A DNA stretch of 64,000 nt from Buttiauxella agrestis (GTDB taxonomy: Bacteria > Pseudomonadota > Gammaproteobacteria > Enterobacterales > Enterobacteriaceae), in contig NZ_UIGI01000002.1 in assembly GCF_900446255.1 (NCBI RefSeq), forward strand, positions 186,001 to 250,000, in the 5' to 3' direction. The notes below the pieces were generated by a model that made no database searches, was not told the origin of the DNA, and was given only the letters and a program-made list of their open reading frames with translations. Position numbers and translations under genes: made by a program. Shown here piece by piece: positions 1-64,000 of the stretch (positions are counted from its first letter, which is position 1; each line of letters opens with the position of its first letter).

Positions 1-76
1 CAACTTACATATGCCTTTTATCGGCGGTATTGGAGAATCTGTGGTTGTCGGGCTATTCATTATTTCGGATGAGTAA
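1..76 (+). CDS. 3' end of a possible gene cut by the window edge
   Basis: A frame open from base 2 ends at TAA 74-76. Its tail is hydrophobic and Gly-rich (ending VVVGLFIISDE), which fits the C-terminus of a small membrane protein. The start is outside the window, or could be the ATG at base 11. Nothing identifies it. Confidence 0.25.
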   Translation, partial: NLHMPFIGGIGESVVVGLFIISDE

Positions 77-100
77 CAGAAATAAGGGGCAGGGCATTTT

Positions 101-391
101 ATGGATACCGATGAGCTTAAACAGCGGATAGCTGCTGGCGATTCAGCCTATATGTTGCTGGATGACGCGATGCCGAGAGCTGAAAGTCGTTTTAATCGTG
201 CGGCTGATAACCTGGCGAAATTGCTTAAGGAGATTCGTGAGCATTTCCCTGATGCGCGATTTTATACCTCGGGAGGTGATGGGTTTTGTCTTGTGCTTGG
301 GGATACACATTCCGGTGAGGCTGAAATCCCTAACCATGAACTCGCCGCGTTGCAGTCATCCACGCTGAAGGTTATGGGGGGCGACTGGTAA
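101..391 (+). CDS. hypothetical protein, 96 aa
   Basis: Small soluble protein with a helical N-terminal half (residues 1-50, many Leu/Ala/Arg) and no membrane segment. A GGGGCAGGG stretch lies about 9 bases before the ATG. It leads a run of small plus-strand genes (101-943) that look like a plasmid accessory operon. I do not recognise the family. Confidence 0.6.
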   Translation: MDTDELKQRIAAGDSAYMLLDDAMPRAESRFNRAADNLAKLLKEIREHFPDARFYTSGGDGFCLVLGDTHSGEAEIPNHELAALQSSTLKVMGGDW

Positions 392-425
392 GGCACCGAT
401 TCCGCAAACACTGAAAAGAGGAGGA

Positions 426-674
426 GTGGCGTTGAAATTAACGCGGACTCAGAAGGAACTTCTTAGACGGCTGGAGGCCGGAGAGAAGATAGAACGGGGG
501 GCTCACGACCAGTTCCGCTGGAATGCTGACGGTAAGACGTGTTCCCGGACGGCGAGGAGACTGCATTCAGCCAGGTTGATTAGGTGCATTTTCACCACGA
601 CAGGTATGAGTGATGTGCAACTTACTGAGGCGGGAATCCGGGTGCTGGAAGCAGACGGAAGAAAAATATCTTAA
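426..674 (+). CDS. small winged-helix-like protein, 82 aa
   Basis: GTG start preceded by AAGAGGAGG, a strong ribosome site, so GTG is preferred. Residues 5-20 (TRTQKELLRRLEAGEKI) form a helix, and the C-terminus reads VQLTEAGIRVLEA, like the last strand and helix of MarR-type winged-helix domains (L-T-x-x-G-x-x-x-L). The same layout recurs in the genes at 1308-1586 and 7022-7345, so this is probably a small family of plasmid DNA-binding proteins. No function is assignable. Confidence 0.6.
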   Translation: MALKLTRTQKELLRRLEAGEKIERGAHDQFRWNADGKTCSRTARRLHSARLIRCIFTTTGMSDVQLTEAGIRVLEADGRKIS

Positions 675-730
675 CCTGGGGTTGCAGGTATTGGTCGTGA
701 CGGTAGTGAGCTGGAAGAAAAGGAAAGCAT

Positions 731-943
731 ATGGCGAGACTTAGCTTTGAGAAAAGGGCGTTGTTACTCAGGACTGTGGAAGCATTTTCAGTAATGTACG
801 GCGACTGGGAAACATTATCAGCCGAAGAAACACAGGAACGAATAGGGGGTGGCGACATCATGGTTGCAGGTTTAGCTCACGTAACAGGATTTAAAGAAGA
901 AGAAATTATTAGTGCAGCAGTGCGCCAGGCGAAGAAGCGGTAA
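731..943 (+). CDS. hypothetical protein, 70 aa
   Basis: ATG preceded by GAAAAGGAAAG. Small, mixed-charge, predicted helical protein ending in basic residues (RQAKKR). It follows the winged-helix-like gene by 56 bases and may be co-transcribed with it. Family not recognised. Confidence 0.55.
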   Translation: MARLSFEKRALLLRTVEAFSVMYGDWETLSAEETQERIGGGDIMVAGLAHVTGFKEEEIISAAVRQAKKR

Positions 944-1128
944 TTTTTAAGCTTTTGTTAAAAGCAAAGTAGTCATTTCATAGAGGCTGTTTTTTATCTG
1001 GTATTAATGAAATAACACACGACTTGTATTTAAGTTTCGATTATTCATCTCGCCACTGCCAGCAAACAGCGGCACATTATTAATGTTATCCCTCGGGATT
1101 TCACATTTAAACCTGTTCAATTACCTTT

Positions 1129-1168
1129 GGGCATCAGTGAAAAAGAAGTAATTTTTTTTCTGATGCCC
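1129..1168. repeat. 9-bp-arm inverted repeat
   Basis: GGGCATCAG at 1129-1137 is exactly mirrored by CTGATGCCC at 1160-1168. The loop holds an A-rich then T-rich tract. The gap 944-1307 has no convincing gene, and this hairpin and the one at 1264-1286 are its only clear structures. It could end transcription of the upstream operon or be a protein site. Confidence 0.5.
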
Positions 1169-1263
1169 TATTAGGTTTTTTCCATTTCGGGTTAATTTAA
1201 TTCCATGGTGAACAACCAGGCAAGTGTGAATTGTTTAGATATAAATCACCCTACTGTATTTAA

Positions 1264-1290
1264 CCCCGCACATAAACCATGCGGGGCTTT
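1264..1290 (+). terminator. GC hairpin, probable terminator or leader hairpin
   Basis: CCCCGCA at 1264-1270 pairs with TGCGGGG at 1280-1286, followed by CTTTCCT. The T tract is short and the next gene starts only 18 bases on, so it may act as a leader attenuator rather than a plain terminator. Confidence 0.45.
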
Positions 1291-1307
1291 CCTCAGGACC
1301 TAATGCT

Positions 1308-1586
1308 ATGCCCAAAAAACTGACAATGGCTCAGATTTACACGCTCAGACGGATTAAGTCGGGTACGAAATACCAGCTGGACGGGCGCAAAAAAAAGGGC
1401 CGGGAGCTGCGGTATAACGTGTTCAGCCGGGTTTATGAAGGCATGAATTGTTCAAGCATTCCGGTTCTGTTCAGGTCAGGGCTCATCAAATTCACAACTG
1501 ATACGAAGGTTGCGGATTCATTGTTTCACAGTGTTGAGCTGACTGATGCCGGGAGACAAACGCTGGAAGAAAGCAAAGAACGTTAA
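1308..1586 (+). CDS. small winged-helix-like protein, 92 aa
   Basis: ATG after TCAGGACC. The N-terminus (LTMAQIYTLRRIKSGTKY) and C-terminus (VELTDAGRQTLEE) match the layout of the 426-674 product: a short helix, a basic middle and a terminal L-T-x-x-G-x-x-x-L. It is very basic around residues 25-35. Probably a paralogous small DNA-binding protein; partner and target unknown. Confidence 0.6.
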   Translation: MPKKLTMAQIYTLRRIKSGTKYQLDGRKKKGRELRYNVFSRVYEGMNCSSIPVLFRSGLIKFTTDTKVADSLFHSVELTDAGRQTLEESKER

Positions 1587-1627
1587 ATTTTACGACTGGC
1601 CGCGATACAACTTTTATGGAGCTCATC

Positions 1628-1864
1628 ATGATTAAGAAAGCTGATCCAATTGCAAACTTTAACCCAGAAATCATCTATCTGGTGTCTGGTCGTGTTTCCG
1701 GGGAAGACGATGATATCGCGATGCTTGTTGAGGCGGATTCGCAGGGTGAGGCAGAAGATAAGTTTACACAGGAACTGCAACGCATCTGGGATGATTCGTC
1801 TGCCACGGTTTTGGTCATCTCCAGTCAGCATTTCAGCACTGCTTTTACGCAGCGAGTACGGTGA
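1628..1864 (+). CDS. hypothetical protein, 78 aa
   Basis: An upstream in-frame ATG exists at 1616, but ATG 1628 has TGGAG seven bases before it and is the better start. The product is acidic (GEDDDIAMLVEAD, then SQGEAEDKF) with an alternating strand/helix pattern. No membrane segment and no known family recognised. Confidence 0.55.
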   Translation: MIKKADPIANFNPEIIYLVSGRVSGEDDDIAMLVEADSQGEAEDKFTQELQRIWDDSSATVLVISSQHFSTAFTQRVR

Positions 1865-1940
1865 AGATTGCCAGCATGGTAGCCAGGTGCAGAGCCAGGT
1901 TATCGAGCTGGGGTTATTGAGGGGAATACAGGGGAGAGTT

Positions 1941-2459
1941 ATGGAACACAGGCTTACAGGGCTTCAGCGCTTCAGTCCAGCAGTCAGCATTATCCAGATA
2001 GACAGTTATATCCACTGGATGGCGCATGGGGCGCTTAGCTTTGATGCGGAGTATCAACGTGAATACGTTTGGGGGCATGCCGAGCAACAGGCATTTCTGG
2101 CAACAGCGGCATCAGGTTTCCCGCTTGGACATGTGGCTCTTTGCCGCTTGCCCGACTGGGGCAACATTGATGGACCGTATATTGAAGTCGTGGACGGCAA
2201 GCAGCGGCTTGTGACTATGAAGCTGTTCGTGAATGACCAGATAGCTTTCTGTCATCAGGGTAAAGAATTCTATTGGTCTGATCTTAACCGCACTGAACGG
2301 CGGATTTTCACTAATGCCTCGCTCCCGGCAATCAAGCTGGATGACGCGAACTTAAGACAGAGGCTGGAGTTTTTCTACACAACAAATTTTACAGGCGTTC
2401 CTCAGAGCTGTGACCACAAACGCCGCGTGAGTGAAATGCTGCATGCAGCAGGAAAGTAA
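1941..2459 (+). CDS. DUF262-type (ParB/Srx-fold) protein, 172 aa
   Basis: Start chosen at ATG 1941 after AGGGGAGAG; the same frame is open further upstream without a good ribosome site. Residues about 33-42 (FDAEYQREYVW) and about 80-95 (EVVDGKQRLVTMKLF) are the two signature blocks of DUF262 domains, the N-terminal nucleotide-hydrolysing half of GmrS-type enzymes, where the DGQR-like segment is the active site. The C-terminal DUF1524 nuclease half is absent, so it is a stand-alone, short version. Its role on the plasmid is unknown; phage or DNA-modification defence is a guess from the family. Its stop codon lies inside an AAAGTAACTTT palindrome (2453-2463). Confidence 0.7.
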   Translation: MEHRLTGLQRFSPAVSIIQIDSYIHWMAHGALSFDAEYQREYVWGHAEQQAFLATAASGFPLGHVALCRLPDWGNIDGPYIEVVDGKQRLVTMKLFVNDQIAFCHQGKEFYWSDLNRTERRIFTNASLPAIKLDDANLRQRLEFFYTTNFTGVPQSCDHKRRVSEMLHAAGK

Positions 2460-2463
2460 CTTT
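2453..2463. repeat. AAAGTWACTTT palindrome, first of twelve
   Basis: Copies: 2453-2463, 6991-7001, 7403-7413, 8506-8516, 11466-11476, 18488-18498, 18946-18956, 19384-19394, 21986-21996, 27412-27422, 30187-30197 and 35271-35281. Oriented as GTAAC, the extended consensus is AAAAGTAACTTTYT. Half are intergenic or at gene ends, the rest inside genes. None seen after 35281. Likely a dispersed protein-binding site on the plasmid backbone. Confidence 0.8.
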
Positions 2464-2509
2464 TCGAATACTTCTGACCACACCGCAACAAATTATGGAG
2501 AGTTATTCA

Positions 2510-2673
2510 TGAAAGCATACGGGAAGTCATATTCTGTACAAGGTTGTACTTGCGCACTGTGCCGCTCACGTGGATACAGAAAAGGTAATGGCTACGGTGA
2601 TGCTCTTCGTGCCAGTAAACACCGCGCCAGGCAGCAGGCTAAACGGGAAATCAGTCGGCTTCTTCCTGTGTAA
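2510..2673 (+). CDS. small basic Cys-containing protein, 54 aa
   Basis: ATG 2510 is preceded by GGAGAG. The product starts MKAYGKSYSVQGC, has a C-x-C-x2-C cluster at residues 13-18 that could hold a metal, and ends in an Arg/Lys-rich helix. It looks like a small nucleic-acid-binding protein. I know of no assigned role. Confidence 0.55.
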
Positions 2674-2851
2674 GATGTTGGCGCAGGGGGTGATAACGAT
2701 GCGGGGATATTGTTTCTGTTTAAATCCGACCAGGCTGAAGTGATAAAACTTATATGACAGCTTATATCCCTCCGTTACAGCGCGACGATATCGACCGTAG
2801 ACGTTTTTCACGGTCACCCAAAAATACCTCGTTTCAGTGAGGCCAAGTATC

Positions 2852-3532
2852 ATGACAATTGAAAACGCATCATTCATCGAGCGAGTACTCCAATACTCAC
2901 GCGACCTGAAAAAAGCCGCCGAGCATTACATGGCTATCGCCAATAAAGACGTGCCTTATTACGATAAGGCTATGGCCCGCCAGCCGTTCGATAAACTTTT
3001 GGCACCGTCCGACCTTACGTTAATGATTGATTTGCTCCACGCTCAAAATACAGAGCTGGAGCAGTACCGTAGCGCGGCTAAAACAGCTGTAGCGTGGACT
3101 GACTCAGAAGAGTTAAGGGATGCGGGTAATAGTGGGTGCGGGTATTTATTCCCTATTGGCGGTACTGCGAATAAGTTTGCTGACCCACGCCGCCAGGTAA
3201 TGCTCTATCAAGGGCCGAGCATTCCCACGCCGGAGCTTCCAATCTATCAACTCAGGGATTGGCACTGGTACGATGCTGAAAAGCGCATTTACGAAGAAGT
3301 CACCGAGGCTGGGGGCGAGGGCCGCATTGTTTACGCTGCACCACCAGCGCCACCGCCAGCCCTTCCTGTTTATCAATATCGTATCCGCAACAGCTATAAC
3401 GGGCAGGCTTCAGCCTGGCAGACCATCAACCGTGATCAGGTAGATTTTGTGCTGAAGGCCCAACCGATTAACGCAGAGTTTCAAATAATCAGTGCGGCTG
3501 AATACGCCGCCGAGGAAAAGCAAAGTGACTGA
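2852..3532 (+). CDS. phage-type hypothetical protein, 226 aa
   Basis: ATG 2852 has GTGAGG about 8 bases upstream; the frame also opens at GTG 2837. The N-terminal third is helical. After a Pro-rich linker (YAAPPAPPPALPVY, about residues 163-176) the last 50 residues form a small domain. The Y-A-x-P-P linker is typical of modular proteins encoded in the early regions of lambdoid phages. It overlaps the next gene by 8 bases, and the three genes 2852-3934 look like a transplanted phage cassette. Function unknown. Confidence 0.6.
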   Translation: MTIENASFIERVLQYSRDLKKAAEHYMAIANKDVPYYDKAMARQPFDKLLAPSDLTLMIDLLHAQNTELEQYRSAAKTAVAWTDSEELRDAGNSGCGYLFPIGGTANKFADPRRQVMLYQGPSIPTPELPIYQLRDWHWYDAEKRIYEEVTEAGGEGRIVYAAPPAPPPALPVYQYRIRNSYNGQASAWQTINRDQVDFVLKAQPINAEFQIISAAEYAAEEKQSD

Positions 3533-3671
3533 CGAAATTAAGACGTGTGAAGGCTGCGGCAACGAAGAGCCAGAGCGAATTGAAACTTGCCCACACTGCG
3601 GAGCTGATAAGTGCGACCTGTGCGATATGGGCGATAACGTTGAATGTGGCAATTGCCCGGATGAGGGTTAA
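3525..3671 (+). CDS. small zinc-ribbon protein, 48 aa
   Basis: GTG start inside the end of the preceding gene, with GAGGAAAAG upstream; stop TAA 3669-3671. Eight cysteines sit in four C-x2-C pairs (CEGC, CPHC, CDLC, CGNC) across 48 residues, enough for two structural zinc sites. It is acidic. It lies between two phage-like genes with overlapping or nearly touching ends, which supports translation. Similar tiny zinc ribbons occur beside ninX-type genes in lambdoid phages (known context, not verified here). Confidence 0.6.
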   Translation: MTDEIKTCEGCGNEEPERIETCPHCGADKCDLCDMGDNVECGNCPDEG

Positions 3672-3676
3672 CACTG

Positions 3677-3934
3677 ATGGCAAAACTAACCAAAGCGGAA
3701 CAGAAGTGGCTGGATGATATGCAGGCGGTATTAAACCGTTGTCCGTCTAAGCGCCTGGGCTTTTACACCATGGGTGATTACAGCGTACACGTCTTTAACC
3801 TCGCTCAGTTTGATGAGGTTTGTGCGTTGATGGATAAGGGCAAACACGATTTTCACCAGGCGACCAAAGCCACTGACGCAGATTTTTATGAATCGCTGGA
3901 ATTTCCGGCTCAAGTTCAAAGCACAGCTGGCTAG
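3677..3934 (+). CDS. phage-type hypothetical protein, 85 aa
   Basis: Starts 6 bases after the zinc-ribbon gene. The opening AKLTKAEQKWLDDMQ..LNRCPS and the ending FP..VQSTAG are familiar from short conserved proteins in lambdoid prophages. No catalytic motif. It completes the phage-like trio starting at 2852. From 3935 to 4205 I see no gene. Confidence 0.65.
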   Translation: MAKLTKAEQKWLDDMQAVLNRCPSKRLGFYTMGDYSVHVFNLAQFDEVCALMDKGKHDFHQATKATDADFYESLEFPAQVQSTAG

Positions 3935-4205
3935 ACGAATACCTGTTGGAAAGATTTCAAACCATGCTACGTATCCAAATATTGTAACTCCTACTGCATA
4001 CCTTAAGCGCTGGACAGAGCTGGGAGTTTGTCTAAAACTTATAAAAATAATATATGGTGGTTTAAATATGTGAATACTTAATGGGGGCTGTAGAATAAAG
4101 ATGTATTACAGTCATTATTTAGCTTGCTGAAATAGTGACAGAACTAAATTGAATTGTTGATTTTGTGGTATAGCTTCGCTGAATGTACATACTAAGGGGT
4201 ATGCA

Positions 4206-4610
4206 ATGAAACTGAGAATTTTGTTATTCCTTGCTTTATCAGGGTGTAATAGCACACCTAATGGCAGTAACAACTTTAATATCCAACAGTTCACTGAAGT
4301 ATCAAAAATATCCATGTACAAGCTTAACAGAACCCGACCTATTGATTATAAAAGTGAAATGCCCCTGAAAGGACTGGAGGATATATGTTCTCAGTTTAAC
4401 TTCTCTCCTGAAGAGGAGAAAACCACGATAATGAATTTACTGGCTGAGGCAAATTATAACGATCCAATGTTCGCAAATTTAGGCCAGGGCGAAGACTGGA
4501 CCAAAACGAGAAACCGGGTTTCACTTCGTCAGGCCGATTTAGCTTACCAGGTTTGCTTGAATGCTTACCAGGCCAAAACCGGAATGAAAACTGAGGTTAT
4601 AAAAATGTGA
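4206..4610 (+). CDS. small lipoprotein, 134 aa
   Basis: The N-terminus MKLRILLFLALSGC is a lipoprotein signal with lipobox L-S-G-C (Cys14), so the mature protein should be anchored in the envelope. AAGGGG lies 8 bases before the ATG. The mature part is hydrophilic and has two further cysteines. No family recognised; stand-alone gene beside the toxin-antitoxin pair. Confidence 0.65.
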   Translation: MKLRILLFLALSGCNSTPNGSNNFNIQQFTEVSKISMYKLNRTRPIDYKSEMPLKGLEDICSQFNFSPEEEKTTIMNLLAEANYNDPMFANLGQGEDWTKTRNRVSLRQADLAYQVCLNAYQAKTGMKTEVIKM

Positions 4611-4713
4611 ACATTAGAGCTTTACGACAGCCCCGAGTCGAATAAAAGTACCTTTTCAAAATGTTTATCTTGTTTTTATTCATCTTGTACTCCGTTCATT
4701 TAGCAGAAAATGA

Positions 4714-5043
4714 TTAAACGTAGATCAGTCGTCTGAACAGAAGTTGCTGAATATCCTGACGTTGTGACATCACGGCATGGACTGTTATAACGCTGTCGTC
4801 CAACGAATACAAAACTCTATATCCATCGGGTGTATTACATTCCCGATATTTTGCGCAGCCGATTTTAAGCAGTTCCGGGCAGACCTGACATCCCAATGGA
4901 AACTTCCGTACTTTACTTTCGAAGTGATCGAGAACCGCAGGGATCACACTGGACGGGTCAACATCAAGCCTTCTCAGATGACTCACTATCTCTTCAAGGC
5001 TCACCCTGGCAGTAAGGGTGTACTGGATGGTAATTGAACTCAC
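4714..5043 (-). CDS. ParE/RelE-family toxin, 109 aa
   Basis: Size, position and sequence fit a RelE/ParE-fold toxin: an N-terminal helix pair, then the strand pattern CAKYRECNTPDGYRVLYSLDDSVITVHAVM, where the basic/Tyr residues and the R-V-L-Y strand are typical. The start overlaps the antitoxin stop (ATGA), giving translational coupling. The family either cleaves translated mRNA (RelE) or poisons gyrase (ParE); which applies cannot be told here. With its partner it would stabilise the plasmid. Confidence 0.75.
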   Translation of the reverse strand: MSSITIQYTLTARVSLEEIVSHLRRLDVDPSSVIPAVLDHFESKVRKFPLGCQVCPELLKIGCAKYRECNTPDGYRVLYSLDDSVITVHAVMSQRQDIQQLLFRRLIYV

Positions 5044-5270
5044 AGGAGGCCAGCCAGTAACTCGTCTTTTGAGAAAAGTTTGCCATCGGCTTTATCTTTC
5101 TCAGAAAGGGTAAGCAGCTTGAGTAATGCTATGGCGTTCTCACGTTCCTGCTGAGCATCGTATGACTCAATTACATACGCGGGTACGCCATTCTGCGTAA
5201 CCAGAATAGGTTCAGCCAGGTCTAGCGTTGCGGCGTTTTTCTTAACATAACTAATTGTTTCGACTTTCAT
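5040..5270 (-). CDS. Phd/YefM-family antitoxin, 76 aa
   Basis: The start MKVETISYVKKNAATLDL is that of Phd/YefM DNA-binding antitoxins, followed by EPILVTQNGVPAYVIESYD, the conserved strand-turn of the fold; the C-terminal tail would wrap the toxin. Start taken at ATG 5270, with GAGG about 8 bases upstream, rather than the in-frame ATG at 5282. It precedes and overlaps the toxin by 4 bases. A mirrored operator lies immediately upstream. Confidence 0.8.
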   Translation of the reverse strand: MKVETISYVKKNAATLDLAEPILVTQNGVPAYVIESYDAQQERENAIALLKLLTLSEKDKADGKLFSKDELLAGLL

Positions 5271-5273
5271 GAC

Positions 5274-5298
5274 AAACCTCATACTTAGGTTGAGGTTT
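5274..5298. promoter_or_regulatory. operator of the toxin-antitoxin operon
   Basis: AAACCTCA at 5274-5281 is exactly mirrored by TGAGGTTT at 5291-5298 just upstream of the antitoxin start, next to an AT-rich stretch that could hold the minus-strand -10. Phd/YefM antitoxins repress their own promoters at such palindromes. Confidence 0.6.
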
Positions 5299-5485
5299 AA
5301 ATATAGTCTAAATGAAGTCTTTGGACAATGGTGAACTAACGGCGCTTTCCGCCTTAAATCAGAGCAATTCGCTCAAATAATTTTGTGATAAATCCGCAAC
5401 CCCCATTGCTATGTACCTAAAATAAGGTACATTCATTTTAAGGGATGGCTATCGAGCCGCCCACTTTATGCCTCAGGGGGCTAAA

Positions 5486-5908
5486 ATGATGACTTCCACA
5501 GTTAATAATTTACTTTCTAATGGGTTTTCACCCGTACGCTGCCCGGCAACTCAAGTGGTCATGCCAAATATGACCCGTAATTTTGATGGATTTCATATCA
5601 GTTACGCCCGTAGCATTCAGCACTATGGCAGTGATACTACGGCCATTGTTTTGCAGGGCAGGGTTTTCTTGCTTCTCAATGGCTATCACGCTGATGTGCT
5701 GAGTGAGGCTGCTGAGCGAAGCGGTATTCATGGCTGCATTGATATCTTTATCGAGCGAATCGGTCAGGCTAACAAATTAAGTGAACATCGTATGGCTGCG
5801 GGAATCGATAACGATCTCTTTGAACTGGCCCCTACGGTGCTTGACGTGATTGGACAGGATTATATGGACCGGCTTATGCAGGCGGTAACCAATGAAACGG
5901 AAGAATAA
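5486..5908 (+). CDS. hypothetical protein, about 140 aa
   Basis: The frame opens at 5468, but ATG 5486 has CAGGGGG in front of it and is preferred. Mixed alpha/beta sequence with a hydrophobic strand AIVLQGRVFLLLNGYHADVL in the middle; no signal peptide. It sits 2 bases before a TTG-started DNA-binding gene and is probably co-transcribed with it. Family not recognised. Confidence 0.6.
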   Translation: MMTSTVNNLLSNGFSPVRCPATQVVMPNMTRNFDGFHISYARSIQHYGSDTTAIVLQGRVFLLLNGYHADVLSEAAERSGIHGCIDIFIERIGQANKLSEHRMAAGIDNDLFELAPTVLDVIGQDYMDRLMQAVTNETEE

Positions 5909-5910
5909 TA

Positions 5911-6147
5911 TTGGAATATGACAAGAAGGCGGCTTTAAAGCTCGCAGGGCATGCACTTTTCGGGGAGCGGTGGCAAACCGAACTGGGACGCGAATTGGGT
6001 CTGTCAGATGGCAGACGCATTCGCCAGTGGCTCTCTGGCGACCGAAATATCCCCGAAGGTGTCATGAAGGATATTTCCCGACTCCTGGCCGAAAAGAAAC
6101 TGGAAATTGAGCGGGTAATTGCAGGGTTCCCGCAGATCCCCGACTGA
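5911..6147 (+). CDS. HTH DNA-binding protein, 78 aa
   Basis: TTG start with GGAAG upstream; no in-frame ATG is available. Residues about 20-45 (WQTELGRELGLSDGRRIRQWLSG) form a helix-turn-helix of the Cro/CI or XRE type, and the D-x-R-N-I-P that follows is common in phage and plasmid versions. It could regulate the operon starting at 5486. It is one candidate for a protein that reads dispersed sites on this plasmid, without direct evidence. Confidence 0.6.
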   Translation: MEYDKKAALKLAGHALFGERWQTELGRELGLSDGRRIRQWLSGDRNIPEGVMKDISRLLAEKKLEIERVIAGFPQIPD

Positions 6148-6152
6148 TGCTA

Positions 6153-6404
6153 TTACCCCCAGGCTACATATGAAAACGCCGCCAGAGAACATAATCCGCA
6201 GACAAAAAACCAGTTGCGACGTTCTTTGCAGTGAGCCTTGCTCTGCGGGGTTTTCGCTCCTCTTTTTAAATCCTCATCGGTATAACGTTCACCAGCCCTA
6301 TCCGTCGTTTCAGGATGAAGGAACTTAACCATCAAGAAGCATTTGATTGCCAGTGCGAGAAAGCCCACTTTTAACGCTATATCAATGATATTAACAAAGT
6401 CCAT
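6153..6404 (-). CDS. small membrane protein, 83 aa
   Basis: Two hydrophobic segments (about residues 8-27 and 66-81) flank a charged middle with E-R-Y-T-D-E-D-L-K-R. Convergent with the HTH gene, 5 bases apart. From 6405 to 6834 I see no gene, only AT-rich DNA leading to the promoter region of the next operon. Confidence 0.5.
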   Translation of the reverse strand: MDFVNIIDIALKVGFLALAIKCFLMVKFLHPETTDRAGERYTDEDLKRGAKTPQSKAHCKERRNWFFVCGLCSLAAFSYVAWG

Positions 6405-6834
6405 GATTACTCATTCTTGACGTTAAACGTTTAATTTAGGCCGTAAGTATATGACAAGCCCGACATTGATTCTATGGATTCAGGAATGGTTTATATGAAC
6501 TTCTGATTTCAAATGTCAGGTCTGTTTCCTTTAAAGAACTCCGTCACTGCCTGGCCTACCCAATCACCTCGTTTCGCAGGTATACAATAAAAGCTGGCGA
6601 TGGCATCACCTGATAATCAGTATCGTGAGAGAACTCAGGTTCAACGGTCAAACACATGTTCGATTATTAATTTAACCCGCCAATATATTAAACCCCGGAC
6701 GGAATCGAAAGTAACGTCACACCCGTCACTTCTATAAATACCCCTTCATTTTCCGTCTGTAACTCCCTTAGGATTTTAAGCCTCAATGATATTCTGTTGC
6801 TCATACAGAAAAGCTAATAACAGGCGAGGTATAT

Positions 6835-7032
6835 ATGTGCGCTACTAAAAATATCAGCCGACAAAATGGTGACTCACTATTTGATGCCATTTTCTCAGAC
6901 CTGACGTCATTCCGGGAAATTGAATATCGCCGGATGGTCCAGAAAGAAAATGTCACCATGCCTGGTTGCGGTCGAACTATTACTGAAGAAAAAGTAACTT
7001 TCGATAAAGCGGGGCAGTTGAATGCAGCGTAA
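6835..7032 (+). CDS. hypothetical protein, 65 aa
   Basis: ATG preceded by GGCGAGG. Small hydrophilic protein. Residues about 52-56 read EKVTF, encoded by an AAAGTAACTTT palindrome (6991-7001). Overlaps the next gene by 11 bases. Confidence 0.5.
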   Translation: MCATKNISRQNGDSLFDAIFSDLTSFREIEYRRMVQKENVTMPGCGRTITEEKVTFDKAGQLNAA

Positions 7033-7345
7033 TCATCCTGCGGTCATGGCGCCCATCCCGGAAACGGCCAGACGCCTGTCATCCATACAGAGTGATGTTT
7101 TGTTTGTCCTCTACGGCATCGAGCAGAGAGTCAATATCAGCCAGATTCATGCAACCAGAATACGGGCCTTATTGAATAACAACCGGAGAAGTGATGTGCA
7201 TGCATCTAATTTCAGGTGTTCGTGTCGCACCCTTTCTTCCCGTGAATTGCTGACCCTCGTACATGACGAAAAATTCAGGCTGCTGTTGTCCCTCACTGAA
7301 AAGGGCAGAGCCATGGCAGCAACCTTAGCCGAGGGCCAGCAGTGA
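7022..7345 (+). CDS. small winged-helix-like protein, 107 aa
   Basis: ATG inside the end of the previous gene, with GGGGC upstream. The C-terminal LLLSLTEKGRAMAATL repeats the L-T-x-x-G-x-x-x-L signature of the proteins at 426-674 and 1308-1586, placing it in the same presumed winged-helix family, with a longer N-terminus. Two cysteines (CRC..C) lie in the middle. Role unknown. Confidence 0.55.
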   Translation: MQRNHPAVMAPIPETARRLSSIQSDVLFVLYGIEQRVNISQIHATRIRALLNNNRRSDVHASNFRCSCRTLSSRELLTLVHDEKFRLLLSLTEKGRAMAATLAEGQQ

Positions 7346-7386
7346 TCAGCATTATGGGTTTGAGGCAGAGGTAGGGATGTCCAGCT

Positions 7387-7527
7387 ATGGCTGTAAATCA
7401 GGAAAGTTACTTTTTACCCACAAAATCGGACTGGACAGATGCATGCGGGAAAATGATATGTCGGGGTTTTAATGTAATCCCTGGGGGCGGCGGCAGTTTT
7501 ATAACGGTGGTTCGAATCCGTAGTTAG
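7387..7527 (+). CDS. possible small ORF, 46 aa
   Basis: An ATG-to-TAG frame in the 335-base gap between 7345 and 7680 encodes a 46-residue peptide with a GGGGS stretch. The ribosome site is poor. It contains an AAAGTTACTTT palindrome (7403-7413). It may be non-coding; the rest of the gap has nothing clear. Confidence 0.3.
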   Translation: MAVNQESYFLPTKSDWTDACGKMICRGFNVIPGGGGSFITVVRIRS

Positions 7528-7679
7528 GTGGATAACCTTAGGATTATGCTTCTCTTTTCCCTAAAGGTTGAAAGCAGAAACGGTATGGTTACTGTGTGGA
7601 TTTGTTCACTTTCTTCCCATGAGCCTATTAGGTATTTCAGGATTCGCGTTACAATAAATACATTACTAAGGAGGTTCAC

Positions 7680-7973
7680 ATGGATTTTTTCATCATCAAA
7701 GATTTGGTACTGCTTTGCATCGGTATTGCGTTGCTGATTTTTTTCACGCTGAAAAAAGACAAGCCCCGCAAAGTGACGCCAGCAGTGAAGCCGGTAATCA
7801 GTACTACGAAGGAAGCTATGACGCAGAGTGAGAGAAATCGGGCTATCCGTAAGCAAGCATTAGATGATTTGAATGACCCTTGCGATGTTTCTTGCCCTTA
7901 CAATGTTGTCTCGCCTTTAAATCCTCTCAACCCTCTCAACCCTCTCAACCCTCTCAACACAATGGATGAGTGA
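7680..7973 (+). CDS. single-span membrane protein with N-P-L repeat tail, 97 aa
   Basis: AAGGAGG lies 7-13 bases before the ATG. Residues 5-24 form one membrane helix (IKDLVLLCIGIALLIFF), followed by a Lys-rich cytoplasmic part and a C-terminal tail with repeated Pro-Leu-Asn encoded by four 9-base units at 7922-7957. The stop overlaps the next start. Function unknown. Confidence 0.6.
   Translation: MDFFIIKDLVLLCIGIALLIFFTLKKDKPRKVTPAVKPVISTTKEAMTQSERNRAIRKQALDDLNDPCDVSCPYNVVSPLNPLNPLNPLNPLNTMDE
7922..7957 (+). repeat. four tandem 9-bp units (CCCTCTCAA)
   Basis: Tandem copies of CCCTCTCAA (first unit starts with T) inside the 3' end of the membrane-protein gene; each adds Pro-Leu-Asn without shifting the frame. 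Copy number could vary by slippage. Confidence 0.8.
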
Positions 7974-8317
7974 TGGAAAGAAAGACGGTTTTTATCTCAC
8001 CAGCCATAGTTCCGTACCGCCGTCCAAAAGGTGATCTGGACGGACGGTACAATTCACAGGCTTATACAATGGTCAGTGAGTGGGTAGGTTACTGCCAGGC
8101 AAGCAAGTATGAAATCCTGCCTGACAACGCAGCCAAGCCCGTTCAGCTACATTACCGCAGTAAGGGGCTCAGGTTTCAGCTTTTGCTGGTAGCTGATGGT
8201 TTCCCACAAGAGGGGGCAATCCCGACAGATATTTATCTTTTGCCTGGTATGCCACTGTATGACGCCATGCTCAACATGCAGCTTGGCTGGCAGTCGATCC
8301 CTGAATTAAATCCGTAA
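7970..8317 (+). CDS. hypothetical protein, 115 aa
   Basis: GTG at 7970 immediately followed by ATG 7973; either could start, and both overlap the TGA of the previous gene. Alpha/beta protein without membrane segment (VFISPAIVPYRRPKGDLDGRYN at the N-terminus). Ends one base before the convergent NERD gene. Family not recognised. Confidence 0.55.
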   Translation: MMERKTVFISPAIVPYRRPKGDLDGRYNSQAYTMVSEWVGYCQASKYEILPDNAAKPVQLHYRSKGLRFQLLLVADGFPQEGAIPTDIYLLPGMPLYDAMLNMQLGWQSIPELNP

Positions 8318-8318
8318 A

Positions 8319-9053
8319 TTAACGGTACTTAGTTTTTTTTCCTCCCAGATAATTCAGTATCCGACCATATATTTTTACAAACATAAACGTCACCAGATAC
8401 GTAAGTTTCATGCTCTGGTTAAAGCGCTTATTCAGGCTATTAATGTGAGTGAGATCCGTTATCAGCCCAGGAGTTAAGCGCCTGCTGATAATTTTATTCC
8501 TGATAAAAGTAACTTTCTCAGGATGGATGATACTCATGTCCTGTCTACGCTTTATGTTGTCCTCCATCTCCTTCATGCCCATGCATAGCCACTCAGGTTT
8601 ATCGCCCTTGAATTTGCAGGGGCCATTGATCAGTACAACGTTTACACACTCAAGCTCAGGGTCATCCATGATGTGCCTGATGCCATGTATATGGGCTTCG
8701 TTCTGACGGAAGGGATTGTTCAGTTGGAGTCTATTTTTGTGTCTAAATTTCAACCATTTCTTTTCATTTATATCCCCGATAAGTGTGCCAACATAGTTCT
8801 TTTCCTCAATGACATAGAGGCCGTGAGTTGTCACCAGCACATGATCAATTTGAGTGGTTCGTCCACGAGGCATAAGCACGGTGACATCGCTAAAAAGACC
8901 CGCCTTGTCATCAGGAAGAAGTCGGGCAATCATCCCGGCCGTTTTCCGCTCCTTCATATCGTTTTTAATCATTTCCAGTAGACAGAAAATGACTGCGATA
9001 AGTAGGGCTACACAGACGCACAGTGCGATATTGAACAACATCCCTGTATCCAT
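8319..9053 (-). CDS. membrane-anchored NERD-domain protein, 244 aa
   Basis: An N-terminal membrane helix (about residues 6-27) is followed by a NERD (nuclease-related) domain at about residues 45-150. Visible signatures are TQIDHVLVTTHGLYVIEEKNY, where Asp, Glu and Lys match the nuclease-like core, and NPFRQNEAHIHGI. NERD proteins are thought to process DNA; here it would be held at the inner membrane. It is last in the minus-strand transfer operon, 4 bases after the S49 peptidase gene. EKVTF in its sequence is encoded by the palindrome at 8506-8516. Confidence 0.75.
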   Translation of the reverse strand: MDTGMLFNIALCVCVALLIAVIFCLLEMIKNDMKERKTAGMIARLLPDDKAGLFSDVTVLMPRGRTTQIDHVLVTTHGLYVIEEKNYVGTLIGDINEKKWLKFRHKNRLQLNNPFRQNEAHIHGIRHIMDDPELECVNVVLINGPCKFKGDKPEWLCMGMKEMEDNIKRRQDMSIIHPEKVTFIRNKIISRRLTPGLITDLTHINSLNKRFNQSMKLTYLVTFMFVKIYGRILNYLGGKKTKYR

Positions 9054-9057
9054 TGGT

Positions 9058-10215
9058 TTATCTCATTGTTGGGGTGCTGGTGGACGAACTGGACTCAATA
9101 CCGGCCAGGGTGTTGTTGACGTATTCCAGTGATGAAGCAAGGGAAGCGAACATGCCCAAAGCCGAACGCAGGTTTCGCTGGGCCTCGTTGTACACTTTAA
9201 ATTTATCTGTACCGTAAAGCGTGGATAATCTCTCCCGCAGCTCGACCGTGGTAACGTCAGCATCAATCAACCCGTACTTGATGGCCGTGGGTGTCATCCA
9301 GATTTTGCCAGAGTACAAGCCAATCGATTGGGCCTCTTCGGGACTCACAATTTTTCCTTTTCGACCGGCCTCGACATCCGAGATAAATGATTTATGCATG
9401 CCATCAAGGATTTCATCCTGCATGAACTCCCGGGTAGTGGCGGTCAGGGGGCGGTAGGGATCAAGAGCATTTTTGAATTCACCGGCAATCAGTGTTTCGT
9501 TTCTGACACCTACGGTATCCATAACCTTCGATACATCCCAGTGCTCCATTCTTACCCCGATGCTGCCTATAAGGGCATTGGAATCAGCATAGATAGCATC
9601 AGCTGCGGAGGCTGCGTAATAGCATGCAGATGCGCAGATGGTTTTAACACTGACGATGACCGGCTTATATGCAGTTCGGTCATCGACATTAAATTGCCCC
9701 ACACCTGAACCCAAAATAGAAAGTACATTTTTTTTGACCGCAGCAACTTTGCTTAAATCTGGAGAGGGGTCATTGCTGGTGGACGGAAAACCGCCTGCAT
9801 TAATTAGCTTAATCTGGCCTTTGGGATTGTGTAGTTCCTGAAGCTTACGATAAATCAGAATGGCATCAGATGGGCCGCCACCGCCTGACTCCGCCTCAAT
9901 AAGTACAGCCCGTACGTTCGGGTTGTTGTAAGCTTTGGAAATGGCTTGCGCTATTTCAACCCCATCACCGGTGCGGGAGCCGGAGCCCATCTCTCCCGTT
10001 ATTTTAATGACAGCTATATGAGTCCTGTTTCCTTCAGTCTCCATGTAATTGTCATACAGGTTATAAAAAGAAAACCCAACAGCAATAACGGCCACACCAG
10101 TCATGACCATTTTTGACGCTGCTGTTATTTTAAACATGCGAAAAAAGCGATCTGCCTGTGAATTAAAAGATTCGTTAAATGTCGCTGGTGGTTTAGTACT
10201 TTTCTTTTTGAACAT
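9058..10215 (-). CDS. S49-family (SppA-like) membrane serine peptidase, 385 aa
   Basis: One membrane segment at about residues 36-54, then a ClpP/crotonase-fold S49 domain. The expected catalytic serine is Ser196 in ICASACYYAA and the general-base lysine is Lys248 in AGEFKNALDP, with the usual SIGSIGV-like segment (LIGSIGVRM) between them. SppA-type enzymes cut signal peptides or membrane proteins in the periplasm. Single-domain length is that of short bacterial and phage forms. In the transfer operon it may process pilin or surface proteins, an inference from position. The C-terminus is Ser/Thr-rich. Confidence 0.85.
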   Translation of the reverse strand: MFKKKSTKPPATFNESFNSQADRFFRMFKITAASKMVMTGVAVIAVGFSFYNLYDNYMETEGNRTHIAVIKITGEMGSGSRTGDGVEIAQAISKAYNNPNVRAVLIEAESGGGGPSDAILIYRKLQELHNPKGQIKLINAGGFPSTSNDPSPDLSKVAAVKKNVLSILGSGVGQFNVDDRTAYKPVIVSVKTICASACYYAASAADAIYADSNALIGSIGVRMEHWDVSKVMDTVGVRNETLIAGEFKNALDPYRPLTATTREFMQDEILDGMHKSFISDVEAGRKGKIVSPEEAQSIGLYSGKIWMTPTAIKYGLIDADVTTVELRERLSTLYGTDKFKVYNEAQRNLRSALGMFASLASSLEYVNNTLAGIESSSSTSTPTMR

Positions 10216-10224
10216 ACTTTTGCC

Positions 10225-10896
10225 TTACATGAGTTTCTGATAATTGGACCACAACCTGTTGAGAGCGATCCCGAGAATGAATAATGCCAATGGTGGAAAT
10301 AATTGCGCAATGTTATTAAATAACGACATGTTAGGCATCAATAAGTAAATAAGTGTCAGCCAACCTATCAGCCAGAACCCTTTCAACCAGACTCTGTAAA
10401 ACTGAATCGTGACATTACCAAACACATACCTTTTCAGTTTCCATTGATACATTCCATCAATTATCAATGCAGCAATGAACGGAAGAAAAACAAAGAGCCA
10501 GCCCAGAACCAAGTGCCAGCGATAAATTGACTGAAAAACTAAAAGCGGAATGTTTTTAGCTGCGGTATAAAAAAATGACATAAACATACCCGCTGCTAAA
10601 TTAAATCCCTTTTCACTTTGCTCTATATCCTTAACCTCGGGCACAAGCACTCTATTGAGGTATTCAACCATGCCAAGATCATTTGCTAAGTAGTTAAATG
10701 TCAATTCAGCATTTTTAGTTACGGCTTGCCACTGCTCTGTAGGGATGATGGATTTGCTCGAAACTATTTCATCCCTGATCTGGTTGCTCAGTTCGTTAGT
10801 ATCTTGTATGAACAAACTGTAGCCAAGATAAAATAAAAGACCAAGGTAGATAAACGATTTGAAAATTAGTTTTCTCTGGCTATTTGAGTCTGCCAT
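10225..10896 (-). CDS. TraJ-like inner-membrane protein, 223 aa
   Basis: Hydrophobic protein with about four membrane segments (near residues 13-28, 105-125, 133-155 and 170-215). Downstream of the relaxase and coupling-protein genes, this is where IncHI and SXT/IncC elements encode TraJ, a membrane partner of the coupling protein. The assignment rests on position and topology, not on a motif. Separated by one base from the upstream gene. Confidence 0.5.
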   Translation of the reverse strand: MADSNSQRKLIFKSFIYLGLLFYLGYSLFIQDTNELSNQIRDEIVSSKSIIPTEQWQAVTKNAELTFNYLANDLGMVEYLNRVLVPEVKDIEQSEKGFNLAAGMFMSFFYTAAKNIPLLVFQSIYRWHLVLGWLFVFLPFIAALIIDGMYQWKLKRYVFGNVTIQFYRVWLKGFWLIGWLTLIYLLMPNMSLFNNIAQLFPPLALFILGIALNRLWSNYQKLM

Positions 10897-10897
10897 C

Positions 10898-11989
10898 TCA
10901 CGTCCTCCACTCTCTCAAAAGTTCTTTATGCTCAGAATGAGTTCGGTATTGATTTTTCCATAGGGTAGGAATTCCGACCTGCCACTGATATCGCTTAGGG
11001 ATAATATTATTTACTAGCGTATAAGAGGCCATCTGGCGGTGCTCATCACTAAGCCAGTGCAGTTGACCCGGGTCAGGTGTATACACTGGCGAACTGAACC
11101 TGTAGGCCAGTCTGGAAAAATCAATAAAGTTAAAACTCCATGGCGTCCAGATCCGATACTCGTCTTTCACTCCTGTACTGTATACCGGGCAAGAGAGGAG
11201 GGTGTCGGTAAACTCTTCAACCATTTTCTGGCAGATGCCCGGGCTGTTGATATCAGCTGTATCTTTATCAATGTAAGGAAAAACTGCTTTATCAATAATC
11301 CGGTTAAACGCGCTGACGTACAAACAGGTCTGGTCGGGTAAAAATTCAATGCTGGAGAGCAAGCTCTTTTTTAACTCACTCAGGAAGGGTGAATCTTCAA
11401 AAGTAATTATCTGCTCATAATCGGTGCCGAGATGTTGTGGCTGCTCAATACGCTTTACCCCACTGAAAGTTACTTTTTCAGGAATTTCAATAAATGGTGA
11501 CACTGATTTAGTCAGGTCTATAAAAGAGGGAAGCAGGTAGCCACCCAGAATCAGGTTGTTTTTTTGGACATGCTCTTTACGGTGTTCACATGGATCAAAG
11601 TCGATATTGAATGACACAACACTCTTGTCATTCGCTTCGGCCACTTCCTTGATCCATTCTTCAGATGGCCCATTGGTGACGGACCAATAGCAGTACTCTC
11701 GGTCGCCATATTTGTCTTTTAAAACGAGTTCGCCTTTTAACAGGAATAATTCAGAAAGTGTTTCTGATGCGCTGCGCAATAAACTTATGTCTCGCTCGAT
11801 AAAGAAACGTGAAGACAGTTCCTGAACCTTTTTCTCTATTGTAGCTATACGGGACACGGCTACGCCAGAGGTGACATGCTGCAAACCCAGAGACTGGAAG
11901 CGTCTGTTAACCAGGCTCTTAAAACGTCTGGCGGGTTGGCATAATTGAAATAACTGCGAACGTGTCAAAACAACTTTGTCTGAATTCAC
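10898..11989 (-). CDS. transfer-operon protein of unknown function, 363 aa
   Basis: Soluble protein, no signal peptide or membrane helix. The N-terminus LTRSQLFQLCQPARRFKSLVNRRFQSLGL is basic. The start overlaps the end of the coupling-protein gene by 4 bases, so the two are translated together, suggesting a job at the coupling protein or relaxosome. EKVTF near the middle is encoded by the palindrome at 11466-11476. I do not recognise a family. Confidence 0.6.
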   Translation of the reverse strand: MNSDKVVLTRSQLFQLCQPARRFKSLVNRRFQSLGLQHVTSGVAVSRIATIEKKVQELSSRFFIERDISLLRSASETLSELFLLKGELVLKDKYGDREYCYWSVTNGPSEEWIKEVAEANDKSVVSFNIDFDPCEHRKEHVQKNNLILGGYLLPSFIDLTKSVSPFIEIPEKVTFSGVKRIEQPQHLGTDYEQIITFEDSPFLSELKKSLLSSIEFLPDQTCLYVSAFNRIIDKAVFPYIDKDTADINSPGICQKMVEEFTDTLLSCPVYSTGVKDEYRIWTPWSFNFIDFSRLAYRFSSPVYTPDPGQLHWLSDEHRQMASYTLVNNIIPKRYQWQVGIPTLWKNQYRTHSEHKELLREWRT

Positions 11990-14070
11990 TGTATTGTCCT
12001 TATGTACTTATCTATTTTTATTTTATTAATGTTTTCTCGCACGGTGAGTTTGTTCACTGGCGTAAAAATCATATCGGTCAGAGTTGTATTTCGTTTCATC
12101 TGGTTCTTAGGGATAGCTATAGGAATTTGTCCTACAATTTTCCGTCCATCCTGGAGGCGAGCCACGATATGATGCATAGGCATCTGACCGAGTAATTCTT
12201 TTGGAATCGTCTCTTCTCTGCTGGTGGACTTCCTTTCCGCCATAGCGCCAGTGAAGTTATTATGAGGCAAAGTTGTCTCGGCGCCGGTCGTATAAGTCAC
12301 CTGATTTGAGCTTATAGAGCTTTTGCCAAAGTTATCGATGATAATTGTTTGGGTTGGGTTGTCGTTTACCCGAAGACTTATGTAGTTGTTACATAGACCG
12401 GTGATGCGATTCGCTGTTTCCTGGTCGGCAGCTGAAACAAAATCTGAGATTGTCTGAGTACAAACAAATAGAGCAATTTTTGCGGCTCGGCCCTGGGCGA
12501 GCAAACTGATCATTGCATTGTTGATAGCGGCATGGGCTTCGTCGATAAAGATACTGATTCGGGAATGCTGTGACATGTCACCGTCCCCCGTGTTGTATCT
12601 GCGGCCAGCACAAGCAGTCAGATCAGAAGTAATGAGCTGGGAAACAGCTTTTGCTGTATCTGGATTCGATAAGCCATCCAGAGAAATATATAAAACCCCT
12701 CCAGTGGTAAACATACCCTCACTGTTTATAACGTCTCTGTTACTGGCGGGGTATTCAGAGGGCGATAACAACTCATCAAGTGGGCTTTCGGTCAATTTAG
12801 CGAACAATGGCATTAATGACGCAGTCATTTTCGCCATATGCTCAGGTTCGCTGGTTGAATAACGAATAAGCTCACTGACTACGTCGATGCCATGGACTTT
12901 TTCAGACCCTTCATAATTCATAAAGTGGGCGATGTACCACTCATATAAACGCTTGAAGCGTTCTTTAAACGCGTCAGTACTTGAATAACGTACGATATCG
13001 ACCCATTTGTCCTGACCGTAGTGTGCTGCATACATGCATTCCATCGCCTGTATAGCCAGGTTCTGAAGGGATTGAGGGCTCTGCATGTTTTTATAAATAC
13101 TTTTTATTGAGGGTTTTTTGTTAGTTAAGCGGATTCCAGCGATAATTGATGAAACGAGAGATTCAGCAAACCGTACAAACGGGTTCTCTTCTCCAGGCAC
13201 AATAATTAAGCTTAAAATTCGTGTCGTCAGGTCCGAAACGTTGACAAAACTGTTGCACACATCAATTGCACAAGAGGTTGATGGTTGGCCCGGGTGAAAC
13301 TGGAAAAATGGCTTCCCCAGTTCCTTACATTCCAGCTCGAGTGCCTGCCGCCAGTCAGCATCGTTCTTGGGGTCAATAACAACAATCACATGACCAAGAT
13401 GGAGCATTGACGAACTGAGCAACCTCAACAGAATGGTTTTACCTGTCCCAACGTTGCCGGTAATCAAGGTATGCCCATACCAGTTGTCTTCAGTCACGAA
13501 TAAAGGTAGACGATCATCGACAGCAAATATGGCATTGTCGCCACCCATCTTCCTTGCCAGTGAGTCAAAATGCCGGGTAATCGGGTTCAAAACGAAAGGT
13601 AATTTTATTTCCCGTTTGTCGCTTGAAAGGTTGATGATTTGATAAACCCTGTCCCCATGCTCTGACCCCCATTCATAACCATCACATAGATAGGTCATTC
13701 TTGTAGGAAGCGATTTGTTTTCCTTGTGTGCGACTTCCTGAGCGATGCGAAAGTCTCTGTCATTAGAGAAAACGTCACTGTTGTTGATAGAGCGGAGATC
13801 ATTGAGGGAGATAAATAAAAATTTTCTCTTAAACACGCGCCAGTGGGCATGGAAATACGGGGCCGCAGTCCAGACTCTGTAAATACACAGAAGGAAAAGC
13901 AACAGTGCTGAGTATTTCACGACCGGAGCCATTTGCGTACCATCTGCCTCATAGCCGACATACACCATGAATATGGGAGCGATAAACAAAACAATGGCAC
14001 TTCGGTATTCCAGTAATGGACGATACAGATTTTCCTGAGCATGCAGATTGGTTCTTTTTGGGAGTGCCAT
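11986..14070 (-). CDS. traD: VirD4-family conjugative coupling protein, 694 aa
   Basis: Two N-terminal membrane helices (about residues 24-40 and 51-68) precede a RecA-like ATPase. Walker A is GNVGTGKT at 205-212; Walker B is ISIFIDEAHAA. The chain ends with Lys-rich segments. Coupling proteins form a hexameric inner-membrane pump that brings the relaxase-bound strand to the type IV secretion channel. The gene begins one base after the relaxase gene ends. In IncHI plasmids the equivalent is called traG, in SXT/IncC and F traD. It looks complete. Confidence 0.9.
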   Translation of the reverse strand: MALPKRTNLHAQENLYRPLLEYRSAIVLFIAPIFMVYVGYEADGTQMAPVVKYSALLLFLLCIYRVWTAAPYFHAHWRVFKRKFLFISLNDLRSINNSDVFSNDRDFRIAQEVAHKENKSLPTRMTYLCDGYEWGSEHGDRVYQIINLSSDKREIKLPFVLNPITRHFDSLARKMGGDNAIFAVDDRLPLFVTEDNWYGHTLITGNVGTGKTILLRLLSSSMLHLGHVIVVIDPKNDADWRQALELECKELGKPFFQFHPGQPSTSCAIDVCNSFVNVSDLTTRILSLIIVPGEENPFVRFAESLVSSIIAGIRLTNKKPSIKSIYKNMQSPQSLQNLAIQAMECMYAAHYGQDKWVDIVRYSSTDAFKERFKRLYEWYIAHFMNYEGSEKVHGIDVVSELIRYSTSEPEHMAKMTASLMPLFAKLTESPLDELLSPSEYPASNRDVINSEGMFTTGGVLYISLDGLSNPDTAKAVSQLITSDLTACAGRRYNTGDGDMSQHSRISIFIDEAHAAINNAMISLLAQGRAAKIALFVCTQTISDFVSAADQETANRITGLCNNYISLRVNDNPTQTIIIDNFGKSSISSNQVTYTTGAETTLPHNNFTGAMAERKSTSREETIPKELLGQMPMHHIVARLQDGRKIVGQIPIAIPKNQMKRNTTLTDMIFTPVNKLTVRENINKIKIDKYIRTIQ

Positions 14071-16977
14071 TTATAGCTCCTGACTTTTCTCGATTTCGCT
14101 AATAATGTGTTCAAAGTGAAGGTCCGAGCGTTCCCCGGCCACAATTAATTCGGCAATGTTTATCTTGCTGCAAATCATAGTGACGGTTTTCTTTACCTTA
14201 ACTTTGCAGGTTGGAAATTTGTTGAGGAGTTCAATGAGGGCTTTGTTATCGATTCGTCTGGTCCCAACATAAAGAGCACCTCCAAAAACGATAAGGGAGT
14301 GATAACTCACCACTGACTGTTTGGTCTGCTTCTTCGACGTGACTAGTGCCATAAACTCACCAGCAAGGTTTTCATAGTCCACTTCAAGGGGGGTTGAGTC
14401 AGACGTTATTTCGACCTGAACAGTGGAGGTTACATTCTGGGTAATGGGCTTATCAGTGGAATTCAGCGTCTTGCCACTATTTTTCTGCGTGTCGGGGGAC
14501 GCTGCCTGCTCAGTTTGGTCTGGGTTCTTAGCCTGTTGCAATTGACCTGAATTTGTCACCAGCTCAGAGCTGCCTTTTCCCTGTTCTGTGAAGCCGAAAA
14601 GCGAATTTGATTCGGAGATCCGAGAAAAGATGCTGGTTAACTGCGGTTGGACTTGCAGTTTTTTAATCGGGGCGGTGACAACAGGCTCAACGGTCTGTGG
14701 TAGAGCTGGTGGTGTGAGTGTCTTATCTGGGGCAACTTGTTCGAGAACAATGACATCCTCGCCCTGATGCACATGCGAGTCCTCAATATCAGTTTCAGAA
14801 TATGAGTTCACAACCTGTTCTATGCTGGTATTTATGGCATCTACGGAGTCATCATGTGGCGTTTGATGCAGCTCAGACAAGACTGATTGCTCCAGCTCCA
14901 TGTACACATCATCTAAACATGACTCAAGATTCAGGCTTTCGTCCCAAAGATCCGGACCTTCAGATAAATAGGCTGGCGGTGAATCGTCATCCATCCCCGG
15001 ATAATTTTCCGGAGGAAGTGGTAGAGGCTGATGGTCCGTTAAGTTTGGTTCTTCAGCCTCTTCATGACGTTCACTTAGTTCTACGGTCTGATAGAGGCCG
15101 GAATCAAGGAGAGACTTCAGTTTAGTGGTCCTGAGGTTTCGTCCACTCATCTGATATCCAGCAAAACTATCACCCAGCGCAATAATTGCGATATTGTTCT
15201 CGTCCCTGATGACCCACTGCCCATCAAACGAACCTTCCCGGAAGGTCTGCTGGAACAGCCCGGACTCGGCTAGATGGCTCTCTTCAGTTCCCGGGGCAAG
15301 TAAGATGATTTCACTTACGACTGCATATGGCACACCGTCCACCAGGCAGATGGCTGATTCGGGTATTTTGGTGGTAGTAAACAATTCTGTCAGAGCGTCA
15401 ATTACGGACGTTTGCTGGACTAGTGCTTCATCTGGTTTAACTTGTGAATCATCAGTAATGTCCGGATACGGGGTTTTCTCTTCGTTATCCTCACGGGGTT
15501 GATCCACAGCAACTGAAGAGTCAGTGTTTGATTCTGCTGAATCCGATTTAACATTAACTGTCTCTGGTGAGATAACTTTTACAGAATCCGCTTTCTTTTG
15601 TGCAGCAGTTTCAAAACTGTCATTTACCGTAATGACCTCTTTGCGTCCAGGCATTGGGCGCAAGAATTCGGATACATTACGGAATTCATCAATAAGAATA
15701 AGGTCCCTGTTCTCATTAACCGAAAACAACCCCGGCACTGAGTCAGGAATAAAATAGGAGTCGAAAATTAGCCCAATCCATTTTACCTTTAATAGATTAT
15801 AGAAGGGGACTTCGGCAATACCCGTGGCAAACATTTGTTGGACATCACTCTCCGTGTACTTTCCTGGCATAAAGTAATGAACAATTCGGGTGTCACTGTA
15901 CGGTTCGATATAGCCGCGACGAATTAAAGCTTCAGTTAATGCCAGTCGTCCAACTTCGTCCTGCGGGAAGTTAAATTTGATTTCCTGAAACTCTTTAAGA
16001 ATAAAATCAAGGAATGTTTGTTCGTTGAAGTAGACCTCACCATTGACGATGATGATGTGCATTGATTTTGACTGATAGTCGTTAATACCCAAATCTTTAA
16101 ATTTATGTTTAACAGCGCTCATCGCTCGAGTAGCAGCATCAGTTGAGCGCAGACCAATAATCGGGTCGCGTATAACATTAAGGTCAGTCCCGGTGGAGTA
16201 ATAATCCGCTCTTCTCACACATCGGGACAAAAAGTCATTAGCATTATTATATGAATTTAATGATGAGAGCATTCTGTCATAAATACGTTCTCTTGAGACT
16301 ACTCCAAGAAAACGTAGGCAGGTGGGATTCAGTATTCTTTCAAGGAATACACTGGACCAGATATTGTGTTGATTAACCCTACGGACTCGCCAGTGAATTT
16401 CGTAGCTTTTAACGTTCTCGCTATTGCACCAGTCCAGTAAACTTTGTGCGGTTGGATTCCATGTGGTTGTCTTTAATGTGTCACTGCTCACTACATCAAC
16501 ATCATAAATTTTGCCTGCATCATGAACAAGGCCACATATAAATGCGGCATACAGGTATGCCTTTTTACGCTGAACCTCCTCATCCTGGTATCCAATGGGT
16601 GCCAGCTCTGAATCATAAGCCTGGATTAAAGATAAAAGGCCCACATCCAGACTGTGGGAGAAAAGCCCCCCAATACCATTGTGGTGATGATTCTCGGACG
16701 CAGGAAGTAAATGAACCCAGCGAATAAATTCGATCAGTGGTTTTGTAATGAGATTTGTAAAAGTAAATGCATCATCGCTGATGTCGTTATCGTCGATAGC
16801 AATACGCATAGAAATTTTTTTAAGTTTGTCGACATGCAATGACAAAATTGATTGCTCATTGAAGACAGTAATACCGCGAGGTTTAGACGGATATTCGACG
16901 AATTTTAAAACCTCTTCATTGGGGCATTTTGGGATCTTGTATTTCTCCGTGCCGTTTACATGAGAATAGGGCGACAA
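14071..16977 (-). CDS. traI: MOBH-type conjugative relaxase TraI, 968 aa
   Basis: Residues about 90-200 carry the MOBH signature: HHHN-x-GGLF-SHS-DV, the metal-binding three-His motif, and GLVHDAGK, the HD motif. This is the TraI_2 domain of IncHI, IncA/C and SXT relaxases, which nick oriT and pilot the strand. A second conserved C-terminal domain (about 880-965) follows a long acidic, Ser/Thr/Gln-rich linker (about 470-850). Length is usual for the family. It is adjacent to the coupling-protein gene, and a 43-codon ORF overlaps its start. Confidence 0.9.
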   Translation of the reverse strand: MSPYSHVNGTEKYKIPKCPNEEVLKFVEYPSKPRGITVFNEQSILSLHVDKLKKISMRIAIDDNDISDDAFTFTNLITKPLIEFIRWVHLLPASENHHHNGIGGLFSHSLDVGLLSLIQAYDSELAPIGYQDEEVQRKKAYLYAAFICGLVHDAGKIYDVDVVSSDTLKTTTWNPTAQSLLDWCNSENVKSYEIHWRVRRVNQHNIWSSVFLERILNPTCLRFLGVVSRERIYDRMLSSLNSYNNANDFLSRCVRRADYYSTGTDLNVIRDPIIGLRSTDAATRAMSAVKHKFKDLGINDYQSKSMHIIIVNGEVYFNEQTFLDFILKEFQEIKFNFPQDEVGRLALTEALIRRGYIEPYSDTRIVHYFMPGKYTESDVQQMFATGIAEVPFYNLLKVKWIGLIFDSYFIPDSVPGLFSVNENRDLILIDEFRNVSEFLRPMPGRKEVITVNDSFETAAQKKADSVKVISPETVNVKSDSAESNTDSSVAVDQPREDNEEKTPYPDITDDSQVKPDEALVQQTSVIDALTELFTTTKIPESAICLVDGVPYAVVSEIILLAPGTEESHLAESGLFQQTFREGSFDGQWVIRDENNIAIIALGDSFAGYQMSGRNLRTTKLKSLLDSGLYQTVELSERHEEAEEPNLTDHQPLPLPPENYPGMDDDSPPAYLSEGPDLWDESLNLESCLDDVYMELEQSVLSELHQTPHDDSVDAINTSIEQVVNSYSETDIEDSHVHQGEDVIVLEQVAPDKTLTPPALPQTVEPVVTAPIKKLQVQPQLTSIFSRISESNSLFGFTEQGKGSSELVTNSGQLQQAKNPDQTEQAASPDTQKNSGKTLNSTDKPITQNVTSTVQVEITSDSTPLEVDYENLAGEFMALVTSKKQTKQSVVSYHSLIVFGGALYVGTRRIDNKALIELLNKFPTCKVKVKKTVTMICSKINIAELIVAGERSDLHFEHIISEIEKSQEL

Positions 16978-17087
16978 AGTGTCTTCGTTACCAGGACCGA
17001 AATTAGTAAATCTTCATCATACTCATCCAAAGACTTGTTGTTACGGACAAGCCCAATGGTCCAGTTCAAAAAACCTCTGAAGCCCAT
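16956..17087 (-). CDS. small ORF overlapping traI start, 43 aa
   Basis: ATG 17087 follows TAAGGAT (AGGA about 9 bases upstream) at the end of the preceding gene, and the frame stops at TAA 16956, 22 bases inside traI. The peptide begins MGFRGFLNWTIGLVRNNKS, amphipathic, then acidic. The tight placement suggests translation coupled to traI. No homologue known to me. Confidence 0.45.
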   Translation of the reverse strand: MGFRGFLNWTIGLVRNNKSLDEYDEDLLISVLVTKTLCRPILM

Positions 17088-17099
17088 GTTAATTTATCC

Positions 17100-17798
17100 T
17101 TACTGATTAATTTCGTTTTCGATGTACTGCTGGACGCTTTTATACTTTTGTAGCTTCTCAATAAACTCGTCCGGTGAGTACTTACCTTCAACTCGATTTT
17201 TAACTCGAAGCGTCTTATTAATACGATCTATGGTGATAGTGATGCTTGTTAAAATATTATTAGTCATCATCTGGTATTGAGAGTGACTCACCAAACCGTA
17301 AAGGTTTTTTCTGTAGAGTTCGCCAACAGCGGTGTTCATATCAAAGATATAACGAATAAACTTCATCGTGTTGAGGTGATTGCAATTCAATGTGAATGAA
17401 TCAAATGAAAACGGGGTGAACCGTACGGATTTGAAAAACGGGTCATTAGGGTCTTCAACCAACTCTTCAATATACTTGAGCAGTTCAATTCTAAGAACAT
17501 TGTTTTCCTGATGCAGCGATTCAAACCAATCATCGATCATCTTGCTGAGCTCAGGAGTCCGGTTTGGTCTTACGGTGTGGGATAGGGTAGTAATTGCACG
17601 ACTGACATTTTCGAGATCTTTAATGACCTGGTTTTCTTTCTTGCGCAGGTAATAGTTAAATTCAGGGGTGGTTGGAGTTAATAATAGAGTGACCATTCCC
17701 GGTGCATTACTTACATCGCGTGGAACTCTTTTTGTTGTAGCCGGTTTTTTTACTTGAACAGGATTTTTGGTACGTTCCAACTGTGATTGGTCAGTCAT
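17100..17798 (-). CDS. transfer-operon protein, 232 aa, unknown function
   Basis: ATG 17798 has AAGGA seven bases upstream and is preferred over the in-frame ATG at 17804. Basic N-terminus (residues 10-30, many Lys/Arg/Pro), then an all-helical body. No membrane segment. Located between the MobI-like gene and traI, it is probably part of the relaxosome or a regulator of transfer. Proteins of this size next to MOBH relaxases are described, but I cannot name this one. Confidence 0.55.
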   Translation of the reverse strand: MTDQSQLERTKNPVQVKKPATTKRVPRDVSNAPGMVTLLLTPTTPEFNYYLRKKENQVIKDLENVSRAITTLSHTVRPNRTPELSKMIDDWFESLHQENNVLRIELLKYIEELVEDPNDPFFKSVRFTPFSFDSFTLNCNHLNTMKFIRYIFDMNTAVGELYRKNLYGLVSHSQYQMMTNNILTSITITIDRINKTLRVKNRVEGKYSPDEFIEKLQKYKSVQQYIENEINQ

Positions 17799-17815
17799 AT
17801 ACATTCCTTTTAGAT

Positions 17816-18289
17816 TTATGCTTTATGAGTTTTACGGATTAAGCGGCCTACTTCAATGGATTGCTTATGTAGTAATTCCATCGTTTCTCTGAGAGGTTTA
17901 AGTTTTTCTTCAGCTTCAGAAATCATTTCCCATTCCCATTCCGCATGCTTTGGAAAACAAGAAACTCCATAATCACCGTTTTTCAGTGGCTTTACCCTTG
18001 CTGACATATGAAGAGTTGGGCGATTCTTCGCTGTTGGGCTGTAATTATTCCATTCGACAGTGTGTTTATTACCGCTCCCTATAATCGCTATCTTTGGTGC
18101 ATAACTCCCAAGTACTTTCCATTTCTGGGTTTCTCCATGAGATGACCGTATTTCCTTTTTGTTACGGACCGTCCAGTCTGACCAATATTTGGTGCAGATC
18201 TCATTGGCCTGATCAACATAGACTTTGATCGCATCTGTCTGTGATTGCTGTAATTCAGTCAACACGTCTATTGATGTTTTCAGATTCAT
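17816..18289 (-). CDS. MobI-like oriT-adjacent protein, 157 aa
   Basis: ATG 18289 follows GGAGGGAGAG and is preferred over the TTG at 18307. The product has an N-terminal helix, a Trp/Tyr-rich segment (KYWSDWTVRNKKEIRSSHG) and a C-terminal coiled helix. It is the first gene of the minus-strand transfer operon and borders the repeat-rich region at 18.3-19.0 kb. In SXT/IncC elements this slot is held by mobI, an oriT-binding initiation protein, so a similar role is inferred from position and size, not from a diagnostic motif. Confidence 0.5.
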   Translation of the reverse strand: MNLKTSIDVLTELQQSQTDAIKVYVDQANEICTKYWSDWTVRNKKEIRSSHGETQKWKVLGSYAPKIAIIGSGNKHTVEWNNYSPTAKNRPTLHMSARVKPLKNGDYGVSCFPKHAEWEWEMISEAEEKLKPLRETMELLHKQSIEVGRLIRKTHKA

Positions 18290-18540
18290 ATCTCTCCCTC
18301 CCTCCAATGAACGTAACTGTACACGACCAACTCTCAGGTCAGATTTGGATAGAGGGGGGAAATTTGCGAATACCCTGGGCCGTTACAAATGTTCTGCACG
18401 TCTCATAGGCGGCGAGGGCGTCGTTTGGCACTCTGGTGCGTTACTGGGATGGCGGTGCGTTGAACTTTAGAGAGTCGCCATGAAAAAAAAGTAACTTTTT
18501 TTCCAAAGGTGCCGAAAACAGATTAATGAGATATATACCT

Positions 18541-18893
18541 GTCACACTTTTCTCGCGAAAGTGCCACAAGCCAGCCAATTACATGTGGCATTTTTGTTAT
18601 AAAAGTGCCACAAGGACACTCATACCATGTGGCACTTTTATAGATTAAGTGCCACATGGTAAATTGCTTCAAATTTGATCAGTTAACACTGCCTGTGGCA
18701 CTTTTAATTGAAAAGTGCCACAGGGTGCCGTATTAGCTTGTGGCACTTTTAAGGAAAAATGTGACATGCAGGCAAATTTCAATCATTAAGCAAATGTAAA
18801 TTTTGTTTGCTTCTAGAAAAAAAGTGCTACATGATTTACAGTGTATTGTAAAAGTGCATCCCACTTTTTCGATGAAAGTGTTACATGATTAGT
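18541..18893. repeat. array of AAAAGTGCCACA repeats in both orientations; probable oriT/regulatory region
   Basis: About a dozen exact or degenerate copies of AAAAGTGCCACA or its complement TGTGGCACTTTT occur in 350 bases, for example at 18558-18568, 18601-18612, 18628-18639, 18694-18705, 18711-18722 and 18739-18750, several as facing pairs around 5-16 bases. Degenerate copies continue to 18893 (GTGCTACAT, GTGTTACAT). A separate inverted repeat with AAGCAAA/TTTGCTT arms lies at 18788-18812. No gene fits in 18308-19026. Between divergent transfer operons this is where MOBH elements keep oriT; the repeats could bind relaxosome proteins or the activators encoded downstream. AAAGTWACTTT palindromes flank it at 18488 and 18946. 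Confidence 0.75.
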
Positions 18894-19026
18894 TCTCAGG
18901 AAATTACACAGCGTTTAGGCTTTCTACACTCAAACTAATACAAAAAAAGTTACTTTTCGGCTTTAGAACTCCTTCGGATCTGAGTTCCTTGTGCCCGATT
19001 CAAAAAAGTAATATGAGGGATGTTAA

Positions 19027-19827
19027 GTGTTCAATGAATCAGATCAGTATGTGAAGAATGCATTGATTCAAATTTTCCGCTCTGAAATTAATGTTATTCG
19101 ATGCTACAGAGAGTTTATAAAAGCGCTCCCGCTTCACGGCTCCTCAATTTACCAGGCGGGAAGTAATCTTTTACTTAATCGTTTGCAACACGATAATTTC
19201 ACACAGGCAATTGATGCTGCCTTTAGTGTCAGCAACCGGCCTGGCAGTTTATTAGTACCCCGCATTAAGGGGCGAGAGATTACATGGGCTCAGTTTATTG
19301 GGGCTCTTGTGAATGAAAATTCAAATTCCTTGCCTGATTATGATCCCGATTCAACTGATGAATCGATATATTATAAAGGCGAGAAAGTTACTTTTCTTAA
19401 TGGCGAGATGGGTTCATTCGACCCAAACCAGGTGAAGAAGTACCGTACATTCATAATGAATGCGCAAAATGATTATTTGATGAATGTTAACTTTGCGGCA
19501 AGGCTGTTTCCTGAGTTCATCAGTATTTACTTCGGATTAAAGTCTGGAACTGTCAGCGACTTTCAAGATATTGGCGTTTCGTCACTTAGTTTACTTCAGG
19601 ATTGTGTATTATTCCCTCGTGTAATTCATTTCAAATCGGAACCGTCAGAGGAGTCCCTGGCAACACCCGTTAAAGCTTCAGCATGGGCATATGAAGTGTT
19701 GGCTGATGTTAAACTTGGATATCTGAATGCAGATCTGATGGAACTACTTCGGTATGACACGCGATTTGCTAATAACAGACAGGATATTTTTACTTTGTTG
19801 TGCGATTCACAAAGTATGAGGGATTAA
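19027..19827 (+). CDS. probable transfer activator, first of a pair, 266 aa
   Basis: GTG start with GAGGGA upstream. Soluble helical protein, no membrane segment. It opens the plus-strand transfer operon and is followed 2 bases later by a zinc-binding FlhC-like protein, the same pairing as TrhR-TrhY in IncHI plasmids and as SetDC/AcaDC in SXT/IncC. I therefore infer it is the TrhR-type activator subunit. EKVTF at about residue 120 is encoded by the palindrome at 19384-19394. Confidence 0.5.
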   Translation: MFNESDQYVKNALIQIFRSEINVIRCYREFIKALPLHGSSIYQAGSNLLLNRLQHDNFTQAIDAAFSVSNRPGSLLVPRIKGREITWAQFIGALVNENSNSLPDYDPDSTDESIYYKGEKVTFLNGEMGSFDPNQVKKYRTFIMNAQNDYLMNVNFAARLFPEFISIYFGLKSGTVSDFQDIGVSSLSLLQDCVLFPRVIHFKSEPSEESLATPVKASAWAYEVLADVKLGYLNADLMELLRYDTRFANNRQDIFTLLCDSQSMRD

Positions 19828-19829
19828 CA

Positions 19830-20405
19830 ATGGCAAAGTATACTTCTGATAAAGCAACCAGATTGTTTTATGCCGCCAAAACTCGTTCGCTGGGTGCAAC
19901 CAAAAATACCATCCGCATTTTGCATGGTGGAATAATTGCAGAGGATCTCGAATACAGAGATGACTCTTTGGTTAAAATCAAGAAAGGATACCGTTCATGG
20001 ATCAGGAAGTCTGAGAACAGAGCTGTTACTAACGCAGCTCTGGATATATCAGTGAACTACTTTGGGTTCAATCCTCTTAATCCTGAGGTGAGTCTTCGGA
20101 ACATAAATTTTAATAAAGTCATCCTTGTTCTGGTCAATTTGGGGTATGGAAACTGTGTTCCTGAACTCAATAAACTCGTTGAGGTAATGATTTCCTTAAA
20201 AGAGATGGAAGAGCTCGATACATGCGCCTCTTGTAAGCGCCCCTATATTGTTCCAGTCACCAATGATACGCATTGTCCGCGATGCCGTTCTTTGACCATG
20301 AATTCTGCGATAACGCGCTATTCTAAAGAAACCATCAATTATGAAGAGCCAACTGCGGCAGTAAAACTTACCGTGGTAGATAATGACGAAGAGGGAGTTG
20401 AGTAA
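19830..20405 (+). CDS. FlhC/TrhY-like transfer activator with zinc site, 191 aa
   Basis: ATG 19830 has GAGGGATT upstream; an open frame from 19800 lacks this. The N-terminal half is basic and helical; near the C-terminus two pairs CASC and CPRC, spaced as in the FlhC zinc site, form a zinc ribbon. FlhC-type subunits bind DNA as hetero-oligomers with a partner, here presumably the preceding gene product, and switch on transfer genes. An acidic tail (VVDNDEEGVE) ends the protein. Confidence 0.6.
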   Translation: MAKYTSDKATRLFYAAKTRSLGATKNTIRILHGGIIAEDLEYRDDSLVKIKKGYRSWIRKSENRAVTNAALDISVNYFGFNPLNPEVSLRNINFNKVILVLVNLGYGNCVPELNKLVEVMISLKEMEELDTCASCKRPYIVPVTNDTHCPRCRSLTMNSAITRYSKETINYEEPTAAVKLTVVDNDEEGVE

Positions 20406-20823
20406 TGATATTTGAGTTAGGGACGAACTTTGAATTTATGGAAGATTGAATTTTCACAACCCGGGTGGGTTAATGTTAATGTATTATCTTAACCTTGTAA
20501 TATCTAAGGTAAATTAATTTACTGGTTCGTCTCTGTATAAGTCTTTAATCCTCATATTATTCTCCTTAAATTCTGCGTGTCTAATTCCCTGTCCTTTCCC
20601 AAACATAAGTTTGTCGATTAACAAAAATTTTAATGCTACTTACTTTGACAATCATTGTATTTAATCTGCCGCTTTTCACTGTTTATTGTCTGTAATGTTT
20701 AAAACAATACCAATGTAGAATGGTGCGGCTGGTTGTATAGACATTTCTGGATTCAAAAATTCTAACGAATTCACATTTTGACTGTGGTTAACAGATAACT
20801 TCGCCCCTCAATAAGTGGTGTGA

Positions 20824-20859
20824 ATAGGGTGAGCTACGCACCTAAAAAGCACACCCTAT
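20824..20859. promoter_or_regulatory. inverted repeat upstream of traF
   Basis: ATAGGGTG at 20824-20831 is mirrored by CACCCTAT at 20852-20859, about 60 bases before the traF start, with AT-rich DNA downstream for a -10. The whole gap 20406-20920 has no gene; this repeat is the best candidate for the activator-dependent promoter of the traF-traH-traG operon. Confidence 0.45.
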
Positions 20860-20920
20860 ACGAAAATTTCATTGCTTCCCCTATGCCATCATATGCCTAC
20901 TGTTAACAGGAGTGTGGTGT

Positions 20921-21967
20921 ATGAACTTAACAAGACGCATACCAACAAAGACTTTCGTATTACTAGCCTTGCTTACAACAAATGCACTTGCAGCTGTTGA
21001 TGAGTCAAAAATTGAAGGCACACCATTTGTATCGGGGCAGTCTTTTAAGAAGGGTTTTTTCTGGTACGACGATACTTCTAAAAAGCCAATAGAAGAACAG
21101 GAAGAATTAAAGTCAGCCCCACCAGCTGCTCAGGATGTTCAACCGGAAAACGTTGATCTTAATTCTGCATGGCTTAAAGCAAGCATGCCAAAATTACTGA
21201 CGCAGGCGATGGATAATCCTACTCCGGAGAATTTGTCCCGATATTATACCGCCCAGAGATTAATGCTGGATATCAGTACTCGTTTCTCAGATAAGTCAAA
21301 AGACTATTTTCTTAAAAATCCAATGATGTCTGAGAAGAGGCGTCAGCCAGTTGAAAAAGCTGCACTTGATGCGCACAGGGCTATAGTCGATAACAATCAG
21401 CAAACAGTGATGAAAGATATTTTTTCAAAATCTGGTTTGTTCTTCTTCTTTCAAAGTACCTGTCAATTTTGTCATGAAGAGAGCCAGATACTGACCTTCA
21501 TGCAAAATTATTATTCCGCCGATATTCTTCCTGTTTCAATGGATGGCATGGGTCTCCATAACGGACTATTCCAAAACTTCACTGTTCCCAACGCTCAGAT
21601 TATTGACCAGTTCAAAATACGTGAAGTTCCAACCCTTTATCTTGTTTCAAAAGATGGGCAGTCGGCACAAAGAATTAGCGAAGGGATGATTTCGGCTGAG
21701 GAGTTAAAGAACACCATTATCCTTGCCGCTAAGGGTATGAACCTTATTAATGATGCAGATTTCCAGTCAACACTTGATATTAAACGCCAGTATACGATTG
21801 GTGATGATGGAGTTATTTCTGTACCTAAAGCCGAACTGGATGCTGATCCTTATCTTCTACAGCGCATCATGGATAAAAAGCTGGAAGGGTATGACATGCC
21901 CACAGCAGATCCTGTTCATTACATGAATGCCGGGTTCGGTGTGCAGGGAGGCAATTATGGTCAGTAA
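20921..21967 (+). CDS. traF: TraF-type type IV secretion assembly protein, 348 aa
   Basis: ATG 20921 follows AGGAG. Signal peptide at residues 1-25 (VLLALLTTNALA), so periplasmic. The C-terminal half is thioredoxin-like with FFFFQSTCQFCHEESQIL; the C-x2-C pair is retained, unlike F TraF, which lacks it, so it may be redox active. The cis-Pro loop VPTLYLV follows. TraF, TraH and TraG act in assembly and mating-pair stabilisation of F-type channels. Overlaps traH by 11 bases. Confidence 0.85.
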   Translation: MNLTRRIPTKTFVLLALLTTNALAAVDESKIEGTPFVSGQSFKKGFFWYDDTSKKPIEEQEELKSAPPAAQDVQPENVDLNSAWLKASMPKLLTQAMDNPTPENLSRYYTAQRLMLDISTRFSDKSKDYFLKNPMMSEKRRQPVEKAALDAHRAIVDNNQQTVMKDIFSKSGLFFFFQSTCQFCHEESQILTFMQNYYSADILPVSMDGMGLHNGLFQNFTVPNAQIIDQFKIREVPTLYLVSKDGQSAQRISEGMISAEELKNTIILAAKGMNLINDADFQSTLDIKRQYTIGDDGVISVPKAELDADPYLLQRIMDKKLEGYDMPTADPVHYMNAGFGVQGGNYGQ

Positions 21968-23366
21968 ACGCAGAGTCTGGAAACAAAAGTTACTTTTCAC
22001 GTTTGTTGGTTTTGCTCTTACCGTGAGCAGCAACGTCTTCGCAGACAACTCCATGCGTAATATTTTTAACGGAATGATGGCAAAAACTGATCCGCGTAGC
22101 TTTGAATCAGCGACCCGTGTAGGTGTTGTTGGCGGTTCATTTTCTTACCGACAGGCAAATGTAAACACCAATCTGGTTTCTATGTCCTTCCCTAAAGCCG
22201 CAGTGGGATGTAATGGGGTTGATGTTTTTCTTGGCTCCTTCAGCATGATTAATGGAGACCAGCTAGTACAAGTTGCCAGGGGGATTGCCCAGGGTGCCGC
22301 AATTTATGCTTTCAACGTAGCTGTGTCAGCCATTTGTGCTGACTGTGCGGCCACCATTAACGACATACAGAATAAACTTCAGGCACTCAATAAATTCGCC
22401 AAAGACAGTTGTAACGCGACCTACTCATTTCTTGCTGAAAACCAGGGTACACCACAGACATTTGCAAACAGTATCAGTACCGGTCCGGGGGCTGTGCTCA
22501 ACACGATAAACGGCCTGATTCCTGATTTCGGTTCTTCTATGACCAGTGCTCCCGAAAAAATTACTGCCCAGGCGAAAACGAAAGATCCCGAAGAATTTGC
22601 TGAAAAGTTTAGTGGAAACATTTTCTATATGGGATTCATGGAAATTGATAAAGGCACCATGGATATCGGAGGGGTCACTGAACTATCAGGCTATCGGCTC
22701 GCTGAGCAGTTAATGTCACTGGTCGGTACGTTGATTATTAACTGGGATAGTAAAGGTGAAAAGGCAGGGTTTGAAGTAAGGCCCTCCACGATGACGGTTA
22801 CTGATTACATTTTCGGACCGGCGACTCCCGGGAATATCAAGATGTTGAAGTGTGCCCCGGCACCTGATCCATCAAGCGCAAGAAAAGCCCAATGTCTGAC
22901 GATGAAAGAGGTGACTGATGGCAACTTTATTGGGCTTAAGCAAGAGATTGAAAAGCTTCTGCTTAATATCCAGACAAAAGTTCACAGTAACCAGACACTC
23001 TCAGAAGAAGATTACAGAATGCTTGGGTATATCGGACTTTCGAACATAGTTCCGTCATTCCAGACGTTCTCTATGGCTGAGGGTTACAGCTACATACAGG
23101 ACATCAGTACTTATTCAGCCACAATGCTCGTTATCAATATGCTTCGGCAGGTATCGGCAAAGATGACGACTATGAAGCTCCCCAGCGATGCTTTGAGTTC
23201 TCATCAGGATGATATTCGCCGCTATGCAGATAAGCTTGATGAGCAGATAAAAGCAGCTTATGAAGTGTCCCGAGCTCAGACAGTAGATTCTAAAAGGGTT
23301 GTCGATTCGTGGGATGACAAGCTCTTAAAATCTATGTTGTGGCTCGACAGTGGTCGCAGAGGGTGA
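21957..23366 (+). CDS. traH: TraH-type conjugative pilus assembly protein, 469 aa
   Basis: ATG 21957 follows GGGAGG inside the end of traF. Signal peptide at about residues 10-32 ends in NVFA. The protein has the family pattern of conserved cysteines (CNGVDVF and CADCAATIN) and a long C-terminal coiled region. TraH is an outer-periplasmic part of F-type systems needed for pilus formation. The codons KLLFT near the start are written by the palindrome at 21986-21996. Confidence 0.85.
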   Translation: MVSKRRVWKQKLLFTFVGFALTVSSNVFADNSMRNIFNGMMAKTDPRSFESATRVGVVGGSFSYRQANVNTNLVSMSFPKAAVGCNGVDVFLGSFSMINGDQLVQVARGIAQGAAIYAFNVAVSAICADCAATINDIQNKLQALNKFAKDSCNATYSFLAENQGTPQTFANSISTGPGAVLNTINGLIPDFGSSMTSAPEKITAQAKTKDPEEFAEKFSGNIFYMGFMEIDKGTMDIGGVTELSGYRLAEQLMSLVGTLIINWDSKGEKAGFEVRPSTMTVTDYIFGPATPGNIKMLKCAPAPDPSSARKAQCLTMKEVTDGNFIGLKQEIEKLLLNIQTKVHSNQTLSEEDYRMLGYIGLSNIVPSFQTFSMAEGYSYIQDISTYSATMLVINMLRQVSAKMTTMKLPSDALSSHQDDIRRYADKLDEQIKAAYEVSRAQTVDSKRVVDSWDDKLLKSMLWLDSGRRG

Positions 23367-23374
23367 GGTGAACG

Positions 23375-26300
23375 ATGGACTATAACATTTATACTCTTGG
23401 CGATATCGATTTTGTATGGTCGGCCTTTAACGGCATTGCTCTTATCTTTTCCCAGCATACAGGTGTGCGAGAGTTCATGACAACGGCCGCAGTTCTGGCT
23501 GCGGTGAACCTGTTTTACAAATCCTGGCTTTGGGTTCTCAATCCGCTCAAGAATGAAGTGCCGATCTTCAGCTGGCTTCTTGGCCTGGTGTTATTTTCTA
23601 TAGCTATAACCCGGGTTGATGTGACCATTGAATCTGTGAAAACAGGAGAGGTCCGTGCTGTTGATGGGGTGCCTATCTTCATCGCCGCATCAGCAACGCT
23701 GACGACTAATCTGTCGCAGGGATTACTGCGTGATTACAAAATAGCCTTCGACCCGTTATCCCCCATCGATATGAATGCATCATCACTTAATGATGACATT
23801 ACCCTTGGCCCGATGGTTAAGTTTGTTAAATTCATGCAGTGGGGGGGCGACTCACAGGGCTATTGCAGCCAGTTTCCTTCTCCGGATGCCTCTATTGGGA
23901 CACTCAATCTGTGTAAGACTATTCAATCCATTGCAATGGACTGTCTGAAGTCATCCCAGAACTCGACGGCGACTATTGTCGGTAAAGAAAACATCTTTAA
24001 CGATATCTACAGCAGCGATCTTGCAGAAAGTCTCGCCGCTATTTCTTCGGCTATTAGTACCGGCAACAAAAATGCCAGCGCCCGCCTTGTCGGTACGAAC
24101 GGGTCCAAAACTAAGCCTTGCGCTGACGTTTGGTCTGACGTTTTAAGCATCAAGGACCGACCGGAAACCGTGAGCCTGATGCAAACTATTGCCCAGGTAA
24201 ATGGGATCATGACCCCGGATGATGTCACCGGGGCTAACAGTGGCTTAGATTTTACCGCAGCCATGAAAGCTGCAAACGGCATTTACAGTCAAGCCATTGG
24301 TTCACATGACGTAATGATGGGGAACTTTGTTCTTAACAGCCTCAGTGTCGGTGAGCAACTATACAAAAGTGGTTTGGGCAGCGCGGCAGGTATGCAACTT
24401 TTCGAGGCTCAGGTTAAGCGTACCAACAGTATGGTTTCACAGGGGCAACTCTGGTTACAGTTGTCCGGTGCCGCGATTTCCTTCCTGGAGATGTTCTCAT
24501 ACATGGTGGCTCCCTTCGCATTGCTGATGTTGATAGCACTCGGGGGCAACGGGGTCGGTGCGGCCGCTAAATATCTGCAACTTATTATTTTCGTGAACAT
24601 GTGGCCGATCACCGCCGTTCTGGTAAACGCGTATATCAAAAAGGTACTTACTGCTGACCTTGATACATGGTCAACTTTAAACAGTCAGAACAGTGTTGTC
24701 ACCTGGATGGGACAACCTGGATTGTATGAAACCTACAGCTCCTATCTTTCCGTTGCGTCAGGTCTATACGCTCTCATACCGGTACTGACACTTTTCCTGA
24801 TGACGCAAAGTATTCATCCGATGATGAATGCCACTAAAGGGGTTACTCCTGATGCACCTGTCAATAACGGGCATCTGACACCACAGGTCTGGTCTTCCCC
24901 AGATGCCGGTAAATCGTCATTCGGGGATGTGCAGCAAGTGGCCGATGTTTCAACGGGCAGAGGCATGGGAACCAGCGGTGGATTCAGTAGTTATACCGCA
25001 CCGCGTGTTGGCACCTGGGCTACCGGCGAGGCTTCGCAACAGGCGCAGGGGATGAGTGCCACTCAATCGCATTCACAGTTGAAATCTGATACCCAGTCGT
25101 TCAACCAGTCAATGAGTAATTTGCGTGAGCAAATGGCCTCTGGTAGCACAAACAGCCAAAGTTCACAGACTATGGCAAACACCATGAGTATGGTGGAAAA
25201 GCTGTCATCTCAGGTCGCAAACGCTGTTAGCAAAGACACTTCTCTCGGTCAGGAGCAAGTTAAAGGAATGGTATCGCAAATAGCGCTCCAGGGAGCGCTC
25301 TCTGCGGGTACGGATGGGATGAAATCTATGCTTGGCTCTTTGGTCTCCGGCAAGGGGACGATTAATAGCTTGCTCCAGTCATCAGATACAAATCAGCAAA
25401 AACTGGGGCAATCTCTCAAGGACGCATTTACCAATACACTGTCTAACAACAGCGGGCTTGATGAGGGGATCACTAAAGGGATGTCCAGCCTCAAATCTTC
25501 AGGTTACCTGGAGAGCAACTCGATGAAAGAAGCCTTTGGCTCGGTAATGCAGTCTGGACAAAGTCTGATTAACAGCGCGACGGCTGCGGTTTCCACTGAA
25601 GGGAAAATGTCCAGTTCCAGCGGAATGGATTACAAACAGACAGTTAATCTCGATAACGTTTCAGACTCACTGAAGCAGAGTAAATTTACCGATGATGCAG
25701 TGCGCGATTACGCAAGTAAGAGTGGACTGGATGCCAATGCCTTTATGGATAAATTTAATTCGCATTTCGATACCTTTAGTAAGAGTAACACGATGGGGGA
25801 TGATCAGAACCGCCGTGATGCACTGGTATCAACCATGCGTGATTTTGGTAATGACCTGATGAAGTTTGATGCAACTAGCGGGGAAACCCCGGCACAAAGT
25901 CAACAGGATTTCCGTCAGTCACAGGCTTTACTGCAAAATCTTGTAACGGATTTTGGGGCAAACGAGCAGATGTTAAGCCCGGCAATTCGTCAGATGGCTG
26001 CAATGGCCGGAGATGCAACCCCTGCTAACTTTATTGCGAATACGCAAGGACAACAATCACCAGTCAATACTTCCAATGTACCTACTCAGGGGCAAGTCCA
26101 GTCCGGTGGTCAGGCAATATCTGGAAATGTTGAAAATGGGATGGCTGGACAACGAGCTGAAGCATCACAGACTCCTCAAGGAACCGTGAATGGGGTGAGT
26201 GCGGCAGGACTGACACGTGAATCTGGGTCCGCCGCCGTTACTGGGGTTCATAGTGAAAATCAGAAGGCGGTAATGTCACCGTCTGAAAGGGCAGCATTAA

Positions 26301-27355
26301 GCCAGGCCGACGAAAAGGGCGTACCGATGACTACGGCGAAAGTAGACAAGCTTGCTGCTGAAAACCAGAATCTTAGTGGTAAACAAGCAGTATTCACGGA
26401 AGCAGGTAATGCTGCATTTGGCGCTACCCCTCCACAAATAGTCACCGGGCCTGTCAGAGAAACAATGGCCGCTCTGAAAGTTGGCAACGATTTGTTTGGT
26501 GATGCAGACAAGGAAGTTAATCGTATTCAAAATTCTGACATGACTCCTGAGCAAAAACGAACTGAATTGGGGGTTCGGGCTGCGGCCAACTTACACCTGG
26601 CAAATAATCAGGATGGTTCAGAACGTAATGAGTCCAGGCATAACGCTGAAGTTTATCGGAACGCGCTTAAAGATGAAGGCGTCAACTGGAGCATGGATCA
26701 GATTCAAAATATGTCACGTCAAGCTTCGGGGTATAACAAGGGAGCCACGAGCCTGGACGATGTGGTTAATGCCAATCTCGGCACCCCATCTGTGTCTTCT
26801 CAAGCCAAAACGGTTCTGCCTGGTTCAGCCCCGGTTGCAACTGATATCGACAGGAATGCCGCAGATACACTCATCAGGAACACGCAAAACTCGGGAGGGG
26901 TTGTCAATACTGCTGGGGCTGCGCTAATGACGGGTAAGCAATTCGTTGCAAACACAATGAATGATGCGGGGTTAGGAGGTAGTTTACGTGCATTTGAAGG
27001 TTGGGGGATGATCAATACACCACAATCCACCATAACCGAGAACCTTCAGGCCGGAGCTATTCCTAATGACCTTGGTGGAAAAGTGTCGGCAATGATGATA
27101 GTGAATGATGCAGTACAAACCAATGAAGGAAATCCGGCTCTGGCAAGTGGAGCACTGGATCGGCATGAATTGCAGCTTTCCACTATCAACCAGGCAATTT
27201 ATCAACAAATGAGTGATTCTAAGGAGTTTGGGCCTGAAAAAGCAGAAGAATTCAGGAATTTTGCTCAGTCAAATTTGAATGATTCAAGCCTGAGCTACGG
27301 TGAGCGTTCGGACCGGTATAATAACTGGGTCAACGAAAACCGCTCTTCAAAGTAA
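23375..27355 (+). CDS. traG: TraG-type mating-pair stabilisation protein, 1326 aa
   Basis: Follows traH by 8 bases. The N-terminal 480 residues carry membrane segments (near 35-52, 64-82, 365-400, 405-425 and 455-475) typical of the TraG_N domain. The remaining about 850 residues are a periplasmic, Ser/Gln/Asn-rich, low-complexity body. In F the C-terminal part contacts the recipient and mediates entry-exclusion recognition. Length is larger than F TraG (about 940) and similar to IncHI/SXT versions. It ends the operon; a strong terminator follows. Confidence 0.85.
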   Translation: MDYNIYTLGDIDFVWSAFNGIALIFSQHTGVREFMTTAAVLAAVNLFYKSWLWVLNPLKNEVPIFSWLLGLVLFSIAITRVDVTIESVKTGEVRAVDGVPIFIAASATLTTNLSQGLLRDYKIAFDPLSPIDMNASSLNDDITLGPMVKFVKFMQWGGDSQGYCSQFPSPDASIGTLNLCKTIQSIAMDCLKSSQNSTATIVGKENIFNDIYSSDLAESLAAISSAISTGNKNASARLVGTNGSKTKPCADVWSDVLSIKDRPETVSLMQTIAQVNGIMTPDDVTGANSGLDFTAAMKAANGIYSQAIGSHDVMMGNFVLNSLSVGEQLYKSGLGSAAGMQLFEAQVKRTNSMVSQGQLWLQLSGAAISFLEMFSYMVAPFALLMLIALGGNGVGAAAKYLQLIIFVNMWPITAVLVNAYIKKVLTADLDTWSTLNSQNSVVTWMGQPGLYETYSSYLSVASGLYALIPVLTLFLMTQSIHPMMNATKGVTPDAPVNNGHLTPQVWSSPDAGKSSFGDVQQVADVSTGRGMGTSGGFSSYTAPRVGTWATGEASQQAQGMSATQSHSQLKSDTQSFNQSMSNLREQMASGSTNSQSSQTMANTMSMVEKLSSQVANAVSKDTSLGQEQVKGMVSQIALQGALSAGTDGMKSMLGSLVSGKGTINSLLQSSDTNQQKLGQSLKDAFTNTLSNNSGLDEGITKGMSSLKSSGYLESNSMKEAFGSVMQSGQSLINSATAAVSTEGKMSSSSGMDYKQTVNLDNVSDSLKQSKFTDDAVRDYASKSGLDANAFMDKFNSHFDTFSKSNTMGDDQNRRDALVSTMRDFGNDLMKFDATSGETPAQSQQDFRQSQALLQNLVTDFGANEQMLSPAIRQMAAMAGDATPANFIANTQGQQSPVNTSNVPTQGQVQSGGQAISGNVENGMAGQRAEASQTPQGTVNGVSAAGLTRESGSAAVTGVHSENQKAVMSPSERAALSQADEKGVPMTTAKVDKLAAENQNLSGKQAVFTEAGNAAFGATPPQIVTGPVRETMAALKVGNDLFGDADKEVNRIQNSDMTPEQKRTELGVRAAANLHLANNQDGSERNESRHNAEVYRNALKDEGVNWSMDQIQNMSRQASGYNKGATSLDDVVNANLGTPSVSSQAKTVLPGSAPVATDIDRNAADTLIRNTQNSGGVVNTAGAALMTGKQFVANTMNDAGLGGSLRAFEGWGMINTPQSTITENLQAGAIPNDLGGKVSAMMIVNDAVQTNEGNPALASGALDRHELQLSTINQAIYQQMSDSKEFGPEKAEEFRNFAQSNLNDSSLSYGERSDRYNNWVNENRSSK

Positions 27356-27372
27356 AAGTTAAGACAGAAACT

Positions 27373-27405
27373 AAAGGCTGTGGCACGTGCTACAGCCTTT
27401 TTTTT
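27373..27405 (+). terminator. rho-independent terminator after traG
   Basis: AAAGGCTGT at 27373-27381 pairs with ACAGCCTTT at 27392-27400, with an inner GCACGTGC palindrome and a run of T. It ends the traF-traH-traG operon. Confidence 0.85.
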
Positions 27406-27496
27406 AAAAAAAAAGTTACTTTTCTCATCCAGCTGTCGCTCGGGAGACGAATTCTACGGACTGCACCAGCCGGGTAACGTACTGACGACGAGACCC

Positions 27497-27679
27497 ATGC
27501 GTATTGCTGTATATCGAATGGTCAAACACCGGGGGCGATTACTGATTCACGGCGACATTACACAAGGGGCAGGGCAGGTGTTCTTGAGTGCTGAATCTTC
27601 TGATCCAGCACTCAAGACGATCAGAGTGATTTCCGGGTCGGATTGCCGAAAAGAAAAATACTTACTGAATCTTATTTAG
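27497..27679 (+). CDS. possible small protein, 60 aa
   Basis: An ATG-started frame in the gap after the traG terminator. It overlaps the end of the convergent transglycosylase gene by 8 bases and lacks a good ribosome site. The frame is also open upstream to a GTG inside the terminator, which is not a credible start. May not be real. Confidence 0.25.
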   Translation: MRIAVYRMVKHRGRLLIHGDITQGAGQVFLSAESSDPALKTIRVISGSDCRKEKYLLNLI

Positions 27680-28217
27680 CATCCACTTCAGATGGTATCG
27701 CCATGTTGTTGGCGATATGCCCGTTGTACTGAGGAGCGGGGTGTTGCGTCCACTGGTAAAGCTCATGCATTCCATTTCTTTGCTGGATTCGACGGTTGTA
27801 CCTTTCCATAAATTTGAAAATGTACCGCGCTCTGACTTTGGGGGTCTTACTGTTGTAATCGCCAATACCTTCGAAAACATTGCCTTGCCGGTCGACTATT
27901 TTTCTCCACAACCACCAGGTGCCCACCCAGAAACTTGCACAAGCATCATACGCCAGCACTTTCCAGGTAACCGTGGGGAAATTACTTTTTATTTCGGGCA
28001 GATTTGAAGAGTTAATTTGCATCGGGCCGATATCGTAAGAACCGTTTGTGTTCCTGACGAACGAGCCGACTTTACCGCCTTCATTATCGAATAGCGTAAA
28101 TACGAGTTCTGAATCTATCCCGAAGTACCGTGACGCATCATTAACACACTGGTTTCTGATTTCCGTTGGAACAGGGATCGGCATTGGTCTCACATCATCA
28201 GCTGGTGGTATGAACAT
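27672..28217 (-). CDS. lytic transglycosylase (SLT domain), 181 aa
   Basis: Goose-lysozyme/SLT fold: catalytic Glu46 in LFDNEGGKVG, the YDIGPMQINS motif and the C-terminal VRARYIFKFMERY. Such enzymes open the peptidoglycan to let a secretion channel through. No signal peptide is visible at the chosen ATG (GGAG upstream), which is unusual. It is the only minus-strand gene among the plus-strand transfer genes here. Confidence 0.85.
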   Translation of the reverse strand: MFIPPADDVRPMPIPVPTEIRNQCVNDASRYFGIDSELVFTLFDNEGGKVGSFVRNTNGSYDIGPMQINSSNLPEIKSNFPTVTWKVLAYDACASFWVGTWWLWRKIVDRQGNVFEGIGDYNSKTPKVRARYIFKFMERYNRRIQQRNGMHELYQWTQHPAPQYNGHIANNMAIPSEVDAK

Positions 28218-28368
28218 AATCGTGGCTCCGGGCTAATTATTTCCTCGATATATTCTCCCACACATAAACTCTGTAACTTTTCGCTTAGAACCAAATATTG
28301 GGGCCTTTAGCGAAACAGGAGGTGATTAGCGGCATGGTAATATCAGTGCTCAAATTAAAGGGGGGAGA

Positions 28369-29112
28369 ATGAACAAAAAAGTTTTGGCTGGGTTGATATT
28401 TGCACTGTGTGGATTAGCGCCCTTGATTGCGAAGTCGACAGAAGTTTCAGTGCTGTCAGAAAATGCCCTTCAAAAGTTGAAGGATGTTGGCCTCACTATT
28501 GAGCATACCGAACCCTCACCTGTATCGGGGATCTTCACAGTCGTATCGCAACAAGGCGTCAGCTATGTTGATAAAGAAGGTGATTACATATTTACGGGGA
28601 GCCTGTTTAAAGTGAATGGTAAGGATGTGGAAAATACGACAGAGCAAGCCGTTTTAAAAGGCGTCCGCAGTTTTGTCGACCGGACAAAAGTCATTGAGTA
28701 CAAATCACCTCAGGAAAAATATTCACTGGCAATATTCACCGATATAACGTGTGGTTTTTGTCAGAAACTCCACCACGATATTGATAGTTATCAGAAGGCC
28801 GGTATCACAATTAAATTCCTTGCATTCCCACGAGCGGGTCTTAATTCAGTTGTCGCAAATAATATGGCAAAAATCTGGTGTGCAGCTGATCCTGCCAAAG
28901 CTTTGACGGATGCGATGAACTCTTCAAACCTGCCCGAAGGACGGCCTGATGATAAATGTTCCGACATCATCAAGTCTCACTACCAGATTGCCTCCACGAT
29001 CCCATTACAGGGCACCCCAACTATGGTGACGTTGTCCGGAAAGCCCCAGGTTTTTACCGGCTGGTTGAGTCCGGACAGTATTGTTAAACAGATGGAAGCA
29101 TCCGCTAAATAA
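28369..29112 (+). CDS. DsbC-like disulfide isomerase, 247 aa
   Basis: Signal peptide (residues 1-22), N-terminal dimerisation domain (25-95) and a thioredoxin fold with C-G-F-C at 128-131 and cis-Pro loop LQGTPTMV. Plasmid-borne DsbC/TrbB proteins help fold the Cys-rich transfer proteins (TraH and others) in the periplasm. AGGGGGGAGA precedes the ATG. Looks complete. Confidence 0.9.
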   Translation: MNKKVLAGLIFALCGLAPLIAKSTEVSVLSENALQKLKDVGLTIEHTEPSPVSGIFTVVSQQGVSYVDKEGDYIFTGSLFKVNGKDVENTTEQAVLKGVRSFVDRTKVIEYKSPQEKYSLAIFTDITCGFCQKLHHDIDSYQKAGITIKFLAFPRAGLNSVVANNMAKIWCAADPAKALTDAMNSSNLPEGRPDDKCSDIIKSHYQIASTIPLQGTPTMVTLSGKPQVFTGWLSPDSIVKQMEASAK

Positions 29113-29136
29113 TTGCAGTTCAACAAAGAGGTTTTC

Positions 29137-29496
29137 ATGAAAAATATTTGCCTTACTGTGGCATTACTTTTAAGTGTTGGTTCTCATCCCGTGTTTGCAT
29201 CCGGATGTACCGGCCCTGGCTGTTCGGCATCTCTGACCGGAAAGCCGAAACTGACCCTCATATCTTCAAACAGCGCAGAGAAAGGCTCCATGCAATCGCT
29301 GTTCAGCCAGTTAGGGACTCAGGAAACTAAAAAGCTAAAAGTGAATAACGACAGTCAGCGCAAAGCCCCGGGCAGTAGTTCTTCAGTGGGTGCTGATGAA
29401 GCAGCTCCTGTCAGGAAATACATTGCTATCGAACCGGAGATTGTTCAGTCCCCAATTCTGCTGCAACCCGTGACCGGTGCTGAGCGGTTTGTGTGA
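29137..29496 (+). CDS. small secreted protein, 119 aa
   Basis: ATG 29137 with AGAGG upstream, rather than the in-frame ATG at 29113. Signal peptide MKNICLTVALLLSVGSHPVFA, then a mature part starting with Cys pairs (GCTGPGC). Ser/Lys-rich with no known domain. Follows dsbC by 24 bases and is probably co-transcribed, perhaps as one of its periplasmic clients. Confidence 0.65.
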   Translation: MKNICLTVALLLSVGSHPVFASGCTGPGCSASLTGKPKLTLISSNSAEKGSMQSLFSQLGTQETKKLKVNNDSQRKAPGSSSSVGADEAAPVRKYIAIEPEIVQSPILLQPVTGAERFV

Positions 29497-29578
29497 ATAA
29501 ATGGAAAAACTGCGGTGTGTTGCGGCTCAACGTTTGTCGGTATCTCATTGAGCCAGGCACACCAACAGGGGAGATTCG

Positions 29579-29998
29579 ATGAGCTGGACTGATGAGATTC
29601 TGCTGAAAGCGTGTGGTGTACCTGACCGTGAATACCTGAAAATCCCGGTTATTAATTATCTCTATCAGCTTAAACTTAAGGAAAGTAAATTACTTCTGAG
29701 CATTTTCATTATCTGGTGCGTGATGACTGTCACAGCGGTCTGTTTCATTGATATAGGCATAATGCTAAACCTGTTGTTTTTAGTTATTCAGATGGCAGTG
29801 TTTATCTTTCTGCTTATGCGATTGCAGTTCCTGAGACCTCAAAGAGAGGTCGATAGCGCCACTTATCAACTTGTTGTGCAATTCCCGCAACTATCAGAAG
29901 CGGAGAAAAATCAATTCCAGACGCTCTATCTCATCAAGAATACTGCAATCGTCATGAATGATTTGTATCTCCTTCATGAATTTAACAAAAGTAATTAA
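29579..29998 (+). CDS. two-span membrane protein, 139 aa
   Basis: Two adjacent membrane helices (about residues 40-60 and 63-82) form a hairpin, with cytoplasmic ends. GGGGAG precedes the ATG. Convergent with the lipoprotein gene, ends overlapping by 4 bases. IncHI entry exclusion uses a pair of envelope proteins; this and the next gene are possible candidates, on context only. Confidence 0.55.
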   Translation: MSWTDEILLKACGVPDREYLKIPVINYLYQLKLKESKLLLSIFIIWCVMTVTAVCFIDIGIMLNLLFLVIQMAVFIFLLMRLQFLRPQREVDSATYQLVVQFPQLSEAEKNQFQTLYLIKNTAIVMNDLYLLHEFNKSN

Positions 29999-30602
29999 TT
30001 CCAGGGGACCACGGCCACATAATTTCCCGACCGTAACGGACTGTCGATTTTACTCAAAACAGCCGCGACCATGGCACTGTATGCCTGTTGGTCAGATTGA
30101 ACCGGCGCATTACTCTGCATGTCAATTTTAACAATGTCTTTCCCCGGCGTTCCTTTCGTCTGAATCCGGACTGTCATACTGCGGAAAAAGTAACTTTTTT
30201 GCTGCTCGTTGACTCCAATGAACCCTTCAACCGGTTGATAGGAATAATTCGTATGGGTTTTACCATTCGCTGTTTTGCTGGTGGACTTGTTATCAACTAC
30301 ATACCCAATTACACCTGTGACTGGTACTGACTCAATAATGACATTCTCGCGGCGGTCTGAATAATTAAACAATAACGTAAACATGCTATCGGGCGCATTC
30401 ACTCTGAAGCCCCCTTTAATTAAACCATCACTAATCATGCTCGCCAGATATCGGGATTGAATCGAATCATCAGGAGGAATTACCGCAACTGTTTTATTGG
30501 CAACGGGGCGCTCAAGCAGATCATACGCATCAACCTGAGTTGAAAAGTGATAACCGCATCCAGATAAAAAAAGACTGAGCTAATTAATAACGTGCGTTTC
30601 AT
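29995..30602 (-). pseudogene. envelope lipoprotein gene with an N-terminal frameshift
   Basis: From ATG 30602 the frame MKRTLLI is right for a lipoprotein signal, but the continuation (lipobox LFLSGCGYHF) is in another frame after about 30580. One missing base near AGCTCAG would restore it; the downstream frame then runs intact to 29995, about 190 residues in all. The body has strands such as VAVVPWN and no cysteines after the lipobox. Either the gene is dead, or starts internally at ATG 30438, or the base is a sequencing error. KSYFF is written by the palindrome at 30187-30197. Confidence 0.6.
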
Positions 30603-30707
30603 TAAACCCCTCAAATATCGCCCATTAGCGTGAATTCCATAGAGACCGGCTCAGTATAATGGAAACCTACAAAATCCTAACAAGTTAAAAAACGCTAAGG
30701 TAAAGGC

Positions 30708-31517
30708 ATGCAAAAATCATCACTCTTAAAACCCATCGCAATGGTTGTTGCTTCAGCCATTATCGCAACTGCGGCATCAGTTTACATATCTGCGAATTAT
30801 TTTAAGCCTCAGCACTACACGAAAGATGAAATAGGGAAGGTGGCTGCTGAGTTCCTGGTACAACATCCCGATTATCTTCTGAAAGCGGGAGAGGCTCTCG
30901 AAACTAATAAAGTGAGTGCTTCAATTCAGGCGTTGATCCCATTTGCACCTGCTTTGTTTGAGACAGCTGCAACACCAAGCATCGGGCCTGCTGACGCTGA
31001 TGTCGCTGTTATTGAGTTTTTCGATTACCTTTGCCATTACTGTCAGCAGGTTACACCTGTTGTTGAACAAAGTTTCGACCAAAGTAAAGGAGTGAAATTC
31101 TTCTTCAAGGAGTTCCCAATCTTCGCCGGGAGTAAACCGGTTTCCGGTATGTCTTCAGCTACGGGGTTGTACATATTTAAGAAATACGGGGCAGAAGCCT
31201 ATCACAAATTCCATAATAATCTGATGGCGGTAACCGGTACATTTTTACGTAGTCAAAAAACATTTACTGAAAATGACCTGAAAATGGTAATTGATAAATC
31301 TGGCTTCGAAGTCTCTATGACTGACGATGACAAAAAATATTTTGAAGAGATTATCTCTATCAATATGCAGTTGGGCGAAAAGCTGGGTATTAATGGCACT
31401 CCAGGGTTCATTATCATGAACATGAAAAACCCTACTGCATTGACGACTACCTTTATACCGGGTGCGACAGACCTCTCTACTTTACAAGCAGCTATCAGCA
31501 AAGCCCGAGGCCAATAA
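30708..31517 (+). CDS. DsbA-family thiol oxidoreductase, 269 aa
   Basis: Signal anchor (residues 8-30), helical linker, then a DsbA fold with FFDYLCHYC, the active pair C109-H-Y-C112, and cis-Pro loop NGTPGFII. The layout with an N-terminal helical extension matches Com1/ScsC-like DsbA proteins. It probably forms disulfides in transfer proteins alongside the DsbC-like enzyme at 28369. Confidence 0.9.
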   Translation: MQKSSLLKPIAMVVASAIIATAASVYISANYFKPQHYTKDEIGKVAAEFLVQHPDYLLKAGEALETNKVSASIQALIPFAPALFETAATPSIGPADADVAVIEFFDYLCHYCQQVTPVVEQSFDQSKGVKFFFKEFPIFAGSKPVSGMSSATGLYIFKKYGAEAYHKFHNNLMAVTGTFLRSQKTFTENDLKMVIDKSGFEVSMTDDDKKYFEEIISINMQLGEKLGINGTPGFIIMNMKNPTALTTTFIPGATDLSTLQAAISKARGQ

Positions 31518-31720
31518 TGATACAGAAACGAACTCTGACAGATGAAGAAGTGGCGTTATTAAAACATAATGAGTGGATCACCATTATTTATAACGATGCA
31601 AAGCGCGTGACTTGCCGTTTTCTTGGGCTGGATGCGGGTGTCATTCAATTTGGTGCTATGGGTTGGGACGATGCGATTGATCTGAACCAGGTAACGGTCG
31701 AGCGTATGGCCCACGATTAA
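31517..31720 (+). CDS. hypothetical protein, 67 aa
   Basis: ATG overlaps the TAA of the dsbA-like gene (TAATG), implying coupled translation. Small beta-rich protein (EWITIIYNDAKRVTCRFLGLD) without signal peptide; resembles a small SH3-like or Sm-like barrel, unproven. Confidence 0.6.
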   Translation: MIQKRTLTDEEVALLKHNEWITIIYNDAKRVTCRFLGLDAGVIQFGAMGWDDAIDLNQVTVERMAHD

Positions 31721-31726
31721 TAGCTC

Positions 31727-31762
31727 TGTGCAGAATGCTTCTTACCAGAGGCATTCTGCACA
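31727..31762. terminator. perfect 12-bp-arm hairpin
   Basis: TGTGCAGAATGC at 31727-31738 is exactly mirrored by GCATTCTGCACA at 31751-31762 right after the stop of the previous gene. There is no T run, so either a weak or rho-aided terminator or a protein-binding palindrome. Confidence 0.6.
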
Positions 31763-31845
31763 ACAGTTGAATCGTTATTATTAATATACAAGGACTGATT
31801 TCCAATTGTCAGCGGGTCTGGAGGTGAACAAGCCCATACGCGGAC

Positions 31846-31956
31846 TCACATCTGTCCTTTTATAATCTCTACCATAAGTGAGCCAACCCACCCCAATCCT
31901 GCTAAAGCACATATGATAATTAGTCGTAGGAATAAGACTGATTTTTTGGATATCAT
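31846..31956 (-). CDS. possible single-span small membrane protein, 36 aa
   Basis: A minus-strand ATG-to-TGA frame in the gap 31721-32433. It reads MISKKS then a hydrophobic helix (LIIICALAGLGWVGSL) and a short charged tail, a good layout for a small membrane protein. The ribosome site is weak. The rest of the gap, to 32433, shows no gene. Confidence 0.4.
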   Translation of the reverse strand: MISKKSVLFLRLIIICALAGLGWVGSLMVEIIKGQM

Positions 31957-32433
31957 TTTATTTGCCCATATTTTGCATAATATCACCTTCCACTAGTATT
32001 TGACTCATGGTATCAAGACTGACTTCATATTTCTAGTACTGGATGGAAATACCTGACTGTCCAAAGTGGCTCTGAGATTATGCGGTGGAATGTGAAAGGA
32101 CGCTGTACGGCTTCAGCGTAAATAATTATGGATAGTAATACTGGTGTATCTATGAACTACCAGAGAATACCTCTTTGCCACATAGTGTTCAGATATGTCC
32201 GCTGAGCCTCGCTCAATAATTTACTGTCCATATAACTTCGGTGTGATACTGGAATTACATTGATTTTATTTTGTTGCTGTAGGGCCTATTAGGAATTTCT
32301 ACATGCGTGTTAGCATTGTTTTAGATGGTTAAGTGCTGTTTAATTTTAAGCTAACTCAATCATCGCATCATTTATTCCGTATGAGTGAACGGTAAGAATT
32401 CAGGGTTTATTAGATAATTGATAAGGTGCAAGC

Positions 32434-32964
32434 ATGGAAAGTATGGAGTCAAAATTAACAAAAGCGAAGATGGAATCCTGCGGGTGGCAACTAAAGGAAT
32501 ATCCGAAAGTTAATCTTAATGATTCTTATATGGTTTACTTTCGAGACTTTCGTACTGATACATTGACTGTCATGGCACTTCAGAAGGTTGCGTTTTCTGA
32601 TTTCAAGGTGAACCACAAATTACCTATTAGTAATCTCGTGGAAAAGTTAACGCCATTGCTTAATAAGCTGCATAATGGAAATGGGCTGACTGAGGGGGAG
32701 GTTGACGAGATTAATCCAGTCCTAATACATTATATCAAAAAAACTCAAACGTTTTTTAAATGGAAGAACACCTTTGGCGGACGCACCAGAGCGCACTTTA
32801 TCATTAACATCTATAAAGACAATCAGGCGGGAGGGGAATATCTGATCTTAAGGCCAGTACTGATAGGCTCTGCGGAAGAAATTATTATTGCTGATGACGT
32901 CACACAGATGACGGATGAAATATATTACCTAGACAGAGAGAGAAATAAAAGCTGGTTTCGGTGA
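32434..32964 (+). CDS. hypothetical protein, 176 aa
   Basis: ATG after AAGG. Soluble, basic alpha/beta protein without signal peptide or recognised motif. Stands alone between two AT-rich gaps; the gap 32965-33480 holds no gene I can support. AT-rich compared with the transfer genes, so perhaps acquired. Confidence 0.55.
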   Translation: MESMESKLTKAKMESCGWQLKEYPKVNLNDSYMVYFRDFRTDTLTVMALQKVAFSDFKVNHKLPISNLVEKLTPLLNKLHNGNGLTEGEVDEINPVLIHYIKKTQTFFKWKNTFGGRTRAHFIINIYKDNQAGGEYLILRPVLIGSAEEIIIADDVTQMTDEIYYLDRERNKSWFR

Positions 32965-33480
32965 TTAATCAAAAATAAGTTAGGTTAACCTCGGGTGATT
33001 ATTGCTCCGGGGTTTACGTTTTCAATGCGCCTTATTATGCGCAGCGTTGATCTGAAAATTAGATTGCTAATTTAGCTTCCTCAATCTTGCTTGCTATCCT
33101 TTGGCTTGAATTCGGTATTAGAGTCTATGTTATCGGCATGTTTTAAGATGAGCGAGACCTTCTGTGATTTGAATTTTTAGAATGCTGAGAACACTGTCTG
33201 AATTGTAATAATCACGGTTGGCCCATGAGCGTTAGCAGTAACAATCGGGTCAATACCAAACAAAATCGCCAAAATAGTAAATCCACCTGCATATCCACAT
33301 TGCTGTTCAAACGGGCGGCAATCAGGCTTCTTCTAGTGCTGATGCGCAGTCATCAAGAACAACAAATATTCTCCCCATCTGGACACTGACATTCACTTCG
33401 AACTCGAGTAATATTTATGTAAGAGTGTTAAACAATAAAATATGAATAATAACCCTGCGTAACAACTAAAAGAAAATCAT

Positions 33481-34722
33481 ATGAAACTAACCAAAGTAAA
33501 ATCTCTTTTAATTTTACTACATTTATCAGTAGGGTGTAATGCCTATGCCTCAACAAACCTGTCCGCGCTTGAGCAAGCTGCATCCAAAGGTGACGTAGTA
33601 GCCCAGAGTAATCTCGGCGTAGCTTACTTTAACGGAAATGGTGTTGAAAAAAATTATGCAAAGGCTAAAGAGTGGCTAGAAAAGGCAGCGGAACAAAATA
33701 ATCAAAATGCCAACTATACGCTTGGTGTCATGTATATGTACGGATATGGAGCAGATAAGGATTTAATAAAGGCCGTTGAGCTGTTTAAAAAAAGCGGCCC
33801 TCATTATAAAGGTGGGGCCTATAATAACCTTGCGAATGTATATGAAAAAGGTTTAATTGGACCAGCAGATCCAGCTCTAGCCCTTAAATATTTTTTATTG
33901 GCAGCTGATGCTGGAAGCCCTGAATCTCAGTTAATAATTGGCTGGCGTTTTGAACGTGGTGAAGGAGTAAAGAAAAGCACTACAAAGGCTTTCGATTATT
34001 ACAAAAAATCAGCGTTGAATGGTAATGCCATCGCTAAATATCACTTAGGCCGTATGTATGATGACGGGATTGGAGTAAAGCGTAATGATGTTCTTGCAGC
34101 CAAATGGTACATTGATGCCGCTGAAAACGGTAACGTAGGTGCTATGACGAATGTCGGTGTAATGTTTACTGACGGGGAAGGTGTTAAGCAAGATTACGCT
34201 AAAGCCAGATACTATCTGGAAAAATCTGTAAAAAGTGATTCTCCTGAAGGAATGGCTAGTCTTGCCTATTTATATATCAACGGGCTGGGTGTTAAAAGAG
34301 ACCTTTATAAGGGCACTCAATTATATACCGACTCTTGTGACAAAGGATTAGACGAGGGTTGTAAATACCTGGCCGAATTAAAATCAAAAGGTCTTTATAG
34401 AACCCCAAAAGTGATACAAACGAGCAGTGCAGGAGTTAAACGATTAATCGCCAAATCTATGGATGCAAGCACTAACGCAACGTTTACCTGGAAGGGTGAC
34501 GATGCTATTTTCAAAGCCAATGATGGTAAGGTTGATTGTACCTTCTTAAATGATTTCTCCGAAAAAGGAGGTCAACTGGCGACATCGTTTGTTTGTACCA
34601 ACAATGTGCAGATTATCTTAAAGCAATTCAAAGAATCGAATAATGCCTACCTTTCCGTTATGACGGACAATTTCAAGAAAGAAGTTAATACCTTTTCCGT
34701 TAACGTCTACGTGTCAGAGTGA
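33481..34722 (+). CDS. secreted Sel1-repeat protein, 413 aa
   Basis: Signal peptide (about residues 1-23, ending NAYA), then about seven Sel1-like repeats between residues 35 and 300, each with the A-x-x-x-L-G-x-x-Y-x-x-G-x-G-V pattern (AQSNLGVAYFNGNGV is the first). The last 110 residues form a separate domain starting after Tyr-Arg-Thr-Pro. Sel1 proteins act as scaffolds; in the periplasm they often take part in envelope or host interactions. Role here unknown; AT-rich. Confidence 0.8.
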   Translation: MKLTKVKSLLILLHLSVGCNAYASTNLSALEQAASKGDVVAQSNLGVAYFNGNGVEKNYAKAKEWLEKAAEQNNQNANYTLGVMYMYGYGADKDLIKAVELFKKSGPHYKGGAYNNLANVYEKGLIGPADPALALKYFLLAADAGSPESQLIIGWRFERGEGVKKSTTKAFDYYKKSALNGNAIAKYHLGRMYDDGIGVKRNDVLAAKWYIDAAENGNVGAMTNVGVMFTDGEGVKQDYAKARYYLEKSVKSDSPEGMASLAYLYINGLGVKRDLYKGTQLYTDSCDKGLDEGCKYLAELKSKGLYRTPKVIQTSSAGVKRLIAKSMDASTNATFTWKGDDAIFKANDGKVDCTFLNDFSEKGGQLATSFVCTNNVQIILKQFKESNNAYLSVMTDNFKKEVNTFSVNVYVSE

Positions 34723-34778
34723 TTGTTTATTTAATCCTGTCATGAACCACGCATTCTATGGAATTAAAGGAGAGACGT

Positions 34779-34800
34779 AAAAAAGACCGCTGGCGCGGCC
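34779..34800 (-). terminator. terminator for the minus-strand gene at 34801
   Basis: Read on the minus strand, GGCCGC and GCGGTC arms close around a 4-base loop and six T follow. It abuts the stop codon of the 34801-35061 gene. Confidence 0.7.
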
Positions 34801-35061
34801 TCAGTTGGAGTTTTCAGGAGGGCGGCCAGGAGGATTGTAATGGCGATCTATAAAACTAGCCCATTCTGTGCGAGTCATTCCTCCTCGTTCATTGATTTTC
34901 TTAAACCAGTCAGGGTTTTCATATTTTGAGGCGTTTTTGAAAATCCCAAATTTATCTGATGTTAGAGGAACAATACGAACATAATTGTCCCAGCCCCATA
35001 CGAGCACTGCAACAGCAATCAGCAATAAAAGAATCAGAACTACGTCCAACAAATATCCCAT
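34801..35061 (-). CDS. small membrane protein, 86 aa
   Basis: One N-terminal membrane helix (residues 4-24, VVLILLLLIAVAVLVWGW) and a soluble C-terminal tail with Trp-Phe-Lys-Lys. A terminator follows directly. No family recognised. Confidence 0.6.
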   Translation of the reverse strand: MGYLLDVVLILLLLIAVAVLVWGWDNYVRIVPLTSDKFGIFKNASKYENPDWFKKINERGGMTRTEWASFIDRHYNPPGRPPENSN

Positions 35062-35127
35062 TTTCTCCGACCTTAGAAATTTCGAGATTATGACTCATTG
35101 TATCAAGCCAGACCTCGCGTTACCAGG

Positions 35128-35637
35128 TTAGCGTATTGCGTATTCATAAGGTGTATTTCCCGCTAGTGCAGCAAAAATATCGTATTTCATTTTGATCTTA
35201 ATCGCCAGTGACTTTGCTTCACGATAGGCACGTTTACCTTTAGTGCTGTCTGGTTCGGACCTGAACGTCAAAAGTAACTTTTCTATTTTGAGTGTATCTG
35301 GATTGGCTATTAACTGGTTGGAAGTCAGTTCGCCAGTTTTTAGCGCAATACGTTCATTTGCTTTCCTGACTCTTGAAGCCAGGTCAAAACCCCGGGCACG
35401 TGCTCTGTATTGACGCTGATAGTCGGCCAGTGCAGCTGCGTGACGCATTCTGTACCGTCTCTTAGCCGCCAGCACCACCGGCTTGTTGTTATCCTGGTAG
35501 GATTTGTTTTCTTCAGCAATGCATTTTCGACATCGTGACTTATGGCCATCTTTGGTTTTCCGGTCAAGACCAAAATCACTGAGAGGGCAGATCCGCTCGC
35601 ATTTCCGGCATAGCTTTGACTGCAACGGTTCGCTCAT
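35128..35637 (-). CDS. zinc-finger protein of phage endonuclease-VII-like type, 169 aa
   Basis: The N-terminus has C-x2-C pairs at residues 9-12 and 36-39 with the spacing LSDFGLDRKTKDGHKSRCRKC, a pattern shared by many phage HNH/endonuclease-VII-like proteins. The rest is basic and helical; I do not see a complete HNH active site. KIEKLLL is written by the last AAAGTAACTTT palindrome (35271-35281). It is the last backbone-like gene before the insertion-sequence island. Confidence 0.6.
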   Translation of the reverse strand: MSEPLQSKLCRKCERICPLSDFGLDRKTKDGHKSRCRKCIAEENKSYQDNNKPVVLAAKRRYRMRHAAALADYQRQYRARARGFDLASRVRKANERIALKTGELTSNQLIANPDTLKIEKLLLTFRSEPDSTKGKRAYREAKSLAIKIKMKYDIFAALAGNTPYEYAIR

Positions 35638-35849
35638 TATTTATCATTTCCGACCAAAAAGTTGCCCTATTCTGCGTTAAATCGACTATCTCTGTCAATG
35701 AATGGTCATGATTTGTCATAACTATCATTATGCGCACCAAGGTTGTAGCAGCTCAATAGTAGTGTCCGCCTGTAGCTCAATTCACGTGACCGCGATATGG
35801 TGAGTCTCACGGAGTCGTTTTTCATCAGTAAAAACTACCGGAGATTGCC

Positions 35850-37253
35850 ATGTGCGCAGAAAGCTCAGGAATGTTTACCTTGAAAGAGATCAACCGCGTC
35901 AAAATTATCCAGGATGTCATCGAGCGCCGAATGACAACGCACCGCGCAGCTGAACACCTCGGGATCAGCGACAGGCAATGCCGCCGGCTTCTGGTGCGTT
36001 ACCGTGAAGAAGGTCCGCTCGGTATGGCCAACCGGCGACGTGGCATGCGTGGTAACAGGCAACTTATGCCCGGTCTTGCCGATCAGGCTCTGGAACTTAT
36101 CAGGACACGTTATGCTGATTTCGGTCCGACACTCGCGCAGGAAAAACTCGCAGAGCTCCACGGTCTGATCCTCGGTAAAGAGACCGTGAGGCGCATTATG
36201 ACGCGTGCGGGTCTCTGGGTTCCCCGTAAACAACGGGCAGCCAGGATCCATCAACCTCGTTACCGGCGCCCGTGTACTGGTGAGCTGATACAAATAGATG
36301 GCTGCGACCATGAGTGGTTCGAAGACCGTGGCCCGGCCTGTACCGCTCTGGTCTACGTTGATGATGCAACCAGCAAAATTATGGAGCTTCTGTTCGTCAA
36401 ATCAGAGTCCACGTTCTCTTATTTTGAAGCCACGCGACGCTACATCGACAAACACGGTAAGCCACTGGCGCTGTACAGTGATAAAGCGGGCGTTTTTCGG
36501 GTGAATAACAAAAATGCGACCGGGGGTGATGGCCATACGCAGTTTGGTCGGGCCATGCACGAGCTGAGCATTCAGACTATCTGTGCCGATACCAGTGAGG
36601 CGAAAGGTCGCGTCGAACGTGCACATCTCACCCTGCAGGACCGCCTGGTGAAAGAGTTCCGGTTACAGGGGATCAGTTCAATGGAAGCGGCCAATGCATT
36701 CGCCGAAACATACAGGGCTGATTACAACCGACGCTTTGGTAAAATCCCGAGGCATGATTTTGATGTTCACCGCACCGTGGAACACGATGAAGATCTGGAT
36801 CTGATATTCACTGTTCGCGAGAAGCGAAAGGTCTCAAAAGCACTGACCATTCAATACGATAAAATGTTGTATCTGATAGAAGACAGTGAATATAGCCGCC
36901 GCGCCATGGGTAAGTATATTGATGTATATCATTACCCCGATGGGCAAAAAGAGCTGCGTCTGAATGGTGTGGCTCTTCCCTGCTCTACCTACGATCGGCT
37001 CTCTGAAATCGACCAGGGTGCCATTGTTGATAATAAACGTCTCGGCAGAACACTTGAGTTTATCCGGCTGGTACAGAGCAACCGCGATGACACTCGCTCA
37101 CAGTCCGTTCCTGCAGGTGATGGCCCTTCCCGACGACGTCCCAGAGCGGCCGGTAAAAAGACCCAGCGTGCGCTGAACCAGGATGACATGCTTGAAGCCC
37201 TGAAGCAGCTTCAGTCGCGTTCTGAGCAAATCTTTGGCAAAAAGCCTGGCTGA
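35850..37253 (+). CDS. IS1202-group DDE transposase, 467 aa
   Basis: An N-terminal helix-turn-helix (residues 10-60, MTTHRAAEHLGISDRQCRRLL) is followed by an rve-type integrase core: Asp in LIQIDGCDHEWFE, Asp in ALYSDKAGVFR and Glu in SEAKGRVERAHLTLQDRLVKE. Full length for the group and apparently intact. Confidence 0.85.
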   Translation: MCAESSGMFTLKEINRVKIIQDVIERRMTTHRAAEHLGISDRQCRRLLVRYREEGPLGMANRRRGMRGNRQLMPGLADQALELIRTRYADFGPTLAQEKLAELHGLILGKETVRRIMTRAGLWVPRKQRAARIHQPRYRRPCTGELIQIDGCDHEWFEDRGPACTALVYVDDATSKIMELLFVKSESTFSYFEATRRYIDKHGKPLALYSDKAGVFRVNNKNATGGDGHTQFGRAMHELSIQTICADTSEAKGRVERAHLTLQDRLVKEFRLQGISSMEAANAFAETYRADYNRRFGKIPRHDFDVHRTVEHDEDLDLIFTVREKRKVSKALTIQYDKMLYLIEDSEYSRRAMGKYIDVYHYPDGQKELRLNGVALPCSTYDRLSEIDQGAIVDNKRLGRTLEFIRLVQSNRDDTRSQSVPAGDGPSRRRPRAAGKKTQRALNQDDMLEALKQLQSRSEQIFGKKPG

Positions 37254-37296
37254 TTCAACCGTTATTGATGAGTGCGACGACAACTTAATGACGTGC

Positions 37297-37947
37297 TTAC
37301 CAGTGAATCGTATCTGGCCAGACCCAGTCCGTATTATTCATGGTATTCAGCATTTTTGTATCCGGCTTTTCACGGGCATATTGACTCCAGAGTGAATCAA
37401 AGGAGCAAAGGATCTTATCCAGTTTTTCTTTTCTCTTTGCAGGTGGCTGACTGAGGAAATAACAACACCGGCTGTCAATATTGTCCTCAAGCCATTCAAA
37501 GTCAGAGTCAGCTGCGCTGCTGGCCAGTTTTATCATCACTTCTGCCCGGTTACCCGGCAGAAACGCCTGTAAAGCGGACTCCAGAAGATGCTCGAATGCA
37601 TACATAATGGATAACTGTTTTTTATCTGTCTGGATGTAACTCATTGAACGTCTGAGGATTGCAGACTGAAGCAAGACCAGTGGCCATAACAGTTCCACGC
37701 CATAAAGCTGATAGGAATCCCCTTCTTCATACTGATACTGCTCAGTACGGCGACAACCTTCCCGGGCTTTGCGGATGTCATAGGCCAGGGCGAGCATAAA
37801 GCCATCTTTAATCTTTATCAGAGGACTTTCGTCCACAGCGAAATGGATAAACTGGTGTAATTCATCCAGTGCTGCCGTATCTCCCCATAAAATAATACCG
37901 GCATTATTGGGTGTTAATTCAAATCGGAACATAACGTCCATCTTCAC
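37297..37947 (-). CDS. passenger protein of the IS1202-type element, 216 aa
   Basis: Convergent with the transposase inside the element. No membrane helix. It begins MKMDVMFRFELTPNNAGIILWGD and has several Trp/Cys residues; no catalytic motif recognised. Related elements carry an uncharacterised passenger in this place. Function unknown. Confidence 0.65.
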   Translation of the reverse strand: MKMDVMFRFELTPNNAGIILWGDTAALDELHQFIHFAVDESPLIKIKDGFMLALAYDIRKAREGCRRTEQYQYEEGDSYQLYGVELLWPLVLLQSAILRRSMSYIQTDKKQLSIMYAFEHLLESALQAFLPGNRAEVMIKLASSAADSDFEWLEDNIDSRCCYFLSQPPAKRKEKLDKILCSFDSLWSQYAREKPDTKMLNTMNNTDWVWPDTIHW

Positions 37948-38103
37948 ATTATTTCAGTATGAAAAAAGACTATCAGTAATGATTTCATTCAGCATCCGGT
38001 ATTAAACAAAACACCGAGATTAATTGAAAAGAAACAGGATTAATGGTCATTTCAATTGAGCCAGATAACGGTCAGTTTAATTGAGGTTTGACAAAGGTTG
38101 TAG

Positions 38104-38660
38104 TAGCAAAGTTGTAATGTCCGCTCTGGGGGTGCGGACGATTTCCTGGACTCACAGGAGATTGTTTATGTTTTCGTACGCAGATAAGTTGCGGGCTGTT
38201 GAGCTCTACTTTAAATACGGGAAAAAAGCTTCACGGGTTGTCCAGGAACTCGGATATCCTTCCACCAGGCAGCTCAGACGCTGGGCTCGTATAATCCAGG
38301 CCGGTGGTGTGCTACCTGAGTCTGTTCCGAGAAAACCCCGCTACACCAGTGAACAAAAACGGGCTGCTGTGGAGCACTACCTTAATCATGGCTGCTGCCA
38401 GGCTTTCACCCGCAGAAGCCTGGGGTATCCCAGTGACTGGTTGCTGAATCGCTGGCTGGACGAGCTTCACCCGGGCAAACGGCGGCTCATCTCCGTTGTA
38501 CAAAATCATCATGCTCCCTTTGATACAGAGGTAAAACGTCAGGCAGTCAGAGAGCTTTGTACCCGGTCCGAGTCTGCCCGTGAGGTCGCTGTAAGTGCAG
38601 AGCCTCGAGAAGCAAAGTCCGATATTTCACAGCGATAATGTCCATTATAAAAAATGAAGG
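38104..38660 (+). mobile_element. IS3-family (IS150-like) remnant
   Basis: Begins beside the IS1202-type right border with TAATGTCCGC and ends around 38652 near another TAATGTCC. It keeps only the first ORF; the second ORF with the DDE core is missing. Confidence 0.6.
38168..38638 (+). pseudogene. truncated IS3-family OrfA-like protein
   Basis: ATG 38168 with AGGAG upstream. MFSYADKLRAVELYFKYGKKASRVV and the following STRQLRRW form the first helix-turn-helix of IS150-type OrfA; a second HTH is at about residues 80-100. The coding frame breaks off after REVAVSA, where it would have continued, and ends in unrelated sequence. Confidence 0.65.
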
Positions 38661-38861
38661 ACATTATTTTCTCCGAACCGGAGGGAGACCAACAGACGGT
38701 CTACATGTGCCGCTTACACCCATGCTACTGAATGGGTAGCGCCTATATTAGCGTTCCATTTCAGTGTGATTAATGAATAAATCCATAATCAAACAACCTC
38801 CCCTCCTGAAGATAATAACTATTAGTGCTTATAACACAATGCCAGAAATATTAACAATTTA

Positions 38862-39629
38862 TTATACAAATTCGCAAGGAACGCCAGGGTTTAGAGACAT
38901 AAGAGTATCTTGTAATTTAATCCACTTTTTATTGTGTTCATCATTATCAAGATGATAACTTGGAATATTTCTAGGGCAAATCATTATTCCAATGACTTTA
39001 ACCTTTTGTGTTTGAGGTAGTCCTTTGTAAATATTAACCCCTGATTTCCCGATGATAAGAATTTCATTATGTGTCCTTTGAGTTGTTGAACATAAAATCT
39101 CCGTTGGTGAGGTTATTTGATTGTACCCTCCTTCCACCCGAGGCAAACGGTCACCATTTGATTTTAGTTTTCGTTCTCCACTGCTGATGTGCTCAAACAA
39201 TGCAGCTGAATTTATTACTTTTCCCACCGGGCTTGCATTTTCACGACCAGCATGATTTGGGAAATATACATCTTTGGAAAATGTGCCAATTATATTCTGA
39301 CAGGGGACATATAGGACAAAAGCTATCTCATAAAACATTTGAGTATCTCTCGTGAAACTACTTCTAACTCCGTTTGGTGGTACTTTTGGTATCTTATTTA
39401 AGTCAATGAGCGATGTAGAAATAACATCCCATGTATTTAGTACATCTTCAGCACGTTGCCTGAACAAGGGGCCATCAAAGCGTGAAGAGGCGGGGATTGT
39501 ATGGACCAGATGAACACGATGTGGTAAATTTTCACTACGCCATTTGTCAAGCATATGCTTTATGTTTTCTTCACTTTGTGTAAGAAACATATGATCGTTA
39601 GATTTTGGCGATTTTTTACTATTTTTCAT
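38862..39629 (-). CDS. AT-rich gene of unknown function, 255 aa
   Basis: No signal peptide or membrane helix. The N-terminus is Lys/Ser-rich; motifs such as HRVHLVHTIPASSRF, VLYVPCQNIIGTF and EILIIGKSGVNIYKG suggest a compact alpha/beta domain. It is much more AT-rich than its neighbours and sits between insertion-sequence remnants, as acquired effector or toxin genes often do. I do not recognise the family and make no functional claim. Confidence 0.55.
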   Translation of the reverse strand: MKNSKKSPKSNDHMFLTQSEENIKHMLDKWRSENLPHRVHLVHTIPASSRFDGPLFRQRAEDVLNTWDVISTSLIDLNKIPKVPPNGVRSSFTRDTQMFYEIAFVLYVPCQNIIGTFSKDVYFPNHAGRENASPVGKVINSAALFEHISSGERKLKSNGDRLPRVEGGYNQITSPTEILCSTTQRTHNEILIIGKSGVNIYKGLPQTQKVKVIGIMICPRNIPSYHLDNDEHNKKWIKLQDTLMSLNPGVPCEFV

Positions 39630-40211
39630 TAATGCACATTCCTTTAAAAAATTAAATTAATAATTAAATTGAATTACAGAAAAAACATAAACCAAAGAGC
39701 AATGGTAATACAAGATTAATTATAAATATCTTTGTAATTACACTAACTAAAAACATAAATTAAATCTATCACAATGATTGCAACTAGATTTTATTTGTTA
39801 AGGTCAGCCATGCGAAAATACGTTACATACTATTCACTGATATTATCAGTGATAGAATAAACATATTAAATTCATATCAATTACCTTGGCTTCAGTCCAT
39901 AAGCATAGGTGTGGTACTTTAGCTTCAACTGTTATGTAGGATTTCTTTAATTTTTTATCATTTTCAGCTATTGTCTACTAATGGTCAACATCCATTTGTA
40001 GACATGGCATTTCACACAAATTTCTCCTATTATATTAATTGATATTGATCAGTGCGTTTTTAATAGAGACTCCCAGTCTATCAGCTAACAATAACAGCTC
40101 TTTAAAGATGAAAAAGAAACTTGATGAGAGTTTTTTTATCTTTGGCGCAAAACCGTTCGAATCGCTTAAGCAGTTAATTGAAGTTTGTCGCCCATATGGT
40201 AAATGTGTTGA
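39630..40211. other. AT-rich intergenic DNA with a palindrome and a decayed regulator-like frame
   Basis: A perfect 19-base palindrome TCACTGATATTATCAGTGA lies at 39834-39852, upstream of the minus-strand gene. Between about 40024 and 40210 two plus-strand frames (LIDIDQCVF, then after a stop and a frame change LDESFFIFGAKPFESLKQLIEVCRP) resemble the N-terminus of LuxR-type fimbrial regulators; if so, it is a pseudogene cut off by the next IS remnant. The resemblance is weak. Confidence 0.35.
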
Positions 40212-40393
40212 TAGGATCCTACCCACGTAATGTGGACACGGCCCTAAGCGAGGTTCTGGTTTTCAAATTGTTCGGGACTGAGACCGCCACAGGTACTGTG
40301 GCGGCGCCACCGATTGTAATCACACTCGATATAATTAAACACCGTCGTCCGCATGATTTCCCGGCTGATAAATCGTTGCCCGTGGATATCCAA
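40212..40393 (-). mobile_element. 3' fragment of an IS3-family element
   Basis: From GATCCTACCCACGTAATGTGG inward, this 180-base piece is nearly the same as the terminal part of the IS3-family element at 46604-47692 (end of the transposase gene plus inverted repeat). The remainder is missing. Confidence 0.75.
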
Positions 40394-40501
40394 GTCTAGT
40401 AGCATCACATCTCTCCATTAATCATCATTACAGGGCCTGATATTACCATTTGCATGCCTTCATCGTAAGCGTATGCCGAGAACCGTATTGACGAAGATAA
40501 G

Positions 40502-42041
40502 TTATTCAGCGGGCAGGACTGCGCGCCATGGCAACAGTTCACCAACCCGGTTTACCGGCCAGTCAGCTATAACATCAAGCACATGGTGAAGGTAACGTTC
40601 CGGATCGATTCCGTTCAGTTTGCACGTCCCTATCAGGCTGTACAGCAACGCTCCGCGCTCACCACCATGGTCAGAGCCGAAGAACAGGTAGTTTTTACGA
40701 CCCAGACTGACCATCCGCAGAGCATTCTCCGCGATGTTGTTATCCGCTTCAGCCCAGCCGTCGTCTGCGTAGTACGTCAACGCTTGCCACTGGTTCAGTG
40801 CATAGGTGAACGCCTTTGCCAGTTCTGAGTGTCGGGACAGGGTTTTCACCTTTTCACGCAGCCAGTTTTCCAGTGATTTAAGAAGCGCTTTCGTTTTCAA
40901 CTGGCGTTCGGCAAGCCGCTGTTCTGCTGGCATTCCCCTGATATCCGCTTCGATGGCATACAACTCGCCGATCCGTTTCAGTGCTTCATCTGTGAGCGCT
41001 GAGGGAGTGCGAACGTGAACATCATGGATTTTACGCCGGGCATGGGCCCAGCAGGCTGCTTCCTTTATATGACCTTCCCGGTAGAGTTCATTGAAGCCTG
41101 CATAGGCATCCGCCTGCAGCACACCGCTGAAGCCGGCAAGATGGGCCTGCGGGTGGATGCCTTTTCTGTCCGGGCTGTACACGAACCACACCGCCGGGGC
41201 CAGCGAAGAACCCGCGTTACGGTCGTCGCGAACGTACGTCCATAAGCGCCCGGTCTTCGTTTTTTTGTTGCCCGGCAGCAGGACCGGGACCGGCGTATCA
41301 TCAGCATGAAGTTTGCCATCGGTCAGTACATAGTGCTGAAGGGCTTCGTCCAGTGGTGACAGCAGGCGACAACACGCATCCACCCAACCCGACAGTACAG
41401 AACGGCTCAACATCACACCCTGGCGGGCATAGATCTCCGACTGGTGATACAACGGTGTGTGTTCCGCATACTTTGACGCCAGTACACGGGCCAGCAGTCC
41501 CGGTCCGGCGATACCCCGCTCGATGGGCCGTGAAGGCGCCGGAGCCTGAACGATACGGTCGCACTTCGTGCAGGCGTGTTTTTCGCGCACTGTGCGGATA
41601 ACCCGGAAGGCGCTGCGCATCAGCTCCAGTTGTTCGGCTGTATCCTCACCAAGGTAGCTCAGCGCCCCCCCCACAGTCCTGGCAACAGGGCTCTGCCGGT
41701 AGCAGGCGCTTTTCATCACGGGGGAGTGATTCCGGGAAGGGTTTACGTGTGCGGGTCTGGCGCAGAGGGCGCTGTACCGCCGGGTCATCCACCCGGCCGG
41801 TAAGGGTATCGCTTTCCTGCTGAAGCCGGTTCAGGTCGGCTTCCATCTGTGCGATACGGCGGGATATTTTTTCGGAGCGGCTACCGAAGTTCATCCGGCG
41901 GAGCTTATCCAGCTGTGCCTGCAGCTTGTCGATTTCGCGTTCACGGTCCGCCAGCTTTTCGAGCAGGACACGGTTCAGCGCTTCCTGTTCGGCAAGAAGA
42001 CGTTTCAGTTCATCGATGTCATCGGGAAGCGGGCTGTTCAT
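40502..42041 (-). pseudogene. tnpC: IS66 TnpC transposase with a frameshift
   Basis: Two frames make up one TnpC of about 510 residues: an N-terminal coiled-coil and zinc-finger part (42041-41646) and the DDE core (from about 41680 to 40502; KLHADDTPVPVL, LQADAYAGFNELY and DNNIAENALR). They join at a run of eight G (complement of 41665-41672), where seven would keep D-C-G-G-A-L-S in frame. Either a true inactivation or a homopolymer sequencing error. Confidence 0.85.
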
Positions 42042-42089
42042 CCGGGGTATTTTACCAGGCTCATTCGCCCACGACCAGGATAAAGAGGT

Positions 42090-42437
42090 TTACAGCATAG
42101 TCAGGGATGTCAGCAGTCTTTTAGGCTGCCGCCAGTCGATGCCCTCGAGGAGCATCGCCAGCTGTGCCGGGGTGAGGAAGACTTTGCCGTCGCGGGCCGA
42201 TGGCCAGGCGAAGCGCCCGCGCTCCAGCCGTTTCGTCAACAGGCATAGCCCGTCGCCAGTTGACCAGAGGAGTTTCACCTGACTGCCACTTCGGCCGCGG
42301 AAGATAAAAACGTGACCCGACATCGGATCGTCTTTCAGCGCGGTCTGCACCTTTGCGGCCAGCCCGTTGAAGCCGTTTCTCATGTCGGTGATGCCGGCGA
42401 CCAGCCAGATTTTCGTGCCTGACGGTAGCGGGATCAC
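42090..42437 (-). CDS. tnpB: IS66 TnpB accessory protein, 115 aa
   Basis: GTG start overlapping the tnpA stop (GTGA). The sequence has the full family pattern: LVAGITDMRNGFNGLAAKVQ, then HVFIFRGRSG and a basic C-terminal part. TnpB is needed for IS66 transposition although its biochemical role is unclear. Intact. Confidence 0.9.
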   Translation of the reverse strand: MIPLPSGTKIWLVAGITDMRNGFNGLAAKVQTALKDDPMSGHVFIFRGRSGSQVKLLWSTGDGLCLLTKRLERGRFAWPSARDGKVFLTPAQLAMLLEGIDWRQPKRLLTSLTML

Positions 42438-42826
42438 TGTTTTAGCTCCCGTATCAACATTGTCAGCAGGCTTTCGCTGATGGCACCGTTCAGGCGGAGC
42501 GTCCCGTGCCGGAAGGTTATTTCACAGGTGACGCTGAGTGTTTCAGGTTCATGCGCTTCCTATGGAGGCTGAACAACGGGAGCAGTATCAGCATTGAGTG
42601 TTACAGGGATCAGCACTGGCATGTTGGTATCAGAGTGTTGAGGCGCGCGAAGCTTTCCCTCACGCCAGTATTGACGCCATTTGAACAACAGATTGTCGTT
42701 AATTCCCTGCTCACGAGCGAGTTGTGCGACTGATACACCGGGTTTGTATGAGAGTTCGACCATTTTGATTTTGAACTCAACGGGATAGTTGGGGTGTTTT
42801 TTACGAACAGAAGTTAATGAATTCAT
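42434..42826 (-). pseudogene. tnpA: IS66 TnpA with an in-frame amber codon
   Basis: An HTH protein (residues 10-55: YPVEFKIKMVELSYKPGVSVAQ) followed by a tail. After residue 88 (VVQPP) a TAG interrupts the frame, which continues without shift (EAHEPETLSVTCEIT) to a TGA overlapping tnpB. A single base change from GAG or CAG would explain it. Confidence 0.8.
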
Positions 42827-42915
42827 GGATAGCGTCCACCATATTTGGTGTCCACTATGTTGTCAGAAATGTCAGGTTCTGCCAGACGGTGCTGGAACGA
42901 CGCTTACCCTTCATC

Positions 42916-43605
42916 CCTCTAATCCCCCTAACACTAAAACCCCGTGCTCGTCCCGGCCCCCTGCAAATACCTCACCTACCCCAACTTACACAATGTGCCC
43001 TGGACAAGCCGCCCCGCGTATTTCGGGGACACAGGGGGGAAATAAAAGAAAACAAAAGGTTACGTCTGTCATACCGGCTCCGATCGGTAAATCAGGCGAA
43101 GCCTGACAGCTCGTAATGGCTTAGCAGGGTCTATAGGGATGAAGGCATGCAATTCAATATTCATTCTCGCTCCTCACTGACCTTGTTTCCGGCTGCGGCC
43201 GTTTTAATTTCATCGCCCGATCACCAGTTCTGCGGATAGCATGGCCAGCTCAGCCACATGTCATAAACCCGGGTTTCAGAACCGACCATCGCGTAGATGC
43301 CCTTACCCGGGTACCGGGCTGGCCGGAAGAGGAGCTGGACGAGTTGCTGCGCCGCTGCCGGGGTTCGCCTTCGGCGGCGAAGGAGCCTGACAGAAAGCGA
43401 CCGATATCCGCACTAAGGACTTGCATCCCTGACAACGTTAATAGCGACAACCTGCGTCCCACGTAGCTTTAGAGCCACAATACAACTGACTCAGTTCCTG
43501 CGACCAGCCTCATCGGACCTGTCAATATGAGTTCACCGGAACGTTACCCATCCGCAGGACATAGATATGTTATATCGCAAGATACCCAGCAAAAAGCAGC
43601 AAGGA
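42916..43605. other. gene-free stretch beside the IS66 element
   Basis: About 690 bases without a supportable gene. It starts with a C-rich, G-poor segment (42916-43030). At about 43289-43360 a plus-strand frame (ALTRVPGWPEEELDELL) resembles the C-terminal end of IS66-type TnpC proteins, so an older element remnant is possible. Confidence 0.35.
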
Positions 43606-44544
43606 TTATTTTAGTTCCGGAGGAATATTTTCTTTAAGAAGATTGATTAAGCGCAGGAAATTTTCATTACTTAGAGCACTTTTGTTGTAACTCATATAGA
43701 AGTTGATGGGTTCAATGGGGATCTCATATTTTAGAGATTTGAGGTTAAAGCATTCACCAAATTTCTTGAAAAAGCTTTCGCTTACAAAACTGACACACTC
43801 GGTCGTTTCGGTCACAGCAGCATTAACTTCAACGGAACTGCTGCTGAAAAAAATGTGACGCCCACTTTCATAGTCCTGAACAATATCTTGAGCATGTTTG
43901 AGTCCTTGGGTATTAATATTGATATAAGTAAACTTCTCCCGGCGGATGTCTTCTTGAGTTAACTCCTTGTCAAGGCGCGGGTGATCCTTATTACAAACAA
44001 CAACGATATTTTCCCGCATGTAAAGGACCGTTACGGTAGAATTACCATAATGAGGTTTCGTATCAAAAATCAGATCCGCTTTACGATAGTTTAGAATGTC
44101 TTCCGACTCATTCAGTGAGACATTTGCGCTGATATGAGTCAATTCATAAGGTAATTTCAATTTATGAATTAATGCGCATATTTTAGGTAGAACGATCTGT
44201 GCAGTATACGGTAATGAGTAAACGGTGAATTTATTTCTAGTGTTAATATTCGATGTGTTAACCAGGCTATTAACAAGCCAACCAAGCTCATTACTGATTT
44301 TTTCATGTAAATGAATAGCAACCGTAGTAGGAACTAGCCCCTGTCCCTTACGTATGAAAAGTGGATCGGAAAAATAAGTGCGCAGTTTATTAAGAGACTG
44401 ACTAATCGATGAAGGGCTAGATTCTAGTTTATCTGCAGCGATGGATACACTACTGTAGATAAAAATAGTCTCAAAGATGAACAGTAAATTAAAATCGAAA
44501 GAATTTATCTTTTCGAAATTGTTAATAATAGAATCATAAATCAT
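43606..44544 (-). CDS. LysR-family (LeuO-like) transcription regulator, 312 aa
   Basis: ATG 44544 with GGGAAA upstream is preferred over a TTG at 44595; the resulting length equals that of LeuO-type proteins. The N-terminal winged HTH (FDFNLLFIFETIFIYSSVSIAADKL and SSSISQSLNKLR) is followed by a periplasmic-binding-like effector domain. LeuO-type LysR proteins often counteract H-NS silencing of fimbrial and acquired genes. It could act on the fimbrial operon 4 kb away; that link is inference. Confidence 0.8.
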   Translation of the reverse strand: MIYDSIINNFEKINSFDFNLLFIFETIFIYSSVSIAADKLESSPSSISQSLNKLRTYFSDPLFIRKGQGLVPTTVAIHLHEKISNELGWLVNSLVNTSNINTRNKFTVYSLPYTAQIVLPKICALIHKLKLPYELTHISANVSLNESEDILNYRKADLIFDTKPHYGNSTVTVLYMRENIVVVCNKDHPRLDKELTQEDIRREKFTYININTQGLKHAQDIVQDYESGRHIFFSSSSVEVNAAVTETTECVSFVSESFFKKFGECFNLKSLKYEIPIEPINFYMSYNKSALSNENFLRLINLLKENIPPELK

Positions 44545-44719
44545 TTCTGCGTTTCCCGCCGTTTGGTTTTTGGTCGTCAGGACATAACTGGCCAATTATT
44601 CTAAATCGTTAGGTTGTTTAGGTTTCATACTCATAGCATATCATCGCTTTCTCCCGATGACAGGGGCAATGTTACGTCGTCAACTAATGGTGCATAGTAA
44701 GCATCCGGTGAACTCATCT

Positions 44720-45345
44720 TCACAGACATTTTCAGTCGGTTAGCATTGCCGGCATCAGTTAACCGTATCTACCGGAGTCAATCGATGCCAAAAAACGCTG
44801 GTCCATTGAAGAGAAAAAACAGCACGTCGAAAACTGGCGTGCCAGCGGCCTTACCCGTCAGCAATTTTACGAACTGCACGCCATTTCTTTTAATTCCATG
44901 CGCGAATGGCCGCAGGATGTCGCGAAAGCTGAACGCAGGGAAAATGAGTCAGGACTGCTTCCCGTGCACATCTCCACTCAATCTCCTGCTGCAAACACAC
45001 CGCAGGTGGTGAACGAACCTGTCATGCTGTTTTTGCCCGGGGACACTCGCATGAGCTGCCACTCCACTCAGCTCACTGATGTCTTCAGGGTGCTCAAACA
45101 TGCTAACGCCTGAAAATGTCTTTCTCGCCGTGAAACCCGTGGATATGCGACGTGGCATCGATACACTGACGCAGTATGTTCAGGATGAGCTCAAATCATC
45201 GTGGCACGAAGGTGCCGCCTTCATCTTCACCAACAAAGCCCGCTCCCGATGCAAAGTGCTGCGCTGGGATAAGCACGGGGTCTGGTTGTGTGTCCGTCGT
45301 CTGCACAAAGGTCACTTCCGCTGGCCACGGGCAAACGACACTTAC
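44720..45345 (+). mobile_element. IS66-family remnant (tnpA and truncated tnpB)
   Basis: A tnpA-like frame (about 44776-45113: KKRWSIEEKKQHVENWRASG, QQFYELH) is followed by tnpB from ATG 45100 (LTPENVFLAVKPVDMRRGIDTL, AAFIFTNKARSRCKVLRWD). tnpB breaks off at about 45345 (WPRANDT) and tnpC is absent. This element differs from the one at 40465. Confidence 0.8.
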
Positions 45346-45650
45346 GGTTTTGCAATCAAAGTCTCTTTGAACACGATTCATAGTTACTCTTATCAAAATT
45401 GAATTAAAGGTATGCGTTGTGAAGATAAAATGATAAAGCTAAAAAAGTGATAATCATTCCCTTTTGGCGAAGCTATTTCGTATTAAAACCGCTACAAGGC
45501 ATAACTGAGTCTTTATTCATTATAATCTTTTATATCCCTTCGATGCGCGTCCACTATTGGACTATCACTGATAATGATTTATTAGTTACACTACTTCAAT
45601 AGAAGTCCAATAATGGATTTTCATTGACGGTTTCATCATTGCTGGCATGT

Positions 45651-45680
45651 GTTAAAGTTAAAGTTAAAGTTAAAGTTAAG
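45651..45680 (+). repeat. five tandem GTTAAA units
   Basis: Four perfect GTTAAA units and a fifth ending in G. It lies in a gene-poor stretch (45346-45913) made of IS fragments; no neighbouring promoter is obviously affected. Confidence 0.85.
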
Positions 45681-45694
45681 TTGTGTATATCCCC

Positions 45695-45857
45695 TGGGAA
45701 ACGACAGGTTGCTATTCGTATGGTTCTGGAAAATCAGGGCAAGTACAACTAGTGGCAGTTGCTGAGAAAGGTTCACCATTTTATGCAAACCGTCAGTCCA
45801 TTCCCGGGAGGTAAACATGTTCAGGCAAAAGTGTAGCGGTATTAGGTGCAGCTATTT
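45695..45857 (+). mobile_element. IS630-family end fragment joined to an IS3-like scrap
   Basis: 45751-45857 matches the terminal part of the IS630 element at 55726 in inverted orientation: GTGGCAGTT..., then AGCGGTATTAGGTGCAGCTATT and TA. Just before it, 45695-45750 reads RQVAIRMVLENQGKYN, typical of IS3-family OrfA N-termini. Both are dead pieces. Confidence 0.6.
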
Positions 45858-45927
45858 AAATAGTTTAATCACGTTGCTTTTAACCATCCAAATCAATTTC
45901 ATCATATGAAATCGGTGATGCCTCCGA

Positions 45928-46600
45928 TTAGTTGAACATGTATTTTTCAATAAAAGCGCCGATGACCTTTTCGTGGAGTTCGAAAGAGCGCGAAAAACAA
46001 ATTGTCTTGCGAGCCACCCGTTTGATTCGGGTACGCAGCGTCAGGTTGTTTCGTTCAATGCGCTGAGTAAAGATTTTGCTAGTCAGATGCTTATCCTTCG
46101 GAACTTCTCTGCCATAACTGCCCCAGTCATCGCTGGTAAACATACCGACAGTAAAGGGAGCCAGTAACGCCAGTAGCTCCCGGCAGGTTTCATCGGTTCG
46201 CGGGCCAAATGTATAAGCCAGAACGCCGCCATTTTTCGTGTTATAGCCATACCATAACCAGTGTTGCCGGGCTTTACTGCCGACAAAGCTCCATTGTTCA
46301 TCCAGTTCGCAGATGAGCGCTATATCGGCATGAGCAACCGGAGAGGTGGTTACCCGACGCGGCGAGAGTTTTTTAAAGCCAGGATGACCGTATTGATACC
46401 AATTTTCAGCGTCCTGGCGGTATCACGGACACCGGAACCATTAAAGGCCATATCGACGATTTTGTTCTGTACGCCGGGCTTACGGGCTTCATAGATAAAA
46501 GAAAGCTGAAAACGCGACGACATGATTTGCAGAGAAATCTCTGATGCCCTGACGGGGTGCGCCCGTAGCGGCAGACCTCATCAGACTTGCAGTGAGGGCA
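45928..46600 (-). pseudogene. IS1-family InsA/InsB transposase, interrupted and frameshifted
   Basis: InsB is readable from 46320 to 45928 (ELDEQWSFVGSKARQHWLWYG; YGREVPKDKHLTSKIFTQRIERNN), containing the IS1 DDE core. InsA (HCPHCKSDEVCRYG...HQRF) loses its frame at a run of four T near 46520, where five would give R-V-F-Q-L. The first InsA codons lie beyond the inserted IS3 element at 47696-47720. Confidence 0.8.
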
Positions 46601-46603
46601 ATG

Positions 46604-47692
46604 TGATCCTACCCACGTAATGTACTAAGCGAGATTCAGATTTTCAAATTGTTCCGGGCTGAGTCCGCCACAGGCACTGTGGCGACGCCACCGATTGTAA
46701 TCACACTCGATATAATTAAACACCGTAGTCCGCATCATTTCCCGGCTGATAAAGCGTTCACCGTGGATACATTCGACTTTCAGTGAGTGGAAGAAGCTTT
46801 CTGCACAGGCATTATCGTAACAACAACCCTTTGCACTCATGCTACCGCGCAGGTTATGCCGCTTCAGTAGCGCCTGATAATCCGCTGAGCAGTACTGCCC
46901 ACCACGGTCGGTGTGAACGATGACATTTTCCGGGCGCTTACGTCGCCAAAACGCCATCTGTAGCGCATCGCAGGCCAGCTGTGCCGACATCGACCAGCCG
47001 ATAACAGCACGTGACCACAGATCGATGACGACAGCCAGATATAGCCAGCCTTCATCAGTACGTAAGTAGGTGATGTCACCCGACCATTTCTGGTTTGGAC
47101 CGCTGGCGTAAAAATCCTGCTTCAGCAGGTTCTCCGACACCGGCAGGTCATGCTCGCGGTAACTGACCGGGCTGAACTTCCGTGAAGCTTTCGCCCGAAG
47201 CCCCTGACGACGCAGGCTGGCTGCCACGGTTTTCACGCTGAAGCGGTAACCCTGAGCATGCAGTTCATCGGTCAGGCGCGGTGCGCCGTAGCGCTGTTTT
47301 GCCCGGTGAAAAGCCTCGTGCACGGCGCTGTCACAACTCAGACGGAACTGCTGGCGTGAGTTTAGCCTCGCACCCCCGCTCCTCGTCCCGTTCCGCCAGC
47401 TGGCGTTTGAGACGAGCATTTTCAGCAGCGAGTTCATTTTCACGCTCAGAGGATGAGAGCTGTTGCTGCTGTTTACTGCGCCAGTTATAAAGTTGCGATT
47501 CATACAGGCTGAGTTCACGGGCAGCGGCAGCAACACCGATGCGTTCAGCGAGTTTCAGGGCTTCACTGCGAAATTCAGGGGGAATGCTGTTTACGGGGCT
47601 TTTTGCTGGTTGATACTGTTTTTGTCATGTGAGTCACATCGGTTGAGAGTTTACTCACTTAGTCTCGTGTCCACTATTCGCGGGTAGGATCA
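46604..47692 (-). mobile_element. IS3-family element nested in IS1, internally deleted
   Basis: Ends TGATCCTACCC at 46604 and its complement GGGTAGGATCA to 47692, flanked by the 3-base duplication ATG (46601-46603 and 47693-47695). Removing it restores the InsA start exactly. At 1089 bases it is shorter than complete relatives (about 1.2-1.3 kb). Confidence 0.85.
46625..47629 (-). pseudogene. IS3-family transposase, OrfA frameshifted and fused to OrfB
   Basis: OrfA starts at ATG 47629 (TKTVSTSKKPRKQHS) but meets a stop after a run of five C, where four would keep P-E-F-R in frame. OrfA then runs directly into the middle of OrfB at about 47380, so the end of OrfA and the first residues of OrfB are missing. 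The DDE core is readable ([30 protein letters not shown]). Inactive. Confidence 0.75.
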
Positions 47693-47769
47693 ATGAACAA
47701 TAACGCTGGCCACAGGAATACCTTAAAAGGCCATATTATACACCAGATAAACTAATTGGAGGCATTACC

Positions 47770-48209
47770 ATGAAATCATAATATTGCATACAAATACGCA
47801 AGCAGACAAAGCACTCACCCTTCTGCATTCTCAGCTAATCGCATATAAGGGAAAGACAAAGGCATTGCTTTATTTCCTTCTCTGTTCAACAACTCGATTG
47901 TTACGATATCAAAAAAATATCGTCAGATTCTGATAACTTCATGAAATTATCAGAATGCCATGTTCTAAAATCCGCCTAGAATTCCTTAACATTTCCATAT
48001 AAAGCACATCCCAAACTCATTTCGATCGTCATTGAATAACAACGTGATTCTATCGGAACCCACAATTAAAAGCACAGCCATATTTACACTTAAAATAGTC
48101 CTTTAATGGACATAAATATTTCTATGTTTTATTAAAAATATATAGATACTAAGCACGTTTTTAACGTTTAAAGACATTTTCAAAATAATTTACTTTAAAG
48201 GATTATCTT
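47770..48209 (+). promoter_or_regulatory. upstream regulatory region of the fimbrial operon
   Basis: AT-rich, gene-free 440 bases. A 10-base inverted repeat, ATTCTGATAA at 47927-47936 and TTATCAGAAT at 47947-47956 with a 10-base spacer, is the best operator candidate. AAAGGATT precedes the first pilin ATG. I see no invertible-element repeats of the fimS kind. Confidence 0.55.
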
Positions 48210-48764
48210 ATGTTCGGAACTTGGAAAACTAGTGTTTTGGGTGCTGCGGTATTGGTTGCAATGTCAGGTTCAGCAATGGCGGCAGGAACCGCATCAGTAC
48301 AGGGTGGTAATGTTCACTTCACCGGTACAGTTATTGATGCTGCATGTTCAGTCGCTATGGGTGATGCGGGGAGCAATGTAGAAGTGGATATGGGCCAGGT
48401 TCGTTCAGCCAAATTCACAGCTGTAGATATGGTTGCCAACCAGAAAGTCCCATTCACTATTACCCTGGCTGACTGCGATACCACTGTTTCTGCTAATGCG
48501 CAGGTGACGTTTAATGGCAATGGCGTAGCAGGCAAGACTAGCGTGCTGGCTAACGGTGCAGGCCCTGGTTCTGCAGCAGGCGTGGGCATCCAGATTTATG
48601 ACAACACCGGTGCCACCCTGAACCTGGGCGTCGCGTCTGCCAAAACCGCTTTAATCAATGGCAATAACACTCTGCATTTCAGTGCTGACTACATCTCTAC
48701 TGCCGCTGCCGTTGTTTCAGGTTCAGTTGACGCCACTGCAACCTTCACCATGACATATTCCTGA
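48210..48764 (+). CDS. major fimbrial pilin, 184 aa
   Basis: Signal peptide (residues 1-24, ending AMAAG), then an incomplete immunoglobulin fold of the FimA family. Two cysteines (in AACSVAM and LADCDTT) form the usual disulfide; GPGSAAGVGIQIYD and the penultimate Tyr (FTMTYS) are classic. It would polymerise into the shaft by donor-strand exchange. First gene of the operon, followed by a stable hairpin. Confidence 0.9.
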   Translation: MFGTWKTSVLGAAVLVAMSGSAMAAGTASVQGGNVHFTGTVIDAACSVAMGDAGSNVEVDMGQVRSAKFTAVDMVANQKVPFTITLADCDTTVSANAQVTFNGNGVAGKTSVLANGAGPGSAAGVGIQIYDNTGATLNLGVASAKTALINGNNTLHFSADYISTAAAVVSGSVDATATFTMTYS

Positions 48765-48783
48765 TCCCTGTTGGGTTTCAGCC

Positions 48784-48805
48784 GCTCGCCTGATTTCAGG
48801 CGAGC
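48784..48805 (+). terminator. 10-bp hairpin after the major pilin gene
   Basis: GCTCGCCTGA at 48784-48793 and TCAGGCGAGC at 48796-48805 form a perfect stem with a 2-base loop and no T run. Such hairpins stabilise or partly terminate transcripts after the most highly needed pilin. Confidence 0.7.
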
Positions 48806-48831
48806 ATTACTGAACCTGTATCGCTACGGAA

Positions 48832-49401
48832 ATGAATAAAATGACTATGAGCAACCGCCTCCCACCTGCGTTTTTTTTACTGCTGTGTAGCGGTTTAACG
48901 TTGATGTTTTCTCCGGCTAACGCCGCAACTGTGGTAACGGTGGCGGGTGGGCAGGCACATTTCCGGGGGGCCGTGATGGACTCAGCCTGCGTGGTCGCAC
49001 TCGGTGATACCAACGCAGAAGTGCAGATGGGACAAGTGCGGAGAGCAGAGCTGTCGAGCGTCGGGCAATGGGCCGACCCGGTAGCATTTACTCTGACGCT
49101 GACAGACTGCGACACCTCCGTAAGCCAGGCTGCGGGTATTGCTTTTCAGGGCAATGCCGACCCGCAAGATCCGATGGTATTAGGGATGGATAATGGCCCC
49201 GGCTCCGCTGTGGGCGTGGGTCTTGGCATCTACGATGAAAAATCCAACCTGGTGGTGCCCAACAGCGCACCCCGCTCTTTCTCAACGCTTATCGACGGCC
49301 TGAATGTACTGCATTTTATGGCGAAATATCGCGCCACTCGCGAAACCGTGGTTTCCGGTGATGCCAGCGTAACGGCCAGTTTCATCGTGCTGTATCAGTA
49401 A
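48832..49401 (+). CDS. second FimA-family pilin, 189 aa
   Basis: Signal peptide to about residue 31 (PANAA). Closely follows the first pilin's plan: DSACVVALGD, LTDCDTSVS, GPGSAVGVGLGIYD and terminal VLYQ. Probably a shaft terminator or alternative subunit (FimI-like place in the operon). Several ATGs are possible near the start; the first is listed. Confidence 0.85.
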   Translation: MNKMTMSNRLPPAFFLLLCSGLTLMFSPANAATVVTVAGGQAHFRGAVMDSACVVALGDTNAEVQMGQVRRAELSSVGQWADPVAFTLTLTDCDTSVSQAAGIAFQGNADPQDPMVLGMDNGPGSAVGVGLGIYDEKSNLVVPNSAPRSFSTLIDGLNVLHFMAKYRATRETVVSGDASVTASFIVLYQ

Positions 49402-49455
49402 ACCCCATTCCCTCACCGCCAGTCATAATGCTTTCTACGTTTTAACGAGGTTATT

Positions 49456-50160
49456 GTGTTATTCAAAAATTCGCTCAAACGAAATGCCCTGCTTTCGCTG
49501 GCTTTTCTGCCTTTATTTATTAGCGCTGCCTCTTTTGCTGGCGGTGTATCCCTTGGCGGAACGCGTTTAATTTACCCGACTGGAAATAGCCAGGTGTCAA
49601 TGCCGGTCAATAACAGCGATGATAAAGCTATATTTCTGGTGCAGTCCTGGGTGGAAGATGACAATGGCGTGAAAACCGAAGATTTTGTTATCACCCCGCC
49701 GTTATTTGTTATTCAACCACAAAAAGAAAACACCTTGCGTGTGATGTATGTCGGCAGCAAAGTTTTGCCCACTGACCGCGAAAGTGTTTACTGGCTGAAT
49801 GTGAAAGCCATTCCGTCTGCCAGCTCAAAAATAAAGAATAAAAATGTATTGCAGCTAGCGATTCTTAGCCGGATAAAATTATTTGTTCGGCCTGATAACC
49901 TGCCGTTGAAATCAGCAGAAGCCCCGCAAAAATTGCGCTTTCATCGCAATGGCGAACAACTGACGATTAATAACCCCACGCCTTATTACATCACGCTGGT
50001 GCAATTAAAAGCGGGTGACACAAAATTACCTAACACCATGGTCGCACCACAAACGAAAGCCTCTGTCTCTATTCCTGGCAACGCCCAGGGGGCAATCACT
50101 TATCAGACCGTCAGTGATTTTGGTGCCAACTCCGAAACACAAAAAAGTGTGATGGAGTAA
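49456..50160 (+). CDS. periplasmic fimbrial chaperone, 234 aa
   Basis: GTG start after AACGAGG. Signal peptide to about residue 29. The G1 strand region (PQKENTLRVMYVG) and the conserved LPTDRESVYWLNVKAIPS segment are typical of PapD/FimC chaperones; the final LTINNPTPYYITL matches domain 2. Caps pilins in the periplasm and hands them to the usher. Short F1-G1 loop, FGS class. Confidence 0.9.
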   Translation: MLFKNSLKRNALLSLAFLPLFISAASFAGGVSLGGTRLIYPTGNSQVSMPVNNSDDKAIFLVQSWVEDDNGVKTEDFVITPPLFVIQPQKENTLRVMYVGSKVLPTDRESVYWLNVKAIPSASSKIKNKNVLQLAILSRIKLFVRPDNLPLKSAEAPQKLRFHRNGEQLTINNPTPYYITLVQLKAGDTKLPNTMVAPQTKASVSIPGNAQGAITYQTVSDFGANSETQKSVME

Positions 50161-50166
50161 TCAGCA

Positions 50167-52785
50167 ATGATCCGGAGAATGGATGCAACGCTAAACCCTA
50201 TCGCACAAAGCATGATGAGTACGAGCAATCATTCGTGCATCCTGGTACTCCTGACTTTGGCATTTTCACCCTGCGTGATGGCGGATAACTATTTTAATCC
50301 GGCTTTTTTATCTGGCGACGCTTCGGCGGTTGCTGATTTATCACGTTATGAAAAAGGCAACGGTCAGGCACCAGGCAAATATCGCGTAGAGGTTTATCTC
50401 AACGACACCTATATCTCAATGGAAGATATCGAGTTTATTGCGCCCAAAGAGAAAGATGGCAATGTGACTGCCTGCCTGACAAAAAAACGATTAGAGCAAT
50501 TAGGCCTGGCACTCAACGCCTTCCCGGCATTGGAAAAACTCTCCGCCGAGAGTTGTGTGCCGTTAGCCGATGCCATTCCTGGCTCACGGGCCGACTTTGA
50601 TTTTGAAAAGCAGCGCCTGGATATCAGCTTGCCGCAGGCTTCGCTCAAACAAAGCGCTCGCGGCTATATTCCGCCAGAACAGTGGGATGAAGGAATTAAT
50701 GCGTTATTAACCAACTATGCATTTACCGGCAGCAATAGCTGGGGCGACAGCAGCGAAAACAGCTATTACCTGAACTTGCAAAACACGCTCAATGTTGGGC
50801 CCTGGCGGTTACATGATTATTCTACCGGCAGCTACACGACGAGCGATGATGGCGAAGCGACGCATGAATGGCAGCACGTCAGCACTTATCTGCAACGCAC
50901 CGTGATCCCCCTCAAAGGTGAATTGACCCTCGGCGACAGCTACACCCCTTCTGACGTGTTCGACAGCATCGGGTTTCGCGGGGCGCAATTGGCCTCTGAT
51001 GACAACATGCTGCCCGACAGCCTGCGCGGCTTTGCACCCACCATTCGTGGAATTGCGAAAAGTAACGCCAAAGTGTCGATTAAACAAAACGGCTACGTCA
51101 TCTATCAAAGCTATGTGCCGCCGGGGGCGTTTGAAATTAACGATCTGTTCCCGACCTCATCAAGTGGCGACCTGGACGTGGAAATCACCGAAACGGACGG
51201 CAGTAAAAGCAGTTATACCGTGCCCTATTCCGCCGTGCCGGTATTACAACGCGAAGGCCGGGTGAAATACTCTGTGACCGTGGGCCAGTACCACACCAAC
51301 AACAGCGATCAGGGTGACGAAAAGCTGGCCCAGGGTACGCTCATATGGGGGTTGCCGCACGGCATCACTGCCTATGGTGGCATCCAGTATGCAGAAAACT
51401 ACGCCGCAGAAGCGCTCGGTGCTGGCCTGAATCTGGGCGAGATCGGCGCGCTTTCGATGGATATTACTCAGGCCAACAGCACTCTGCCGGATGACAGCAC
51501 CCACAGCGGGCAGTCACTGCGTTTCCTGTACGCCAAGTCGATGAACTCCACCGGCACTAACTTCCAATTGCTCGGCTACCGTTATTCTACCCAGGGCTTT
51601 TATACTCTGGATGAGACCACCTATAACCGGATGGATGGCTACACGTATAACGATGACGGCAGCGAAAAAGATTTCACCCCGGACTGGACCGATTACTACA
51701 ACCTCTATTACAGCAAGCGCGGCAAAATTCAACTTAACGTCTCGCAGCAAATCGGCAGCTACGGCTCCGTATTTGTCACCGGCAGCCAGCAAAGTTACTG
51801 GAACACCAGTGACACCGATACCCTGATACAAGTAGGTTACAGCGGCAACTGGCACGACATCAATTTCAACCTGACCTACAGCTATAACCAGGCGCAGGGC
51901 GAACCGGACGCCGACAAGCAATTCGCATTGAGCATGTCTTTGCCGTTGGGTAAATGGTTGTCTGCGGGCGGTAATAACAGCGACTCGTACAGTTCACCTA
52001 ATAATGCTTATGCTACCTATAACAACAATACCGATTCCCACGGCAAGATGACGCAAAGTGCCGGGATTAGCGGCACGCTGCTTAAAGACAACAACCTGAA
52101 TTACAGCGTACAGCAGGGTTACGGCAACCACGGCGACGGAGCCAACGGCTCGGCCTCACTCGATTATCAAGGCACTTACGGCAACAGCAACGTCGGCTAC
52201 AACTACAGCGGCGGCTATCAGCAGGTGAATTATGGTATTAGCGGCGGCATGGTGCTGCACAGAAATGGCCTTACGTTAAGCCAGCCACTTGGCAGCACCA
52301 ATGTGCTGATCCGTGCGCCAGGTGCTGACGGAGTGGATGTCGAAAACAACACTGGCGTGAAAACCGACTGGCGTGGTTACGCGGTGATCCCGTATGCCAC
52401 CACTTATCGTCAAAACCGCATTGCGCTTAATACCGATACGCTGGGCGATAAAATTGATTTAGATAACGCCGTCGTTAATGTGGTGCCGACCGAAGGTGCG
52501 CTGGTCCGGGCAGATTTCAAAGCCCACGCCGGACTACGTGCTCTCATCACCCTAATGCACGGCCAAAAACCGGTGCCCTTTGGTGCCACTGTCGGTCGTG
52601 GCGATAGCGAAAGCAACACCATTGTCGGCGATGGTGGGCAAGTCTATTTAATGGGCGTGCCATTAACCGGTGATTTAACCGTGCAATGGGGCAGCGAGGC
52701 CCACGAAAAATGCAAAGTACATTATCAGTTACCGGAAAGTGAAATGAAAAAACCGATCAGCCAGTTTACGGCGGAGTGCAAATAA
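50167..52785 (+). CDS. outer-membrane fimbrial usher, 872 aa
   Basis: Signal peptide to about residue 38, then the N-terminal pilin-binding domain (FNPAFLSGDASAVADLSRYEKGN), a 24-strand pore with plug (middle), and C-terminal domains (ALVRADFKAHAG.., VGRGDSESNTIVGDGGQVYL). The last Cys pair (CKV..AECK) is conserved in ushers. Assembles and secretes the fimbria. Full length. Confidence 0.95.
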   Translation: MIRRMDATLNPIAQSMMSTSNHSCILVLLTLAFSPCVMADNYFNPAFLSGDASAVADLSRYEKGNGQAPGKYRVEVYLNDTYISMEDIEFIAPKEKDGNVTACLTKKRLEQLGLALNAFPALEKLSAESCVPLADAIPGSRADFDFEKQRLDISLPQASLKQSARGYIPPEQWDEGINALLTNYAFTGSNSWGDSSENSYYLNLQNTLNVGPWRLHDYSTGSYTTSDDGEATHEWQHVSTYLQRTVIPLKGELTLGDSYTPSDVFDSIGFRGAQLASDDNMLPDSLRGFAPTIRGIAKSNAKVSIKQNGYVIYQSYVPPGAFEINDLFPTSSSGDLDVEITETDGSKSSYTVPYSAVPVLQREGRVKYSVTVGQYHTNNSDQGDEKLAQGTLIWGLPHGITAYGGIQYAENYAAEALGAGLNLGEIGALSMDITQANSTLPDDSTHSGQSLRFLYAKSMNSTGTNFQLLGYRYSTQGFYTLDETTYNRMDGYTYNDDGSEKDFTPDWTDYYNLYYSKRGKIQLNVSQQIGSYGSVFVTGSQQSYWNTSDTDTLIQVGYSGNWHDINFNLTYSYNQAQGEPDADKQFALSMSLPLGKWLSAGGNNSDSYSSPNNAYATYNNNTDSHGKMTQSAGISGTLLKDNNLNYSVQQGYGNHGDGANGSASLDYQGTYGNSNVGYNYSGGYQQVNYGISGGMVLHRNGLTLSQPLGSTNVLIRAPGADGVDVENNTGVKTDWRGYAVIPYATTYRQNRIALNTDTLGDKIDLDNAVVNVVPTEGALVRADFKAHAGLRALITLMHGQKPVPFGATVGRGDSESNTIVGDGGQVYLMGVPLTGDLTVQWGSEAHEKCKVHYQLPESEMKKPISQFTAECK

Positions 52786-53891
52786 TGAAATGTCATCTCA
52801 CCCTTGTAACGCTGCTGCGAAAAGGTCTGCTGATCATCGGCTTATTGCTGGGTGTCACGAACATCGCGCATGCCTATACCGGATGGTGCACGCCGGAGGG
52901 TAGCGCTCAACAGTACCATTATAATTTCGGCAACATAACCATACTCGACGTCAACAAGAACGTGGGGGGCTTTTTATTTCCTCGGGCATACAATTGGGAT
53001 TTGGGGGGAACGTATATAGCAACATGTGATTGTGACCCCGTAGCAGAGAATCTTTCGCCAACTTATTATGATAAATTTTATCGCACTATGTCATCCCTGA
53101 TGCCGGGGCATACCGACGGCGAGTATCAGTTTTTCAAAATTAGCGATTACCTTGAAGTTGCAAGTGATATATGGGTGGCTGGGGCTGTAAACTCTTATAA
53201 ACCTACCCCCTGGACTAATGAAAATAATTTATCCTCGCTCACAAATGGAGGTAAGAACCCGACTAATCCAGGGGCCTGTAAAGGTTCCCCAAGCGGGTAT
53301 GGCGCTTTTGGTACGGGGTCAAAAGGCAGAATAAAGATATATATTGCAAAACCGTTTATCGGCTCTACCCTGGTCAACAATATCAAGCTTCTGGATATCT
53401 ATGGTTCCGTAACGTCTGGGAGTTTTGGTGGCACCCCGATGGCTTCTGTTTATATCAACGGCGTCGTCACCGCCCCGCAGAATTGTGAAATCAACGCCGG
53501 ACAAATCGTGACCGTCGACTTTGGCCAGATGTGGGCCGGGGATTTCACCACTAAAGGTCAGCGGCCCACTAACGCCCCCCCGCAAACCGTCAAGGTGCCC
53601 ATCAAGTGCAATAACATACCCGCCTTTGGGAACTTAACTCTGCGCATTCAGAGCGAACCTTCTGCGCAGACGCCGGAGGCAATCAAGACCAATAACCCGG
53701 ACGTAGGCGTGGAAATCCTCGATGACAGCGGGCACCTGCTGTTGCCCAACACCGGTCTGGTACCATTCAGTGTCGATGAAAACTCTGAAGCTACGGTGAC
53801 GTTTAAAGCAGTGCCGGTCAGCACGACAGGAAATACTCCTGCCAGCGGACTTTTCCAGGCTCAGGCCTACATTCGCATCGACTTTGCCTGA
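52785..53891 (+). CDS. two-domain tip adhesin, 368 aa
   Basis: ATG overlaps the usher stop (TAATG). Signal peptide to about residue 30. Residues 31-230 are a lectin-like domain with its own cysteines (YTGWCTPEG, CDCD, GACKG); 235-368 is a pilin domain (NCEINAGQIVTVDFG and final IDFA) that docks into the tip. Layout as FimH/SfmH. The lectin half is visibly more AT-rich than the rest of the operon, consistent with separate diversification. The ligand cannot be predicted. Confidence 0.85.
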   Translation: MKCHLTLVTLLRKGLLIIGLLLGVTNIAHAYTGWCTPEGSAQQYHYNFGNITILDVNKNVGGFLFPRAYNWDLGGTYIATCDCDPVAENLSPTYYDKFYRTMSSLMPGHTDGEYQFFKISDYLEVASDIWVAGAVNSYKPTPWTNENNLSSLTNGGKNPTNPGACKGSPSGYGAFGTGSKGRIKIYIAKPFIGSTLVNNIKLLDIYGSVTSGSFGGTPMASVYINGVVTAPQNCEINAGQIVTVDFGQMWAGDFTTKGQRPTNAPPQTVKVPIKCNNIPAFGNLTLRIQSEPSAQTPEAIKTNNPDVGVEILDDSGHLLLPNTGLVPFSVDENSEATVTFKAVPVSTTGNTPASGLFQAQAYIRIDFA

Positions 53892-53901
53892 GGACAATTA
53901 A

Positions 53902-54426
53902 GTGAAGAAAACACTTTTGCTGTTATTGCTCGCAAGCTGCTCAACGCTTGCCGATTTGGGCCACGTGAACCTGATCATGTCTGGCGAAATAATGAAAGAA
54001 AGCTGTGACATTGACGCCAACAATCTGACTCAGAATGTTGAAATCGGTGATTTTGCCGTGGGTACCTTTAACTCTGTCGGCAGCGTCAGTGCTGACAAAA
54101 GCTTTAAAATACTATTAAGTAAATGCTCGCCAGAAATAAAAACTGCGGGAGTCACCTTTACCGGCACCGCGCAGGCGGGCGGTGACTCCAGCCTGCTGGC
54201 GTTGTCCGACACCACTGGGACGGGTAATCTTGCGCAAGGAGTAGCGGTGCAGTTACTCGACAGTAATAAAATCCCGCTGGCGATAAACAGCCTTAACCCG
54301 GTTCGCTACCCAATATCCCCGGGTGATAATACCCTGAACTTTTCCCTGCGCTATAAAGCCGTTTCGCTACCGGTCGTCGCCGGTAATGCTAATGCAGTGC
54401 TTTATTTCAATATGGATTATCAATAA
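53902..54426 (+). CDS. minor pilin, 174 aa
   Basis: GTG start after GAGGACA. Short signal (ends STLA), pilin fold with CDIDANN and LLSKCSPEIK cysteines and terminal FNMDYQ. A tip-fibrillum adaptor of the FimF/FimG kind by position after the adhesin. Confidence 0.85.
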   Translation: MKKTLLLLLLASCSTLADLGHVNLIMSGEIMKESCDIDANNLTQNVEIGDFAVGTFNSVGSVSADKSFKILLSKCSPEIKTAGVTFTGTAQAGGDSSLLALSDTTGTGNLAQGVAVQLLDSNKIPLAINSLNPVRYPISPGDNTLNFSLRYKAVSLPVVAGNANAVLYFNMDYQ

Positions 54427-54947
54427 TGAAACTCTTTATTTTTCTCGCCGCACTCGGGATAACGTTGTCCCCTTCACTATGGGCGTATGAAGCCGGTCCC
54501 GGAACAATTAATATCACCGGAAAAATTCATAGTGATACTTGTGTGCTGGACAACAATAATTTACAGGTGGATTTGGGAAATATAAACAGCCACGAATTTA
54601 GCCAGAAAGATAAGCAGAGTTTTCCTATCCATTTTGCCCTCAACCTGACTAACTGTGAGAATGCCGTCAGCGGTGTCAGCGTACAATTTGATGGTACACC
54701 TGCAAAGGGAAATCCCGCACTGGTCGCGATTGATAACGTCACTGGTGCGGCGACTGGCTTAGGCATCAACATAATGGATGACCAGAAAAATACGATTGCT
54801 ATTAACAGTGAAAGCCATCAGTACCCCATTATTTCTGGCGGGGGAAGTAATACGCTGAACTTCTACGCCAGCTATATGACCCTTGGCGATGTAATTACCG
54901 CAGGGACTGCTTCGGCCAGCGTCACCTTCACCCTGACGTATCAATAA
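54426..54947 (+). CDS. minor pilin, 173 aa
   Basis: ATG overlaps the previous stop (TAATG). Signal to about residue 20 (LWA), cysteines in DTCVLDNNN and NLTNCENA, terminal TLTYQ. Second adaptor subunit next to the paralogous gene before it. Confidence 0.85.
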   Translation: MKLFIFLAALGITLSPSLWAYEAGPGTINITGKIHSDTCVLDNNNLQVDLGNINSHEFSQKDKQSFPIHFALNLTNCENAVSGVSVQFDGTPAKGNPALVAIDNVTGAATGLGINIMDDQKNTIAINSESHQYPIISGGGSNTLNFYASYMTLGDVITAGTASASVTFTLTYQ

Positions 54948-54948
54948 T

Positions 54949-55614
54949 ATGAAAAAGACGCTTATTTTACTGCCGTGGATCCTCATCACCACTCAGGCGC
55001 AAGCTGGAGTTGTGGTGGGTGGCACTCGTTTTGTATTCCCTGAGCACCAAAACACACTGTCGCTTGAGGTAAAAAACACCGGCAGCCTGCCATTTTTGAT
55101 CAAAACCCAAATCACAGCAGACAGTGGTGCGGTGCCGTTTATCGCAACCCCACCATTATTTGCTGTGGAAGCCGGGCATGAAAACGCGGTGCGGATAATT
55201 CGTACCGACGGCACTTTACCCGACGACCGCGAAAGCCTGTTTTATATCAGTATTGCGGCAATTCCTTCCGGCAAACCGCAACCTCACTCTTTACAAATTG
55301 CGTTGCGTTCGCGCTTTAAACTGTTCTACCGCCCGGACGCGCTACAGGCCAATGCCAGAACCGCCTACCAACAGATAGCATGGCACCAGAACGAGAACGG
55401 ATTAGTTATCAACAACTCCACGCCGTATTACATTACGCTGAGTCAGTTGCGCATTAACCAGCGTGATATTCCCATTGTGGAAATGCTGGCACCTTTCGGC
55501 CAGGAGCAATTTAATGTCTGTGCGCGTGGTGAAGTGTGCCAGTTGCAATGGCAAACGCTGGATGACACCGCCAATCTGACCCCGCTTCAACAAGCCCATT
55601 TCCCTTCACATTAA
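54949..55614 (+). CDS. second fimbrial chaperone, 221 aa
   Basis: Signal to residue 19 (AQA), then a PapD-like fold with ENAVRIIRTDG and LPDDRESLFYISIAAIPSG. Near the C-terminus two cysteines (VCARGEVCQL) could form a stabilising disulfide not seen in the first chaperone. Likely serves the tip subunits. Last gene of the operon. Confidence 0.9.
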   Translation: MKKTLILLPWILITTQAQAGVVVGGTRFVFPEHQNTLSLEVKNTGSLPFLIKTQITADSGAVPFIATPPLFAVEAGHENAVRIIRTDGTLPDDRESLFYISIAAIPSGKPQPHSLQIALRSRFKLFYRPDALQANARTAYQQIAWHQNENGLVINNSTPYYITLSQLRINQRDIPIVEMLAPFGQEQFNVCARGEVCQLQWQTLDDTANLTPLQQAHFPSH

Positions 55615-55655
55615 TACCCACCCGGCACCGCAAATTGTGATGGTGTATCACCAAA

Positions 55656-55691
55656 AAATATAGAAATCGAATTTCTCCGGTTTCTATATTT
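55656..55691 (+). terminator. AT-rich hairpin at the end of the fimbrial operon
   Basis: AAATATAGAAA at 55656-55666 is mirrored by TTTCTATATTT at 55681-55691 with a 14-base loop, 42 bases after the last stop. Probable terminator although the stem is AT-rich. Confidence 0.55.
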
Positions 55692-55725
55692 ATGCTCAAC
55701 TTTATTTTATACATGACGGGGGCTA

Positions 55726-56869
55726 AATAGCTGCGTCTATTACCGCTCCACTTTTGTTAACCCGTGTTGACTGCCGGGGAAAGGTGAAGCCGATTTCATA
55801 AACTGTCTGACATTTTTCAGTAACTGCCACATTGTCCGGCAGCGATGATTACGCGTGATTGTTTCATGTAATGCCAGCCATAAAATCTCTATCCTGTTCA
55901 ACCACGGTGAGTAAACTGGCTGATAAATAACAATAAATTTTGGATTCCCCTTCAATCATTTCAGCATCTTTTTGTTCTTGTGGATGATATGGTTATCAAC
56001 AATTAGCGTGAGCGTTTTTGCACTGCGATATGTGCTTCTCAACTGACTTAACATCCTGATAAGTAAACCTGAGTCTTTACTTGTGCCATTCACATAATCC
56101 ACTCTTCCTGTCCCGGCATGCAGCACTCCTGCAAGGTAATGCTTTTGGTTCTGTCCTGGCGTTGGGATGCGTTTTTGCTGCCCTTTTTTCTGCCAGTCAG
56201 CGCCAATTTTTGGATTCAAATCGATATCCACTTCATCCTCGTAAAATACGGGATGATCGGCACAGTTTTTTTCTAACGCTGCACTCGTCGCTACCAGTTT
56301 TTCCTCTTTGTGAGGATCACGAATATGGAGTGTCGGAGCCGCTCTGTGCCAGACAATCCCAGCCCCCGGTAACCAGCGACGAAGCGAGCCTGGATGTAAC
56401 GTCGCATTAAATAGTTTATTAATTTCAATCGTTAATATCTCAGTATTCCATCGAGAACGCAGATAGCCGAAATCTTGTGGTGAACGTTGAACCAGTAAAT
56501 CGAGCATGCGTAGCATTGCTTCCATAGGCCACTTTCTTTGACGTCCGGGAGGTAGACTTTTCAGGCCTTCAGCCCCAAATAAAGTGAACCAGTTAATCCA
56601 GCGCCCGACGGAAGAACGGGCTGCGCACAGAGTTTTCGCTACTTGAGTCAAAGATTCGCCACGATGTAGCATCAACATTGCCATGAGGCGTCTGGCGTGG
56701 TTTTTATCCGCAGTTTTGTGCACGGCTTTGTGCATCTGGCGTCGTTCATTACGAGGTATAGGTGCTATGATCGGCATAACTCAGTCCGGTTTGTGATGTT
56801 TGGCGATTGATCAGATCGCTCAAACCGGATTGAGTTCCCTTTAGTGATCTACTATTAGGCGCAGCTATT
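55726..56869 (-). mobile_element. IS630-family insertion sequence
   Basis: Ends AATAGCTGCG and its complement, with TA on both sides (55724-55725 and 56870-56871), the typical IS630/Tc1 target. It sits between the fimbrial operon and the chitinase module. Its end also occurs as a fragment at 45751-45857. Confidence 0.85.
55740..56777 (-). pseudogene. IS630 transposase with an in-frame TGA
   Basis: N-terminal HTH (about residues 30-75) and a DDE core: Asp in YEDEVDIDL, Asp in TLTLIVDNHIIHK and Glu in SPWLNRIEILWLAL. After MLK a TGA (55956-55958) replaces an expected Trp codon and the frame continues LKGNPKFIVIY to 55740. The last catalytic residue is beyond the stop. Confidence 0.85.
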
Positions 56870-56875
56870 TAGTGT

Positions 56876-57886
56876 TTATCTTCGATTTTTAGTTCCAGGG
56901 TGCAATTGAAAATATGCCCGACCGCTGTGTGGTCTTGCATTTGATTTGGAGATGGCTGTAAGCCCTGAGATGAAAAGCTCGGAATATTCACCTGGTACTT
57001 TCTGTTCTGGGTTGCTGCTAGTTTCAAGATCAACATAGGTATATCCGGAGGGATTATCTCGATTAAAAGACCAGATACCTATGAACTTGAGGGGGTTGAT
57101 TTGCGCAAATCGAGTCAGTGTATTGATATCATCGAGCTTAAACATGCTCCCGTCATCATTAAGACCTATCATCGGAGTGATAGCCACTTTGGCTAATAAC
57201 TCTGCGGTATTCAATGCTGGGTAGATTGGTGCTAATTGTCTACTTATGCTGAGTGCTGCATCAACGGCAGCTTTACCCATATCAGTCGCAGTATCAGGGT
57301 TATTATAAGGATCACCATAATCCATAGCCATTCCATTCACACCATACTCAATCCCCTCTTTTTTAGCCAGTTTCAGAATGTCTACACCGCTCTGGTTCAA
57401 TCCTGTCGGTAAAGTGGGAAGGGTAAAGCTGATCGCAACATGCGGTTTACGGATGGCGACATTCTTTAATGCGAGACAAATCTTTGCTGCATCATAGAGA
57501 CTATTTTCCAGGTCGAAATCTAACCCACTTGCACCATAAAGCTCAATTGTGGAGACATAAATTTCCTCCAGCTCTGTTGCATTAAAATGGGTGGAAATAT
57601 CAGAATTGGAGGCGCCACCAAACGAAATAATTACACGTAAGCCAGCACTATTGAGTTCTTGTGCCAGTGGAACCGCCCAATCAAGAGGCATCGCCGAACT
57701 GGCGGCCCAGCAAGGGGTTTTTGAAGATTCTTCAAGTGTCAAAAAACCAAAAACTAATCCATCAACTTTCCATTTGAGTGCTCGTTCATAATAAATTGGA
57801 TTCGGTCTTCCTTGTGGGTGATTTTCCCAATCACTCCATTCAGCATTAATCGTAACATCAATATACGGAGTATATAAATTAGACAT
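56876..57886 (-). CDS. GH18 chitinase-like glycosidase, 336 aa
   Basis: ATG 57886 follows CAGGAAA; the frame is open 22 codons further. A single GH18 barrel with the catalytic D-x-D-x-E in GLDFDLEN (Asp123, Asp125, Glu127) and SFGG earlier (residues 88-91) as the substrate-binding strand. No signal peptide, so export would need another route. Third gene in the chitinase-luxI direction, 58 bases after luxI. Could be a chitinase or an endo-N-acetylglucosaminidase; the sequence favours chitin-type but is not decisive. Confidence 0.85.
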   Translation of the reverse strand: MSNLYTPYIDVTINAEWSDWENHPQGRPNPIYYERALKWKVDGLVFGFLTLEESSKTPCWAASSAMPLDWAVPLAQELNSAGLRVIISFGGASNSDISTHFNATELEEIYVSTIELYGASGLDFDLENSLYDAAKICLALKNVAIRKPHVAISFTLPTLPTGLNQSGVDILKLAKKEGIEYGVNGMAMDYGDPYNNPDTATDMGKAAVDAALSISRQLAPIYPALNTAELLAKVAITPMIGLNDDGSMFKLDDINTLTRFAQINPLKFIGIWSFNRDNPSGYTYVDLETSSNPEQKVPGEYSELFISGLTAISKSNARPHSGRAYFQLHPGTKNRR

Positions 57887-57944
57887 AATGTTTCCTGGTT
57901 GAAATGATATGGTTGATGTATATTTATTCTTTGACACCTTCACT

Positions 57945-58610
57945 TCATCCAAAAATGGATTTTTCTGTTTGGCTATTAATATTCATTATTGTTACGACGG
58001 TTTTTGCATTACGCATTGATATTTCTGAACCAATCCTTTCAATAGAAATACCCTGAATTTTGAGCATTCGTTCAATTATTGTGGTGGTAACAAAAATAAA
58101 TTGTTCAATTTTTTTATCTTTTGCATATAAAATCAAATTTCGGAGTAATTTGATTACCGAAGATGAGAATCCATATCCTTTCACCGACTGTTCTTTCTCG
58201 AAGGCAAAACGTGAAAGTTCATAGATGGATGCTGAACAAGGAATAGGAGATTCACTTTGCCATAAAAAAGGGAAAATCTCACTCAGCATATAAGGTGACG
58301 TTGTAGGTAAGATTCGAACACAACCTTTTACATTGCTCTCAGTATCGGTAGTGATAATATATTTGGTATCATGGATGTCGAACTTATCTATTTCATGACC
58401 GTTTATACTGGAAACATCCCATTGCAAGCGTTCTTTGAATACTCGATGTCGTAGTTGAAATACTGATAACAATAGATCATGATATTTGCGTTCACCTGAA
58501 ATACAACCATATGCTGAAGGCTTCGATAGGTCAGCATAATTTTTATTATGAATATTCATTGCTGGATGTACGGTTTCTACCGGCTGCATGATATTATTTA
58601 CTGGCACCAT
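57945..58610 (-). CDS. LuxI-family acyl-homoserine-lactone synthase, 221 aa
   Basis: ATG 58610 has AAGGC before it; the GTG at 58661 falls in a hairpin. All family landmarks are visible: FQLRHRVFKERLQW, EIDKFDIHDTKYII, GCVRILPTTSPYML and YELSRFAFEK (the invariant Arg, Phe, Trp, Asp, Asp, Arg, Glu, Arg). It makes an AHL signal from S-adenosylmethionine and an acyl carrier; chain length is not predictable. About 25 extra N-terminal residues precede the usual start. Its cognate receptor is probably the LuxR at 61308. Confidence 0.9.
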   Translation of the reverse strand: MVPVNNIMQPVETVHPAMNIHNKNYADLSKPSAYGCISGERKYHDLLLSVFQLRHRVFKERLQWDVSSINGHEIDKFDIHDTKYIITTDTESNVKGCVRILPTTSPYMLSEIFPFLWQSESPIPCSASIYELSRFAFEKEQSVKGYGFSSSVIKLLRNLILYAKDKKIEQFIFVTTTIIERMLKIQGISIERIGSEISMRNAKTVVTIMNINSQTEKSIFG

Positions 58611-58638
58611 TTTTGCCTTTTCATTCACGATTGATGAG

Positions 58639-58662
58639 AGTGCGGTTCTTTCAACCCGCACT
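58639..58662. terminator. hairpin between chitinase and luxI
   Basis: AGTGCGGTT (58639-58647) and AACCCGCACT (58653-58662) pair with one bulge. No T run. It may partly terminate the chitinase transcript and so set the chitinase/luxI ratio. Confidence 0.5.
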
Positions 58663-58716
58663 CATATTGATGAGTTCTGGCCCGGAATATTTATTTTATA
58701 ATATCGGGTCAGTCAG

Positions 58717-61029
58717 TTACCGATTACGGCCAGGATTTCGTCCTCTTGGGGCACAGCAACCGCCTTTCACGTCCGGGCATTGAGGTTGATTTGTTCCAGG
58801 TAAACTGCCCAGCAGGAGCCATGGATCGCCACCGGCACTGTCTTGCGTGCCAGGTTCGGTACCTTGTGTCCACCATTTAGCTGCATAGTTTTTACCTTTC
58901 CAACTGACGCGATCTGCTTCGTTATACACAGTATTTACATCCCACTGTGGGTAAGCGGAAGCCGTCTGAACAACAATGTCATATGAAACGGTGTCACTGA
59001 GACCACCGGCATCCGTAACCATCAATTTGAAAACCAAAGGTTGATTGACTAAAACTGTTGGTGCGGTATACGCCAAAACTTTCTCTGTCAATGAGATTGC
59101 TGTTACGTTGGCTGGTAGTGTCCAGAAGAAGGTTAATGGTTGTCCTTCCGGATCGTAAGAATTAGATCCGTTTAGTGTGCCTGTAGCACCGCTGGCAACC
59201 GTTTCATTACCTGTTACTACGGCGACCGGTGGTTGATTAATTCCACCTGCAACCTGGAATGTATAACTATCGGAGCCGGACTTTGTGCCATCTGAGACGG
59301 TCAGTGAAACGGTGTAGCTACTTTGGTAACCCGTAGCAGGCACACGTAACTTAATTATTTGATCCGTCAGATTGCCCGACACGTTTAGCCCTGCCGGAAC
59401 ATTCCACTGCCAAGTTATCGGATCACCGTCTGGGTCATAGGAATGGCTGCCATCGAAAGTGAGCTCAGCAATCGGTGACACTGGGCTTTTGGGCCCCTGG
59501 ATTTGTGCTACTGGAGCACGGTCAATTGGGTCGGGGCTGACATTGACACCTTTAAAGTAAAACGGTGTCATATCAATGACCTGATTAACGATTGGCGCAC
59601 CGAGCCCTTCACGTGCAGCATTGACCAATAGGCCATTGTCCTGATCTGCCGTCCAGGTAAAAACGCCGCCTAATCCTTTTTCACGCGCATATTCTGCCTT
59701 GGCTTTTACTGTGCGTGGAGTATCCAGAGACAAAAACAGTTTCGATGATGTATTGTAAAGGTAGTCGGCATCGGCAAGTTCATCGGTATAAAGCTGGAAA
59801 CCGTTTTTACCTTTTTGAGTTTCAAGGTCCAAGTAGTTATAGATGATGTCGTACCATTCAGTACTACCAGATTCAAAGGAACCTGTCGTAGTGCCCGACC
59901 CTGGTTCATACGTACCAATTAGCGGTGAAGGCTGAGTGATTACTGCATTGCGGGCGTTACGTGTGTAGCCCGCATAACCAATATTAATGCTACTTTGCGC
60001 GACACCGACAGAAATGAGGTAATCCACTGCAGCATCAACTCCCCAGGTCGTTTCATTTGTTTTATGCAGGTTAGTGTGATGATTGAGAGAGGCAGCCCAG
60101 GGTGTACCAAAGAAGTCGTAGGTCATCAGGTTAATTCCGTTTAGACCTGCCGCAAGTAATCCGGGAACGTCTGATTTGGCAAGAATTGTAGGATCTGCTG
60201 ATGAAGCAATACTAATTTCAGTGTTGCCTAAACCTGCATTGGTAAAGGCTGCTCGTAAGTCTTTCATCAAGAGAATGTAATAAACACTGTCATCATCACT
60301 GTAAGGATTATTATTCCCCGCAGCACCAGGGTACTCCCAGTCGATATCCAACGCAGTGAACATTGGGAAGCGTTTAAACAAGTCAATGATGCTGGCACAG
60401 AAGCGGGTTCGTTGCTGTGAATCTCTAGCCATATCGTGAAAACCATTGCTCATGGTCCATCCACCGACACTGAAAGAGAGAATTAAATTATGGCCCTGAG
60501 CTTTGGCTTTCTTTTGTAAATCACGCAAGCCACCCAACACACCCTGTACTTTATCCTGCTGAAAATCATCAGGCATGGGGATATCAACCCAATTCGGAAA
60601 ACCATTGTTCAAGTAACTTTGCGCATCACCCCAAACATCCAGAAATGTGACTGAGCCATCCTGCGTATTAATGCCGAAATCTGATGCACCTTTCGCTATT
60701 GCCGAAGATTTCTCCCCCTGGTCGCCGATAATTCCAGCAAAACCTACGATGAGTTTGTCAAATGCAGTTGGTGAAACCAGTGTTAGATCTACGCCACGGC
60801 CGCGATCAGAAGCGGGCTCTTGCTTACCTTCTAAGCGGCTATCGTATTGAGACCAGTCTGTGTAATAACCGAAAACTTTCGGACGTCCTACTGTATTGTA
60901 TTTATTGTAAACAGGTTTTGCGACACGGGCAGAAGTGTAGCTAAATTTCTCTGAATCAGTTGCAGAGTCAAAATTATCAAGTTGGTAGGACTCATCTGTA
61001 GTTGCATCGGGCTTAGTAATATTGGACAT
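58717..61029 (-). CDS. multidomain GH18 chitinase with PKD and chitin-binding domains, 770 aa
   Basis: ATG 61029 follows AAGGATTG. GH18 catalytic domain (about residues 50-490): SFSVGGW and TALDIDWEYPG with catalytic Glu232, and a LMTYDFFG strand. Two PKD domains (about 510-600 and 605-695, each with SYDP(D/E)G). A C-terminal carbohydrate-binding module of family 5/12 (YPQWDVNTVYNEADRVSW and KWWTQGTEPG). No Sec signal peptide, as in several Serratia and insect-pathogen chitinases. Hydrolyses chitin outside the cell. Divergent from luxR with a lux box between. Confidence 0.92.
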   Translation of the reverse strand: MSNITKPDATTDESYQLDNFDSATDSEKFSYTSARVAKPVYNKYNTVGRPKVFGYYTDWSQYDSRLEGKQEPASDRGRGVDLTLVSPTAFDKLIVGFAGIIGDQGEKSSAIAKGASDFGINTQDGSVTFLDVWGDAQSYLNNGFPNWVDIPMPDDFQQDKVQGVLGGLRDLQKKAKAQGHNLILSFSVGGWTMSNGFHDMARDSQQRTRFCASIIDLFKRFPMFTALDIDWEYPGAAGNNNPYSDDDSVYYILLMKDLRAAFTNAGLGNTEISIASSADPTILAKSDVPGLLAAGLNGINLMTYDFFGTPWAASLNHHTNLHKTNETTWGVDAAVDYLISVGVAQSSINIGYAGYTRNARNAVITQPSPLIGTYEPGSGTTTGSFESGSTEWYDIIYNYLDLETQKGKNGFQLYTDELADADYLYNTSSKLFLSLDTPRTVKAKAEYAREKGLGGVFTWTADQDNGLLVNAAREGLGAPIVNQVIDMTPFYFKGVNVSPDPIDRAPVAQIQGPKSPVSPIAELTFDGSHSYDPDGDPITWQWNVPAGLNVSGNLTDQIIKLRVPATGYQSSYTVSLTVSDGTKSGSDSYTFQVAGGINQPPVAVVTGNETVASGATGTLNGSNSYDPEGQPLTFFWTLPANVTAISLTEKVLAYTAPTVLVNQPLVFKLMVTDAGGLSDTVSYDIVVQTASAYPQWDVNTVYNEADRVSWKGKNYAAKWWTQGTEPGTQDSAGGDPWLLLGSLPGTNQPQCPDVKGGCCAPRGRNPGRNR

Positions 61030-61206
61030 AAACAATCCTTAATAATTGTGAGTGGAAACTATTCTTTATGAATTTATTTCGGAGTCTCTTTTCGCAGAAA
61101 GATGTTAACTATCCTGGCTTCTTTGGCTAATTTTGCAAATAAAGTAAATTCTGCTTTGTGGTTATAAAACAGTGACTTATGAAAAGTAAACTTAACAAGT
61201 TAACAA

Positions 61207-61226
61207 ACCTGCCTTTAATAACAGGT
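61207..61226. promoter_or_regulatory. lux box
   Basis: ACCTGCCTTTAATAACAGGT: outer arms ACCTG and CAGGT around 10 bases, exactly the layout of the Vibrio fischeri lux box (ACCTG-N10-CAGGT). It lies between the divergent chitinase and luxR genes, 178 bases before the chitinase start and 82 before luxR. LuxR-AHL would bind here. Confidence 0.85.
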
Positions 61227-61244
61227 AAGACAATTCAATAACTA

Positions 61245-61272
61245 TTGACAGTGTTTTCAGCATTCATATACT
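61245..61272 (+). promoter_or_regulatory. sigma-70 promoter of luxR
   Basis: TTGACA (61245-61250) and TATACT (61267-61272) with a 16-base spacer, 35 bases before the luxR ATG. The lux box ends 18 bases upstream of the -35, in position for autoregulation. Confidence 0.7.
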
Positions 61273-61307
61273 TGGATGTATACAATTAATAACTATGATG
61301 TTTATAT

Positions 61308-62021
61308 ATGAATGATAACAATGATTTTCATACTAACTTCATCGACCTCAACGAGGTTATTAATGAACACATTCAAGATGATATTTATCGTTGGTTATTT
61401 TCAATAAAATTTGATAGCTACGCTTACGTTGTTTCCCCACGCAATGGTAATGATTTTTTTATATTAAATGGATTTAATTTTCTTTGGAAAAAACACTATA
61501 CTGAGTATCAGTTTCATAAAATAGATCCTATTTTAGCTAAAGCCAGAAATTATCAGTGTCCATATATATGGAGTAGTGTTAATTTATCAATAGACAATAG
61601 ATTTCTTAATTGTGCCAAGAAACATGGTGTGCGTTTTGGTTATTCGGTATCATTGCCATTGAACGAGGATTACCTTTCAGTATTGAGTATTGTCCGTAAT
61701 AATGATGCTTTCATCTCTCGAAAGGATTCTGTTAGCACAATTGGTATGATGTATATTTATTTGCAAAAACTGAATGATTCCTCACAGGCATATATCAATA
61801 CCATGAACAGCAAACAGCTAATTATACCTAGGCTGACTAAAAGGGAGCAGGAATGTTTACAATGGGTGGCTGAAGGGAAAACAAACTGGGAGATAAGTAA
61901 AATACTTTCGATTTCAGAAAGAACGGTTATTTTTCACGTTAATAACTGCATGGCTAAACTTGATTCGAAAAACAGAGTGCAGGCCATTACGAAAGCCATG
62001 CGCGTGAAAATAATTACATAG
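61308..62021 (+). CDS. LuxR-family quorum-sensing regulator, 237 aa
   Basis: The N-terminal AHL-binding domain keeps the key aromatic and acidic residues (W-x3-Y in WKKHYTEY, DP in HKIDPILA, Trp in YIWSS, Gly in VRFGYS). The C-terminal HTH (about 175-232) is canonical: LTKREQECLQWVAEGKTNWEIS then ERTVIFHVNNCMAKL. Binds AHL and controls genes with lux boxes. Divergent from the chitinase-luxI genes. Confidence 0.92.
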   Translation: MNDNNDFHTNFIDLNEVINEHIQDDIYRWLFSIKFDSYAYVVSPRNGNDFFILNGFNFLWKKHYTEYQFHKIDPILAKARNYQCPYIWSSVNLSIDNRFLNCAKKHGVRFGYSVSLPLNEDYLSVLSIVRNNDAFISRKDSVSTIGMMYIYLQKLNDSSQAYINTMNSKQLIIPRLTKREQECLQWVAEGKTNWEISKILSISERTVIFHVNNCMAKLDSKNRVQAITKAMRVKIIT

Positions 62022-62084
62022 TCTGAATGGATTTGTCGCATTAGCGCAGGCAAACCAGCAAAAGTCACGCGGATTACTTTTAAG

Positions 62085-62267
62085 GCAGCCAACAGGTAAA
62101 ACTGTTCCGCCGGCGACAATCCTTCATCAGCTGAATGCTGAAATTTACCCTTCCGTATCATGTGGATTAATTCCATATCAGCCAGAATCGTCTGCGCACG
62201 TCGGAATGATTTGAATCCCTGCATCGATCGGGTTCACCGTTTGATATTCCGGTGGTCCTGCTCCAGA
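62085..62267 (-). mobile_element. IS6-family transposase 3' fragment
   Basis: Minus-strand frame LEQDHRNIKR, then a TGA where Trp or Arg is expected, then QGFKSFRRAQTILADMELIHMIRKG and SPAEQFYLLAA: the C-terminal end of IS26/IS6-type transposases. The rest is missing, cut by the IS1 end at 62268. Confidence 0.75.
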
Positions 62268-62357
62268 GTAATGCCTCCAATTAGTTTATCTGGTGTATAA
62301 TGCCGCCTTTTAAGATATTCCTGTGACCAGCGTTACTGTTCATTGCCCTCACTGCCA
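62268..62357 (+). mobile_element. IS1-family left-end fragment
   Basis: About 90 bases nearly identical to the left end of the IS1 element at 47693-47769 in opposite orientation, including the start of InsA (V-T-S-V-T-V-H-C-P-H-C). The remainder is absent. Confidence 0.8.
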
Positions 62358-62438
62358 CAACTGGTAGCGGGTTTTCCCGTTCTGTCGCATTAAGGCGCTA
62401 ACAGGTAACATGCTGTTTTTTTATGATGTTGCCTGACC

Positions 62439-62760
62439 ATGTCTCTGATCCGAAAAGCCTTCAGTCGCCTGCATTACCCTGTCGATATTATTGCCCACAG
62501 TGTCCGCTGGTATCTGGCTTACTCACTGAGTTTGCGGGATCTGGAAGATATGATGGCAGAGCGGGGTATTCTCGTTGACCATTCCACCCTCTATCGCTGG
62601 GTTATCCGCCTCGTCCCCTTGCTGGATAAGGCGTTTCGTCGACGTAAACACCCTGTGGGCCGCCGTTGGCGAATGGACGAAACCTATATAAAAGTTAAAG
62701 GCCAGTGGAAATATCTGTACCGGGCTGTAGACAGCAACGGCCAGACCATTGATTTCCTGA
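62439..62760 (+). pseudogene. IS6-family transposase N-terminal fragment
   Basis: MSLIRKAFSRLHYPVDIIAHSVRWYL through the first catalytic Asp (RRWRMDETYIKVKGQWKYLYRAVDS) is an IS6-type transposase start; homology ends near 62760 (TIDFL) and the frame runs on through unrelated sequence to 62963. Not functional. Confidence 0.75.
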
Positions 62761-62959
62761 AACTGCCGAAGGGTGAGCTGGACCGGAATAGTCTGTCCAG
62801 ACTGGTTTCTCGCCATAATCGCCGTCAAAGAATGAGGATATTAGGCGAGTCACCAGAACAAACGCAAATCACAGCTGGCACAGGGCTGCAGATAAATTCC
62901 AGCCAGCAGAAAACCCGCTACCAGTTGTATATAACAGGGGGGTATGAATACTCGTTGAC

Positions 62960-64000
62960 TTAGAATTTCAGTGAGAAACCGGCGTTAACCATGAACGGTG
63001 ACTCCATTTTATTCGAGTGATTGTACTGTACACTGGCACCTACATTCAGGTTTTTAGTGACCTATGCGTTAATACCCGCATCATATATGCCAGTCACGTC
63101 AGACATATTATCTTCCAGTCGGTCGTCATTGACCTGTACGATATTGTCGTTCACCAGTTCATATGCCACCGCCAGTTTCAGGTACGGTTTGAGCTCAGCA
63201 GAGCGAACGTTAATCCTGGTGCCAAGATTTACCCCGCTTTCTACTACCAGGGAATTCACACTACTGACATCAGCTTTCATGCCATTGGACAAATTATAGT
63301 TATCATGGTCGGTAGTAAAACCGGTCACGGCAACGTAAGGGGCGACGAACGAGCGGTCATAAGTGAAGTATTTTCCTGCTTCAAGATGCCCCGAGAGTCC
63401 ATTCTGGTTGTAGTCCCCATCAGCGGCACCACCGCTGGTCATTGTGGCATTGACCCCATCTTTGAACTTGTTCACTTTCACGATACTGTCGACGTAGTAT
63501 CCGCTGTTATTCATCCAGCTTAGATAGCCGCCCGTTGACAATGAATCAACATTGCCCGATCCATCTTTGTCGAAATCGACGTCGCTATTGGTATCACCCA
63601 CAATACCGCCGACGGTCAGATGGCTATTGGCGAAGTCTTTGCTGGCATCTGCACCCAACATTACGCCGTTAAGGTTCATATAAAACCCGGCAGCATTATT
63701 ATTGACGCTTTGCTTATTGCCGATGTAACGCGCCCACACATTTAAATCATGCGACGTATCGCGAACCGCATCAACACGGTCGCGGACGGTGTGCATTTCC
63801 ACATCGTTTATGATGGGTTCTGTGACCGCCATCGACAAAACGGCAGAAGTCGATGGTGTATACGCTGGCGCAGTTTCAGGTGGTGCTGGCGGTGTAGAGC
63901 CCGTGGACAAATCCCAGTTACCGTTACCGTTACCGTCTGTAACCAGGTGATATTCATAAGTCCCGGCATCCACGACGCTACCTTTATTGGCGAGCTTAAA
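62960..64000 (-). pseudogene. autotransporter (type V) beta-barrel gene, partial, with an amber codon
   Basis: The frame enters from the right edge (KLANKGSVVDAGTYEY), a pertactin-like passenger end, then a Pro-rich linker and the barrel domain (VWARYIGNKQSV, GYYVDSIVKVNKF, LKPYLKLAVAYEL). At 63062-63064 a TAG interrupts GINA-VTKNL; the frame continues 33 residues to ESPFMVNAGFSLKF and TAA at 62960. The lost end includes the last strand with the terminal Phe that the Bam complex recognises, so without suppression no functional barrel is expected. 5' end outside the window. Confidence 0.85.

Follow-up and report, generated by a model that had tools for sequence, protein, structure and literature searches.

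Dozens of copies of the palindrome AAAGTWACTTT mark the backbone of IncHI-type plasmids and may be read by an orphan ParB-like protein

Why is an 11-bp palindrome, AAAGTWACTTT, repeated over one part of the 64-kb stretch of DNA analysed here (the window) and missing from the rest? An exact count over the window finds 12 copies between positions 2453 and 35281 and none beyond 35281, the same tally that an earlier sequence-only reading of this DNA had given for its first 35.3 kb and the remainder. The copies, and the transfer region that holds five of them, are listed below; no strand is assigned to any entry.

Copy 1, 2453..2463: spans the end of ORF 1650-2459, which has a GmrSD N-terminal match
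Copy 2, 6991..7001: 21 bp ahead of ORF 7022-7345
Copy 3, 7403..7413: 58 bp past ORF 7022-7345
Copy 4, 8506..8516: within a NERD-domain gene
Copy 5, 11466..11476: within ORF 10898-11989 (363 aa; an R27 homologue exists)
IncHI-type transfer backbone with copies 6 to 10, 11986..28217: traD, mobH, mobI, trhR, trhY, traF, trhH, traG, transglycosylase
Copy 6, 18488..18498: mobI-trhR intergenic region; the same gap in R27 also has a copy
Copy 7, 18946..18956: 71 bp ahead of trhR; the R27 counterpart lies 76 bp ahead of its trhR
Copy 8, 19384..19394: within trhR, at the GEKVT codons, likewise in R27
Copy 9, 21986..21996: close to the trhH start; conserved in R27 and IncHI2
Copy 10, 27412..27422: convergent intergenic region past traG
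Copy 11, 30187..30197: within a homologue of an R27 lipoprotein gene
Copy 12 (last), 35271..35281: within ORF 35128-35637, near the transposase at the cargo border

In 100 dinucleotide shuffles of the window the palindrome occurs 0.07 times on average (maximum 2), in line with the earlier estimate of fewer than 0.1 copies by chance. The site is strict, since tolerating one mismatch adds just two places (14 in the window, with 1.70 expected in all). Judged against the predicted ORF table, six copies lie fully within ORFs, in all three frames, and the other six lie outside ORFs or span an ORF end; distances between copies run from 0.4 to 7 kb. Both the mixed genic and intergenic placement and the spacing of about 0.4 to 7 kb described earlier therefore hold. 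No RNA family was found in positions 1-36000 of the window at the gathering threshold, and ORF 35128-35637 has no Pfam match.

The end of the series falls close to a change in gene content. A transposase ORF (35850-37253), 73.5% identical to an R27 ISNCY transposase, begins 0.6 kb past the last copy and is followed by an IS66 transposase, an rve-type transposase, a LysR-type regulator, a chaperone-usher fimbrial operon and GH18-like proteins, a predicted gene content consistent with cargo. Stretches at least 97% identical between IncHI1 and IncHI2 records (10, 11 and 13 kb) contain no copies. The backbone fraction of the longest copy-free gap is 0.01-0.05 in R27, IncHI2 and the records W02 and W05, the exception being W11, at 0.29. 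The proposal that the palindrome marks the plasmid backbone is thus supported; the copies are common to IncHI1, IncHI2 and Klebsiella IncHI-type plasmids.

Counts in related plasmids, suggested by the earlier reading, extend this picture. Seven whole IncHI-type records carry 42-79 copies each, nine non-IncHI plasmids carry 0-1 each, and no 11-mer is more over-represented than AAAGTWACTTT in any of four IncHI-type plasmids that were scanned or in positions 1-35400 of the window. Among the records counted, the palindrome is a general feature of IncHI-type plasmids. In a family sample of 392 genomes, other than the window's host and centred on a genome picked for its copy of the ParB-like protein P3 (described below), 388 hold 0-18 copies per whole genome, often below a reversed-pattern control; the remaining four have 44-50 copies and are also the only ones in which P3 is matched over its full length. 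The 388 low counts reject a chromosomal background as the cause of the copies, and the shuffles together with the 11-mer ranking reject a chance or composition effect. The refuting outcome that the earlier reading had named, a similar density in the host chromosome or in shuffled sequence, is seen neither in these family genomes, which stand in for the host, nor in the shuffles. Spacing varies less than random in R27 alone (fraction 0.02) and not in four other plasmids. Placement at promoters only is unsupported, with 21 of the 42 R27 copies genic and 3 of 42 in convergent gaps. A pair-of-sites scan of viral contigs flagged 30 stretches. In the open-access literature the letters of the site occur in 14 papers, none with a plasmid topic by its title, and ambiguous forms were not found; comparable systems with other sites, those of IncC ParB and of KorB on RK2, are known and are taken up below.

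The copies are also conserved. Between R27 and the IncHI2 plasmid (75% identity), 20 of the 27 aligned copies are kept, as against 4.3% of neighbouring 11-mers, so the copies are indeed retained in related plasmids. Codon third positions are identical at 55 of 58 places inside copies, compared with 577 of 1322 beside them, as expected from the earlier claim that selection is on the DNA and not on the protein. Because aligned copies are kept and third positions are nearly invariant, these alignments demonstrate purifying selection on the DNA of the copies, even within genes. Such dense copies under strong selection, 42-79 per plasmid, imply a plasmid-wide function, none having been described in searchable open-access papers.

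It is extremely improbable that the palindrome is explained by methylation, by restriction or by base composition: R27 encodes methyltransferases and a central W is common in methylation and restriction sites, but shuffles give 0.07 copies, and forms that differ by one letter away from the centre are seldom seen.

The candidate reader that we favour is P3, a 401-aa protein of R27 (92336-93541) annotated as hypothetical. The shared genes, 79 in number, are those of R27 that have a one-way best tblastn hit in each of the three comparison plasmids; of these, P3 alone is preceded by two or more copies, 400 bp away at most, in every one of the four plasmids. The two Klebsiella-type plasmids have 5 and 6 copies clustered upstream of P3, more densely than anywhere else on the same plasmid. 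Under uniform placement the upstream counts have P values of 0.003 (R27), 0.002 (IncHI2) and 0 in 20,000 (each Klebsiella plasmid); the gene and the window sizes were picked with the data in view, and the values are uncorrected for gene number. At six P3 loci from a genome scan, which represent three lineages, 2-5 copies are present in the 900 bp upstream. Copies also lie upstream of mobI, trhR and an Ig-like protein gene in each of the four plasmids. Two copies less than 800 bp apart are nothing unusual in R27, W02 and IncHI2: R27 has six such starts, and random placement nearly always yields such a pair.

A ParB HTH is found in R27 P3 (PF17762, above cut-off), and the Klebsiella P3 on its own has no Pfam ParB match. 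A profile of 8 P3 relatives matches ParB (1.9e-13) and Noc (3.4e-12) over the N-terminal domain and HTH, which places P3, by profile, in the ParB/Spo0J/Noc family. G99 and R102 of the GACRIR/GHCRHR segment (GxxR, a putative CTP-pocket motif) are invariant in 8/8 relatives. R27 has no annotated ParA beside P3. HxR, a pattern in the recognition helix of P3, was dropped as a specificity mark because an IncC homologue carries it too, on a plasmid with no copies. A homology search against R27 finds no P3 gene in the window, and the viral collection yielded no P3 relative by sequence. In an order-level sample, 3 of 394 genomes have a P3 match, full-length in just one. Co-occurrence with the site is common to all IncHI backbone proteins and so does not point to P3 in particular. 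P3 must also be at least temporarily dispensable, because three IncHI-type plasmids without full-length P3 keep 50, 24 and 33 copies.

These P3-less plasmids, which also retain other ParB-like genes, bring in a different candidate reader. It is possible, if unlikely, that another plasmid-encoded DNA-binding protein recognizes the site: a ParB-like paralogue (R27 45191-46348 or 40890-41966), a nucleoid protein, a Tus-like protein or other. Many backbone genes besides P3 are common to the site-rich plasmids, and the Klebsiella counterpart of the first paralogue (R27 45191-46348) has two copies upstream, but in R27 and IncHI2 neither paralogue has a copy within 400 bp upstream. The recognition-helix region of the first paralogue differs between R27 and Klebsiella while the site is unchanged, although P3 differs there too, except for HxR. 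In the Klebsiella plasmids the best hit of the second paralogue (R27 40890-41966) is the same gene as that of the first.

It is improbable that the copies serve as dispersed centromeres (parS) for a ParABS system of the plasmid itself. IncHI-type plasmids encode ParA and ParB, and a precedent exists in IncC, where, according to PMC10954446, ParB binds 14 dispersed sites, genic and intergenic, on a MOBH/MPF_F conjugative plasmid carrying the parAB053 operon. The IncC parS resemble the IncHI sites as dispersed palindromes within and between genes of a conjugative plasmid; unlike P3, IncC ParB belongs to the parAB053 operon. When palindromes were scanned blind, the known IncC site came out as the top hit, with 14 copies. 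Its core, TTTCACATGTGAAA, has no copies in R27, W01, W02, W05, W11 or the window, and the IncC record has no AAAGTWACTTT. The partition systems themselves argue against this reading. The Citrobacter freundii plasmid NZ_CP135623 has a ParA 90% and a ParB 73% identical to those of R27, with the same repeat just upstream of parA as in R27, yet holds one copy in 292 kb, and a Providencia plasmid with a 52% identical ParB has none. In R27, IncHI2 and both Klebsiella-type plasmids a clustered repeat array, different from the dispersed palindrome, lies upstream of parA. The partition ParB is thus an unlikely reader, since a related ParAB, array included, occurs without dispersed sites. Of the roles that the earlier reading had offered, the centromere is disfavoured, and P3 speaks for a site whose reader regulates or organises the whole plasmid.

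A host factor of SlmA or MatP type is very improbable. Chromosomal dispersed-site systems of this kind exist and the site-bearing plasmids live in related hosts, but the low counts in 388 of the 392 family genomes and in the nine non-IncHI plasmids stand against it.

Returning to P3, we put the chances at about even that AAAGTWACTTT (full consensus RAAAGTWACTTTY) is its recognition site, serving clamp loading, autoregulation and plasmid-wide silencing or compaction. We infer binding, CTP use, sliding and silencing by P3 as follows. Each palindrome would be bound by a P3 dimer, whose two subunits would each contact a half-site with the predicted HTH. On the model of ParB, Noc and KorB, the bound dimer probably takes up CTP and forms a closed clamp that moves along adjacent DNA, and sites every 3-6 kb would load P3 across much of the backbone. 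Copies upstream of the P3 gene would provide negative autoregulation. Most likely the whole plasmid would thereby be silenced or compacted in a way that distinguishes backbone from cargo; the transfer origin and trhR are perhaps places where this has a special role.

Known systems offer partial parallels. The KorB operators OB, about a dozen, are spread over RK2, some upstream of the regulator's own gene. The IncHI plasmids similarly have dispersed sites, some upstream of the gene of the presumed regulator P3, but the site sequence differs, the copies number 42-79 rather than about a dozen, and no KorA partner has been identified for P3. According to PMC11790492, KorB of the IncP plasmid RK2 acts in long-range silencing by a CTP clamp, carries the motif GARRYR and, like P3, is plasmid-borne with a ParB N-terminal domain, a GxxRxR motif, a DNA-binding domain, a linker and a C-terminal domain. 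The P3-relative profile has no significant match to KorB chain 8qa8 (E 0.29). Noc of Bacillus is a chromosomal member of the ParB family that has no ParA partner, reads dispersed palindromes and acts on cell division at the membrane. Noc structures are matched by the P3-relative profile at the E of 3.4e-12 given above, and P3 falls below the NCBIfam noc model (14 bits, cut-off 315). In phage N15 a SopB-type partition protein reads a few dispersed inverted repeats.

A similar arrangement is found in IncT plasmids. Two IncT plasmids each carry 15 dispersed copies of the palindrome AAAACWGTTTT, which shares the 5-W-5 design of the IncHI site, with a different half-site and fewer copies. One of the two encodes a distant ParB-like protein, only 19% identical to R27 P3 in alignment, and has a copy some 230 bp upstream of the gene; the P3 profile has no match in that plasmid at 1e-8. 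Tentatively, IncHI-type plasmids could mark self from cargo through an orphan ParB-like CTP clamp that loads at dozens of dispersed, strictly conserved palindromes, coats and silences or compacts the backbone, skips inserted elements and is separate from the partition systems; IncT may carry a sibling with re-specified half-sites (AAAAC for AAAGT).

IncHI plasmids are large conjugative plasmids and major carriers of multidrug resistance, and AAAGTWACTTT provides a simple sequence mark that separates their backbone from acquired cargo. The AAAGT and AAAAC half-sites may offer a natural test of specificity change in the ParB family, and it becomes testable how so large a plasmid is organised or silenced as a single unit.

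The twelve copies of the palindrome AAAGTWACTTT placed by the sequence-only reading, all within 2453-35281 of the window, were recovered in a recount, as was their absence from the remaining 28.7 kb. Their rarity by chance was also upheld, with 100 dinucleotide shuffles of the window giving a mean of 0.07 copies and a maximum of 2. When one mismatch was allowed, 14 places were found, only two beyond the exact copies, versus 1.70 expected. IncHI-type plasmid backbone makes up much of the window's first 35 kb; in it, the genes for TraD, MobH, MobI, TrhR, TrhY, TraF, TrhH and TraG follow the order of the IncHI1-group plasmid R27 at 42-76% amino-acid identity. At the DNA level, the window is most similar to IncHI-type plasmids of the collection (one of them typed), at ~74% over 1.6 kb, and so comes from a diverged lineage. 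On its cargo side (48832-61035) are a fimbrial operon of the chaperone-usher type and a pair of GH18-like proteins; one falls slightly below the Pfam cut-off, and PKD and CBM_5_12 domains are present in the other.

Seven whole IncHI-type records contain 42-79 copies each, extending the observation to related plasmids; the reversed pattern served as control.

Copies of AAAGTWACTTT and of the reversed control in whole plasmid records
NZ_CP133279, IncHI2: 48 copies, control 0
NZ_CP039559, IncHI1: 48 copies, control 1
NZ_CP073055: 44 copies, control 1
NZ_CP109608 and NZ_MZ726785, Klebsiella and Raoultella IncHI-type: 79 and 77 copies, control 2 each
R27: 42 copies, control 1
CP052539: 76 copies, control 1

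The nine other plasmids in a count of 11 records that included R27 and CP052539 have 0 or 1 copy (IncC, IncT, Pseudomonas, Providencia pCHS4.1-3, Vibrio, IncF/IncR Klebsiella, Aeromonas, C. freundii NZ_CP135623 and Pantoea). An unbiased 11-mer count places the palindrome, together with its complement, at the top in window 1-35400 and in each of the four complete plasmids examined. Four of 392 genomes sampled from a single family (sizes 0.2 to 6.4 Mb) have 44-50 copies and the other 388 have at most 18; the sample is centred on a genome found via the orphan ParB-like protein P3. The palindrome is rarer than the reversed pattern in many of these genomes, for example 2 versus 8 in genome G086.

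The copies are conserved between related plasmids. R27 and the IncHI2 plasmid are 75% identical, and 20 of the 27 alignable R27 copies (of 42) are kept, 13 of 20 in genes and all seven between genes, versus 4.3% of neighbouring 11-mers. For a pair of Klebsiella-type plasmids, the alignable copies number 56 out of 77, of which 52 are kept, versus 11.9% of neighbouring 11-mers; between a Klebsiella-type plasmid and R27 just 3 of 77 are alignable, two of them kept. Within genic copies, 55 of 58 codon third positions (central letter excluded) are identical, versus 577 of 1322 surrounding ones. Together with the kept copies, this shows that selection acts on the DNA and not on the protein, as the sequence-only reading had claimed. 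One of the twelve window copies, in trhH, is alignable at the DNA level and is kept; two more match R27 by gene position, one before trhR and one inside it at the same GEKVT codons, and another lies in the mobI-trhR gap, where R27 also has one. Half of the R27 copies (21/42) lie between genes, versus 8.6 expected (p = 2e-5), three of them in convergent gaps. Built from 291 exact copies in five plasmids, the consensus gains one position per flank and becomes RAAAGTWACTTTY; the letter ahead of the core is A in 70% and G in 20% of cases, with the complementary letters behind it. The central letter is A or T 291 times versus C or G 35 times; a T-to-C change at position 5 (or the mirror-image change) is seen 26 times, and the remaining single-letter variants are rarer.

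The copies separate backbone from cargo, and the rule is strong but not absolute. Stretches of at least 97% identity common to IncHI1 and IncHI2 records (10, 11 and 13 kb, with overlapping contents) have no copy, and backbone accounts for a fraction of just 0.01 to 0.05 in the longest copy-free gaps within R27 (13 kb), IncHI2 (34 kb) and the further IncHI-type records W05 (60 kb) and W02 (18 kb). The earlier claim that the palindrome marks the backbone stands for these stretches; the exceptions are the longest gap of a third such record, W11, at 0.29, and shorter copy-free gaps in R27, W02, W05 and W11 at 0.41 to 0.76.

IncHI-type plasmids encode a ParA and a ParB, which have clustered repeats of their own upstream of parA (CGATTAAGGGG in R27 and IncHI2, ACAACNNNGTTGT in two Klebsiella-type plasmids). 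Sequence comparison argues that this partition ParB is probably not the reader of the dispersed palindrome, because NZ_CP135623 pairs related proteins (ParA 90% and ParB 73% identical to R27) and the same CCCCTTAATCG array directly upstream of parA with one AAAGTWACTTT copy in 292 kb. On this C. freundii plasmid (L108-L117; compare L047 25652-27785), which lacks the dispersed palindromes, the relatives of R27 parAB occur together with their upstream array, as if moved as one module. A separate CCCCCGNNNNCGGGGG palindrome array, with a period near 61 bp, is found in Klebsiella IncHI-type plasmids (CP052539 30071-31225, L081; NZ_MZ726785 134231-134964, L025).

R27 has three additional ParB-like genes (45191-46348, 40890-41966 and 92336-93541, the last being P3, 401 aa), none with a ParA annotated beside it. 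Copies lie upstream of P3 in R27 (2), IncHI2 (2) and two Klebsiella-type plasmids (5 and 6, the densest clusters there); W02 has an equally spaced pair, its P3 not being located. Neither in R27 nor in IncHI2 is so close a pair exceptional. The 400 bp upstream were compared for 79 R27 genes that have best hits in three comparison plasmids: four genes (P3, mobI, trhR and an Ig-like gene) have one or more copies there in every one of the four plasmids, and P3 alone has two or more in each. In the genome collection, the 900 bp upstream of P3 contain 2-5 copies at each of six loci, which represent three lineages. Full-length P3 occurs in exactly the four copy-rich genomes of the 392, which agrees with P3 as reader, although the same is expected of any IncHI backbone gene. 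Against P3, three IncHI-type plasmids without a full-length match (OW968459, NZ_CP070903 and NZ_MW025965) retain 50, 24 and 33 copies, consistent with P3 having been lost recently or with a different reader.

Profile matches place P3 in the ParB/Noc superfamily. R27 P3 has a ParB HTH in Pfam; Klebsiella P3 alone gave no ParB HTH match there. A profile was built from eight relatives: three P3, three sequences of the paralogues, and one protein each from IncT and IncC. Across the N-terminal domain and HTH it matches structures of ParB, Spo0J and Noc (E from 1.9e-13); for KorB the E-value is no better than 0.29. All eight relatives keep the CTP motif's glycine and arginine without exception. KorB has alanine at ParB's glutamate position and shares the GxxRxR shape with P3 relatives (PMC11790492); the poorly conserved proline/glycine/acidic-rich stretch of P3 between HTH and C-terminal region recalls the KorB linker.

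Dispersed sites that work in a similar way are those of RK2 KorB, Noc and IncC ParB, the last with 14 sites (PMC10954446). A blind palindrome scan returned the IncC ParB site as its top match, a good positive control. The AAAGTWACTTT system differs from ParABS and from IncC parS in the features tested. IncT plasmids have a similar palindrome, AAAACWGTTTT, with 15 copies in each of NZ_CP098042 (L072-L079 and L053) and Rts1 (NC_003905); in the one checked, the centre is A or T, never C or G. In NZ_CP098042 a ParB-like gene has one copy ~230 bp upstream, a weak link because the P3 profile has no match to that plasmid at 1e-8. A search of mainly open-access literature, by site letters and related topics, showed no report of AAAGTWACTTT among the papers listed; it took in only a minority of subscription papers and no bioRxiv preprints, so an earlier description elsewhere is possible.

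Our best reading, in which we infer binding, CTP use and function, is that a dimeric ParB-like protein reads the palindrome. It would load at each copy and slide as a CTP clamp, by analogy with KorB, whose reach extends to promoters up to 1.5 kb away (PMC11790492). Given a mean copy spacing of 2.9 to 5.7 kb, KorB-like sliding could extend over much of the backbone. The copies found within genes and in convergent gaps are more in keeping with loading sites than with simple operators, and those before P3 suggest autoregulation. The mobI-trhR gap, probably the transfer origin, holds an inverted-repeat array in the window (18558-18749; six TGTGGCACTTT copies, three per orientation) and one of different sequence in R27; AAAGTWACTTT copies flank the array on both sides, suggesting a link with transfer. 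For the proposed ParB-like reader, the three plasmids with no full-length P3 match are useful natural deletions.
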